From Actinomycetota bacterium (GTDB taxonomy: Bacteria > Actinomycetota > CADDZG01 > JAHWKV01 > JAOPZY01): a stretch of 40,807 nt of DNA. Where the stretch lies: the NCBI GenBank assembly GCA_035765775.1, contig DASTWV010000003.1, positions 1 to 40,807 of the forward strand, read 5' to 3'. Within the stretch, counting starts at the first letter, position 1, and the number at the start of each line of letters is the position of its first letter. Position numbers and translations under genes: made by a program. The notes beneath the pieces are model-generated. The model saw only the letters and a list, made by a program, of their open reading frames with translations, ran no database searches and was not told where the DNA came from. Below, in pieces: positions 1 through 40,807 of the stretch.

Positions 1-38
1 CGGTAGCGGTGGACATCGATGCCGGTGTAAACCTTCAT
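1..38 (-). CDS. Partial transposase N-terminus, IS110-like (left contig edge)
   Basis: An ATG at 38-36 on the minus strand opens a frame reading MKVYTGIDVHRY before the contig ends. The GIDVH motif at the extreme N-terminus is where IS110-family DEDD (RuvC-like) transposases carry their first catalytic aspartate. A purine-rich GGGGGAGGAGG ribosome-binding site stands 7-8 bases upstream. Only about 12 codons are visible, so the family call rests on this motif. The identical start is at the right contig edge. Confidence 0.5.
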   Translation of the reverse strand, partial: MKVYTGIDVHRY

Positions 39-140
39 CTGGGCCTCCTCCCCCGAGCTCGAGCTGCGTACAACCGTGGAGCCTACGAAGCTCCCTGAGC
101 AGGGGGTCGAGGCCCGACCCTCATATCCTCAAATGTCCCC
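1..140. repeat. Left copy of the 140-bp inverted terminal repeat (insertion-sequence left end)
   Basis: Bases 1-140 are the exact reverse complement of 40668-40807; identity stops at base 141 (c here, g in the other copy). The repeat holds a roughly 100-base non-coding leader and the first codons of a transposase-like ORF. It lies 41 bases downstream of the metH stop. A length of exactly 140 is what a de Bruijn assembler with k=141 leaves at both edges of a repeat, so each contig end probably marks an element boundary. Confidence 0.9.
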
Positions 141-181
141 CAAAACCGCACAGCCCGGCCCCACCCCGGCGCTGCGGCCCG

Positions 182-3955
<3,774 letters not shown>

Positions 3956-3991
3956 GGGTCGAGGATACCTGGGGGATGTTTCGTCTAGGGC

Positions 3992-4007
3992 CTGCATCAT
4001 GATGCAG
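3992..4007. promoter_or_regulatory. Perfect 16-bp palindrome, probable VapB operator
   Basis: CTGCATCATGATGCAG is its own reverse complement. It sits immediately upstream of a CATTAT -10-like element (4012-4017) serving vapB, and inside the divergent metH leader. Autoregulating VapB antitoxins usually bind palindromes in their own promoter, so this is the obvious operator. Binding here could also affect metH, whose possible -10 (CATAAT on the minus strand, about 4013-4018) overlaps the vapB one. Confidence 0.5.
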
Positions 4008-4026
4008 ACCGCATTATGGTGTGAGG

Positions 4027-4254
4027 ATGCGAACCACGATTGATCTGCCTGATGACCTGCACGCTGTCGCGGCTGCCTTCGCCCGGGACCGGGGGATCAC
4101 CCTCAGCCAGGCGGTGGCGGAGATCATGCGCAAGGCGGTCAGCCCGCCGGCGCTGCCGAGGATCACCATCAGCTCGGTGACCGGCTTGCCGGTACTCGAG
4201 ACCGGCACCGTCATCACGAGCGAAGACGTGCGGGCGATGGAAGACGAGTGGTGA
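4027..4254 (+). CDS. vapB: VapB-type antitoxin
   Basis: This is a 75-residue protein opening [11 protein letters not shown], typical of ribbon-helix-helix antitoxins of the VapB group. The N-terminal strand and two helices (about residues 1-40) should dimerise and bind the operator, and the acidic C-terminus ([11 protein letters not shown]) should wrap the toxin. It is followed by a PIN toxin with an overlap of a few bases, the normal order for these operons. I prefer ATG 4027 over the in-frame GTG at 4021. The -10-like CATTAT lies 10-15 bases upstream and there is no spaced Shine-Dalgarno, so the mRNA may be leaderless. Confidence 0.8.
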
Positions 4255-4649
4255 GGGCGCTGCTGGACTCGAACGTGCTCATTGCTCTGGCGTTGCGGGG
4301 CCACGTACAGCACGACGCCGCCGAAGTGTGGCTCGCGGCCCAGGGCGACTATGCGACGTGCCCCGTTACGCAAGGCGCACTTGTGCGCATGGCTATCCGG
4401 GTCGGCCGCTCGGGGCCGGTCGCCGCGCAGCTCCTTGCGGGGCTGATCGCGCCGGCCCGGCATGAGTTCTGGGCCGACGACATTGCGTACAACGAGGTGC
4501 CGCTCACCGGCGTCCTCGGCCACCGGCAAGTGACGGACGCCTACCTGGCGGCCCTCGCCCGGCACCGCGGGGGGAGGCTGGCGACGTTCGACCGGGCGCT
4601 CGCCGGCCTGCATGCGGACGTGGCCGTGCTGGTGCCCGGGACCCCCTGA
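4248..4649 (+). CDS. vapC: VapC-type PIN-domain toxin
   Basis: A PIN-domain ribonuclease of 133 residues (132 if the second GTG at 4251 is used). Conserved acidic residues are visible: Asp7 in LLDSNVLI, Asp97 in VTDAYLAAL and Asp115 in ATFDRAL. The second usual acidic position reads Gln42 (CPVTQGALVRM) instead of Glu, a variant that I believe also occurs in working VapC proteins. Such toxins cleave tRNA or rRNA when freed from the antitoxin. It overlaps vapB by 4-7 bases, so the two are translationally coupled. Its stop lies one base from the stop of the converging TetR gene. Confidence 0.85.
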   Translation: MVRALLDSNVLIALALRGHVQHDAAEVWLAAQGDYATCPVTQGALVRMAIRVGRSGPVAAQLLAGLIAPARHEFWADDIAYNEVPLTGVLGHRQVTDAYLAALARHRGGRLATFDRALAGLHADVAVLVPGTP

Positions 4650-4650
4650 A

Positions 4651-5295
4651 TCAGCCGGGGGCGGCCGCCGCCGCCGGGCGCTCCCCGCCCTCCACCGCCG
4701 GGGATGCCAGCTCGCCCAACCGGTAGCGGTCGATGCTCGGCCCCACCCAGGCGGCCACCTGCTCCACGGGGGCCGAGGCGATCGGCTCCAGCTGCAGGAC
4801 ATAGCGCACCCAGCCCAGTCCCACCAATTGCGAGGCCACCAGGGCGTGGCGGGCATCCAGATCCCCGAGGCCCGCATCGCACCCGGTCTTGGCCCACACC
4901 TCCTCCTGGAGGTACTGGCGCAGCCCGGCGGCGGCGATCGGCGAGGAGGAGAACGCCTGGCAGGCGATCATGAAGGGGGGCAGCCCGGGCTCCCAGGGCC
5001 GGCCCTGCTCCCACAGCCCCAGGAAGTGGCGCACGAGGTCCGCACCGGTGCGGTCCTCCTTGGACATCTCGACGGCGATCTGGCGGGGGTCGTTGCCGAA
5101 CTTCATCACCTCGGCGAAGAGCTCCGCCTTGCCCCCGAAGTAGTGGTGGACCAGGGCCGGGTCGACGGCGGCCCGGCGGGCGATGCTCCGCAGGCTGGCG
5201 GGCTCGTAGCCCTCCTCGAGGAACGTCGCCCGGGCGGCCTCCAGGATTGCGGCTCGGGTTTCGGACTTACCGGGACGGCGGCCGGGGGGTGGCAC
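4651..5295 (-). CDS. TetR-family transcriptional regulator
   Basis: The N-terminal helix-turn-helix is clear (ILEAARATFLEEGYEPASLRSIARRAAV, then HHYFGGKAELF), followed by an all-helical ligand-binding domain. The start is set at GTG 5295 because GGAGGGGAGG lies just upstream; the open frame runs 31 codons further but crosses the promoter region. It is divergent from the MmpL exporter, with about 105 bases between. Local repression of that exporter, relieved by a lipophilic ligand or drug, is the natural inference. The effector cannot be read from the sequence. Confidence 0.88.
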   Translation of the reverse strand: MPPPGRRPGKSETRAAILEAARATFLEEGYEPASLRSIARRAAVDPALVHHYFGGKAELFAEVMKFGNDPRQIAVEMSKEDRTGADLVRHFLGLWEQGRPWEPGLPPFMIACQAFSSSPIAAAGLRQYLQEEVWAKTGCDAGLGDLDARHALVASQLVGLGWVRYVLQLEPIASAPVEQVAAWVGPSIDRYRLGELASPAVEGGERPAAAAAPG

Positions 5296-5340
5296 TCGGA
5301 ACCTCCCCTCCAGAGTGGGAAGAAATTTTGGCACGGGCAA

Positions 5341-5369
5341 TTCACCAGCGGTGAAAAATATGGTACAAC
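5341..5369 (+). promoter_or_regulatory. Promoter and TetR operator for the MmpL exporter
   Basis: TTCACC-AGC-GGTGAA (5341-5355) is a perfect inverted repeat with 6-bp arms and a 3-bp centre. The left arm can serve as a -35 (TTCACC), and TACAAC at 5364-5369 is a matching -10 at 17-bp spacing. A repressor on the repeat would cover the -35. AAGGGGGGG follows at about 5390 as ribosome-binding site for ATG 5401. Site identity is inferred from position and symmetry. Confidence 0.5.
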
Positions 5370-5400
5370 TCATCGACGATGAAATCATAAGGGGGGGCCC

Positions 5401-7605
5401 ATGGCTATGTCAGATCCAACCCAATCCCGCCTCGGCAGACTCGCTCACTTTTCGTATACCCGGCGCAAACTGGTGCTGCTGTTGTGGGTGATCGCACTGG
5501 TCGGCCTGACCGGAGCGGGGTCGATCCTGGGGGCCGCCTTCTCCAACAAGTTCGGCGGGGGCAACAGCGAGGCTATCCGGGCGCAGAACTTCCTGAAGGC
5601 CCACTTCCCCCAGGCCGCCGGCGACAGCGCCCAGGTGGTGTTCCACACCACCCAGCCGATCATGACCCCGGACAACGAGGCGAAGATCACGTCGCTGGTG
5701 GCCACGCTGGCCGCCATGCCGCATGTAAGCGGGGTGGTCAGCCCGCTGACCCCCCAGGGGGCGTCACAGGCCAGCCGCACCGACCCGACGATCGCTTACG
5801 CCACCGTCCAGTTCGACAAGCTGAGCTCCGACCTGCCGCTGCAATCGATCAAGGATGTGGTCAACAAGGCGGAGGCCGCCCGGGCGCCCGGCTTCGACAT
5901 CCAGTTGGGCGGCCCTCCCGTCGACCAGGTCGACTTCGCGGTGCCGGGCAAGAGCGAGGGCATCGGCATCTTTGCCGCCATCCTCATCCTGTGGTTGGCG
6001 TTCGGGTCCTTCGTGGCCATGGGGTTGCCCATCATCGTCGCCCTCTTCGGCGTCGGGATGAGCTACGGCGTCCTCGACATCATCAGCCACAAGCTCTCGG
6101 TCCCCACCTTCGCTCCGGAGCTGGCCGCCATGATCGGGTTGGGCGTGGGGATCGACTACGCCCTGTTCGTCGCCACCCGGTTTCGCAACGGCCTCGCTGA
6201 GGGGCTGGAGCCGCTGGAGGCGGTCGAGGTGGCCCTCGCCACGTCGGGACGGGCCGTGCTGTTCGCCGGCTGCACCGTGATCATCTCGCTGATCGGCCTG
6301 TTCCTTATGGGCCAGCCCTTCGTGGTCGGCCTCGCCATCGGGGCCATCGCCGCCGTGGTCTTCGTGCTGGTGGGCAGCCTGACGCTCCTGCCCGCACTCA
6401 TGGGCTTCTTCCACAAGCGGCTGGCCAAGCATGCCGTCTCGAAGCGGGCGACGGCGGCCAAGGTTGCCGGGCGGCAGACCGCCGCCCACCGCTGGAGCCA
6501 CTTCATCCAGCGCCACCCCTGGCTGGCCGGCATCGCCTCGCTGGCGGTCCTGGTTACGCTCGCCATCCCCTTGTTCTCTATGCGCCTCGCCTTCACCGAC
6601 GACGGCAACGCCCCGACCAGCCTCACCACCCGGCAGGCCTACGATCTGCTGGCCAAGGGCTTCGGCCCGGGCAGCAACGGCCCCCTCGTGCTGGCGGTCA
6701 GCCTGCCCAGTGGCAGCGGGGGCGCGGCCCTGGACGGCCTGACCACCACGCTGCGCGCCACGCCCGACGTCGCCGCGGTCGTCCCGCCCAAGCTCAACCA
6801 GGACGGCACGGCAGCGGTGGTCATCGCCATCCCGAAATCGGCTCCCGAGGACGCCGCCACCACCGACCTCGTGAAGAACCTGCGCTCCACCATCGTCCCG
6901 CAGGCGGTGCAGGGCACCGGCTTGTCGGTGTTGGTGGGTGGATTCACGGCCGGGGGCATCGACTTCGCCTCCCAGCAGACCCACCGCCTGCCGCTGGTCA
7001 TCGCCCTGGTGGTCGGGCTGTCCTTCCTGCTGCTGATGTCGGTGTTCCGCTCGCTCGTCGTGCCCATCAAGGCGGCGATCATGAACCTGATCTCGATTGG
7101 GGCGGCCTACGGCGTCATCGTGGCCATCTTCCAGTGGGGGTGGCTGGGATCGGTGGTGGGCATCGGCAAGGTGGGACCCGTCGACCCGTGGGTGCCGCTG
7201 TTCCTGTTCACCATCCTGTTCGGGCTCAGCATGGACTACGAGGTCTTCCTGCTGTCCCGCATCCGGGAGGAGTGGCTGCGCACCGGGCACAACGCCACCG
7301 CGGTGGCGGACGGCCTGGCGGCCACCGCCCGGGTGATCACCGCGGCGGCGGCCATCATGGTGTGCGTCTTCGGGTCCTTCGTCATCGGCGACCCGCTGCG
7401 GGTCCTGAAGCTGTTCGGCCTCGGGCTGGCCACCGCCGTGCTGGTGGACGCCACCCTGGTGCGGATGGTCCTGGTGCCCTCCACCATGGAGCTGCTGGGC
7501 AACGCCAACTGGTGGCTGCCCCGGTGGCTGAACCGGCTGCTGCCCAAGGTGAACGTCGGCGAAGGCGAGGAGCCCGAGACCCTGGAACCGGCCGCCGTCG
7601 GCTAG
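5401..7605 (+). CDS. MmpL-family RND transporter
   Basis: A 734-residue inner-membrane protein with the two-fold RND layout: TM1 near 25-45, an external loop, five TM helices (about 185-330), then the same arrangement again (TM7 near 370, TM8-12 about 530-700). The paired MMPL motifs are present: GLGVGIDYALF in the first half and FGLSMDYEVFLLSRI in the second, carrying the proton-relay Asp-Tyr pair. These proteins export lipids, siderophores or drugs using the proton gradient. It is full length and alone, with no MmpS or membrane-fusion partner nearby. The divergent TetR gene and operator suggest substrate-induced expression. Confidence 0.93.
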   Translation: MAMSDPTQSRLGRLAHFSYTRRKLVLLLWVIALVGLTGAGSILGAAFSNKFGGGNSEAIRAQNFLKAHFPQAAGDSAQVVFHTTQPIMTPDNEAKITSLVATLAAMPHVSGVVSPLTPQGASQASRTDPTIAYATVQFDKLSSDLPLQSIKDVVNKAEAARAPGFDIQLGGPPVDQVDFAVPGKSEGIGIFAAILILWLAFGSFVAMGLPIIVALFGVGMSYGVLDIISHKLSVPTFAPELAAMIGLGVGIDYALFVATRFRNGLAEGLEPLEAVEVALATSGRAVLFAGCTVIISLIGLFLMGQPFVVGLAIGAIAAVVFVLVGSLTLLPALMGFFHKRLAKHAVSKRATAAKVAGRQTAAHRWSHFIQRHPWLAGIASLAVLVTLAIPLFSMRLAFTDDGNAPTSLTTRQAYDLLAKGFGPGSNGPLVLAVSLPSGSGGAALDGLTTTLRATPDVAAVVPPKLNQDGTAAVVIAIPKSAPEDAATTDLVKNLRSTIVPQAVQGTGLSVLVGGFTAGGIDFASQQTHRLPLVIALVVGLSFLLLMSVFRSLVVPIKAAIMNLISIGAAYGVIVAIFQWGWLGSVVGIGKVGPVDPWVPLFLFTILFGLSMDYEVFLLSRIREEWLRTGHNATAVADGLAATARVITAAAAIMVCVFGSFVIGDPLRVLKLFGLGLATAVLVDATLVRMVLVPSTMELLGNANWWLPRWLNRLLPKVNVGEGEEPETLEPAAVG

Positions 7606-7630
7606 AGCGGGCCGCGCTGGACTCCGTGGA

Positions 7631-7726
7631 CCCCGGGCGGGTTCGGTAAGCTTTGCGGTCGCGGAGCGGCGGGGCCGAGCGTCCCCTCCCTGCCGAGGCT
7701 CCGGCCTGACGGACCGAACCCCGGGG
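7631..7726 (+). ncRNA. Nested hairpin leader upstream of class I aldolase (candidate cis-regulatory RNA)
   Basis: The mmpL-fba gap folds almost completely on paper. Outer stem: 7631-7636 (CCCCGG) with 7721-7726 and 7640-7647 (GGTTCGGT) with 7713-7720, interrupted by a 3-base bulge. Inner stem: CGGAGC 7662-7667 with GCTCCG 7698-7703, continued by GGCGGG with CCC-T-GCC. The outer stem closes nine bases before the GAGAGGGA ribosome-binding site at 7735-7742. No clear promoter was found upstream, so it could instead be a mmpL terminator or processing structure. No known riboswitch class was recognised. Confidence 0.4.
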
Positions 7727-7751
7727 ACGCCGAAGAGAGGGAGATTTCGCC

Positions 7752-8777
7752 ATGAGCACGCACGACCTCGCCGCAACCGCCCAGGCCATGGTGGCCCCGG
7801 GCAAGGGCATCCTGGCCGCCGACGAGTCGGTCGCCACCATCTCCAAGCGCTTCACCGCCCTGGGCATCGAATCCACCTTCGAGACCCGCCGCCAGTACCG
7901 GGAGCTGCTGCTCACCGCCCCGGGCCTGAGTGACGGGGTCAGCGGCGTCATCCTGTACGACGAGACCCTGCGCCAGGGCCTGACCGACGGCACCCCGTTC
8001 GCCCAGGTGCTGGAGGAGCAGGGCGTACTGCCCGGCATCAAGGTGGACACCGGCGCCAAGCCTCTGGCCGGCCACCCGGGCGAGACCATCACCGAGGGCC
8101 TCGACGGCCTGCGCGAGCGCGTCGCCGAGTACGTCTCGCTGGGCGCCAAGTTCGCCAAGTGGCGGGCAGTCATCTCGATCAACACCGCCACCGGCCTGCC
8201 GACCGACGCCTGCATCCACACCAATGCCCACGCCCTGGCCCGCTACGCCGCGCTGTGCCAGGAGGGGGGCCTGGTGCCCATCGTCGAGCCCGAGGTCCTG
8301 ATGGACGGCGACCACTCGATCGAGGTCTCCGACGCGGTCACCACCAAGACGCTGCGGGCGGTGTTCGCCGAGCTGGCCGCCCAGGACGTGTCCCTCGAGC
8401 AGATGGTGCTGAAGCCCTCGATGGTCATCGCCGGCAAGAAGGCCTCCCGCCAGGCGGGCATCCAGGAGGTGGCCGAGGCCACCATCCGCTGCCTGCTGCG
8501 CACCTGCCCGGCCGCCGTTCCCGGCGTGGCCTTCCTGTCGGGCGGGCAGAGCGCCGAAGTGGCCACCGAGCACCTCAACGCCATGGCCAAGCTCGGCCCG
8601 CTGCCCTGGGCCCTGTCGTTCTCCTACGGGCGGGCGCTGCAGGACCCGGCGCTTGCCGGCTGGGCGGGCGACCCGGCGAAGGTGGCCGCGGCGCAGGCCG
8701 CCCTCTGCCACCGGGTGGCGTGCAACAGCGCCGCCCGGACCGGGAGCTACACGTCGGCGATGGAGACCGCCGCCTAG
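7752..8777 (+). CDS. fba: Class I fructose-bisphosphate aldolase
   Basis: It reversibly cleaves fructose 1,6-bisphosphate into dihydroxyacetone phosphate and glyceraldehyde 3-phosphate (glycolysis/gluconeogenesis). The 341-residue length and the opening GKGILAADES are typical of the animal-like class I enzyme. The Schiff-base lysine is Lys221 in VLKPSMV; the phosphate-binding FLSGGQS motif follows near residue 259. Start ATG 7752 has GAGAGGGA upstream. Most high-GC Gram-positive bacteria rely on a class II zinc aldolase, so a class I enzyme here is a useful trait. A GC-rich terminator follows. Confidence 0.96.
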   Translation: MSTHDLAATAQAMVAPGKGILAADESVATISKRFTALGIESTFETRRQYRELLLTAPGLSDGVSGVILYDETLRQGLTDGTPFAQVLEEQGVLPGIKVDTGAKPLAGHPGETITEGLDGLRERVAEYVSLGAKFAKWRAVISINTATGLPTDACIHTNAHALARYAALCQEGGLVPIVEPEVLMDGDHSIEVSDAVTTKTLRAVFAELAAQDVSLEQMVLKPSMVIAGKKASRQAGIQEVAEATIRCLLRTCPAAVPGVAFLSGGQSAEVATEHLNAMAKLGPLPWALSFSYGRALQDPALAGWAGDPAKVAAAQAALCHRVACNSAARTGSYTSAMETAA

Positions 8778-8800
8778 TTCGTCTGCGGTTCGTTGCCCTG

Positions 8801-8825
8801 AGCGGGCCCCTTCGGGGGCCCGCTT
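8801..8825. terminator. Terminator hairpin between fba and the DUF3037 gene
   Basis: GCGGGCCCC-TTCG-GGGGCCCGC forms a 9-bp stem with a stable tetraloop, 24 bases after the fba stop, followed by only a short TT run. It lies between converging genes and could stop transcription from both sides. Confidence 0.65.
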
Positions 8826-8864
8826 CGCGCCCACCGCCGGATCCCGGAGGGGCGTGCGGGCGGC

Positions 8865-9257
8865 TCAGCCCACGAGCACGGTGAGGAGGTGGCGCAGCTC
8901 GGCCCCCGGGTCGGCGGTCATCCCGGCGTGGACCGGGCCGGGCTGCACCACGGTGCTGCGGGGTGCGGCCAGCCAGCCGAAACGCTCCCGGGATGGCTGC
9001 ACCGAGACCGGGCCTGCGGTGCGGTCCCCCCGGCATACGGCGTCCAGGGTGTCCAGAGCCGCCTGCACCTGGGCCAGATCCAGCCCGGGGGCGAGGGCCG
9101 CGAGCCGTTCGGCCGGGAGGTCGGTGGCGAGGGCCAGGAACTCCTGGGCCGGGCAGAACAGCACCACCCCGAGGTTCAGGAACTCCTCCCGCTCGATCCG
9201 GGGCACGCAGCGCACGGCGAAGTACTCGAAGGCCTGACGTTCGCCCGGGGCGGTCAT
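8865..9257 (-). CDS. DUF3037 protein paired with a HipA-like kinase
   Basis: A 130-residue cytoplasmic protein with the features I associate with DUF3037: an aromatic N-terminal segment (FEYFAVRCVPRIEREEFLNLGVVLFCP) and a C-terminal helix after HAGMTADP. Start ATG 9257 overlaps the TGA of the upstream kinase gene by four bases (ATGA), so the two are translated together. DUF3037 genes repeatedly sit next to HipA-like kinase genes. The biochemical role is not established to my knowledge. An antitoxin, substrate or regulatory-subunit role is only inference. Confidence 0.8.
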   Translation of the reverse strand: MTAPGERQAFEYFAVRCVPRIEREEFLNLGVVLFCPAQEFLALATDLPAERLAALAPGLDLAQVQAALDTLDAVCRGDRTAGPVSVQPSRERFGWLAAPRSTVVQPGPVHAGMTADPGAELRHLLTVLVG

Positions 9258-10009
9258 GGCGCCACCGGCAGCCAGGGCCGGGGCGGCGCGAGCCGGGCCA
9301 GGAGGTGCTCCCGGTAGCGCACCCGGGCGGCGGCCGGGTCGGGCGCCAGCCACTCGTCCGGCACCGCCCCCACCGCGGCGTCGATGACCAGCCGGGTGGC
9401 CATTGGAGCCAGCTGGGCGTCGGCCTCGCCGGCGTGGGTGGCCGCCCAGCCGAGGATGTGCTCCTTCGTGTCGTAGGGCTGGGCCGCGAATCGTTCCGGC
9501 GTCGATCGCTCCCAGGCATGGTGGAAGTACAGGGCGGCCCCGTGGTCGATGCACCACACCTGGCGGCCCCACAGCAGCAGGTTGGGGTTGCGCCACGTGC
9601 GGTCGATGTTGGCGGTGAAGGCGTCGAGCCACAGCACCCGGGCGGCCTCGCTGCGCTCCAGGCGGTGGCGGTAGCCGTCGTAGCCGAACGAGCCGGGCAG
9701 GAAGTCGATGCCCAGGTTGAGCCCGACGCTGGCGGTCAGCAGGTCCTGGACTTCCTGGTCGGCCTCGAAGCGCCCGATGTCGGCCGCCAGGTCGATGGCG
9801 GCGAGGTCGGGGATGCGGATGCCCAGGTGGCGGCCGAGTTCCCCGACGATCACCTCGGCCACCAGCGCGGGCAGGCCCTGGCCGGCGCCCCGGAACTTCA
9901 TCACGTAGGTGCCGAGGTCGTCGGCCTCCACGATGCCGGGGAGCGACCCGCCCTCCCGGAGGGGGGAGACGTAGCGGGTGGCGGCAAGGCGGCGCAGCAT
10001 GGCGGCCAC
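9254..10009 (-). CDS. HipA-like Ser/Thr kinase-fold protein
   Basis: 251 residues resembling the C-terminal kinase core of HipA without the N-terminal Couple_hipA region. Visible elements: Lys38 in YVMKFRG as the ATP-contact lysine, the catalytic loop ANIDRTWRNPNLL with Asp136 and Asn141/143, and a metal-binding Asp155 in VWCIDHGAAL. HipA phosphorylates glutamyl-tRNA synthetase; the target of this short family is unknown. It is the first gene of a two-gene operon with the DUF3037 gene. No HipB-like helix-turn-helix gene is nearby, so it is not a standard hipBA module. The start may be MAAM or the second Met three codons in. Confidence 0.8.
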   Translation of the reverse strand: MAAMLRRLAATRYVSPLREGGSLPGIVEADDLGTYVMKFRGAGQGLPALVAEVIVGELGRHLGIRIPDLAAIDLAADIGRFEADQEVQDLLTASVGLNLGIDFLPGSFGYDGYRHRLERSEAARVLWLDAFTANIDRTWRNPNLLLWGRQVWCIDHGAALYFHHAWERSTPERFAAQPYDTKEHILGWAATHAGEADAQLAPMATRLVIDAAVGAVPDEWLAPDPAAARVRYREHLLARLAPPRPWLPVAP

Positions 10010-10037
10010 AGCCTACGCGGGTCCTCGAGTGCGATGC

Positions 10038-10063
10038 GCGCCCGCGGGGAAACCCCCGGGCGC
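10038..10063. other. Strong hairpin in the hipA-like leader
   Basis: GCGCCCG-C-GGGG-AAA-CCCC-CGGGCGC folds into an 11-bp stem with one bulged base and an AAA loop. It lies 28 bases before the start of the minus-strand kinase gene and 48 bases before the -35 of the divergent copper lipoprotein promoter. It could attenuate the kinase operon or insulate the two promoters. Confidence 0.4.
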
Positions 10064-10110
10064 CCGGGGAGGATCGGATGGCCAGCCGGGCGCCGCCGAC
10101 TCCCCGGCCC

Positions 10111-10139
10111 TTGATCCCCGCCCCAGGCGGGCGTACTGT
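10111..10139 (+). promoter_or_regulatory. Promoter for the cupredoxin lipoprotein
   Basis: TTGATC (10111-10116) and TACTGT (10134-10139) are separated by exactly 17 bases and lie about 50 bases before the ATG at 10190. AAAGGGGGG at about 10180 is the ribosome-binding site. Confidence 0.55.
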
Positions 10140-10189
10140 GATCTCGCGGAAGAGAGGACCCGCAAGGGTCGTGTTCAAAGGGGGGTGGA

Positions 10190-11422
10190 ATGCGGAAGCT
10201 TCTTGTGTTTGTCGCGCTCTTATCGGTGGTGGCGGCAGGATGCAGCAGTAAAAAGAACAACGCCACCGGCACCACAACAACCGGGGCGCCGCCCACAGCG
10301 CAGGCTCAAGGTCCACAAACCTTCGGCGTGACGCTGGACGGCAAGACCGACGCGTTCAACGGCGAGTTCGGGACCTTCTTCCCCAACAGCCTGTCGGTCC
10401 ACGCCGGCGACACCATCAACTTCAGCCTGCCCCGGTTCTCGGGGGTGCCGCACACCGTCACGCTGGGCACACTGGTGGACAAGGGCGTCGCCCGGTTCGA
10501 GGCCCTGGGGCCGCAGGCGCCCCTGTCCCAGGTGGAGAACGACCCGGCCATCCTCAACCTGCCCGATGCGTTCCCGCACACCGCCGGCAGCGGCCCCCCC
10601 GACGCCAACCAGTCGGCGGGCCAGCCCTGCTACCTGGCCACCGGCGTCCCGCCGCTGTCGCTCTCCGGGGGTGCACCCGCCTGCCCCAAGGTTGCGCAGC
10701 CCGATTTCGACGGGACGCAGTCCTTCTACAACTCCGGGCTCCTCTCCAAGGACGGCGACGCGTTCCCCGTGAAGCTGGCGTCGTCGATCAAGCCCGGCAC
10801 GTACAGCATCATCTGCCTGATCCACCGCGGCGGCATGACGGCCAAGATCACGGTGGTCCCTCCGAGTCAGTCGGTCCCGGCACCGGCAGCGGTGACCGCC
10901 AACGGCACCAAGCAGTTCAATGACGTGGTGGCCCGGATGACGCCGCTGGCGCAGGCCGCCCAGGTCACCTCGACGACGAACACCGTGGTCAACGTCGGCA
11001 GCTTTGACACCCAGTCGGACAACGTCATCGCTGACTTCGGCCCCAAGTCGCTGTCGGTGCCGGTGGGTGCCACCGTGACGTTCACGTTTGCGGCGTTCCA
11101 CACGCTGGCCTTCAACGCCCCGGACAGCGCCGTAGGCATCATGTCGAAGGACCCCAACGGGGTTGTCCATCTCGCCGCCGGCGGGGCGCCGGTCGGCTGG
11201 TCCGTGCCGCCGGCGTGGTCGCTGTTCCCGCAGCCCGTGACCCAGACCGCGGCATCGGCCGACCTCGGGTCGTACAGCGGGACCGGAGAGCGCAACACCG
11301 GGCTCATCGGCTCCATCCCGCCGGCCGTCTTCAGCGTCACGGTGAAGTTCACGCAGAAGGGGACCGTACCGATCCGCTGCCTGGTCCATCCCGAGATGAA
11401 GGGTGAAGTGAAGGTCGGCTGA
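10190..11422 (+). CDS. Lipoprotein with two cupredoxin (plastocyanin-like) copper domains
   Basis: 410 residues, exported and lipid-anchored: signal peptide ending in lipobox VAAGC with Cys18. Two cupredoxin domains follow a Thr/Pro-rich linker. Both keep a full type 1 copper ligand set: His88, Cys209, His212 and Met216 in the first (CLIHRGGM), and His304, Cys397, His400 and Met403 in the second (CLVHPEM). The role should be extracytoplasmic electron transfer or copper handling. The next gene, overlapping its stop codon, is a giant multicopper oxidase, so this lipoprotein may be its electron donor or copper chaperone; that is inference. A strong terminator hairpin follows its stop. Confidence 0.88.
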   Translation: MRKLLVFVALLSVVAAGCSSKKNNATGTTTTGAPPTAQAQGPQTFGVTLDGKTDAFNGEFGTFFPNSLSVHAGDTINFSLPRFSGVPHTVTLGTLVDKGVARFEALGPQAPLSQVENDPAILNLPDAFPHTAGSGPPDANQSAGQPCYLATGVPPLSLSGGAPACPKVAQPDFDGTQSFYNSGLLSKDGDAFPVKLASSIKPGTYSIICLIHRGGMTAKITVVPPSQSVPAPAAVTANGTKQFNDVVARMTPLAQAAQVTSTTNTVVNVGSFDTQSDNVIADFGPKSLSVPVGATVTFTFAAFHTLAFNAPDSAVGIMSKDPNGVVHLAAGGAPVGWSVPPAWSLFPQPVTQTAASADLGSYSGTGERNTGLIGSIPPAVFSVTVKFTQKGTVPIRCLVHPEMKGEVKVG

Positions 11423-14400
11423 ACCACCGCCTCACGAAGCGCCCACCGCGGCCCGCGCTCTGCGCGGCCGCGGTGGGCCTTCTTGCACTCGGATTGCCGG
11501 TGGGTACCGGATCGGCCGCCCCGGCGGCGGTCCCACCCGCGCCTGCGAGAGCAGCCGCCGGGCCGCCGACCACCCCGGCCCACGCCGAGTCTGAAGGCTT
11601 CCTGCTCCGCGCCGCGCAGGGTGAGAGCGTGCGGCCGGGGCCGGCCTGCCCGGCCGGCGCACCGGTACGCAGCTATGACGTCGCCGCGATCGGCGTGGAC
11701 ATCACCCTCAACCGCTACCTGGACCACGACCCCCTGGGCGAGATGTTCGCTCTGACCGCGGATCTTCCCCGGGTTCGAGCGGAAGACGCGGCCAACGCCC
11801 GCGCCCGGGCGGCGGGCGGGCCGCTGGTGGTGACCGCCACCGCCGGCTCGACGGTCACGGGTGGGGTGCTGGACTCCGCAGTAACCATCGGGCTCCAGGG
11901 CGACGCCATCCAGCCGCTCACCCTGCGGGTCCGCCAGGGCGAGTGCCTGCGCATCACGCTCCACAACCAGTTGCCGCGCGGTGAGCCGGTCGAGCTCCAC
12001 CTCCACGGGTCGTCGCTGACGGTGCGCGGGGGCGGTCCGGCGACGGCGGCGAACCCGGCTGCCACCGCCGGCCCGGGCGGGACCGTCACCTACGAGTGGG
12101 CGGTCGGTGCCCGCGAGCAGCCGGGCACCCACTACTTCCATTCCCATGCCCTCGAGCGCACCCAGACCGACCACGGGCTCTTCGGGGCGGTGATCGTGGA
12201 ACCGGCCGGGTCCAGCTGGCTCGACCCGGCCACCGACCACCCGCTCACCACCGGGTGGGCCGCCGTCGTCGTACCGCCCGATGCCGGTGCATTCCGGGAG
12301 TTCGTCCTCTACTACCACGAGATCGGCGACGAGAACTACCAGCTGCTGGACCGCTCGGACAACTTCATCCCGCTGGTCGACCCGGAGCTGGGGGCCTACC
12401 GCCCCGCCGCCCGCGCCCTGAACTACCGCAGCGAGCCGTTCGCCAACCGCATGAGCCTGCAGAAACTCGTCGACGGCGAGTTCGACGAGTCGGCGTCGTA
12501 CAGCTCCGCCGTCTTCGGCGACCCGGCGACCCCGCTGATGCGCTCGTACCTGGGCGAACGGGTGATCCAGCGCATCGTGCATGCCGGGGCCGAGGTCCTC
12601 CACGTCCACCACGTCCACGGCGGGTCGATCCGCTGGCATCGCCAGCCGGGCCTGGCCCCCGCCGATCCCCCGGGGCTCACGAAGCACCCGCCCCTGCTGC
12701 CCGGGGACTCCGACCTTACCGACGCCCAGGCGATCGGCCCGTCGGAGACCTTCGACACCGAGAACGAGTGCGGCGCGGGCGGCTGCCAGCAGTCCGCCGG
12801 CGACTTCATGTACCACTGCCATGTCGCCCACCACTACTTCGCCGGCATGTGGGGGATCTGGCGGGTCTACAACACCCTCCAGGCGCCCGGCTCGCAGACC
12901 GATGACCTCACCCCCCTGCCCGAGTTGCCCGGGCGCACCGGGGACACACCGGCCGCGGTGGCGTCCGATCAGCTCGTCGCCGCCCACGCGACCGCCGGCC
13001 CCGCCGGCCAGCCCCTGACGGCCAGCACCCTGGCGGGATGGGTGGAACAGCAGCTCCCGCCCCCGGGCGTGCCGAAGGGCTACGACGCCGCCGTGATGGA
13101 CTGGGCCCGCCAGGGGGACCGGTACCTCGCCCCGGCGGAAGATACCCGGGCATGGCCCGGTTACCGACCCATGGCGCCGGGCACACGGCCCCCGATCCTC
13201 TTCGACGCCCGGACCGGCCTCGTGGCCTACCCGCTGCTGCAGCCGCACTTCGGCAGCCGCCCGCCCTTCGCCCCCAACCACGGGCCGGCCCCCTTCCTGG
13301 ATCCGACGCCGAACGGGGCCGACCCCCCGCCGCCCGGGGGGAGCGGCCCGTTCAGCGTGTGCCCAACCGGGACGCGCCCCGACGAGCTGGCGATCAACGC
13401 CATCACGGTGCCCCTGACCCTGAACCGCAAGGAGAACCTCACCGACCCCACCGGCGAGCTGTACGTCCTGCGCGACCAGGAGGCGGCGGTCCGGGCGGAG
13501 GGAGGCGATGCCCTGCGCCGGCCCCTGGCCATCCGGGCCAATGCGGGCCAGGACTGCGTCGACGTCCTGTTCCGCAGCGAGCTGGAGGACAACGCGATCA
13601 ACCACATGTTCGCCAAGGCGGACATCCACATCCATTTCGTTCAGTTCGATGTGCAGGGCAGTGACGGGGTGGACACCGGCTTCAACTACGAGCAGGGGGT
13701 GCGCCCCTACACCGTCGAGGGGGAACGCCTTGCCGCTCCCACCCCGGCGGGGGCCACCACCGCCGTCCTGGGATCCACCACCCGCTTCCAGCCCGGGGAG
13801 GTCGTGGGGGTGGGCATGGACCAGGACGCCAGCTTCGAGGCCCGCAGGATCGCCGCGGTCCAGGGGACGACGCTGGTCTTCGACCGGCCGCTGGCCTTCC
13901 CCCACGGGGCGGGCGAGATCGCCAGCACCGAGTTCGTGCGCTACCGCTGGTACCCCGACGTCGAGTTCGGCACCGCCTACTTCCACGACCACGTCAACGC
14001 GCTGTCCTCGTGGGCGCACGGCTTGTTCGGTGCCCTGATCGCCGAGCCGCCGGACTCCAGCTACCACGACCCGCAGACCGGCGCGGCGCTGCCCAGCGGC
14101 CCGGCCGCCGACATCCACACCACCGGCACCGCCTCGGCGGACGTGCGCGGGAGCTTCCGGGAGCAGGTGATGTTCATCCAGGACGACAACGCCATCACCT
14201 CGGTAGGGCGGTCCTCGGGCAGCTCGCTCAACCTGCGGGTCGAGCCGCTGGACGACCGCACAGGGAACCCCGCCGAGCTGTTCAGCAGCACGCTCTACGG
14301 CGACCCGGAGACCCCGGTCATCCGGGCCTACCTCGGGGATCCGGTGGTGGTCCGCACCCTGGTGGCCGCCACCAACGACGTGCACACCTGGCATATCGAC

Positions 14401-15780
14401 GGGCACAGCTTCCGGGCGGAGTCCTTCGACAGCCGGGCGCCGCCGGTGGACACCATCCACGTCGGGATCTCTGAGCGCTACGACCTGAGCATCCCGGCGG
14501 CCGGTGGGGCGCAGCGCCTCCCCGGTGACTACCTCTATTACGACGGCCGCTCGTACAAGCTCCGGGAAGGGGCCTGGGGGCTGCTGCGCGTGCTGGCCCA
14601 GCCCACCCCGTCGCTGCAGCCGTTGCCCGGTCACGAATCCCTACCCGTCCCGGCCTCCAGCGTCTGCCCGGCCGGTGCCCCGGGGCGTACGTTCTCGGTG
14701 GCCGCCCTGGCGGTGCCGCTCCCGATGCTGGCCACCACCTCGCCCCCCCGGATGGGCAAGGTCTTCGTCATGGAATCCAGCGTGGCGTCGGTGGCGTCGG
14801 GCCGCACGGCACCCGGGCCGCTGGTCCTGCATGCCGATGTGGGGGACTGCATCACCGTGCACCTGCGCAACGCCACGGGGGGTCCCGTGTCGCTGCATCC
14901 CGACCAGCTGGCCTTCGACCCGGCCCGCTCTGCGGGAGTCGCGGCCGGCGCGGAGCCGGTGCAGGCCGCCCCGCCGGGCGGGACCTACACCTACACCTGG
15001 TACGCGCCACCCGAGGTCGGACCCACCGCCGCACTCCTGCAGGACTTCGGCGACCCGCTGCACAACCTGGGGGCGGGGCTCTACGGTGCGGTGATCGTGG
15101 GCCCCCGGGGAGCGACCTACCGGGATCCGGGAACCGGTGCCGACGCCTCGGCGACCTCGTCGTGGGCAGTCGACGTCCACACCGCCTCCGGCTCGTACCG
15201 GGACTTCTCGTTGTTCCTGCAGGACGAGGACGCCGGCATCGGGACCCACCGGATGCCCTACACCACCAGGGTGGACGGCCCGGTCGGCATCAACTACCAG
15301 GCGACGCCGTTCACCGGGCCGCGCCCCGCGGCGGCTAGCACGCCGGTGCTCATGGCCCTGGCGGGGGACCCGGTCCACATCCACGTCCTGGTTCCCTTCA
15401 GCGAGCAGGACCAGGTCTTCAGCGTGGAGGGCCAGCGGTGGCCGGTCGAGGCCGGCGTCCCGGGCTCCACCCTGGTGAGCTCGCTGCAGGTGGGCGCCGA
15501 CGAGGCCGTCACCCTGGTCCTCGCTGGCGGCGCGGGGAGCGGGCCGGGGGTCTACGAGTACGGCGACGCCCGGGCGCCCTACCGGGAGGCGGGGATGTGG
15601 GGCACCTTCCGGGTGAGCTGCCCCGGAGCGCTGCCCATCCGGCCCCTGGCCTCCTCGACAACCCCGGCCGCGTGCGCCGGCGCTCCAACCCTCGTGCGCC
15701 GGGCTGCTCTCCCGGTGGCCGTCGTGGCCGGTGGGGGTGCCGTCCTGGTTGCCCGGAGGCGCCGGCGCCAGCCTCGCTAG
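11419..15780 (+). CDS. Six-cupredoxin-domain multicopper oxidase, secreted and C-terminally anchored
   Basis: About 1453 residues from CTG 11419, or 1435 from GTG 11473. Three repeats of a two-domain unit each open with a CPAGAP-like motif. Unit 1 keeps HLH (194, 196), HYFHSH (238-243), HVHHVH (395-400) and HCHVAHHYFAGM (466-477). Unit 2 keeps HIH (737, 739), HDH (856, 858) and HTWHIDGH (989-996) but has lost the HCH segment. Unit 3 has lost nearly all ligands. This is a ceruloplasmin/MnxG-like plan, able to oxidise metals (Mn, Fe, Cu) or organics; the substrate is unknown. The C-terminus has a TM helix then RRRRRQPR. The CTG start is preferred because it supplies the basic n-region LNHRLTKRPPRP of a signal peptide, overlaps the previous stop (CTGA) and follows GAAGG. 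Confidence 0.88.
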   Translation: MNHRLTKRPPRPALCAAAVGLLALGLPVGTGSAAPAAVPPAPARAAAGPPTTPAHAESEGFLLRAAQGESVRPGPACPAGAPVRSYDVAAIGVDITLNRYLDHDPLGEMFALTADLPRVRAEDAANARARAAGGPLVVTATAGSTVTGGVLDSAVTIGLQGDAIQPLTLRVRQGECLRITLHNQLPRGEPVELHLHGSSLTVRGGGPATAANPAATAGPGGTVTYEWAVGAREQPGTHYFHSHALERTQTDHGLFGAVIVEPAGSSWLDPATDHPLTTGWAAVVVPPDAGAFREFVLYYHEIGDENYQLLDRSDNFIPLVDPELGAYRPAARALNYRSEPFANRMSLQKLVDGEFDESASYSSAVFGDPATPLMRSYLGERVIQRIVHAGAEVLHVHHVHGGSIRWHRQPGLAPADPPGLTKHPPLLPGDSDLTDAQAIGPSETFDTENECGAGGCQQSAGDFMYHCHVAHHYFAGMWGIWRVYNTLQAPGSQTDDLTPLPELPGRTGDTPAAVASDQLVAAHATAGPAGQPLTASTLAGWVEQQLPPPGVPKGYDAAVMDWARQGDRYLAPAEDTRAWPGYRPMAPGTRPPILFDARTGLVAYPLLQPHFGSRPPFAPNHGPAPFLDPTPNGADPPPPGGSGPFSVCPTGTRPDELAINAITVPLTLNRKENLTDPTGELYVLRDQEAAVRAEGGDALRRPLAIRANAGQDCVDVLFRSELEDNAINHMFAKADIHIHFVQFDVQGSDGVDTGFNYEQGVRPYTVEGERLAAPTPAGATTAVLGSTTRFQPGEVVGVGMDQDASFEARRIAAVQGTTLVFDRPLAFPHGAGEIASTEFVRYRWYPDVEFGTAYFHDHVNALSSWAHGLFGALIAEPPDSSYHDPQTGAALPSGPAADIHTTGTASADVRGSFREQVMFIQDDNAITSVGRSSGSSLNLRVEPLDDRTGNPAELFSSTLYGDPETPVIRAYLGDPVVVRTLVAATNDVHTWHIDGHSFRAESFDSRAPPVDTIHVGISERYDLSIPAAGGAQRLPGDYLYYDGRSYKLREGAWGLLRVLAQPTPSLQPLPGHESLPVPASSVCPAGAPGRTFSVAALAVPLPMLATTSPPRMGKVFVMESSVASVASGRTAPGPLVLHADVGDCITVHLRNATGGPVSLHPDQLAFDPARSAGVAAGAEPVQAAPPGGTYTYTWYAPPEVGPTAALLQDFGDPLHNLGAGLYGAVIVGPRGATYRDPGTGADASATSSWAVDVHTASGSYRDFSLFLQDEDAGIGTHRMPYTTRVDGPVGINYQATPFTGPRPAAASTPVLMALAGDPVHIHVLVPFSEQDQVFSVEGQRWPVEAGVPGSTLVSSLQVGADEAVTLVLAGGAGSGPGVYEYGDARAPYREAGMWGTFRVSCPGALPIRPLASSTTPAACAGAPTLVRRAALPVAVVAGGGAVLVARRRRRQPR
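11441..11484 (+). terminator. Intrinsic terminator inside the multicopper oxidase signal-peptide region
   Basis: GCCCACCGCGG and CCGCGGTGGGC pair outside, and CCGCGC and GCGCGG pair inside around a TCT loop: about 17 bp with one bulged C (11441-11478). CTTCTT follows at once. This is the strongest terminator-shaped sequence seen in the window. It lies 19 bases after the lipoprotein stop and, if the oxidase starts at CTG 11419, within its coding sequence. Translating ribosomes would then open the stem and allow read-through. Confidence 0.7.
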
Positions 15781-15794
15781 GGGCGCCGGGGCGC

Positions 15795-15862
15795 TATGCG
15801 GTCACTTGCCCGCGTTTCGGGGGCGAATCGACCTGCGATGATGTGGGCGGCGGCCCGGGTTC
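15795..15862 (+). repeat. Dispersed palindromic repeat, copy 1
   Basis: The 34-bp core is 15800-15833: GGTCAC at the left, AATCGACC at the right, with CCCG-CGTTT-CGGG in the middle. TATG precedes it, and similarity to copy 2 continues downstream (GACCTGC.A.GAT.TGGGC) to about 15850 or slightly beyond. It lies between the stop of the multicopper oxidase and a converging gene remnant. GGTC and GACC at the ends pair. Confidence 0.75.
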
Positions 15863-15867
15863 GGTGC

Positions 15868-15999
15868 CCCCCGCACGGAGATAAGGACCTCGCCGGTCTT
15901 GCCGGGCCCGATGGCGCCGGTCAGCCTCCCCACCTTCCCCGCCATTTCCACTGCACTGGCCCCCAGAGGGATCGGGCCACCCGTTGTCCGTCGTGCCAC
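15868..15999 (-). pseudogene. Remnant of a gene with an NfeD-like C-terminal domain segment
   Basis: The minus-strand frame from GTG 15999 reads a segment (EMAGKVGRLTGAIGPGKTGE, then VLISVRG) that resembles the OB-fold domain of NfeD-type membrane proteins. After ISVRG, at about 15868, resemblance stops and the frame runs through the dispersed repeat to a stop at 15802 (65 codons in all). The upstream membrane part is also absent. The end of the match falls within a few bases of the repeat edge, as if the gene was truncated when that sequence arrived. Family assignment is from motif memory only; a short unrelated ORF is possible. Confidence 0.35.
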
Positions 16000-16026
16000 G
16001 CCTCACAGGCGTTGTGGGTCCCCCGG

Positions 16027-16638
16027 TCAGTCCTTACCAGGTTTTTTGCGCGGTCGGTGGGCCCCGCCGGTGTCCAGGTAGCCCTCCAGCGTGGCGATGG
16101 TCTCGTCGAGCCACTCGACCCATCCCTGCTCCAGGCGGATGCCCAGGCGGAGCGTCAGCAGTGGGTAGGGGGGCGAGCCGCCGGGGTCCCACATCCGCAG
16201 GGCGGGCTCCATCTGCTGGTAGCCGGCGAGGAGATCGGCGTGGCGGGTGCGCCGCCCCCGCAGCATGGCCACCAGCGCTGCCGGCCCCACCTGGTCCCCG
16301 AAGAACACCTTGGCGAGCGCCTCGTCGTAGTAGCGCACCGAGGCCTCCGGCGAGTGGAGCCAGGACTCGAGCGCTGCCCGGCCGGCGGGCGTCAGGGTCA
16401 GGAGCCGCCGGCGCCGGGCATTGTCGCCCGCCTCCTCGGCCACCAACCCGTCCCGGACCAGGCGCCTCGCCTGCTGGTAGACCTGGCTGTGGGCGGCCGA
16501 CCAGAAGAAGCTCACCGTGCCCGCCATCGCCTTCTTCACGTCGTAGGCGGACATGGGGCCGAGGGCCAGGAACGCCATGAAGACGTAGTCCCCGGCGGGC
16601 AGCGGTCCCGGTTTGGCGGGCGGATCCGGACTTGACAT
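16027..16638 (-). CDS. PadR-family transcriptional regulator
   Basis: About 203 residues from ATG 16638 (MSSPDPPAKPG). The PadR winged helix is clear: VFMAFLALGPMSAYDVKKAM, then HSQVYQQARRLVRDGLVAEE and a wing with RRRRLLTLTPAGRAAL. The C-terminal half is the helical dimerisation region (PadR C-terminal, Vir-like). The open frame continues 11 codons upstream into the inverted repeat; I take the later ATG. It is divergent from an SCP2-like gene, with a perfect inverted repeat between. Autorepression plus control of the neighbour is the expected mode. The inducer is unknown. Confidence 0.9.
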   Translation of the reverse strand: MSSPDPPAKPGPLPAGDYVFMAFLALGPMSAYDVKKAMAGTVSFFWSAAHSQVYQQARRLVRDGLVAEEAGDNARRRRLLTLTPAGRAALESWLHSPEASVRYYDEALAKVFFGDQVGPAALVAMLRGRRTRHADLLAGYQQMEPALRMWDPGGSPPYPLLTLRLGIRLEQGWVEWLDETIATLEGYLDTGGAHRPRKKPGKD

Positions 16639-16659
16639 GGGTACAGGATGGACTATTGT
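16632..16659 (+). promoter_or_regulatory. Promoter for the SCP2-like gene
   Basis: TTGACA (16632-16637), a perfect -35, is followed after 16 bases by TATTGT (16654-16659). The -35 lies inside the first codons of the divergent padR gene, and the -10 overlaps the spacer of the PadR-type inverted repeat, so bound repressor would block it. Confidence 0.5.
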
Positions 16660-16678
16660 TTCGTAGTCCATCCTGTAC
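16641..16678. promoter_or_regulatory. Perfect 15-bp inverted repeat, probable PadR operator
   Basis: GTACAGGATGGACTA (16641-16655) and its exact reverse complement TAGTCCATCCTGTAC (16664-16678) flank an 8-base spacer, TTGTTTCG. It lies between padR and the SCP2-like gene, directly before the padR start. PadR sites are usually dyads of this size. As RNA it would form a 15-bp hairpin. Confidence 0.7.
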
Positions 16679-16716
16679 TATTGGCAGCCGAAGGGATGGG
16701 GACAAGGGAGGGGCAC

Positions 16717-17157
16717 GTGACCGAGGAGCGGCGATTCCTGGCGGTAATGATCGGCGGCAAGTCGGACGAGGAGATCGAGTCGTTCATCACCACGCTGGGG
16801 GGCATGGAGCCGGTCGTCGACCTGGTCTTCGCCCTGATGCCCCAGGAGCTGGATCCGGCGAAGGCCAAGGACTGCATCCTGGGCTGGGAGATCAGCTCCG
16901 GCGACCAGAAGGTGAGCTACCGCACCGAGGTGCGCAATGGCACGCTGACCGCCGAGAAGCGCGAGCCCGGCGACGACACCACTGCCACGATCATCATCGA
17001 CATGGTCGAGTTCCTGCGCATCATCATCGAGGAGCGCGAGGCGCCAAAGGACTACGTCCTGGGCAAGTTCAAGGTGAAAGGCGACCTGGTGCTGGCCTAC
17101 AACGTGCCGGAGATGTTCCCCTTCAAGGAGAAGCCCTCGCTCACCGCCTCTGCCTGA
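16717..17157 (+). CDS. SCP2-like sterol/lipid-carrier domain protein
   Basis: 146 residues from GTG 16717, chosen because AAGGGAGGGG lies just upstream; in-frame ATGs at 16696 and 16648 are less well placed. The sequence resembles the SCP2 fold: repeated strands (GWEISSGDQKVSYRTEV, NGTLTAEKREP, DTTATIIID), then MVEFLRIIIEEREAPKDYVLGKFKVKGD and a C-terminal helix. Members bind acyl chains or hydrophobic cofactors in the cytoplasm. Divergence from PadR and the shared operator suggest induction by a lipid-like or phenolic compound. No enzyme partner is adjacent, so the ligand cannot be guessed. Confidence 0.7.
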   Translation: MTEERRFLAVMIGGKSDEEIESFITTLGGMEPVVDLVFALMPQELDPAKAKDCILGWEISSGDQKVSYRTEVRNGTLTAEKREPGDDTTATIIIDMVEFLRIIIEEREAPKDYVLGKFKVKGDLVLAYNVPEMFPFKEKPSLTASA

Positions 17158-17180
17158 CGCGCGGCAGCACCTGCGCGGTC

Positions 17181-17215
17181 GTGCCACCACCATCTGGCAA
17201 CAGTGGTGGTGGCAC
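17181..17215 (+). terminator. Terminator hairpin after the SCP2-like gene
   Basis: GTGCCACCACCA (17181-17192) and TGGTGGTGGCAC (17204-17215) are perfect 12-bp arms around an 11-base loop, 24 bases after the stop codon. The tail is CCTTGAGG, not a clean T-run, so it is terminator-like rather than canonical. Confidence 0.6.
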
Positions 17216-17306
17216 CCTTGAGGAATCCCCCGCTTCCCCCTAACCTGGCGCCCGAACAAGGCGTCCGGGGTGGGCGCACTACGGAAGGAAGTGGCTGTAG
17301 GCCGGT

Positions 17307-17322
17307 GTGCGGTGCACCGCAC
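17307..17322. promoter_or_regulatory. Perfect 16-bp palindrome upstream of the secreted metalloprotease
   Basis: GTGCGGTGCACCGCAC is self-complementary and lies 28 bases before the GTG start at 17351. It could be a repressor site for the protease gene. No regulator is adjacent, and a convincing -10/-35 was not found. Confidence 0.35.
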
Positions 17323-17350
17323 ATGGCGTACGGCCAGGGAGGGGGTTCCT

Positions 17351-20212
17351 GTGACACGGTTCTCGTGGTGGCACCGCGCCCGGATGTCGGGCGCGGCACG
17401 TGCGTTGACCTGCCTGGCCGTGGCTGGCCTGCTGGTGGCCACGCTGGCTCCGCCGGCGCCCGCCGACTATGTCGGCACCGGCACGCACCCGTGGGCGGTC
17501 GTGCTGTGCAACTTCACCAACCAGCGGCTGGACCCGGCACCGGCGAGCTACTTCAACACCATGTACGGCAACGGGGGCTCGGGATCCGGGCAGTTCAACT
17601 TCGTCGACTTCTGGCACGACGTGTCCTTCGACCAGCTGTCGGTCGCCGGCACCACGGTGATCGACGGGTCCCACGCCGACGCCAACGGCTGGTACACCGT
17701 CCCGGAGACCCGCGACACCTGGGGCTACTCGCGGGACCGCTACGGCAAGATCGTCGACTGCGAGAACGCCGCCCTGCCGGACGTCAATTTCCACAACTAC
17801 TACGGCGTGGTGGCGATCTTCCCCGAAGCGGCCGGCAACCTGACGGCCGGGATCAGCGCCGCCGACACCGCAGTGACGGTCACCAACTCCAGCGGCGCGA
17901 CCTCCAACGTCACCACCACCAATTACTGGCCGGCCGCTCCGTTCATGATGAACATCCAGAGCGAGACCGTGAACGTCACCGCCGCGCACGACAACGGCGA
18001 CGGCACCGAGACCTTCACCATCACCCGTGCGGCCAACGGGACCACCGCGACGGCCCACCCGGCGGTGGACGGCAGCGGGAACGCGGTCGGCGCGGGCGTG
18101 CCCGGCGACTTCGGCGAGGTGACCGGCGGCAGCCATGTCGGCACCCCGCCCGGGTTGAGCAACGTCACACTGTCGGACACCAACACCTACCAGCTGGCGC
18201 AGGTCGTCCTGCCCAACGAGGCCAACCTCACCGGGGCCGGGCACGAGACCGGGCATGGGTTCGGCTACAACCACTCCCGGAAGCTCAGCTTCTCGACTGT
18301 CGACTACAAGGACGCCACCGACATCATGAGCGCCTACGACGGCACTTACGAGACCGGCTCGCTCGGCACCTCGTTCGGTGGGGCGGTGCTGGGCAGTGTG
18401 GTCGACGACAAGGGCCCCGGCCTGGATGCGATCGACCTGGACTTGCAGGGCTGGATCCCCTCCGGCCGGCACTTCGCCTTCAACAACGCCTCGCCGCCGA
18501 ACCAGTCCACCATCACCCTGCATGCGCTCTCCGACCCCAACGCCCGGTTGGGCAGCAGCGACTACCTGGAGGCGCGGGTGCCGGCATCGGTGACCATCCA
18601 GAACGCCGACCCGACCGGGGCGGCGCCCACCAGCCCGCCCACGTGCAGCGGGACCGGCTTCGGCTGCACCACCAGCCAGTACTACACGCTGGAGTACCGC
18701 CAGAAGACCGGCTGGGACTCCGGTTTCCCGGCCAGCGCCGTCGTGGTGCACCTGTTCGGGGCCGACAACCGCTCCTACTGGGTGGACCAGTTGCCGGACG
18801 GTCACAACGGGCTCCTCTACGCGGGCGATGAGTACGTCGACGCCGCCAACAAGACCTACGTCGCCGTCAACTCGATCTCGGGCTCCTCGGCGCAGGTCAC
18901 GATGGGCTCGGCGCAGATCACCCCGACCCTCGCCTGGGCCGGGGCCACCAGCGGCGACTTCAACGACCAGGTCACCCTCGCCGCCGATCTGAGCGTCGGG
19001 GGCGCCCCGGTGCCCAACGAGAGCGTGGACCTGTCGGCCGGGACACAGTCGTGCTCGGGTACCAGCGATGCCGCCGGGCACGTCTCGTGCACGATCACGC
19101 TGACCCAGGACCCGGCGGTGGTCTCTGCCTCGGCCTCGTTCGCCGGGGACAGCGCCTACGCCGCGGCCGGCAGCAGCCCGGCGTCCTTCACCATCAACCA
19201 GGAAGACACCAAGGTCACCTTCAACGGGGCCAGCGCCGGCGACTACCACGACGCGGCCACCGTCTCCGCCACGCTGACCGACCCGGCGGACGGCACCCCG
19301 ATCGCCGGGAAAGCGATCGGCTTCACCATCGGCACGAGCGCCACGGACACCTGCTCGGCGAGCACCGGGGCCGACGGGGTGGCGGCCTGCACCGTCACGC
19401 CGACCCAGGTCCCGGCGCCCTACACCATGCATGCGGCCTTCGCCGGGGACACCGACTACGCAGCCAGCGCCGACGCCAGCACGACCTTCACCATCACCAA
19501 GGAGGAGACCACCACCACCTACACCGGACCCACGGTGATCCTCCAGGGGGCCTCGGGAGTCACCCTCACGGCGGGGCTGTTCGAGGACACCACGGCCACG
19601 GCGGGCGACCCACCGACCGACCCGATCGCGGGGCGCACCGTCACCCTCGGCCTGGGCGCGCAGACGTGCACCGCGACAACCGCCAGCACCGGCACCGCCT
19701 CGTGCACGCTGACGTTCAGCGGCGCCCTGGGTCCCGAACCGCTGTCGGCCACCTTCGCGGGGGACGCCTACTACCTGCCATCGCAGGACACGTCGAAGAC
19801 CGCGATCGTCTTCGCTTTCCCCTCCCGGGGCGCCTTCGCCCTGGGCGACCAGACAGTGGCTGCCGGCAGGGCGCCGGTGACCTGGTGGGGGGACAACTGG
19901 TATGCCCTGAACCAACTTTCGGGCGGGGTGGCGAACCCGGCATTCAAGGGGTTCATCGGCACGATCTCGTTGCCGACCAGCACCCCGCCGGCGTCCTGCG
20001 GAGGCAGCTGGACCACGCTGCCGGGAAACAGCCCGCCGCCGACCTCGGGGGTCCCTACCTACATGGGCGTGATCGTCCCGAGCACGGTGGCCAAGTCCGG
20101 CAACGTCTTCTCCGGCAATTCGACCCACATCGTGGTGGTTGCCACTGACCCCGGCTACGGGCCGAACCCGCAGAGCCACGGCACCGGCACCATCGTGGCG
20201 ACCTTTTGCTGA
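17351..20212 (+). CDS. Secreted metzincin metalloprotease with three Ig-like repeats
   Basis: 953 residues from GTG 17351 (AGGGAGGGGG upstream); the longer frame from 17270 lacks a signal-like start. The signal peptide spans about 1-37 and ends near PAPA. The catalytic region holds the full zinc motif HETGHGFGYNH (298-308, HExxHxxGxxH) and a candidate Met-turn DIMSAYD (Met326). The segment FVDFWHDVSFDQLSVAGTTV recalls M6/M11-type peptidases. Three Ig-like modules follow (about 523-615, 617-718, 719-820), each with a conserved Cys pair and a SATFAGDxxY-like end, then a C-terminal domain with two further Cys. It probably digests protein outside the cell. The stop overlaps the next lipoprotein frame. 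Confidence 0.85.
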   Translation: MTRFSWWHRARMSGAARALTCLAVAGLLVATLAPPAPADYVGTGTHPWAVVLCNFTNQRLDPAPASYFNTMYGNGGSGSGQFNFVDFWHDVSFDQLSVAGTTVIDGSHADANGWYTVPETRDTWGYSRDRYGKIVDCENAALPDVNFHNYYGVVAIFPEAAGNLTAGISAADTAVTVTNSSGATSNVTTTNYWPAAPFMMNIQSETVNVTAAHDNGDGTETFTITRAANGTTATAHPAVDGSGNAVGAGVPGDFGEVTGGSHVGTPPGLSNVTLSDTNTYQLAQVVLPNEANLTGAGHETGHGFGYNHSRKLSFSTVDYKDATDIMSAYDGTYETGSLGTSFGGAVLGSVVDDKGPGLDAIDLDLQGWIPSGRHFAFNNASPPNQSTITLHALSDPNARLGSSDYLEARVPASVTIQNADPTGAAPTSPPTCSGTGFGCTTSQYYTLEYRQKTGWDSGFPASAVVVHLFGADNRSYWVDQLPDGHNGLLYAGDEYVDAANKTYVAVNSISGSSAQVTMGSAQITPTLAWAGATSGDFNDQVTLAADLSVGGAPVPNESVDLSAGTQSCSGTSDAAGHVSCTITLTQDPAVVSASASFAGDSAYAAAGSSPASFTINQEDTKVTFNGASAGDYHDAATVSATLTDPADGTPIAGKAIGFTIGTSATDTCSASTGADGVAACTVTPTQVPAPYTMHAAFAGDTDYAASADASTTFTITKEETTTTYTGPTVILQGASGVTLTAGLFEDTTATAGDPPTDPIAGRTVTLGLGAQTCTATTASTGTASCTLTFSGALGPEPLSATFAGDAYYLPSQDTSKTAIVFAFPSRGAFALGDQTVAAGRAPVTWWGDNWYALNQLSGGVANPAFKGFIGTISLPTSTPPASCGGSWTTLPGNSPPPTSGVPTYMGVIVPSTVAKSGNVFSGNSTHIVVVATDPGYGPNPQSHGTGTIVATFC

Positions 20213-20799
20213 CACCTGCCGCCGGGTCCCCGGCCTGGGCACCGATCCGCCTCGTGCGGACGGCGGCTCTGGCCGGGGCCCTGGCCTCGGTTCTAGCAGG
20301 GTGCTCGGGGCCGGCCGCGACGCCGGGCGGCTCCGTCCCGTCGTCGCCCGCGCCCCGCCTGCCCACACCCCCGGCCACAACCGCCGCGCCCGGGACGGCC
20401 CCGCTCCGACTTGTCACGGGCGACTCCGCCTATGGCGCCATCCTGGAGACCGGCGCCGGCTACCCGGTGTACGTCTTCTCCGGTGACGGCAGGGGCACCA
20501 GTCGCTGCACCGGGTCCTGCGCGGCCCAGTGGCCACCGGTGCCGAGCGCGGGCAGCGTGCTGCCGGGACCGGGAGTGCAGGCGGATCTCGTAGGCCGCAG
20601 CCGCCGGCCGGACGGGGGCGACCAGGTCACCTACGCCGGGCGCCCGCTGTACACCAACCGGGCCGACATCTCGCCCGGCCAGCTCAACGGGCAGGGCGCC
20701 TCCAGCTTCGGCGGCCAGTGGCACCTGGTCGATGCCTCCGGGCAACCGGCGTCCGCCCCGGTCCCGTCTCCCGCCCGGTCGGTCGGGGGCGGTGCCTGA
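20206..20799 (+). CDS. Lipoprotein of the COG4315 type (Yx[FWY]xxD repeats)
   Basis: About 197 residues. The signal peptide ends with lipobox VLAGC, followed by a long Pro/Ser/Thr linker. The folded part holds the family motif in YVFSGD, a Cys pair (SRCTGSCAAQWPPV) and a second copy-like motif (YAGRPLYTNRAD). These proteins are exported; function is not established. The frame begins at TTG 20206, overlapping the protease stop by 7 bases. GTG 20254 (VRTAALAGALASVLAGC) is an equally plausible start giving a compact signal peptide. Close linkage suggests co-transcription with the protease. Confidence 0.72.
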   Translation: MLTPAAGSPAWAPIRLVRTAALAGALASVLAGCSGPAATPGGSVPSSPAPRLPTPPATTAAPGTAPLRLVTGDSAYGAILETGAGYPVYVFSGDGRGTSRCTGSCAAQWPPVPSAGSVLPGPGVQADLVGRSRRPDGGDQVTYAGRPLYTNRADISPGQLNGQGASSFGGQWHLVDASGQPASAPVPSPARSVGGGA

Positions 20800-20800
20800 G

Positions 20801-21175
20801 TCAGCCGACGCTGACGAGGTCGACGACGAAGATCAGCGTCTCTCCCGGCTTGATGGCGCCGCCCGCCCCGCGGTCGCCGTAGCCCAGGTGGGGCGGGATC
20901 ACCAGCTGCCGGCGCCCGCCCACCTTCATCCCGGCGACACCCTGGTCCCAGCCCCGGATCACCCGGCCGGCACCCAGCGGGAAGCTGAAGGGCTGGCCCC
21001 GGTCCCACGAGGCGTCGAACTGGCGCCCGTTCGAGTGGGCGACCCCCACGTACTGGACCGTGACGTGCTTGCCCGCCGTTGCCTCGGCGCCCGTGCCCAC
21101 CTCGAGGTCCTCGATCTGCAGGTCGGTCGGGGGCGGGCCAGCGGGGACGGTGACGGCGGGCTTGGTCTGGGCCAT
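20801..21175 (-). CDS. FKBP-type peptidyl-prolyl isomerase
   Basis: 124 residues, a single FKBP domain without signal peptide, so cytoplasmic. Active-site residues are visible: Tyr in VTVQYVGV, FDASWDRGQPFSFPLGAGRVIRGWDQGVAGM, PPHLGYGDRGAGGAIKPGETLIF. It catalyses proline cis-trans isomerisation and assists folding. Ribosome-binding sequence GGAAAGGA lies eight bases before ATG 21175. Its stop is one base from that of the converging COG4315-like lipoprotein gene. Confidence 0.95.
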   Translation of the reverse strand: MAQTKPAVTVPAGPPPTDLQIEDLEVGTGAEATAGKHVTVQYVGVAHSNGRQFDASWDRGQPFSFPLGAGRVIRGWDQGVAGMKVGGRRQLVIPPHLGYGDRGAGGAIKPGETLIFVVDLVSVG

Positions 21176-21271
21176 GGCGGGGTCCTTTCCGGTGGGCAGC
21201 AGTCAGGCCACCCTAGCCGACACAACCCCGATTCCGGCGGGCCGGGGTGCCACCGGCAGTAAAGTGGGAAC

Positions 21272-22642
21272 GTGGGTTTCGCCTGGAAGCAGTGGCTCTC
21301 CGACGACCAGATGACCCTGCTGGCCGGCTACCGCGAGCACACCGGGCGAGCCGTCGAGTACGCCGCCAGCGCCTTCCTCGAGTGGCTGGACGGCGCCCCG
21401 GCGACCATCGCCCGCACCACCGAGTTCCTCTGGGGCTACCTACCCCTGCGCTTCCGCTCGGAGCCCGAGCCGCCGTCCGATTACCCCCAGCAGGTGGCGG
21501 ATCTGGTCGAGTTCGCCGGCCCCCGGCTGGGCTGGGACGTCGCCGGGTGTATGGCGGTATGCGCCGATACCGCGGCGTACGAACGCCGCTGGCGCACCCG
21601 CAACACCACCCCCCTGCCGCTGTGGCTCGAGGAGCTGCGGCTGTGGATGACCGCCCGGGAGCTGGAATGCTCCGTCCCGCCGGCGGACCCGGACGACCCG
21701 CTGCTTGCCCAGGCCCTCCGGGACCTCAAGCCCGGCACCGCCGGGCTCCTCGCCCAGGTGCGGGAGCCCGACCCCCGCATGCGCCCGCCCCTGCCCGAAC
21801 CGTGCACCGGGCTGGAGGCGGTGGGGGCCCTGCTGGAGGTCATCGGCGCCGGCGTCAGGCTCACGGACACCGGCCGGTTGGGCATGGCCCACGGGCGGGC
21901 CTTCCTGGAGACCATGGGATGGGACTACCTCCTGGACGAGAAGATCGGCAAGGAGATCTTCAAGACCCGAAGCACCTCGGAGATCGAGGCCATCGAGCTC
22001 ACCCGGGCATGGGCCGGCGCGGCCCGCCTGGTCCGGGTGCGCCAGGGCAAGCTCGTCCCGACCACCGAGGGCAGGCAGTTCGGCCGGGCGCCCATGGACG
22101 ACTGGTGGGCACTCTTCGACGCCGGCGCCCGCCGGCTCTCGTGGGCCACCTTCCGGTACCCGAGCCGCCGCCGGCCCTTCTGGGCCGAGTTGGTCGCCGA
22201 CCATGGCCCGGCCTACCTGCGGATGGCGCTCGATGCCGGCCGAAGCGGGATCGCCCTGTTGCCGGTGGCGGCCCTGACGTGGAGCCGGATCGCGGCGGCC
22301 TGGGTGACCGACCAGCTGAACCGCGACCAGGTCCGCTGGCAGGTGGACATGGTGTCGTCCAGCATCCGCCGCGGGGTCTTCCTCCCCCTCGAGCTGCTGG
22401 GTGCCGCCGAGACCTGGATCGGGGGGGCGGACGGCGCCGCCCGGCTGACGCCCATCGGTCTGTGGGCGGTGGCCCGGCTGCGCCGCCAGCTGCTGGAGGA
22501 AGCCGGCAAGGAGGCGCAGAAGGCGGCGGCCACCCGGCGGGAGCCGACCCCGAAGGGCGTGGTGGGCGGCGGCAACGTGATCGATCTCGCCGCTCGTAGG
22601 CCGGCCCGGCGATCGGGCTATTGGGGCACAGCGGCGCCCTGA
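21272..22642 (+). CDS. Unrecognised 456-residue protein with winged-helix-like segments
   Basis: I do not recognise the family with confidence. It has no signal peptide or membrane helix. Segments such as AGVRLTDTGRLGMAHGRAF and FKTRSTSEIEAIELTRAWAGAARLVRVRQGKLVPTTEGRQF look like two winged-helix units, an arrangement I recall from the C-terminal part of pRiA4b ORF-3-like proteins. The rest is rich in Trp and Arg; the C-terminus is basic and probably disordered. The start is GTG 21272 with weak GTGGGAA upstream. It stands alone between FKBP and the second dispersed repeat. Nucleic-acid binding is a guess. Confidence 0.6.
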   Translation: MGFAWKQWLSDDQMTLLAGYREHTGRAVEYAASAFLEWLDGAPATIARTTEFLWGYLPLRFRSEPEPPSDYPQQVADLVEFAGPRLGWDVAGCMAVCADTAAYERRWRTRNTTPLPLWLEELRLWMTARELECSVPPADPDDPLLAQALRDLKPGTAGLLAQVREPDPRMRPPLPEPCTGLEAVGALLEVIGAGVRLTDTGRLGMAHGRAFLETMGWDYLLDEKIGKEIFKTRSTSEIEAIELTRAWAGAARLVRVRQGKLVPTTEGRQFGRAPMDDWWALFDAGARRLSWATFRYPSRRRPFWAELVADHGPAYLRMALDAGRSGIALLPVAALTWSRIAAAWVTDQLNRDQVRWQVDMVSSSIRRGVFLPLELLGAAETWIGGADGAARLTPIGLWAVARLRRQLLEEAGKEAQKAAATRREPTPKGVVGGGNVIDLAARRPARRSGYWGTAAP

Positions 22643-22672
22643 ACCCTGCCCACGGCGTCGTTCGTCGGCCGC

Positions 22673-22725
22673 AATGAGGTCACGTTGCCGGTTTTCGCGG
22701 GCAAATCGACCTGCCACGATCTGGG
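22673..22725 (+). repeat. Dispersed palindromic repeat, copy 2
   Basis: Core 22678-22711: GGTCAC at the left, AATCGACC at the right. Inside, TTGCC and GGCAA pair around a 10-base loop. ATGA precedes it, and similarity to copy 1 continues to about 22725. It sits between converging genes, 30 bases after one stop and 17 bases before the next gene's stop. Confidence 0.75.
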
Positions 22726-22741
22726 CCGGCCTCCCGGGCCC

Positions 22742-23161
22742 TCAGCGCCCGGTGGTGGCCAGGGCGGTGCGCAGCACGTAGCCCACTTGGGCGGTCTGCA
22801 GGCCGGCACGCTGTTCGGTGTGGCCATCGGGCCAGCGGGTCTCGACGGTCCCTCGGGCGAGGTCCGGCCGGGGGCGGAGGACCGGCGGCTCGGCGGCGAC
22901 ATCCAGCTCGACGCCGCACCCGAAGGTGGCGAACAGCTGCGCCGCGGCGGTGCCCATGCCGGCCACCGTCACCGCCCCGACGGTCACCCTCCCGCGGGCT
23001 GCAAGGTGCACCGGGATCCCCTGGGCGGCAAGATATGCGGCCAGTGCGGCAGTCTTGGCGCCGCCGGGGTCAAGCCCGCCGGGGTTCCGCCCCACAAGGC
23101 TCTCGGGGTTGTCGGGAACGCCGTCAGGAACGGAAATGGTGTAGCCGGATGCGTCGCTCAT
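22742..23161 (-). CDS. Hypothetical protein, 139 residues
   Basis: Family not recognised. From ATG 23161 it reads MSDASGYTISVPDGVPDNPE, then ESLVGRNPGGLDPGGAKTAA and a predicted alpha/beta body (LAAYLAAQGIPVHLAARGRVTVGAVTVAGMG), with a C-terminus TEQRAGLQTAQVGYVLRTALA. No signal peptide. A TACTGT -10-like element lies 7-12 bases upstream of the ATG with no ribosome-binding site, so it may be leaderless. The open frame extends further but would overlap the divergent lipoprotein gene. Codon use matches its neighbours. Confidence 0.6.
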   Translation of the reverse strand: MSDASGYTISVPDGVPDNPESLVGRNPGGLDPGGAKTAALAAYLAAQGIPVHLAARGRVTVGAVTVAGMGTAAAQLFATFGCGVELDVAAEPPVLRPRPDLARGTVETRWPDGHTEQRAGLQTAQVGYVLRTALATTGR

Positions 23162-23222
23162 CGCCGGGGTCACAGTACCCGCCCACACCGCGCCTTCAGC
23201 CGCGCCCGGGATGCTGCCGGAC

Positions 23223-25331
23223 ATGAGAGCGCCGGAACGCTTCCTGCCCGCCCGCACCGCCGTGCTGGTCGTTGTGGCCATCCTCCTGTCGGCATGCACC
23301 AGCGGATCGCACCGGCCTGCTGCGCAGACGTCCACCGGCTCGCCGGCAGCCGGGGCATCGCCAACCGCCACCGCCGTCTCCGCTCCCATCCCCGCCATCG
23401 AGGCCGGGCTCCTTCCCTGGAGGCTCGGCACGCCCATCAGCCGGGTCACGGTGCTGCCCGCAGCCCCGGGACATCTCCTCCTGGCGGGGGGCGCCAGCAG
23501 CGCCGGACCGTCGAACGGGGTGTACTTGCTCGACACCGCCTCGGGAGCCCTGACGCCGGAGGGGTCGCTGAGCCAGCGCGTCCAGGATGCCGCCGGTGCG
23601 GTGGTCGGCGGGGGCAGCGTGCTCTTCGGCGGGACCGCCTCCGCTACCGTGGCGACCGTCCAAACCGTGGGTCCGTCCCCGGGCGGGACGGTGCCGGTCA
23701 CCGGCACACTCCCCCAGCCCCGTTCGGGAGCGGCCAGCGTGACGGTAGGTGCCACGACCTACCTCGTGGGCGGCGACGCTGCGGTGCTCGCCACCACGGA
23801 CGCCAGGACCTTCACCAAGGTGGCCGACCTCCCCGTTCCGGTGCGCTATCCGGCGGTGGCGGCGGTCGGCGGCCAGATCTACGTCTTCGGCGGCGAGGGC
23901 CTGACCGACGGTCAGCCGGTCAGTGCCATCCAGCGCATCGACCCCGCCCGGCGCTCCGCCACCCGCGCCGGCCAGCTCCCCATGCACGTGACGGGCGCGG
24001 CCGCGGTCACGATCGGCACCCAGATCTACCTGGCCGGCGGCACCACCGCCGAAACCCAGACGGTGACCCCCGGCGCCGGACGGACCCAACTGCCCGGGAC
24101 CTGGCTGGGCCCGGAGCCACCTGGGGCAGGAGCCGGGGCCACCGGGCACACTGGGCCCACCGGGTCCATCGTGCCCACATCGGGCGGCATCTGGGCGTTC
24201 AACCCCGCCACCGGTGCCGTGCTGCCCGCCGGCCAGCTGCAGGTGCCGGTCTCGCACGCCGGGGTGGCGGTGGCGGGCGGCTCGGCCTGGCTGGTGGGCG
24301 GCGAGTCGAGCGGCAGCCTGGTCGCCGCCGTCCAGGTGCTGACACCCAATGCCAGCTTCGGCCAGGCCGGCTCCCCGGGGGCGGGATCCCCCTACTACGG
24401 CACCCAGTTGCTCATCGCCGACCGGGGCAACGACCGCCTGCTGCTCATGGATGCCGCCATGCATGTGACCTGGGAGTATCCCGGCCCGGGACTGTCCGCC
24501 GATCCGCTCGGTTTCTACTTCCCCGACGACGCCTTCTTCGCCCGCCACGGGTCGGTGATCGTCTCCAACCAGGAGCAGAATGACACCATCGTGCAGATCG
24601 CCTACCCAACCGGGACGGTGGTGTGGTCCTACGGCCACCCGAAGACGCCGGGCGCCGGTCCCGGCTTCCTGCACGAGCCCGATGACGCCTACCTGCTGCC
24701 GGACGGCCAGATCACGGTGGCGGACGCCGACAACTGCCGGATCCTGGTCATCAACAACGACAAAACGTTGGCCCATCAGGTGGGAACCACCGGGACGTGC
24801 ACCCACCACCCGCCGGCATCAATGGGGACACCGAACGGCGATACCCCGCTGGCCGACGGCAACCTGCTGGTCTCCGAGATCACGGGCGTCTGGGTGAGCG
24901 AGTACACGCCGACGGGGTCCCTGGTGTGGACGGTGCACCTCCCAGGCGTCACGTACCCGTCGGACCCGCAGCAGGTGGGGGCCGGCCCGGGGAACGATGC
25001 CGACCACTACCTGGAGGCGGACTACGCCAAGCCCGGGGGCGTGGTCGAGTTCACCCGGGAGGGCCAGATCCTGCGCACCTACCACGTGGCGGCCGGACCC
25101 GGGATGCTGAACCACCCCTCGCTGGCCGAGCTGCTGCCCAGCGGTGTCTACCTGATCAACGACGACTACCGGCACCGCATGGTGGCCATCGACCCGGCCA
25201 CCGGCGCCCTGGTGTGGCAGTACGGGACCAACGACCAGGCGGGCATGGCGCCGGGTCAGCTGAACACGCCCGACGGCTTCGACCTCCTGGCCCCGGACGG
25301 ATCGACGCCAACCCATCCCTTCACCGGCTGA
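23223..25331 (+). CDS. Lipoprotein with Kelch-like and NHL/PQQ-like beta-propeller halves
   Basis: 702 residues from ATG 23223 (an ATG at 23211 is possible). Signal peptide with lipobox LLSAC, Cys25, so anchored outside the membrane. Residues about 60-380 carry Kelch-type repeats (GQIYVFGGEG, TQIYLAGGTT, GSAWLVGGES). Residues about 395-700 form a second propeller with repeats such as LLIADRGNDRLLLMD, ITVADADNCRILVIN and VYLINDDYRHRMVAID, each followed by a Trp-rich strand (WEYPGPG, WSYGHP, WQYGT) as in NHL and arylsulfotransferase-like propellers. Binding or scaffolding is likely; an enzymatic role is not visible. It is divergent from the 139-residue gene. Confidence 0.78.
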   Translation: MRAPERFLPARTAVLVVVAILLSACTSGSHRPAAQTSTGSPAAGASPTATAVSAPIPAIEAGLLPWRLGTPISRVTVLPAAPGHLLLAGGASSAGPSNGVYLLDTASGALTPEGSLSQRVQDAAGAVVGGGSVLFGGTASATVATVQTVGPSPGGTVPVTGTLPQPRSGAASVTVGATTYLVGGDAAVLATTDARTFTKVADLPVPVRYPAVAAVGGQIYVFGGEGLTDGQPVSAIQRIDPARRSATRAGQLPMHVTGAAAVTIGTQIYLAGGTTAETQTVTPGAGRTQLPGTWLGPEPPGAGAGATGHTGPTGSIVPTSGGIWAFNPATGAVLPAGQLQVPVSHAGVAVAGGSAWLVGGESSGSLVAAVQVLTPNASFGQAGSPGAGSPYYGTQLLIADRGNDRLLLMDAAMHVTWEYPGPGLSADPLGFYFPDDAFFARHGSVIVSNQEQNDTIVQIAYPTGTVVWSYGHPKTPGAGPGFLHEPDDAYLLPDGQITVADADNCRILVINNDKTLAHQVGTTGTCTHHPPASMGTPNGDTPLADGNLLVSEITGVWVSEYTPTGSLVWTVHLPGVTYPSDPQQVGAGPGNDADHYLEADYAKPGGVVEFTREGQILRTYHVAAGPGMLNHPSLAELLPSGVYLINDDYRHRMVAIDPATGALVWQYGTNDQAGMAPGQLNTPDGFDLLAPDGSTPTHPFTG

Positions 25332-25336
25332 GCCGG

Positions 25337-25376
25337 CCTTGTGCGATCATGGCCTTGTACGATCATCGCCGTACAA
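25337..25376 (+). promoter_or_regulatory. Probable ArsR-type operator and promoter
   Basis: CCTTGTGCGATCAT (25337-25350) and CCTTGTACGATCAT (25353-25366) are direct repeats differing at one base, spaced 16 bases apart. Over the second lies an inverted repeat, TTGTACG (25355-25361) with CGTACAA (25370-25376). TACAAT at 25372-25377 can act as -10. The site is about 20 bases before the regulator's ATG, so autorepression is likely. Confidence 0.5.
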
Positions 25377-25395
25377 TGGGACCTGGAGCGTGACC

Positions 25396-25746
25396 ATGAT
25401 GCTGCCCACCGAGACCGAGCTGTACCACCCTGCCAGGGAGGAGATCGCCCTCACCAAGGTGCTCCACGCCCTCAGCGATCCCATCCGTCTGGACCTGGTG
25501 CGCCGGCTGGACGCGTGCGGCGAGGAGCGGTGCTGCGGGAGCTTCCAGGACCTGCCGATCGCCAAGTCCACCGCCACCCACCACTGGCGGGTGCTGCGCC
25601 TGAGCGGCGTGGTGGCCGCCCGGGAGGAGGGCACCCGCAAGTTCCACCGCCTCCGCCGCGACGACCTCGACGCCCGCTTCCCGGGCCTGCTGGACTCGGT
25701 GCTGGCCGCCAGCGCGGCCGAGGCTCCGCTCGCCTTCAGTCCGTAA
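25396..25746 (+). CDS. ArsR-family winged-helix regulator
   Basis: 116 residues from ATG 25396 (TGGAG upstream). The wHTH core is clear: VLHALSDPIRLDLVRRLDACGEERCCGSF, recognition helix IAKSTATHHWRVLRLSGVV, wing REEGTRKFHRLRRDDL. Cysteines are present only as a cluster before the recognition helix (CGEERCC), not as a classical ELCVCDL arsenic site, so it may sense a metal, redox state or another signal. It precedes a converging ROK gene by 5 bases. The DHA2 exporter 1.1 kb away has its own, different dyad, so control of that gene is not implied. Confidence 0.88.
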   Translation: MMLPTETELYHPAREEIALTKVLHALSDPIRLDLVRRLDACGEERCCGSFQDLPIAKSTATHHWRVLRLSGVVAAREEGTRKFHRLRRDDLDARFPGLLDSVLAASAAEAPLAFSP

Positions 25747-25751
25747 GGCTC

Positions 25752-26630
25752 CTAGCCCGGAGGGGCCTGTCCCCGTAGAGCAGCCACGCCCCGCAGGCCC
25801 ACTGCCGCCGCCCCGATGAGCGGGCCGGCATCGCCCAGCCCGCCCGGCCGGATCACCGTCCCCCGGGAGAACTCCAGAGCCGAGGTCAGGGCGATCTCCG
25901 CCTGGGCGGCGGCGAAGAAGGGGGCGCCGAACCCCAGGGCCACCGATCCGGCCACCACCGCCAGGGGCAGGTCCAGCAGGTTGGCCACCGAGCCCACCGC
26001 CCGGCCAACGAGGCGCCCGCAGCGCTCGATGAGCTCCGGGGGCGCCTCACGGGCCGGGCGCCCGGTCTGCGCCTGGATCGCCAGGCCGGAGACCTCCGCC
26101 TCCAGGCACCCGCGGGCCCCGCAGGCGCAGCTCCGCCCGCCGGGCTCCACGATCACGTGGCCGATGTGCCCGGCGTTGCCCGACCGGCCATCGAGGAGCC
26201 GGCCGTCGAGCACGATCCCGCCCCCCACCCCGGTGGACACCACCATGGCGATGAAATTGGGTTCGCCCGCGGCCGCCCCCACCCAGCCTTCCCCGAGGGC
26301 GAGGGCCTTGGCGTCGTTGTCGACGTAGGTGGGCAGCCCGGTGGCGGCGGCCAGGCGGCTGCGCAAGGGGAAGCCGCGCCAGGCGGGGATGTTGAGCGGC
26401 GAGACCGCCTCGCCCCCAGGCGCCATCGGGCCGCCGCAGCCGACGCCGCAGGCCGTCGCATCGGGGGCGGGCAGCTGCCCGATCAGCTGCAGCAGTCCGG
26501 CGAAGATTGCCTCCGCATTGGCAGCCGCCGGGGTGGGAGCGTGGACCCGGGAGACCAGCACCCCGGCCGGGTCCACCAGGCCGGCCGCCAGTTTGGTCCC
26601 GCCGATGTCGATCGCCAGAACCTGGCCCAT
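25752..26630 (-). CDS. ROK-family sugar kinase (glucokinase-like)
   Basis: 292 residues. N-terminal ATP-binding motif LAIDIGGTKLAAGLVD, sugar-binding YVDNDAKALALGE and STGVGGGIVLDGRLLDG, and the ROK zinc site GHIGHVIVEPGGRSCACGAR with GCLE (one His, three Cys). No helix-turn-helix, so a kinase rather than a ROK repressor. It phosphorylates glucose or a related hexose at the expense of ATP. A carbohydrate ABC importer lies 2.2 kb away on the other strand and could supply substrate; they are not one operon. No strong ribosome-binding site precedes ATG 26630. Confidence 0.9.
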   Translation of the reverse strand: MGQVLAIDIGGTKLAAGLVDPAGVLVSRVHAPTPAAANAEAIFAGLLQLIGQLPAPDATACGVGCGGPMAPGGEAVSPLNIPAWRGFPLRSRLAAATGLPTYVDNDAKALALGEGWVGAAAGEPNFIAMVVSTGVGGGIVLDGRLLDGRSGNAGHIGHVIVEPGGRSCACGARGCLEAEVSGLAIQAQTGRPAREAPPELIERCGRLVGRAVGSVANLLDLPLAVVAGSVALGFGAPFFAAAQAEIALTSALEFSRGTVIRPGGLGDAGPLIGAAAVGLRGVAALRGQAPPG

Positions 26631-26845
26631 GGCCGGCAGTATGGCGGGCCGAACCGTGAGCGACGGCCAGCCCGCGGCGGGTGGGCGTGCCCATTGGTAG
26701 GCGGGCCATTCCCGTGCGGCCGGCGGGCGTGGGCCCCTTGTTGGCGGCGTGGTACAGCCAGTGGATGTACTACTCCTCCAACTAAGCGCTGCGGCTGCCG
26801 CCCCGGCCCCCCGTGCCCGGCCGCGGCTGATGGTCCGAAAACGCC
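26631..26845. other. Intergenic region between ROK and the DHA2 exporter
   Basis: About 215 bases with no supported gene. A 34-codon frame (GTG 26681 to TAA 26785) ends in the aromatic stretch AAWYSQWMYYSSN, but it has no ribosome-binding site and could be a gene tail left by rearrangement. No clear promoter for the minus-strand ROK gene was found. Confidence 0.4.
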
Positions 26846-26899
26846 TTGCCGGATCGGGACCCGCCTGATATTGTTCGATGTATGACGAACATCGAACAA
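26846..26899 (+). promoter_or_regulatory. Promoter and operator over the start codon of the DHA2 exporter
   Basis: TTGCCG (26846-26851) and TATTGT (26869-26874) are 17 bases apart, predicting transcription from about the ATG at 26882. A perfect 11-bp inverted repeat, TTGTTCGATGT (26871-26881) and ACATCGAACAA (26889-26899) with a 7-base spacer, covers the -10, the start site and the first codons. No Shine-Dalgarno is present. A repressor here would block initiation, and the transcript is probably leaderless. Confidence 0.55.
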
Positions 26900-28477
26900 C
26901 GCCCCGGGAGGCCCGCAGGCGACGCCCGGCGGTGGTGGGCGCTCGCCGTGCTCTGCCTGAGCCTCGTGCTGATCGCCCTCGACAATACCGTACTCAACGT
27001 GGCTCTCCCCACCCTGGTGCGGGACCTGCACGCCTCCACCGCGCAGCTGCAGTGGATCGTGGACGGCTACCAGCTGGTCTTCGCCGGCCTGCTGTTCAGT
27101 GCCGGGTCGATGGCCGACCGCCGTGGGCGCAAGGGTGCCCTGCAGATGGGTCTCGTGCTGTTCGGCGCCGGGACCCTGGTCTCGGCGTTCGCCGGCAGCG
27201 CCAACCTCCTCATCGTCACCCGCTCGTTCATGGGCATCGGCGGTGCCCTCATCATGCCGGCGACGCTTTCCATCCTGGGCACCGTCTTCCCCGACCCCGC
27301 CGAGCGCACCAAGGCGATCGCCATCTGGGCGGCCATGGCGGCGGTGGGCATCGCCATCGGCCCCGTGCTGGGCGGCGTCCTTCTGGCGCACTTCAGCTGG
27401 GGCTCGATCTTCCTCATCAACGTCCCGGTGGTGGTCATCGCCCTGGTGGGCGGCGGGCTCCTGCTGCCCAAGTCCAAGGACCCCTCGCCCGGGCGGGCGG
27501 ACCCGGTGGGGTCGCTGCTCTCGGTAGGCACACTCATGAGCCTGATGTACGCCGTCATCGAGGGCCCCAGTCTGGGCTGGACCAGCGGTGACGTCCTGGG
27601 GTCGGCGGTGCTGGGCATCGCCCTGCTGCTCGCCTTCCTGTCCTGGGAGTCGCACTCGGATCACCCGATGCTGGACCTGCGCCTGTTCCAGGACCGCCGG
27701 TTCTCGGTGGGGGCGCTCAGCCTGACGCTGCTGTACTTCTCGGCCCTCGGCACTTACTTCCTCTACACCCAGCACCTGCAGTTCGTCATGGGGTACTCGG
27801 CGCTGCGGGCCGGGGTGTACACGGTGCCGTTCGCCGTCGTGCTGGTGTTGGTGTCGCTGCAGACACCCCGGGCGCTGCGCCGCTACGGCACCGGCCGGGT
27901 TGCGGGGACCGGGCTCCTGGTGCTGGCCGCCGCCCTCCTGGTGCGGGCCACCGCCAACGCCGACACCACCTACGGGCTCCTGCTGGTCTCGCTGGTCATC
28001 ACCGCCGTCGGGGTCGGGTGCACCATCGCCCCCTCCACTGCCTCGATCATGAGCTCGCTGGCGCAGGCACAGGCGGGGGTGGGCTCGGCGATGAACGACG
28101 CCGCCCGGCAGGTGGGCGCCGCCGCCGGCGTGGCCGTGCTGGGCAGCGTCTGGGCCTCGAGCTATGAGCACGCCCTGGCGGCGCCCCGGCTCCACGCCGC
28201 CATCCCGGCCGCCGCGGTACAGGCGAGCCGGACGTCGGTGGGGGCAGCCCTGGCGGCAGCCAGGTCGCTACCCGCCAACCGGGCGGCGGGCCTGGTGGAA
28301 GGGGTGAAGGGCGCCTTTGTCCACGGCTCGAACGTGGCCTGCGTGGTGGCGGCCGGGGTGGCGTTGGTGGGCGCGGTGTTGGCGGTCCGGGCGCTGCCCA
28401 GGTCCCCCCGGGAGCGGATCGCCCGAACCGCCGACGTCGAGATTCAGGTCCTCGACCTCACCGAAGAGCTGCTCTAG
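26882..28477 (+). CDS. DHA2-family (14-TM) major facilitator exporter
   Basis: 531 residues from ATG 26882 (MTNIEQRPG). Fourteen predicted TM helices and the DHA2 signatures: LDNTVLNVALPTL in TM1, the motif A loop SMADRRGRKGAL, and motif C GIAIGPVLGGVLL in TM5. Close in type to EmrB/QacA-like proton antiporters that expel drugs, dyes or antibiotics. The start lies within an inverted repeat and has no ribosome-binding site, pointing to leaderless translation under a repressor. No TetR/MarR gene is adjacent on this side; the regulator may be elsewhere. The stop codon shares CTAG with the converging 73-residue gene. Confidence 0.93.
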   Translation: MTNIEQRPGRPAGDARRWWALAVLCLSLVLIALDNTVLNVALPTLVRDLHASTAQLQWIVDGYQLVFAGLLFSAGSMADRRGRKGALQMGLVLFGAGTLVSAFAGSANLLIVTRSFMGIGGALIMPATLSILGTVFPDPAERTKAIAIWAAMAAVGIAIGPVLGGVLLAHFSWGSIFLINVPVVVIALVGGGLLLPKSKDPSPGRADPVGSLLSVGTLMSLMYAVIEGPSLGWTSGDVLGSAVLGIALLLAFLSWESHSDHPMLDLRLFQDRRFSVGALSLTLLYFSALGTYFLYTQHLQFVMGYSALRAGVYTVPFAVVLVLVSLQTPRALRRYGTGRVAGTGLLVLAAALLVRATANADTTYGLLLVSLVITAVGVGCTIAPSTASIMSSLAQAQAGVGSAMNDAARQVGAAAGVAVLGSVWASSYEHALAAPRLHAAIPAAAVQASRTSVGAALAAARSLPANRAAGLVEGVKGAFVHGSNVACVVAAGVALVGAVLAVRALPRSPRERIARTADVEIQVLDLTEELL

Positions 28478-28695
28478 CTCTCGGACTCCTCGGTCGCCGT
28501 CGGGTCCGCTGCCCGGTGATGGGGCAGGTCGCTCTCTGAAACGGAGAGCGGGATCGACCCGAGTGCGGATGTTTCCGAAGTGGGCTCCGAGCCCGCCTGG
28601 ACCTTGGGGTAGTCCGCCGACACGGCCGGTGCTGTCGGCTGGCTCTCCTCGGTCGAGGTGTCCGTCGAGAACAGGTCTTCCAGGCTGCTGGCCAT
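28474..28695 (-). CDS. Small acidic Ser/Thr-rich protein, 73 residues
   Basis: Family not recognised. MASSLEDLFSTDTSTEESQ opens a low-complexity, acidic, Cys-free protein ending PTATEESES, probably disordered. The gene looks real: a near-ideal AAAGGAGGTG ribosome-binding site stands just before ATG 28695, much stronger than most in this window. Its TAG and the TAG of the converging exporter share the four bases CTAG. Possibilities are a regulatory micro-protein or a precursor peptide, but no modifying enzyme is nearby and there is no leader/core boundary that I can see. Confidence 0.6.
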   Translation of the reverse strand: MASSLEDLFSTDTSTEESQPTAPAVSADYPKVQAGSEPTSETSALGSIPLSVSESDLPHHRAADPTATEESES

Positions 28696-28815
28696 GGTGC
28701 ACCTCCTTTCGGTGTGAGCGCCTTCTCTGCCTGCCTACCCCGCCCGGCGGGGTCCCCAAACCCCTTCTCACCCGACTCTGATTCGCCCACGCCTTGCATG
28801 GGTATGCGCTGTGAG

Positions 28816-28843
28816 CCGGAACCAGGGGACCGGAACCAGGGGA
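28816..28843 (+). repeat. 14-bp exact tandem duplication in the ABC importer leader
   Basis: CCGGAACCAGGGGA occurs twice head to tail, ending just before the ACGGAGGG ribosome-binding site of the binding-protein gene. GCAT-GGGT-ATGC (28796-28807) lies just upstream. Either could be an operator; a replication-slippage duplication is the simpler reading. Confidence 0.6.
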
Positions 28844-28856
28844 ACGGAGGGCACCG

Positions 28857-30137
28857 ATGAGCAGAGGGCGCTGGGGAGCGTTTGGCGGCGTGGCAGTCAC
28901 GATTGTGCTGGTCGCCACCGCGTGCGGAAAGTCCACCACCAAGGGATCCGGGGGCGCCACCACCGGCTCCTCCGCCGGCACCACCACCATCGAGTTCGCC
29001 GAGTCCGGCCTGGGCACCGAGGGCCAGCAGACCCAGGCGGCCATCAACGCCTTCCAGCAGGCCAACCCGAACATCAAGGTGAAGATCGACGCCCTGTCGT
29101 CGGATTCGACGCAGTACCTCACGCAGCTCGAGCAGTCCTTCGTCGCCGGCTCCTCGACCCCCGACGTCTTCGAGTCCGACGTCACCTACCCGGCGAAGTT
29201 TGCCCAGGCAGGCTGGGCCATGGCGCTGGACAGCTTGAACCCGGACATGAGCCAGTACTTCCCTGCCGAGGTGGCCGCCGGGACGTTCAACAACAAGCAC
29301 TACGCCATCCCGTGGTTCGACAACCCCGAAGGCCTCTACTACCGCACCGACCTGGTCTCCACGCCGCCCACCACACCCGAGCAGGTGGTCGCCGACGCCC
29401 AGGCGGCGGTCAAGGCCAACCCGTCCCTGAAGGAAGGCCTCGCCTTTGAAGGAGCCAAATACGAGGGGGCCATCACCGCATTCCTCACCGTGGACTCCGC
29501 CTTCGGTGGCAAGCTCGACCCGCAGAACCTGAACACGCCGGGCAACCTCGCCGCCCTGCAGTTCCTGCACGACGCCATCTACACCACCAAGATCGCCCCC
29601 ACCGCGGTCACCGGCTGGCAGGAGGGCCAGGTGCAGACCGAGTTCACCTCGGGCAACGCTGCCTTCTCCATCAACTACCCCTTCGTCGAGTCCCTGGCCA
29701 CCACCCCGCCGGTCATGAACCACGTGGGCTACATCCCCTTCCCCGCCGGGCCGGGCGGCACGCCGGGCGCAGCCCTGGGCGGCGAGATGCTGGGCATCAA
29801 CTCCAAGACCAAGAACGCCGCTGCGGCGTGGAAGCTGGTGCAGTACCTGACCACCCCGGCGGTGGAGATCGCCCGGGCCAAGGCAACCGGTGACCCGCCG
29901 TCGCTGCCCTCGGCCTACACCTCCGACCTCTACTCGGCGGCCCCTTACTTCCAGCAGGTCAAGACGCTCAACGACAACGCCCAACCCCGGCCGGTGAGCC
30001 CCAACTACCTGCAGATCTCCACCGATCTGCAGACCATGTTCTCGGCGGTGTTCGCCAACACCAAGCAGCCCGCCGATGCGCTGAAGGCCGCCGCCACAAG
30101 CGTCAAGAACGACGCCAACGCAACCCCCGGCCAATAG
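28857..30137 (+). CDS. Carbohydrate ABC importer, substrate-binding lipoprotein
   Basis: 426 residues. Signal peptide with lipobox VATAC, Cys23, then a Gly/Thr/Ser linker and a family-1 extracellular binding protein (IEFAESGLGTEGQQTQAAINAFQQANPNIKVKI, then DVFESDVTYPAKFAQAGWAMAL and HYAIPWFDNPEGLYYRTDL). Resemblance is to LpqY/ThuE-type binding proteins for trehalose, maltose or related disaccharides, but the sugar cannot be assigned. Start ATG 28857 follows GGAGGG. First of four consecutive genes forming a complete importer. Confidence 0.92.
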   Translation: MSRGRWGAFGGVAVTIVLVATACGKSTTKGSGGATTGSSAGTTTIEFAESGLGTEGQQTQAAINAFQQANPNIKVKIDALSSDSTQYLTQLEQSFVAGSSTPDVFESDVTYPAKFAQAGWAMALDSLNPDMSQYFPAEVAAGTFNNKHYAIPWFDNPEGLYYRTDLVSTPPTTPEQVVADAQAAVKANPSLKEGLAFEGAKYEGAITAFLTVDSAFGGKLDPQNLNTPGNLAALQFLHDAIYTTKIAPTAVTGWQEGQVQTEFTSGNAAFSINYPFVESLATTPPVMNHVGYIPFPAGPGGTPGAALGGEMLGINSKTKNAAAAWKLVQYLTTPAVEIARAKATGDPPSLPSAYTSDLYSAAPYFQQVKTLNDNAQPRPVSPNYLQISTDLQTMFSAVFANTKQPADALKAAATSVKNDANATPGQ

Positions 30138-30143
30138 CGGCAC

Positions 30144-31091
30144 ATGAGCGTTCCCGCGGCCGCTGCGCCCCGCCGGGGCGGCCTGCGGTGGCGCACCCCC
30201 CACGACCGCCGGCTGACCCAGGACCGGCGGCTGGGGTACCTGCTGGTGGCGCCGGTGATCGTCCTGCTGCTGGCGATCACCGCCTACCCGCTGGTCTACA
30301 ACCTGTGGAACTCGTTCCGCTTCGTCAACCTCAGCTATGCCGGGCTGCCCCAGCACTTCGTGGGGCTGTCCAACTACCACAAGATGGTGGCCTCGCCCGA
30401 GTGGCAGGCGGCGCTGGAGCGCACCCTGGGTTTCACTGTCATCACGGTGGCGGCCGACCTGGCCCTCGCCCTCGGGCTGGCCCTCATGCTGCACCGCAAG
30501 TTTCGGGGGCGGGGGCTGCTCCGAGCCGCAGTCCTGGTGCCCTGGGCGGTCCCGACGGTGGTCTCGGCCACCCTGTGGAAGACCATGTTCGACCCCCGGG
30601 CGGGCTTCGTCGACTACATCCTCGGCGGGCTGCACCATTCGTGGTCCACCATCACCTGGGTCAACGGCAGCACCCTGCGGTCCTGGGTGGCGATCTTCGT
30701 CGCCGACTCGTGGAAGAACATCCCCTTCGTCGCCCTGATCCTGCTGGCCGGCCTCCAGCTGATCCCTTCTGACGTCTACGAGGCCGCCCGGATGGACGGA
30801 GCTTCGTCCTGGCAGTCGTTCCGGCGCATCACGCTGCCGCTGCTGAAGCCGGCGATCGTGGTCGCCGCCATCTTCCGCACCCTGCAGGCGTTCTTCGTCT
30901 TCGACGTCATCTACATCCTGACCGGGGGCGGGCCCGGGACCTCGACCGAGACCCTGTCGTTCCTCAACTTCCAGACCTTCATCAACAACACCGACTTCGG
31001 CTACGGCGGGGCGATCTCGGTCCTCCTGGTGGTGATGGCCCTGGTGATGGCCGCGGGCTACGTGCGCTTCCTGCGGCCGGAGACCGCGTGA
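30144..31091 (+). CDS. Carbohydrate ABC importer permease 1 (MalF/SugA-type)
   Basis: 315 residues with six TM helices and the cytoplasmic EAA loop EAARMDGASSWQSFRRITLPLLKP that docks on the ATPase. It begins 6 bases after the binding-protein stop and overlaps the next permease at its stop codon. The basic N-terminus (RRGGLRWRTPHDRRLTQDRR) is typical of MalF-like subunits of this family. Confidence 0.93.
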   Translation: MSVPAAAAPRRGGLRWRTPHDRRLTQDRRLGYLLVAPVIVLLLAITAYPLVYNLWNSFRFVNLSYAGLPQHFVGLSNYHKMVASPEWQAALERTLGFTVITVAADLALALGLALMLHRKFRGRGLLRAAVLVPWAVPTVVSATLWKTMFDPRAGFVDYILGGLHHSWSTITWVNGSTLRSWVAIFVADSWKNIPFVALILLAGLQLIPSDVYEAARMDGASSWQSFRRITLPLLKPAIVVAAIFRTLQAFFVFDVIYILTGGGPGTSTETLSFLNFQTFINNTDFGYGGAISVLLVVMALVMAAGYVRFLRPETA

Positions 31092-31924
31092 TGCGCGGGC
31101 TGCGCCGGGCGTCGTTCTCCCTCGGCGTGCTGGCGACCGTCCTCATCGCCCTGTTCCCGTTCTACTGGATCCTGCGGACGTCGCTGGAGTCAGACGCCGA
31201 GTCCGCCCAGGGGGTCGGCGGCAAGATCGGCCTCCTCCCGCCCCACCTGGGCTTCGCCGCCTACCGGACCGACTTCGTGGGCCAACACTTCCTCACGCCC
31301 CTGATCAACTCGGCGGTGATCTCGCTGGCCACCACGCTGGTGACGGTGATCGTGGCCGCCCTGGCGGGCTACGCCCTCGCCCGGCTGCACATCCGGGGCG
31401 CCGGGGCCATCCTCGGCTTCATCCTGCTGGCCGGCTTCTTCCCGATCCTGGCGATGATCGGCCCCCTGTTCCTGCTGTTCAAGGACCTGGGCATGCTGGA
31501 CAACGTCTACCCGCTGATCGTCACGTACCTGGTCTACACGCTGCCGATCTCCACCTGGCTGCTGAAGAACTTCTTCGAGCAGATCCCCATCGAGCTGGAG
31601 GAGGCCGCCCTGGTGGACGGCGCCAGCCGCCTGCAGACGCTCCGCCGGGTGGTGATGCCGGTCGCCCTCCCCGGAGTCTTCACCGCCGCCATCCTGGCGT
31701 TCATCCTGGCGTGGAACGACTTCACCTTCGCAGTGTCGTTCCTGCGCAGCAGCGCCCACTTCACCGCCCCGTTGGCCATCGTCAACTTCGGCCAGAGCCA
31801 GTTCCAGGTGTTCTACAACCGCATCGACGCCGCCGTGGTGATCATCGCGATCCCCATCGCCCTGCTGGTACTGATGGCGCAGCGCCGGATCGTCTCCGGG
31901 CTGACCGCGGGGTCCTTCCGGTGA
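31088..31924 (+). CDS. Carbohydrate ABC importer permease 2 (MalG/SugB-type)
   Basis: 278 residues, six TM helices, EAA loop EEAALVDGASRLQTLRRVVMPVALPG. Start GTG 31088 or ATG 31091 overlaps the TGA of permease 1. It pairs with permease 1 to form the membrane channel. The ATPase gene follows after 22 bases. Confidence 0.93.
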   Translation: MMRGLRRASFSLGVLATVLIALFPFYWILRTSLESDAESAQGVGGKIGLLPPHLGFAAYRTDFVGQHFLTPLINSAVISLATTLVTVIVAALAGYALARLHIRGAGAILGFILLAGFFPILAMIGPLFLLFKDLGMLDNVYPLIVTYLVYTLPISTWLLKNFFEQIPIELEEAALVDGASRLQTLRRVVMPVALPGVFTAAILAFILAWNDFTFAVSFLRSSAHFTAPLAIVNFGQSQFQVFYNRIDAAVVIIAIPIALLVLMAQRRIVSGLTAGSFR

Positions 31925-31946
31925 GCACGCTCGAGAGGGGGTCCCC

Positions 31947-33149
31947 ATGGCGACGGTGACGCTGGAGCAGGTGTCGAAGGTGTACCCCAACGGCGCCAAG
32001 GCGGTGTCCGAGCTCAACCTCCAGGTGGCCGACGGCGAGTTCGTCGTCCTGGTCGGCCCCTCCGGCTGCGGCAAGACCACGGCGCTGCGCATGGTGGCGG
32101 GTCTGGAGGACATCACCGCCGGCGAGATCCGTATCGGGGAACGCGTCGTGAACGACCTGTCTCCCCAGCAGCGCGACATCGCCATGGTGTTCCAGAACTA
32201 CGCCCTCTACCCGCACATGACGGTGGCGGAGAACATCGGCTTCTCCCTCCGCCTGCACCGCATGCCGAAGGCCGAGGTCCAGGCCAAGGTGGCGGAGGCC
32301 GCAGAGATCCTGGGGCTCACCGAGCACCTGAAGCGCAAGCCTGCCCAGCTCTCCGGGGGCCAGCGCCAGCGGGTGGCGATGGGCCGGGCCATCGTGCGCC
32401 AGCCTTCGGTGTTCCTCATGGACGAGCCCCTGTCCAACCTGGATGCCAAGCTGCGGGTCCAGATGCGGGCCGAGGTCGCCCGCCTGCAGCGCCGCCTGGC
32501 CGTGTCCACCCTCTACGTCACCCACGACCAGACCGAGGCCATGACGATGGGCGACCGGGTGGCCGTGATGCGCGAGGGACTCCTGCAGCAGCTGGGCACC
32601 CCGCACGAGATCTACACCTCCCCGGCGAACCTGTTCGTGGCCGGCTTCATCGGATCGCCGGCCATGAACGTCTACCGGGCGCGGCTGGGCGAGGACGGCC
32701 AGGAACTGCGCCTGGGCAGCCAAACGTTGATGTTGCCGGAGAACGTGGCTGCCGACGAGGGCCTCGCTGCCTTCCGCAACAAGCCCCTCGTGGTGGGCAT
32801 CCGGCCCGAGGACCTGCCCGATGCGGCGCTCGCATCCACCCCGCCCGGCTCCCAGACCCTGCACGCTGAGGTGGAACTGGTCGAGGAGCTGGGCTCGGAG
32901 CGCTACATCCACTTCCGCATCGACGCCGACCGGGTGGCGGTCCACGCCGAGGTCGCCGCCGGGAGCGAGGAGGAGGCCGCCCTCACCTCGGGCGAGATCG
33001 GTGCGGCCGCTACGACGGTGGGCGTCGCCCGGGTGGCGCCCACCAGCCGGATCCAGGCGGGCCAGCAGGCGACGTTCGCCGTGGACACCGGGCGTCTCTA
33101 CCTTTTCGAGGAGGGGACGGGCGCCGCCCTGCGGGGGCCGGCCGACTAA
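31947..33149 (+). CDS. MsmK/UgpC-type ABC importer ATPase
   Basis: 400 residues. Walker A GPSGCGKTT, Q-loop MVFQNYALYPHMTV, signature LSGGQRQRVAMGRA, Walker B VFLMDEPLSNLDAKLR and switch His in YVTHDQTEAMTMGD. The C-terminal regulatory TOBE/OB region (about 240-400) is present. It powers uptake by the two permeases just upstream; ATPases of this type can sometimes serve several importers. GAGAGGGGG precedes ATG 31947. Last gene of the importer operon. Confidence 0.95.
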   Translation: MATVTLEQVSKVYPNGAKAVSELNLQVADGEFVVLVGPSGCGKTTALRMVAGLEDITAGEIRIGERVVNDLSPQQRDIAMVFQNYALYPHMTVAENIGFSLRLHRMPKAEVQAKVAEAAEILGLTEHLKRKPAQLSGGQRQRVAMGRAIVRQPSVFLMDEPLSNLDAKLRVQMRAEVARLQRRLAVSTLYVTHDQTEAMTMGDRVAVMREGLLQQLGTPHEIYTSPANLFVAGFIGSPAMNVYRARLGEDGQELRLGSQTLMLPENVAADEGLAAFRNKPLVVGIRPEDLPDAALASTPPGSQTLHAEVELVEELGSERYIHFRIDADRVAVHAEVAAGSEEEAALTSGEIGAAATTVGVARVAPTSRIQAGQQATFAVDTGRLYLFEEGTGAALRGPAD

Positions 33150-33158
33150 CCGCCGAAG

Positions 33159-33209
33159 GCTGGGAAGGCCACCATCCCGGCTGACCATCTGATCGCGAAA
33201 AGCATCGCG
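33159..33209 (+). terminator. Paired hairpins after the ABC importer operon
   Basis: GCTGGGA (33159-33165) pairs with TCCCGGC (33175-33181) through one G-T wobble; CGCGA (33194-33198) pairs with TCGCG (33205-33209) and GGTTCTCC follows. Together they probably end the importer transcript, although neither has a clean T-run. Confidence 0.4.
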
Positions 33210-33249
33210 GGTTCTCCCCTGCTCGGCATGCCTGCCCAAACCCCGGATC

Positions 33250-33278
33250 TTGACTTTTCTTCCGAGCACATGAATACT
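33250..33278 (+). promoter_or_regulatory. Promoter of the type VII-like locus
   Basis: TTGACT (33250-33255) and AATACT (33273-33278) are separated by exactly 17 bases, among the best sigma70-type matches in the window. A strong AAGGAGGG ribosome-binding site follows at about 33285. Confidence 0.6.
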
Positions 33279-33298
33279 CCTGGCAAGGAGGGAATTCG

Positions 33299-33451
33299 AT
33301 GGTCACTACTCGTATGCGTGTGTTTCTTGGCGGGAGCCGGCGGCCTGCGCCAGGCCTGGGTGCAGGAGCCGGCCCTTCCGTGAGTTTTCTGAGTTTGTCG
33401 AGTTCAAAGCCGCCGGGTGGTGCCGGCAGGAGGGAGTGGTCATGCCTGTGA
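33299..33451 (+). CDS. Short leader ORF of the type VII-like locus, 50 residues
   Basis: ATG 33299 follows AAGGAGGGAATTCG, an ideal ribosome-binding site behind a good promoter, so translation is likely. The peptide (MVTTRMRVFLGGSRRPAPGL, then Gly/Ala/Ser-rich, ending GRREWSCL) is basic, with no recognised domain. Its TGA at 33449 lies 10 bases inside the next gene (ATG 33442), so translation could feed into it. It may be a coupling leader peptide, an attenuator or a genuine small protein. Confidence 0.4.
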   Translation: MVTTRMRVFLGGSRRPAPGLGAGAGPSVSFLSLSSSKPPGGAGRREWSCL

Positions 33452-34029
33452 TCCGGGTGAACCCCGACAGCATCCGCCAGTACGCCGCCGCCGCCCAGGG
33501 CCAGTTCGACGCCGTGCGCAGCGAGCTGGTGGGGCTGGTGGACGACGCCGTCGGGGTGCGCTACTTCGGCCCCAACGCCGTCGACTTCAAGAGCCACTGC
33601 GGCCAGATGGCGGCCGATTTCAGCCTCCGCCTGGGGCAGGACCTGGGCCACATCGCTGACGCCGTGCGGGCCGCCACCTCGGCGGTCTCCGCATCGCTCG
33701 GCGGGGCGCCGATCTCGATCGCGGTCAACGGGGCCGCCTTGCCGGTGCCACCGGTGCCACGCGGCGACGGGTCGGTGGAGATCGACCCCACCGGGCTGGA
33801 AGCCCTGAAGCCGGTGGTGACCCGGCACATCTCGGCGATCGTGGACCAGATCTCCGCCCACCTGCGCACCCTGCAGGGCACCGATTGGGAGGGCCAGGCC
33901 AAGCAGAGCGCGGTCTCGGCGGTGAGCGGGTTCACCAGCGCGGCGCAGAGCCGGGCGAACGAGGCCCAGACCTCGATCACCTCCTACATCGACGCCCAGA
34001 TCAGCGACGTCATGGCGCGGGACCGCTGA
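33442..34029 (+). CDS. Tandem WXG100-like protein
   Basis: 195 residues from ATG 33442 (GGAGGGAG upstream; GTG 33436 also possible), helical throughout. The first half looks like a WXG100 helical hairpin with YFGPNAVDF (about 41-49) in the turn where WxGPNA is usual. The second half has a true WEG at about 149-151 (GTDWEGQAKQ). A Gly/Pro loop with SIAVNGAALPVPPVPRGDG joins the halves. WXG100 proteins are normally about 100 residues and form dimers, so this may be an intramolecular dimer. It lies directly upstream of an EssC-like ATPase, which makes it a probable type VII substrate or component. Confidence 0.72.
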   Translation: MPVIRVNPDSIRQYAAAAQGQFDAVRSELVGLVDDAVGVRYFGPNAVDFKSHCGQMAADFSLRLGQDLGHIADAVRAATSAVSASLGGAPISIAVNGAALPVPPVPRGDGSVEIDPTGLEALKPVVTRHISAIVDQISAHLRTLQGTDWEGQAKQSAVSAVSGFTSAAQSRANEAQTSITSYIDAQISDVMARDR

Positions 34030-34060
34030 CCGCCCGACCGCTGACCGCCCGACCGCTGGC
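34021..34060 (+). repeat. 15-bp tandem repeat across the stop codon of the WXG100-like gene
   Basis: GACCGCTGACCGCCC is repeated exactly at 34021-34035 and 34036-34050, with a partial third copy (GACCGCTGGC) to 34060. Each full unit contains the in-frame TGA, so slippage would leave the protein end unchanged. It separates the WXG100-like gene from the ATPase gene. Confidence 0.75.
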
Positions 34061-34084
34061 GGCTGAACCTGCGGCGGTGAGGCG

Positions 34085-37000
34085 ATGCAGCTCTTCCTGA
34101 GGGTCCGGCCCACCGGCGGCGAGGCCCGGGACCTGCGCATCGAGGTCGATCCGCAGGCGACGGTCGCCGCCCTGGCCTCCGAGCTTGCCCGGGCCCTCGG
34201 CGACCCCTCGGCCGTGCTGGGCCCGCCCGGCCGCGCCCCAGGCCTGTTCCGGGAGGTGGGCGGCGTGCGGATCGACCCGTACGCCACGGTGGCGGCCAGC
34301 GGGCTGGTCTCCGGGGCGCTGGTGGTGGTCGGGCCGCCCCCGCCCCGGGAGGCCGGGCGGCATCCGGAAGCCGGCGGCGAGGCCGCTGCGGCGGTGCTCG
34401 AGGTCCTCGGCGGGCCCGACGCCGGCAGGCGGGTTGACCTGACGCCCGGCCACCACCCGGTCGGGGCCGATCCCGGCCCGGGCCTCGCACTGCGCGACCC
34501 CTCCCTCGCCCCTCGCCAGTTCCTCCTCGACGTGCACCCCGACGGGCACTGCTTCGTGCGGCCCGATGTCGCGGCGCCCGGATCGGTGACCCTCGATGGC
34601 CAGCCGCTGCGGGCGGTGGCCGAGGTGCCCCCGGGCACGGTGCTGCGGGCCGGGGCTACGTCACTGGCAATCCGGCGCGGCGGAGGGCCTGGGCCACTGC
34701 CGGGTCCGGAGGCGGGTTGGGGCGCAGGGTCAGCGGTCGGCTCAGTGGCGGGCACCGTCGCCTTCCACCGCACCCCCTACCGGCCGGCCGCGGCCACCGA
34801 TCGGGCGTTGCCGGCCCTCGACGACATCCCCACCCGGCCCGATCCCCGCCGGTTCTCGCTGCTGGCCGGGCTGGCCCCGCTGGCGGGCGGCCTGATCCTG
34901 TACGCCTTCGTGCGCGAGCCCCAGTTCCTGGCGCTCACCGCCCTGACGCCGATCACCATGGGCGCCACCTGGTGGGACGAGCGCCGGTCCGGCGGCCGGC
35001 GGTTCGACCGGGAAGCCGCCCGCTTCCGGAACGAGGTGACCGCGCGCCGCCGGGAGGTGGCCGCCGCCCTGGACGCCGAGCGGGCGGAGCGCCTGCAGGC
35101 CGCACCCGACCTCGCCGAGCTGGCGGGCCGGGCCGAGCGCAGATCCGTGGACCTGTGGGCACGGGGCCGGGGCAGCGCCGACTTCCTCGCCCTGCGCCTG
35201 GGGCTGGGCGAGGTGGCCTCCCGGGTCCGGGCACCGGTGGGCACCCAGGGCGACGGCGACCTCCGCCGGGAGGCCGCCGGGATCCTCGACGGCCACGGGT
35301 CGCTGCAGGGCGTCCCCATCGTCCTCGCCCTCCGGGAGCTGGGGGCAGTGGCCCTGCTCGGCCCGCCGCCGCTGGTACACGGGCTGGCCGCCTCCCTGGT
35401 CCTCCAGGCCGCCGTCCTGCACAGCCCCGAGGACCTCATCGTCTTCGCCGCCCTGGCGCCCGGCAACCCGCTCGCCGATCAGGTGAAGTGGCTGCCGCAC
35501 ACCCGGTCGCTCAGCTCGCCGCTGGCCACCGAGCACGTCGTCGCCTCCGCCCGGGCGGGCCAGGAGCTGTGCTCCCGGCTGGTGGCCATCGCCCAGCAGC
35601 GGGCCGCCGGGCGCGACCGGGACACCGACCGGAGGTGGCCATGGCTCACCGTGCTGCTGGACGAGGCCCTGGGGCTCAATCCGTCGGTGGTGGCCCAGCT
35701 CCTGGAGTGGGCACCGGCCGCCGGGATGTCCGTGCTCTGGCTGACCGCCGACCCGGGCCGCGTGCCCCAGCGGTGCGAGGCGGTCGCCCGGTGCGTGCCA
35801 TCGGCCGAAGGGCACTCAGAGCTGTGGTTCCGGGACTCGGGCCGGGCAGTGGTGGCATTCGCCATCGAGACGCTGGACCGGGAGCCGGCCGACCGCGCGA
35901 TGCGGGCGCTCGCCCCGGTGCGGGACGCCAGCTCGGCGACGGTTACCAGCGCCATCCCCCGGGTGGTGCCGCTGTTCGACGCCCTCGGGTTCGACGAGAC
36001 GCTGCTGGAGCCCGAGCGCCTGGGCCGGGCGGTGGTCGAGCGCTGGGTGGCCGAGCGGGGCTACGCCCTGGAGGCCCCGGTCGGCATGGCCGCCGATGGG
36101 CCGCTCACCATCGACCTGGTGGCCGATGGGCCACACGCCCTCATCGGCGGCACCAGCGGGTCAGGCAAGAGCGAGCTGCTGGTGGCGCTGGTCAGCGGGC
36201 TGGTCTCCCGGCATTCCCCGGACCGGCTCAACCTGCTGTTCGTCGACTACAAGGGAGGCGCCGCCAGCTCGGTGTTCCGCGACGCCCCCCACACGGTGGG
36301 CTACGTCACCAATCTGAACGGCGACCTGGCCAACCGGGCGCTGGTCTCGCTGCGGGCCGAGCTCAACCGGCGGATGCACCTCATGGCGGGCCGGGCCAAG
36401 GACCTCGGCGAGATGCTGGCGACCGACCCGGACACCGCCCCGCCCAGCCTGGTGATCGTCGTGGACGAGTTCGCCACGCTGGTCAAGGAGGTCCCCGAGT
36501 TCGTCCCGGGCATCGTCGACATCGCCCAGCGGGGGCGGAGCCTGGGCATCCACCTCATCCTGGCCACCCAGCGGCCGTCCGGCGCGGTGAACGAGAACAT
36601 CCTGGCCAACACCAACGCCCGGATCAGCCTGCGGATGATCGACGGCGCCGAGTCCTCGTCGATCATCGGAACCCCCGATGCCGCCGCCATCCCCGTCCCC
36701 CTGCGGGGCCGGGCCTTCGCCCGGCTCGGTCCCGGCGAGCTGATCGCCTTCCAGTCCGCCTACGGTGGAGCACCCCTCGACCGGGGTGCCAGCCGGATCG
36801 AGATCGCCGACTTCTCCGCGGGCGGAGTGCGGGGGCCTGGGCTGGCGCTCGGCTCCCGGGCCGAGGCGCCGCCGGGGAAGACCCAGCTCGAGGCACTCCT
36901 CGGTGCCGTCAAGGCGGCGGAGGAGACCCTGCACATCCGCACGCCGCGGGCCCCCTGGCTGGACGAGCTGCCGCCGGTCGTCCCTCTGGAGACGGTGATG

Positions 37001-38530
37001 CGGGGCTACCGGTCGCGGCCCGGCCGGTGGAGCATACCGGTGGGCGAGTACGACGACCCCCAGTCCCAGCGCCAGGACACCGTGGCCCTCGACCTGGAGG
37101 AGAGCGGCGGGCTGGCGATCTACGGCGGCGGCGGGTCGGGGAAGACCACGGCGCTGCGCACGGTGGCAGCCGCCGCGGTGCTCGCCGCACCGCCCGAGGG
37201 GGTCGCCCTGCTGGCCATCGACTTCGCCTCACGGGCGCTGCGCGCGCTAGAGGGCCTGGAGGCGTGCGCCGGCGTGGCCACCGCCGACGACCTCGAGGCG
37301 GTCACCCGCACCCTGGCGGTGGTCGAGCAGGAGATCGCCCGCCGGCGCGCCCTGCTGGCGGGGGCCGAGACCCTGAGCGCCTACCTGGCTGCCGGGGGTC
37401 CGCCCATGCCCCGGGTCCTGCTGCTGATCGACGGCTACCCCACCCTGCGTGACGTCCTGACCGGCGAGGGCGCCAGCGCCGCCATGCACGGCTGGCTGGA
37501 GCGGCTGCACCGCCTGGTGGCCGAGGGCCGGCAGGTGGGCGTGCACACCGTCATCACCGCCGACCGCCCCAACGGGGTGGCGCCGGTGCTGGCCTCGGCG
37601 ATCGGGCGGCGTCTCATCCTGCGCCAGGTGGACGAGCGCAGCCTCATCGAGCTGGGCGTGCCCGCCGCCCGGGCCCGCGGGGTGGAGCTCGGCCCCGGCC
37701 GGGGGTTCCTCGACGACCTCACCGTGCAGGTGGCCTGCGTGACCACCGAGGGCGGGCCGACCGACGGGGGGGCGCAGGCCGCCCGGCTGGCCAAGACCTC
37801 CGCCCGCGCCCGCCCGGCCAGCGTCCCGCCCTGGCTGCGGAGCAGCCCGCTGCGGGACGTGGAAGCCCTGCCCCCGGTGGCGGCGGGGACCGGTCCTCTG
37901 GTGGCAGCGTTGGGGGTCGAGGACGTGAGCCGGGCGCCGGTGCTGGTGGACCTCGCCGAGGGATCGCTGATCATCGCCGGGCCGCCGAAGTCGGGCCGCT
38001 CCAGCGCGCTGGCGGCCCTCCTCGCCGGGCTGCGCTCACCGGACGTGCTGGTGGCCGGTCTGGCCTCCTCCCCGCTGGCCCGGCAGGCGGTGCGGTGGCG
38101 GGCAGCCTTCGGCGACCCCACGGCATTGGCGGTCGCCGCCGGGGAGTTGGCGCAGTTGGCCACCAGCTACCCGGACATCATCCGGGTGCTGGTGCTGGAC
38201 GACGCCGACCGCCTCCTCGAGGACCCCGCCGCCTGGGCGGCCCTCGACCCGCTGGCCCGCTGCGACGCCGTGCGGGTGGTGGCCGCTGTGGAGACGGCCA
38301 GCCTGCTGTCCGGCTACTTCCAAAGCCTGCTCATGCAGCAGGTGAAGAAGGTCCGGCGGCGGTTCCTGCTGCAGCCGATGGACGCCGGGGAACTGCAGTC
38401 GGTGCTGGGCATGCGCATGGCGCTGCGACCGGGGCTGACCATGCCCGCCGGCCGCGGGGTCCTGCTGGCAGGGCGGAGCCCGCTGGTCCTGCAGGTGGGC
38501 ACCCCGGGAGTGGGCGGGGCGGGGAGCTGA
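34085..38530 (+). CDS. EssC/EccC-type type VII secretion ATPase with N-terminal FHA-like region
   Basis: 1481 residues. N-terminal beta-rich, ubiquitin/FHA-like segment (1-85) and an FHA-like domain (about 100-200), then two TM helices (about 257-297), then three FtsK/SpoIIIE-type ATPase modules. Module 1 is intact: GGTSGSGKSE (about 687) and VIVVDEFATL (about 788). Module 2 has GGGGSGKTT (about 1014) but its Walker B ends IDGYPTL (no Glu). Module 3 has GPPKSGRSS (Arg for Lys, about 1297) and VLVLDDADRLL. One active and two probable substrate-binding modules match the known EccC/EssC pattern. The single-chain FHA form is more like Firmicutes EssC than the split mycobacterial EccCa/Cb. It drives export of the flanking WXG100-like proteins by inference. 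Confidence 0.9.
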   Translation: MQLFLRVRPTGGEARDLRIEVDPQATVAALASELARALGDPSAVLGPPGRAPGLFREVGGVRIDPYATVAASGLVSGALVVVGPPPPREAGRHPEAGGEAAAAVLEVLGGPDAGRRVDLTPGHHPVGADPGPGLALRDPSLAPRQFLLDVHPDGHCFVRPDVAAPGSVTLDGQPLRAVAEVPPGTVLRAGATSLAIRRGGGPGPLPGPEAGWGAGSAVGSVAGTVAFHRTPYRPAAATDRALPALDDIPTRPDPRRFSLLAGLAPLAGGLILYAFVREPQFLALTALTPITMGATWWDERRSGGRRFDREAARFRNEVTARRREVAAALDAERAERLQAAPDLAELAGRAERRSVDLWARGRGSADFLALRLGLGEVASRVRAPVGTQGDGDLRREAAGILDGHGSLQGVPIVLALRELGAVALLGPPPLVHGLAASLVLQAAVLHSPEDLIVFAALAPGNPLADQVKWLPHTRSLSSPLATEHVVASARAGQELCSRLVAIAQQRAAGRDRDTDRRWPWLTVLLDEALGLNPSVVAQLLEWAPAAGMSVLWLTADPGRVPQRCEAVARCVPSAEGHSELWFRDSGRAVVAFAIETLDREPADRAMRALAPVRDASSATVTSAIPRVVPLFDALGFDETLLEPERLGRAVVERWVAERGYALEAPVGMAADGPLTIDLVADGPHALIGGTSGSGKSELLVALVSGLVSRHSPDRLNLLFVDYKGGAASSVFRDAPHTVGYVTNLNGDLANRALVSLRAELNRRMHLMAGRAKDLGEMLATDPDTAPPSLVIVVDEFATLVKEVPEFVPGIVDIAQRGRSLGIHLILATQRPSGAVNENILANTNARISLRMIDGAESSSIIGTPDAAAIPVPLRGRAFARLGPGELIAFQSAYGGAPLDRGASRIEIADFSAGGVRGPGLALGSRAEAPPGKTQLEALLGAVKAAEETLHIRTPRAPWLDELPPVVPLETVMRGYRSRPGRWSIPVGEYDDPQSQRQDTVALDLEESGGLAIYGGGGSGKTTALRTVAAAAVLAAPPEGVALLAIDFASRALRALEGLEACAGVATADDLEAVTRTLAVVEQEIARRRALLAGAETLSAYLAAGGPPMPRVLLLIDGYPTLRDVLTGEGASAAMHGWLERLHRLVAEGRQVGVHTVITADRPNGVAPVLASAIGRRLILRQVDERSLIELGVPAARARGVELGPGRGFLDDLTVQVACVTTEGGPTDGGAQAARLAKTSARARPASVPPWLRSSPLRDVEALPPVAAGTGPLVAALGVEDVSRAPVLVDLAEGSLIIAGPPKSGRSSALAALLAGLRSPDVLVAGLASSPLARQAVRWRAAFGDPTALAVAAGELAQLATSYPDIIRVLVLDDADRLLEDPAAWAALDPLARCDAVRVVAAVETASLLSGYFQSLLMQQVKKVRRRFLLQPMDAGELQSVLGMRMALRPGLTMPAGRGVLLAGRSPLVLQVGTPGVGGAGS

Positions 38531-38531
38531 G

Positions 38532-38972
38532 ATGCAGGCCTCCAAGGACATCGTCTTCGACTACCAGGACGCACTGGAGTTGGCCCGCGAGCTCTACGCC
38601 GTGGCGGACCAGCTCGAAGGCACCCTCCGCGCCCGGAGCACGCAGGCCGGGGAGGCGCAGGCCGGGTTCTCGGGGCCGCACGCCGACACGTTCGCCGCCT
38701 GGGTGGCGCGCGAGGTCGCCGACGGCCACGCGTTGGCGGCCGCCCTGCGCAGCGATGCCGCCCTGTGCGCCCAGGCCTGGAAGAAGGCCATGGACGACGA
38801 GAACCGGGTGATCTACGGTCGCCACGTGGACCGCCTGAAGAAGCAGCGGTCGGGCCTCACCACAGTCTGGGAGGACCGGTTCGGGTACCACTACCCGCCG
38901 GAGCCCGACCCGGTCCCCATCCCGCAGCCGCCTGTTTTCGCCGAGACCGCCGGCTTCGTGCACTACTCGTAG
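38532..38972 (+). CDS. WXG100-like helical protein with an FSG turn
   Basis: 146 residues. Residues 1-105 form a helical hairpin, with FSGPHADTFAAWVARE in the turn where WxGPxAxxF is usual, then a second long helix. The C-terminal tail is Tyr/Pro-rich (EDRFGYHYPPEPDPVPIPQPP). The ATG at 38532 immediately follows the ATPase stop (38528-38530), so the genes are co-transcribed. Probable substrate or chaperone of the EssC-like protein; the tail could carry the export signal. No classical YxxxD/E motif was found in a clear position. Confidence 0.65.
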   Translation: MQASKDIVFDYQDALELARELYAVADQLEGTLRARSTQAGEAQAGFSGPHADTFAAWVAREVADGHALAAALRSDAALCAQAWKKAMDDENRVIYGRHVDRLKKQRSGLTTVWEDRFGYHYPPEPDPVPIPQPPVFAETAGFVHYS

Positions 38973-39123
38973 CGTGACCTCGGGGCGCTTCCGGAGAGCT
39001 GAGACACCAGACATGGCCGGACCGACTTGCGCCGCTCCTGCCCGACGGGCAAACTACATCGGTGTAAGCAATGATTCCGGGCACATAGGTGGGTACACAG
39101 AGAGGGACAGGGAGGGAGACGCG
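38973..39123 (+). promoter_or_regulatory. Leader of the winged-helix gene with two small dyads
   Basis: No gene is supported here. TGCCC-GAC-GGGCA (about 39040-39052) and TACA-TCGG-TGTA (about 39055-39066) are adjacent inverted repeats, possible operator sites. GGAGGGAG precedes ATG 39124. The open frame continues upstream to 38974 but its translation looks non-coding. Confidence 0.35.
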
Positions 39124-39732
39124 ATGAGTGCGCAGCCTCGCATCCAGCCGGTTCGGCCCTCGGACGGTGCCCGACCGGCTGCCCGCGCCCGCTTCCGGAG
39201 CCCGGCCGAGGCCCGGGGCTACGCCCCGCTCGACCCGGTCTTCGAGGACACTGAACTCGACCTCTCGGTGCGCTTCACCTACTTCATCCTCAAGCAGCAC
39301 GCCTGGTCTGCCCCCGGTACCGACCTGGGCACCGACGAGATCGCCCGGCTCCTCGGCCGCAGCACCGGGCAGGCCTACCGGAACCTGCTGGCCCTGGTGG
39401 ACGCCGGCCTGCTCTCGATTGATGCCCGCGCCCCGGACGGCCAGCCCGACACCTTCATCCTCGAGCCCCTGGAGGAGCGCTACCGCGAGCGTCCGCCGGG
39501 GCCCGAAGCGAAGGGCAACCGCCCGATCCCGTTCCGCCGCCGCCCGGGCACCGACGACAACCGGGGCGCCGTTCTGCCGCTCATGACCCCGGAGCGGAGA
39601 GCCTACGAGGAGCGCCTCGCCGCCGGCCTGCCCCCTGGGGTCCCGGCGAAACCGATCGATCCCCACCTGCGGGAACTGGGCCTCGCCCGCTCCCGGGCCT
39701 TGCGCCGGCAGCTCCAGCAGCCCAACTCCTAA
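39124..39732 (+). CDS. Winged-helix protein, replication-initiator/HTH_36-like
   Basis: 202 residues from ATG 39124. The recognisable part is LDLSVRFTYFILKQHAWSAP, followed by GTDEIARLLGRSTGQAYRNLLALVDAGLLSIDAR, a winged helix of the type found in plasmid replication initiators and helper proteins. The rest is basic and Pro-rich, probably disordered. It may regulate the upstream type VII-like genes or act in replication. A pair of DnaA-box-like 9-mers lies 26 bases after its stop, which makes the second idea worth testing. No Rep catalytic motif is present. Confidence 0.65.
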   Translation: MSAQPRIQPVRPSDGARPAARARFRSPAEARGYAPLDPVFEDTELDLSVRFTYFILKQHAWSAPGTDLGTDEIARLLGRSTGQAYRNLLALVDAGLLSIDARAPDGQPDTFILEPLEERYRERPPGPEAKGNRPIPFRRRPGTDDNRGAVLPLMTPERRAYEERLAAGLPPGVPAKPIDPHLRELGLARSRALRRQLQQPNS

Positions 39733-39757
39733 CGCCGACCGGGACTCGTACACAGGC

Positions 39758-39777
39758 TTGTCCACATGTGTTGACAA
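39758..39777. other. Inverted pair of DnaA-box-like 9-mers
   Basis: TTGTCCACA (39758-39766), which matches the high-GC actinobacterial DnaA-box consensus, faces TTGTCAACA on the other strand (39769-39777). Together they make a near-palindrome, CTTGTC...GACAAG. Only two sites are seen, so this is not evidence for an origin; it may also serve as a hairpin terminator for the winged-helix gene. Confidence 0.35.
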
Positions 39778-39949
39778 GTGCGGCTTCCCTCAGAGGCGAT
39801 CAGAGTAGGCCAGACGGGTGCTGAGCCCCGTCCCGGTGGGGGAACCAACGCGATGGTGCCCTGAACTTTCCAGGACCTTCTGCCGGCGACGAGGCGTGCG
39901 CCGGCCCGGGTCTCTGTGAACCGATATGGTCGGTATAGCAAGATCGCGG
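39778..39949. other. Intergenic region with two small dyads
   Basis: No gene is supported. GCCGGCG (39882-39888) pairs with CGCCGGC (39899-39905), and ACCGA-TATGG-TCGGT (39920-39934) is a short palindrome in an AT-richer stretch. These could be a terminator and an operator; no regulated gene starts here. Confidence 0.3.
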
Positions 39950-39961
39950 GGATTGTAGGGC

Positions 39962-40000
39962 GGTCGATTCGCCCCCAAACGCGTGCGAAGTGACCTCATA
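39962..40000 (-). repeat. Dispersed palindromic repeat, copy 3 (inverted)
   Basis: Core 39962-39995 on the minus strand: GGTCAC at the left, AATCGACC at the right, with TTCGC and GCGAA pairing inside, preceded by TATGA. It lies between the converging winged-helix and HD-domain genes. The core length is again 34 bases. Confidence 0.75.
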
Positions 40001-40035
40001 GGCCCCCCTGTCAGATCCCGGGGCCGCCGTGGCGG

Positions 40036-40659
40036 TCAGGCCGTGAGCCCCACCTCGGCGGCGACCAGCTCCAAGCCCTCGATGCCGAGCTGGAGCAACT
40101 CGTCGAGCGGCACCCCGATGCTCTCCTCGCAGCCCCGGATCTCGTCCCGGTTCACCCCCGGGGCGAAGGAGCGCTCCTTCAGCTTCTTCCTGCACGACGA
40201 GACCTTCATGCCGGCCACCTTCTCCGGCCGCACCAGGGCGCAGGCCACCAGGAACCCAGTTACCGCGTCGGCGGGCACGATCGCCCTCGAGACCAGGTCG
40301 GTGCGGTACTGCTCGTGGGCGTGGGCCAGCACGGCGTTGACGATCTGCTCGTCGATGCCCGCCTCCCGCAGCCAGCCCGCGCCGACGTAGGCGTGGCGCT
40401 CGAGGTCGTCGTGGGTCTGGTCCATGTCGATGTCGTGGAAGAGTCCCACCAGGGCCCACCGGTCCTCGTCCTCGCCGAAGTGGCGGGCGAGGCGGCGCAT
40501 GACACCCCCCACCGTGATGAGGTGGCGGACGGTGATGTCCTTCTCGGCCTTGGACCGGACGAGATCGAGGGCGTCGGCGTAGTCCGTCAGGGCCCCAGTA
40601 TGGCGGCCCGCCCGCGAGAGAAACTTGCCCCGCACAGCCTGGGCGCAGCCGCCGCCCAC
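40036..40659 (-). CDS. HD-domain (HDIG-type) phosphohydrolase-like protein
   Basis: About 207 residues from GTG 40659. Metal-binding His/Asp residues are visible: VRHLITVGGVMRRLARHF (first His), GLFHDIDMDQT (HD pair), ERHAYVGAGWL and VLAHAHEQY, then a C-terminal segment LKERSFAPGVNRDEIRGCEESIGVPLDELLQLGIEGL. Related small HD proteins hydrolyse phosphomonoesters or nucleotides; the substrate is unknown. The first 25 or so residues (MGGGCAQAVRGKFLSRAGRH) do not look like the family, so the true start may be internal. The right insertion-sequence boundary is 8 bases upstream of the GTG, so the original promoter or start may have been displaced. Confidence 0.8.
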   Translation of the reverse strand: MGGGCAQAVRGKFLSRAGRHTGALTDYADALDLVRSKAEKDITVRHLITVGGVMRRLARHFGEDEDRWALVGLFHDIDMDQTHDDLERHAYVGAGWLREAGIDEQIVNAVLAHAHEQYRTDLVSRAIVPADAVTGFLVACALVRPEKVAGMKVSSCRKKLKERSFAPGVNRDEIRGCEESIGVPLDELLQLGIEGLELVAAEVGLTA

Positions 40660-40667
40660 ATCATCGC

Positions 40668-40807
40668 GGGGACATTTGAGGATATGAGGGTCGGGCCTCG
40701 ACCCCCTGCTCAGGGAGCTTCGTAGGCTCCACGGTTGTACGCAGCTCGAGCTCGGGGGAGGAGGCCCAGATGAAGGTTTACACCGGCATCGATGTCCACC
40801 GCTACCG
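40668..40807. repeat. Right copy of the 140-bp inverted terminal repeat (insertion-sequence left end)
   Basis: Exact reverse complement of bases 1-140. The element appears to start with GGGGACATTTGAGG at 40668. The 102-base leader before the transposase start folds into hairpins: GGGTCG-GGCCT-CGACCC, GGAGC-TTCGTAG-GCTCC, and the palindrome CGAGCTCG. A structured non-coding end upstream of the recombinase is a known feature of IS110 elements, which encode a bridge RNA there. Confidence 0.9.
40770..40807 (+). CDS. Partial transposase N-terminus, IS110-like (right contig edge)
   Basis: Same 12-codon start as the left edge (MKVYTGIDVHRY), in the opposite orientation. GGGGGAGGAGG stands just before ATG 40770. 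The GIDVH motif suggests a DEDD recombinase of the IS110 family; truncation by the contig end prevents confirmation. Confidence 0.5.
   Translation, partial: MKVYTGIDVHRY

Follow-up and report, generated by a model that had tools for sequence, protein, structure and literature searches.

A cupredoxin lipoprotein-multicopper oxidase junction in an actinobacterial genome, with a very likely CTG start and a strong hairpin just past the lipoprotein stop codon

Intrinsic (Rho-independent) terminators combine a stable GC-rich stem-loop with a U-tract, and the latter is reportedly needed by mycobacterial RNA polymerase, to judge from the title of a 2014 paper by Czyz et al. (cited in PMC10937400). 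Hairpins between genes can also act on the message itself, the Rhodobacter puf intercistronic hairpins being known to protect mRNA from 3′ exonucleases. Two further systems involve translation across the junction. In stop-start overlap coupling, termination at one gene is followed by reinitiation at the next through an ATGA or GTGA overlap (PMC6728339), and the mycobacterial work covers only RTGA. In translation-coupled attenuation, for which E. coli pyrBI is the precedent of a terminator within a translated leader, ribosomes may block folding of the hairpin; position experiments with E. coli tR2 indicate that ribosomes repress the terminator within about 30 bp of the stop codon, with efficiencies of 0.12 to 0.8 at 17-18 bp, and that a start codon 30 bp upstream of the terminator cut termination only about 10% (PMC4824070).

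The junction described here lies in a 40,807-nucleotide stretch of DNA (the window), contig C3 of a high-GC genome assembly of 3.6 Mb; the closest relatives with names that a search turned up are metagenome assemblies of actinobacteria. Its features are as follows.

10190-11422, plus strand: cupredoxin lipoprotein gene, 410 aa, with a lipobox-like MRKLLVFVALLSVVAAGC and the stop codon TGA at 11420-11422 (Pfam Copper-bind, 1.2e-06)
11419-15780, plus strand: giant multicopper oxidase gene, 1453 aa counted from CTG (Pfam Cu-oxidase_3, 2.5e-23; Cu-oxidase_2, 3.3e-15)
11419-11421, plus strand: CTG, proposed oxidase start codon, overlapping the lipoprotein stop as CTGA
11419-11517, plus strand: predicted signal peptide codons MNHRLTKRPPRPALCAAAVGLLALGLPVGTGSA, cleavage being expected after GSA; the part within the hairpin codes for RPPRPALCAAAVG
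11441-11478, plus strand: stem-loop of 17 bp, about −39 kcal/mol, lengthened to 11437-11481 by GAAG/CTTC pairing
11473-11475, plus strand: GTG, nearest canonical oxidase start, within the 3′ arm of the hairpin and yielding no charged n-region
11479-11486, plus strand: CTTCTTGC, weak U-tract, 4 T of 8

The oxidase appears from profile comparison to be a distant relative of MnxG, with an NCBIfam match of 1.9e-32 and 111 bits that does not reach the NF041487 cut-off of 3100 bits. The group to which it belongs consists of rare giant multicopper oxidases, and relatives 57-62% identical were found in only five other genomes. The 4-nt overlap with TGA (CTGA, 11419-11422) is that of stop-start coupled genes, but the start codon in it is CTG rather than ATG or GTG; in the sampled part of the genome (1.47 of 3.60 Mb, genes called with a simple home-made caller), such overlaps are GTGA in 74 pairs, ATGA in 60, and TTGA in 5. 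The hairpin resembles an intrinsic terminator in having a GC-rich stem soon after a stop codon but differs in its weak U-tract and in its location in the codons of the next gene. With a CTG start it would lie in a translated stretch, where ribosomes could block its folding as in attenuation; however, it is placed between two structural genes, whereas the pyrBI type operates in a short leader ORF, and no pause site or signal was identified at the junction. As with the puf hairpins, a strong hairpin after the first cistron could set unequal levels, although the one considered here is coding.

The oxidase very likely starts at CTG 11419, as judged from its reading frame and signal peptide. The frame is open after an in-frame TGA at 11404, and the codons from there to the hairpin (AGT GAA GGT CGG CTG AAC CAC CGC CTC ACG AAG CGC) include no ATG, GTG, or TTG, CTG 11419 being the sole NTG codon. 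Read from this CTG, the protein opens MNHRLTKRPPRPALCAAAVGLLALGLPVGTGSA-APA, its n-region carrying a charge of +4 and its hydrophobicity peaking at 2.54. On the coordinates, about 7 unpaired bases would separate the expected edge of the footprint at CTG from the stem, and GTG 11473 would be buried in the stem. If the oxidase instead started at this GTG, the hairpin would be an intergenic terminator that also blocks translation and the open frame upstream would be accidental. The codon is canonical, the in-frame stretch that precedes it is short (18 codons, 11419-11472) and weakly coding-like in codon preference, and the oxidase of one relative (G206, below) likewise begins at an ATG after its hairpin; these points are opposed by the loss of the charged n-region, a hydrophobicity peak of only 1.82, the presence of a charged stretch right before the hydrophobic core in 5/5 relatives, and the location of the codon in the stem, where no Shine-Dalgarno precedes it. 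We consider a start at GTG 11473 very unlikely. The first-pass annotation had proposed CTG 11419 as the only frame giving a proper signal peptide and had described GTG 11473, in the 3′ arm, as the nearest standard start and one without a basic n-region. Both statements were borne out, and what had seemed the boldest part of that annotation is the best supported, because no other start retains the signal peptide and several genes of the genome need CTG, which points to a wider property of the lineage.

Five genes outside the junction have apparent CTG starts.

L143:12201: CoaE, Pfam profile position 2 at residue 3
L096:5957, minus strand: FhaA, profile position 1 at residue 4
L108:2166, minus strand: Cas4, profile position 3 at residue 6
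L073:4860, minus strand: TrpF, at a CTGA overlap, profile position 1 at residue 10
L131:13532: GT4 glycosyltransferase, at a CTGA overlap, with a less exact N-terminal match

In each of these, ATG, GTG, and TTG are absent from the in-frame stop to 22-39 codons into the protein, and CTG stands immediately ahead of the N terminus of the family; conserved residues at the N terminus would be lost with the first canonical start. In CoaE, an in-frame TAG lies two codons ahead of the CTG, and the first canonical start would remove the P-loop. TrpF of G001, which belongs to another genus of the same family (L182), is again devoid of ATG, GTG, and TTG and keeps the CTGA overlap with the upstream gene, whose short peptide end matches in the two genomes (ALRPR in G001, GLRPR in the present genome); TrpF of order-level relatives starts with ATG or GTG. 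Weaker candidates for CTGA starts are an amidohydrolase (L124:7466, minus strand) and an ApbE-like protein (C59:146259, L078). Examples that were considered and dropped are HemL and an ABC-2 membrane protein, which have canonical in-frame starts 3 and 7 codons upstream of the CTG, respectively, and HemC and a carboxyltransferase, which have a usable canonical start close by. Elsewhere CTG starts are very rare: a switch from AUG to CUG was found in 2 of 61,358 reconstructed AUG starts (PMC5622118), and in mycobacterial start-codon selection CTG shows no enrichment, at 0.03% (PMC4633059). Taken with the oxidase, the five genes suggest that this family probably employs CTG regularly as a fourth start codon, at CTGA overlaps (oxidase, TrpF, glycosyltransferase) as well as at ordinary sites (CoaE, FhaA, Cas4), and that in the oxidase this weak start is joined by an output-limiting hairpin in the early codons.

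Two other genes of the genome may be recorded here. In SelD (L142, about 8380, minus strand), a TGA lies in frame where Sec would be encoded (SHGAG*ACKLGP), and the protein is a predicted selenoprotein, tRNA-SeC being present in the sampled genome. The frame of prfB, encoding RF2 (L090, about 15147, minus strand), opens ...STFDVPAK, as would be expected if the gene has its usual programmed frameshift at CTTTGAC.

The hairpin begins 18 nt past the lipoprotein stop and consists of 13 bp, a bulged C at 11454, 4 bp, and a TCT loop, with CTTCTTGC directly 3′ of the stem; the coordinates and length of about 17 bp given in the first-pass annotation were correct throughout. Its folding energy is −40.3 kcal/mol over 46 nt, as against −21.4 ± 3.2 kcal/mol in dinucleotide shuffles (z = −5.9, 0/300) and −25.0 ± 3.8 kcal/mol in synonymous recodings of the same peptide, sampled at random using the codon usage of the genome, none of which matched the real hairpin (z = −4.0, 0/3000); for the 106-nt region that contains it, the folding z is also −4.0. 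The hairpin thus far exceeds both chance and what the coding sequence requires. In the 1.47 Mb sampled, energies of −40 kcal/mol or lower occur in 4 of 1213 post-stop regions, the junction hairpin being one of them, and in 0 of 1027 intragenic controls. At −34 kcal/mol or lower the counts are 17/1213 and 2/1027, so that in this organism very strong hairpins are associated with the regions behind stop codons. An origin as a dispersed palindromic repeat was ruled out, there being no second copy in the 1.47 Mb, and an Rfam search of the junction gave no match.

Whether the hairpin acts as a transcription terminator is uncertain. It had been described as a strong intrinsic terminator, and of this description the strength of the hairpin stands but the terminator tail does not: CTTCTTGC has only 4 T in 8, and the hairpin is for this reason absent from the list produced by the terminator scan. 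The tails of strong post-stop hairpins in the sampled genome likewise show no T enrichment, which leaves a terminator role for them putative. Where termination sites have been mapped in M. tuberculosis, the sequence on the 3′ side of the hairpins also lacks a motif (PMC10937400). A paralogue of the lipoprotein gene on contig C13 (41431-42330, minus strand) stands alone, the next gene in that direction being 357 bases away, and has a hairpin of −35.4 kcal/mol (z −5.5) 17 nt past its stop. In the relative G214 (L067), a GC stem (GGCGTCCCCC...GGGGGACGC) followed by TTGTTCTTT lies 21 nt past the lipoprotein stop and upstream of the oxidase (z −5.5) and has the appearance of a textbook terminator. 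The C13 hairpin and the G214 terminator favor a putative 3′-end function for the lipoprotein gene.

Six family members were found in all. The expectation that relatives would keep both the CTG frame and the hairpin was not upheld. In G208 (L065) the oxidase has a GTG start 39 nt past the stop and the hairpin is absent, and in G206 (L066) an ATG start lies downstream of a long imperfect hairpin, an arrangement that had been named in advance as evidence against the first-pass proposal. In G214, the frame is open from GTG 2131, before the hairpin, but that stretch is low in third-position G+C and CTG 2212, after the hairpin, is an equally good start; G214 is thus an ambiguous second candidate for a frame that passes through the hairpin. 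In G042 (L068), which was counted neither way because the lipoprotein gene is broken in frame on its contig, the junction hairpin is not significant and no ATG, GTG, TTG, or CTG occurs at a sensible place. The break is at about 5529 in L016, where conspicuous TTA leucine codons, often in TTAGG, may indicate an assembly oddity. In G041 (L069), CTG 1234 fits and forms a CTGA overlap with a 13-codon ORF, there is no lipoprotein gene upstream, and one extra base would put GTG 1209 in frame. From these comparisons, the combination of a CTG frame with a hairpin through which it passes is not conserved, and the occurrence of a 3′ hairpin between the two genes is patchy among the relatives.

The reading that we put forward, with about even confidence, is that the hairpin at 11441-11478 belongs to the 3′ end of the lipoprotein gene and is overrun by a coupled, CTG-started oxidase frame. 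In a two-gene operon of this kind, ribosomes finishing the lipoprotein at TGA 11420-11422 would start again at CTG 11419, which overlaps this stop, and the oxidase would be made with an ordinary Sec signal peptide. The hairpin would most likely be a partial transcription stop, a barrier to 3′ exonucleases, or both, leaving more lipoprotein mRNA than oxidase mRNA and keeping the oxidase below the lipoprotein; termination may be reduced by a ribosome that follows RNA polymerase closely. It should be noted that the tail of 4 T in 8, with the reported U-tract requirement of the mycobacterial polymerase, the absence of the hairpin in G208 and its lack of significance in G042, and the weakly coding-like codon preference of 11419-11472 count against this reading.

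The hairpin might be purely a processing or stability element that shields the lipoprotein mRNA from 3′ exonucleases after cleavage. In favor of this are its extreme stem with a poor U-tract and the general lack of T-tails among the post-stop hairpins of this genome; however, the G214 hairpin at the same place has a T-rich tail, and this explanation seems doubtful to us. A translation-dependent attenuator, in which the terminator is blocked only by ribosomes that have re-initiated at CTG and enter the stem and the ratio of lipoprotein to oxidase follows translation, was the original proposal and is in our estimate similarly improbable. Its anatomy fits, the hairpin being located in the codons after the overlap, and a distance of 18 nt past the stop falls in the zone for which the E. 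coli efficiencies were obtained, which makes it physically plausible, with pyrBI as a precedent; against it are the weak U-tract, the lack of conservation of hairpin and overlapping frame in relatives, and the absence of an alternative structure, as well as a pause site, among the features identified at the junction. Because a new start 30 bp upstream lowered termination in E. coli by only about 10%, release by oxidase translation is disfavored unless re-initiation by the same ribosome is immediate, and, given the distance of 18 nt, lipoprotein ribosomes are the likelier modulator, if there is any. Least probable of all, to the point of being hardly credible, is a bypass of the stop codon with a frameshift at GGC TGA that fuses the lipoprotein to the oxidase, CTG then not being a start. 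An AUGA pair in M. tuberculosis has been reported to be bypassed without peptide release (PMC11260477), but here the signal peptide would end up in mid-protein, no slippery heptamer is seen, and other CTG genes (CoaE, FhaA, Cas4) start without an overlap of this kind.

Under the preferred reading of a coupled frame overrunning the lipoprotein 3′ hairpin, the junction offers a small, self-contained system in which to ask if the proportions of two partner proteins are set by a hairpin in the early codons behind a stop-start overlap. If CTG is indeed a regular start codon in this family, gene finders that admit only ATG, GTG, and TTG would cut off signal peptides and catalytic N termini in the lineage, so that CoaE would lose its P-loop and TrpF its KICGIT motif, and coupled re-initiation would tolerate a codon that is barely functional alone in related actinobacteria.

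What the first reader, a model, noticed from the sequence alone, without database searches (positions are those of the whole stretch)
15795..40000. A dispersed 34-bp palindromic element at three converging 3' ends
Cores at 15800-15833 (+), 22678-22711 (+) and 39962-39995 (-) are all exactly 34 bases, begin GGTCAC and end AATCGACC, and are preceded by (T)ATG(A). The 20 bases between vary, but the internal stems differ in a paired way: TTGCC/GGCAA in copy 2, TTCGC/GCGAA in copy 3, CCCG/CGGG in copy 1. Each copy lies between two genes that converge. Conserved edges, changing but paired interiors and this placement suggest a selected hairpin: a REP-like element or bidirectional terminator. Copies 1 and 2 share about 15 further bases downstream. 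The TATGAGG start and TCGACC end are also loosely echoed in the insertion-sequence leader (TATGAGGGTCGGGCCTCGACC), which might hint at origin. I do not recognise the family.
Basis: partly seen in the sequence, partly recalled or inferred. Interest (0 to 1): 0.75.

Follow-up and report, generated by a model that had tools for sequence, protein, structure and literature searches.

The report
REP-like repeats at gene ends
The three short palindromes belong to a small family of repeated non-coding elements scattered through one bacterial genome, mostly just behind the ends of genes; they look like the known REP repeats rather than transcription terminators, and a mobile element is found sitting inside their partner repeat.

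Summary
The three 34-bp cores are real and lie between converging genes. The genome holds at least 15 copies of this unit ("A"); the exact pattern is absent from the 23 other genomes searched in its class. A is one block of a mosaic repeat: it is often followed by a segment M, which also follows a second unit C, GGGAC-N4-GTCCC-N7-GGGAC-N4-GTCCC (42 places; none in 395 other genomes sampled from the phylum). Both are extragenic and enriched between converging genes (A 10 of 14, C 23 of 41; 21% expected). The REP-like reading is supported. The terminator reading is not: no T-tract, ordinary folding in context. The "paired changes" are not covariation: A has fewer two-sided changes than shuffles, C no more than chance. 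In C the boxes are about eight times better conserved than the spacer, whose length is constant in the 34 uncut copies compared; this suggests recognition of sequence rather than of a hairpin. No Y1/RAYT transposase is detected, so what copies the repeats is unknown. An IS1111-like insertion sequence directly follows a C half-box at all six left ends found, two of them the window's own ends. Filed as a new REP/BIME-like family without a detectable RAYT.

The parts
15800..15833 (+). unit A, copy 1 (imperfect palindrome)
   Evidence: 19 bp after the stop of gene 11500-15780(+)
15834..15864 (+). segment M behind copy 1 (TGCGATGATGTGGGCGGCGGCCCG...)
   Evidence: 92% identity over 15800-15864 to the 68-nt composite query
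22678..22711 (+). unit A, copy 2
   Evidence: 35 and 30 bp from the stops of the two converging genes
22712..22731 (+). degenerate segment M behind copy 2
   Evidence: match 22678-22731, 84%
39962..39995 (-). unit A, copy 3 (no M attached)
   Evidence: 40 bp from the stop of gene 40036-40659(-)
40648..40678 (-). segment M plus half a box of unit C, ended by the insertion sequence
40679..40807 (+). left end of an IS1111-like insertion sequence (contig ends inside it)
1..129 (-). left end of a second copy of the same insertion sequence
130..140 (-). half-box of unit C (GGGGACATTTG) beside that insertion sequence

Best explanation
Unit A is a REP-like extragenic palindrome and one building block of a BIME-like mosaic repeat (blocks A, M, C and longer tails) found only in this genome among those searched. 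SHOWN: it is repeated, palindromic, extragenic and concentrated behind stop codons, above all between converging genes; the blocks occur in different combinations; an IS1111-like element lies at a fixed point of block C. INFERRED: short blocks were multiplied by an unidentified copying activity and survive where they disturb no promoter; the outer half-sites of A and the boxes of C are what that activity, or a host protein, recognises. At 3' ends they may incidentally hinder exonucleases or RNA polymerase, as proposed for REPs elsewhere, but no terminator role is needed.
For: 9 exact A copies against 0 reversed; 15 distinct places with a covariance model. Converging gaps: A 10 of 14, C 23 of 41, expected share 0.211, p 7e-5 and 1e-6; A outside the window 7 of 11, p 0.003. 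Nearest stop codon 19-50 bp away in 10 of 15 A copies. Segment M behind both A and C. C at 42 places, 0 in 23 other genomes of the class and 0 in 395 others of the phylum sample; A pattern 0 in 23. IS left ends: 6 of 6 directly follow a C half-box, in line with the reported choice of REPs by IS110-family elements and with REP preference for converging genes (PMC1525189, passages read).
Against: Copy numbers (15 and 42) are below the >100 usual for REPs (PMC2817692, passages read), though both are lower bounds. No Y1_Tnp match in the assembly, so the mover is unknown. The outer half-sites of A look conserved partly because 9 of 15 copies were found by them. Box conservation in C is stronger than plain decay of a selfish repeat would give, which leaves room for a host function. 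The gap background comes from stretches chosen around copies, not from a random sample.
Confidence: 0.75

Rival explanations
1. A is a bidirectional transcription terminator kept by selection for its hairpin.
For: Close behind stop codons and enriched between converging genes; isolated cores fold better than shuffles (mean z -2.9 on the + strand; 18 of 26 core/strand folds below -2, approximate shuffle).
Against: No covariation: 1 pair with a two-sided change against a shuffle mean of 2.2. No T-tract; the terminator scan of window 1-40000 lists none at A and no excess overall (6 against 4.8, 4 against 4.0). In 61-nt context 5 of 6 folds are like shuffles (z -0.26 to -0.40), the sixth z -1.8, while the converging gap without A (8778-8864) holds a perfect GC-rich hairpin, z -2.7 and -2.0 on the two strands. 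Perfect strong hairpins are, however, rare at converging ends here too: 3 of 42 gaps. 15 copies against some hundreds of converging gaps (my extrapolation from 53 in about 0.41 Mb of chosen stretches).
Confidence: 0.1
2. Unit C (and perhaps A) is a paired operator: two GGGAC-N4-GTCCC sites 21 bp apart, two helical turns, bound by a dimeric protein that organises the chromosome or acts at gene ends.
For: In the 19 C copies whose blast match is at least 60 nt, box sites depart from the majority in 6 of 380 cells, the spacer in 18 of 133, N4 in 20 of 152 (p 3e-7 and 2e-7). Spacer 7 nt in all 34 uncut copies compared. N4 is 88% A+T in 42 copies. No covariation in the middle pairs, p 0.50. GGGACTTNNGNCCCT is given as a stringent DosR consensus (PMC6448022, passages read).
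Against: Mostly at gene ends, not promoters (5 of 41 in diverging gaps). In the 359 kb examined boxes almost never occur singly (1 of 64), unlike a regulon, but those stretches were chosen around copies and single boxes elsewhere were not searched for. Absent from the relatives searched. Recognition by a mobilising enzyme would give the same pattern.
Confidence: 0.15
3. The long forms are internally deleted relics of an IS110-family element, and A or C are its end sequences.
For: Nine places in the stretches share a tail GCGGCTTGACTATCTATAGGAGCATC with 0-3 mismatches; the best (L234) reads in frame ..RRRLNRGGDRQANAALLPKS..*, four others a shorter part. Pfam's only match to the L234 reading is Transposase_20, E 0.075, 13.9 bits against a cut-off of 21.3.
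Against: Weak match; no full-length parent found: the genome's matches to the two IS110 domains are the IS1111-like copy and one sub-threshold place, E 0.8. Many A and C copies stand without the tail.
Confidence: 0.15

Closest known systems
REP sequences (repetitive extragenic palindromic), as defined in PMC1525189
   Same: 33-36 bp imperfect palindromes, extragenic, preferring converging genes; unit C is occupied by an IS110-superfamily IS
   Different: fewer copies found; no GTAG/GTGG head; no RAYT detected
BIMEs (mosaics of REPs with intervening segments), PMC2817692
   Same: units A and C in varying order and orientation with a shared segment M
   Different: two different palindromes; no regular alternation or tandem arrays seen
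IS1111-type insertion sequences with seekRNA, PMC11187229
   Same: subterminal inverted repeats, 515-nt non-coding region after a 333-aa DEDD transposase, one precise target
   Different: seekRNA not identified; an 8-nt target match in the non-coding region is no more than chance
DosR/DevR operators, consensus in PMC6448022
   Same: GGGAC-N4-GTCCC-like shape with A/T-rich middle
   Different: in pairs with fixed spacing, mostly at gene ends; no regulator sought here

Membership tests
REP sequence | repetitive palindrome of 21-65 bases in extragenic space | tested here: met
   A 33-36 bases, 15 places; one (C51) overlaps only a 42-aa call that I take for spurious
REP sequence | preference for converging gene ends | tested here: met
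   10 of 14 against 0.211 expected; outside the window 7 of 11
REP sequence | high copy number, usually >100 per genome | tested here: not met
   A 15 (150 of 1817 candidates scored, so a lower bound), C 42; PMC2817692 says 'usually'
RAYT-associated REP | Y1 transposase (RAYT) in the genome | tested here: not met
   PF01797 no match in the 95.8% complete assembly; control rings in 5 of 14
RAYT-associated REP | GT(A/G)G head before the palindrome | tested here: not met
   flanks of 15 copies; commonest is TGA|GGTCAC
BIME | inverted REPs in alternating orientation with intervening segments | tested here: inconclusive
   A in either orientation beside M-C, shared M, no tandem arrays seen
Intrinsic terminator | stable GC hairpin followed by a T-tract | tested here: not met
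Structured RNA under selection | covariation above shuffles | tested here: not met
   A; C; Rfam: 0 matches at gathering score in the window
MITE | parent transposase with matching ends and target duplication | tested here: inconclusive
   no parent among the three families searched; no duplication seen by eye; other transposase families not searched
IS1111-type IS (the element at the window ends) | DEDD transposase, subterminal inverted repeats, downstream non-coding region, specific target | tested here: met

The most novel reading that the evidence does not exclude
A mobile mosaic repeat has scattered a phased pair of protein-binding sites (two GGGAC-N4-GTCCC boxes exactly 21 bp apart) to gene ends across one genome, creating a new set of docking sites for a host protein, while an RNA-guided IS1111-like element uses the same sites as landing pads.
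Probability: 0.15. Interest if true: 0.7.

Novelty: new member of a known kind. Interest (0 to 1): 0.38.

Why it matters
It is a REP-like family in a genome without a detectable RAYT, so something other than a Y1 transposase may have copied the repeats. The link between unit C and an IS1111-like element adds a case of such targeting. The strict box conservation with fixed spacing makes a protein-binding test straightforward.

Tried and rejected
Covariance test on A, 13 copies and 15 copies: no signal. One search used a wrong structure and means nothing; model R1 had a mis-set structure and was replaced by R2. I take these for chance matches; the collection's one scan was thereby spent. Origin of A from the IS end (TATGAGG): given no weight, not tested by a call. 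seekRNA guide in the IS non-coding region: longest match 8 nt, reached by 244 of 1000 shuffles. Viral contigs: one stretch with an exact C doublet, amid unrelated GGACCAAGGTCCC repeats; plasmid and phage collections: no match with one 216-bp copy. IS transposase in viral contigs: 20 stretches matched a pattern, none confirmed. Relic peptide against solved structures: none. Strong perfect hairpins as a rule at converging ends: 3 of 42 gaps. Print: searches listed REP, RAYT and IS110 papers and nothing that I recognise as this family; the words of C and M are in no paper of the library, the 11-mer GCAAATCGACC in 7 that by title are unrelated. The library holds open-licence papers only.

Full report
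Observation. The three cores are exactly as described. The window is the whole contig C3 of a 3.60-Mb, 62-contig assembly, 95.8% complete. GGTCAC-N18..22-AATCGACC occurs 9 times in the genome and 0 times in the reversed control. A covariance model built from 13 copies finds 15 distinct places at E<=1 (16 rows, one place on both strands), 13 of them strong; only 150 of 1817 first-look candidates were scored, so 15 is a lower bound. The two weak ones, C51:10424 and C35:42645, look genuine because bases outside the core match the family (TGA before the core, TCA after it).

Anatomy. Unit A is GGTC-(AC)-TTTGCCCGC-loop-GCGGGCAAA-(TC)-GACC with a conserved 2x2 mismatch. In 15 copies the outer pairs depart from the majority in 2 of 120 cells, the internal mismatch in 3 of 60, the inner stem in 42 of 267 and the loop in 16 of 68; 9 of the 15 were found by their outer bases, so this contrast is biased. 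Behind A often comes M (TGCGATGATGTGGGCGGCGGCCCG). M also follows unit C, GGGAC-N4-GTCCC-N7-GGGAC-N4-GTCCC (one search scored 40 of 86 candidates). C occurs at 42 places with up to 2 mismatches, reversed control 0 in this genome (the pattern is its own reverse complement, so both strands list the same places). In the 359 kb held at that point, 52 boxes lay in exact doublets and 12 elsewhere, 11 of these in degenerate or IS-cut doublets by my reading; eight permuted control palindromes gave 0-3 each. Those stretches were chosen around copies, and single boxes in the rest of the genome were not searched for.

Distribution. blastn of a C query: 1 of 31 genomes, the own one. C pattern: 0 of 23 other genomes of the class with up to 2 mismatches (one of them has a control match) and 0 of 395 others of a phylum sample with up to 1 mismatch (two have a control match). 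A pattern, exact: 0 of 23. The lists show one other genome of the same family and none of the same genus, so 'lineage-specific' has only that resolution.

Placement. With gene calls of at least 55 aa, A is in converging gaps in 10 of 14 (the fifteenth, C57:277, has no gene on its left), C in 23 of 41 (the forty-second lies in a called gene). Converging gaps hold 0.211 of intergenic bases with the 35-base cores removed; p 7e-5 and 1e-6. With tiny calls included A gave 8 of 13 two-sided gaps and C 16 of 36, against 12 of 137 gaps of 60 bp or more without an element (that list held 39 C matches, some of them IS-cut). Without the three window copies A is 7 of 11 (p 0.003), or 5 of 9 strong ones (p 0.02). 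The nearest stop codon lies 19-50 bp away in 10 of 15 copies, at 0 in one, at 73-95 in three; one copy lies between diverging genes. The GGTCAC side faces the nearer stop in 11 of 14 (my count; three of the 14 differences are small), but M and C on the other side force part of this.

Hairpin or sequence? A: 83.9% of cells paired against 85.7% in shuffles, one pair with a two-sided change against 2.2. C: 110 of 168 middle pairs formed against 109.5 in shuffles, p 0.50. Isolated A cores do fold (mean -14 kcal/mol, mean z -2.9, approximate shuffle), but in 61-nt context 5 of 6 window folds are ordinary. Nine C cores tested fold strongly on both strands (18 of 18 z below -2), so C is the better hairpin. 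In the 19 C copies whose blast match is at least 60 nt, boxes depart in 6 of 380 cells, spacer 18 of 133, N4 20 of 152 (Fisher p 3e-7 and 2e-7); finding the copies still depended partly on the boxes. Constraint on sequence and spacing, not on pairing, fits recognition by a protein: a mobilising enzyme or a host factor. These data do not separate the two.

The insertion sequence. A 1608-bp element at C35:7961-9568 has a 333-aa transposase with DEDD_Tnp_IS110 and Transposase_20 domains, 515 nt of non-coding DNA behind it, and subterminal repeats TATGAGGGTCGGGC, which fits the IS1111 description (PMC11187229, abstract and passages read). A genome-wide search finds 6 left ends; all 6 directly follow GGACATTTG, the half-box of C, 5 of them GGGGACATTTG. 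Six right ends seen in the loci I held are followed by TGTCCCACT, but those loci were fetched by similarity to C, so that count is not independent. Both ends of the window are such copies, which probably explains why the contig stops there.

Verdict. A new REP/BIME-like repeat family without a detectable RAYT. The terminator and covariation claims are not borne out for A. The most open question is what reads the C boxes.

Noticed in passing
window 1-140 and 40648-40807: Both contig ends lie in copies of one IS1111-like insertion sequence that directly follows a C half-box.
   Followed up: yes
L234, L224, L246, L253, L255: Several copies carry a decayed tail that reads like the C-terminus of an IS110-type transposase and ends CTATCTATAGGAGCATC; Pfam support is below cut-off.
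   Followed up: partly
window 8778-8864: A perfect GC-rich hairpin (AGCGGGCCCCTTCGGGGGCCCGCT) lies between converging genes: a plausible ordinary terminator.
   Followed up: partly
window 11473-15780 and 17270-20212: A 1435-aa open frame with one stretch (about residues 139-245) matched by two multicopper-oxidase models; the second frame has bacterial Ig-like (Big_3_5) matches.
   Followed up: no
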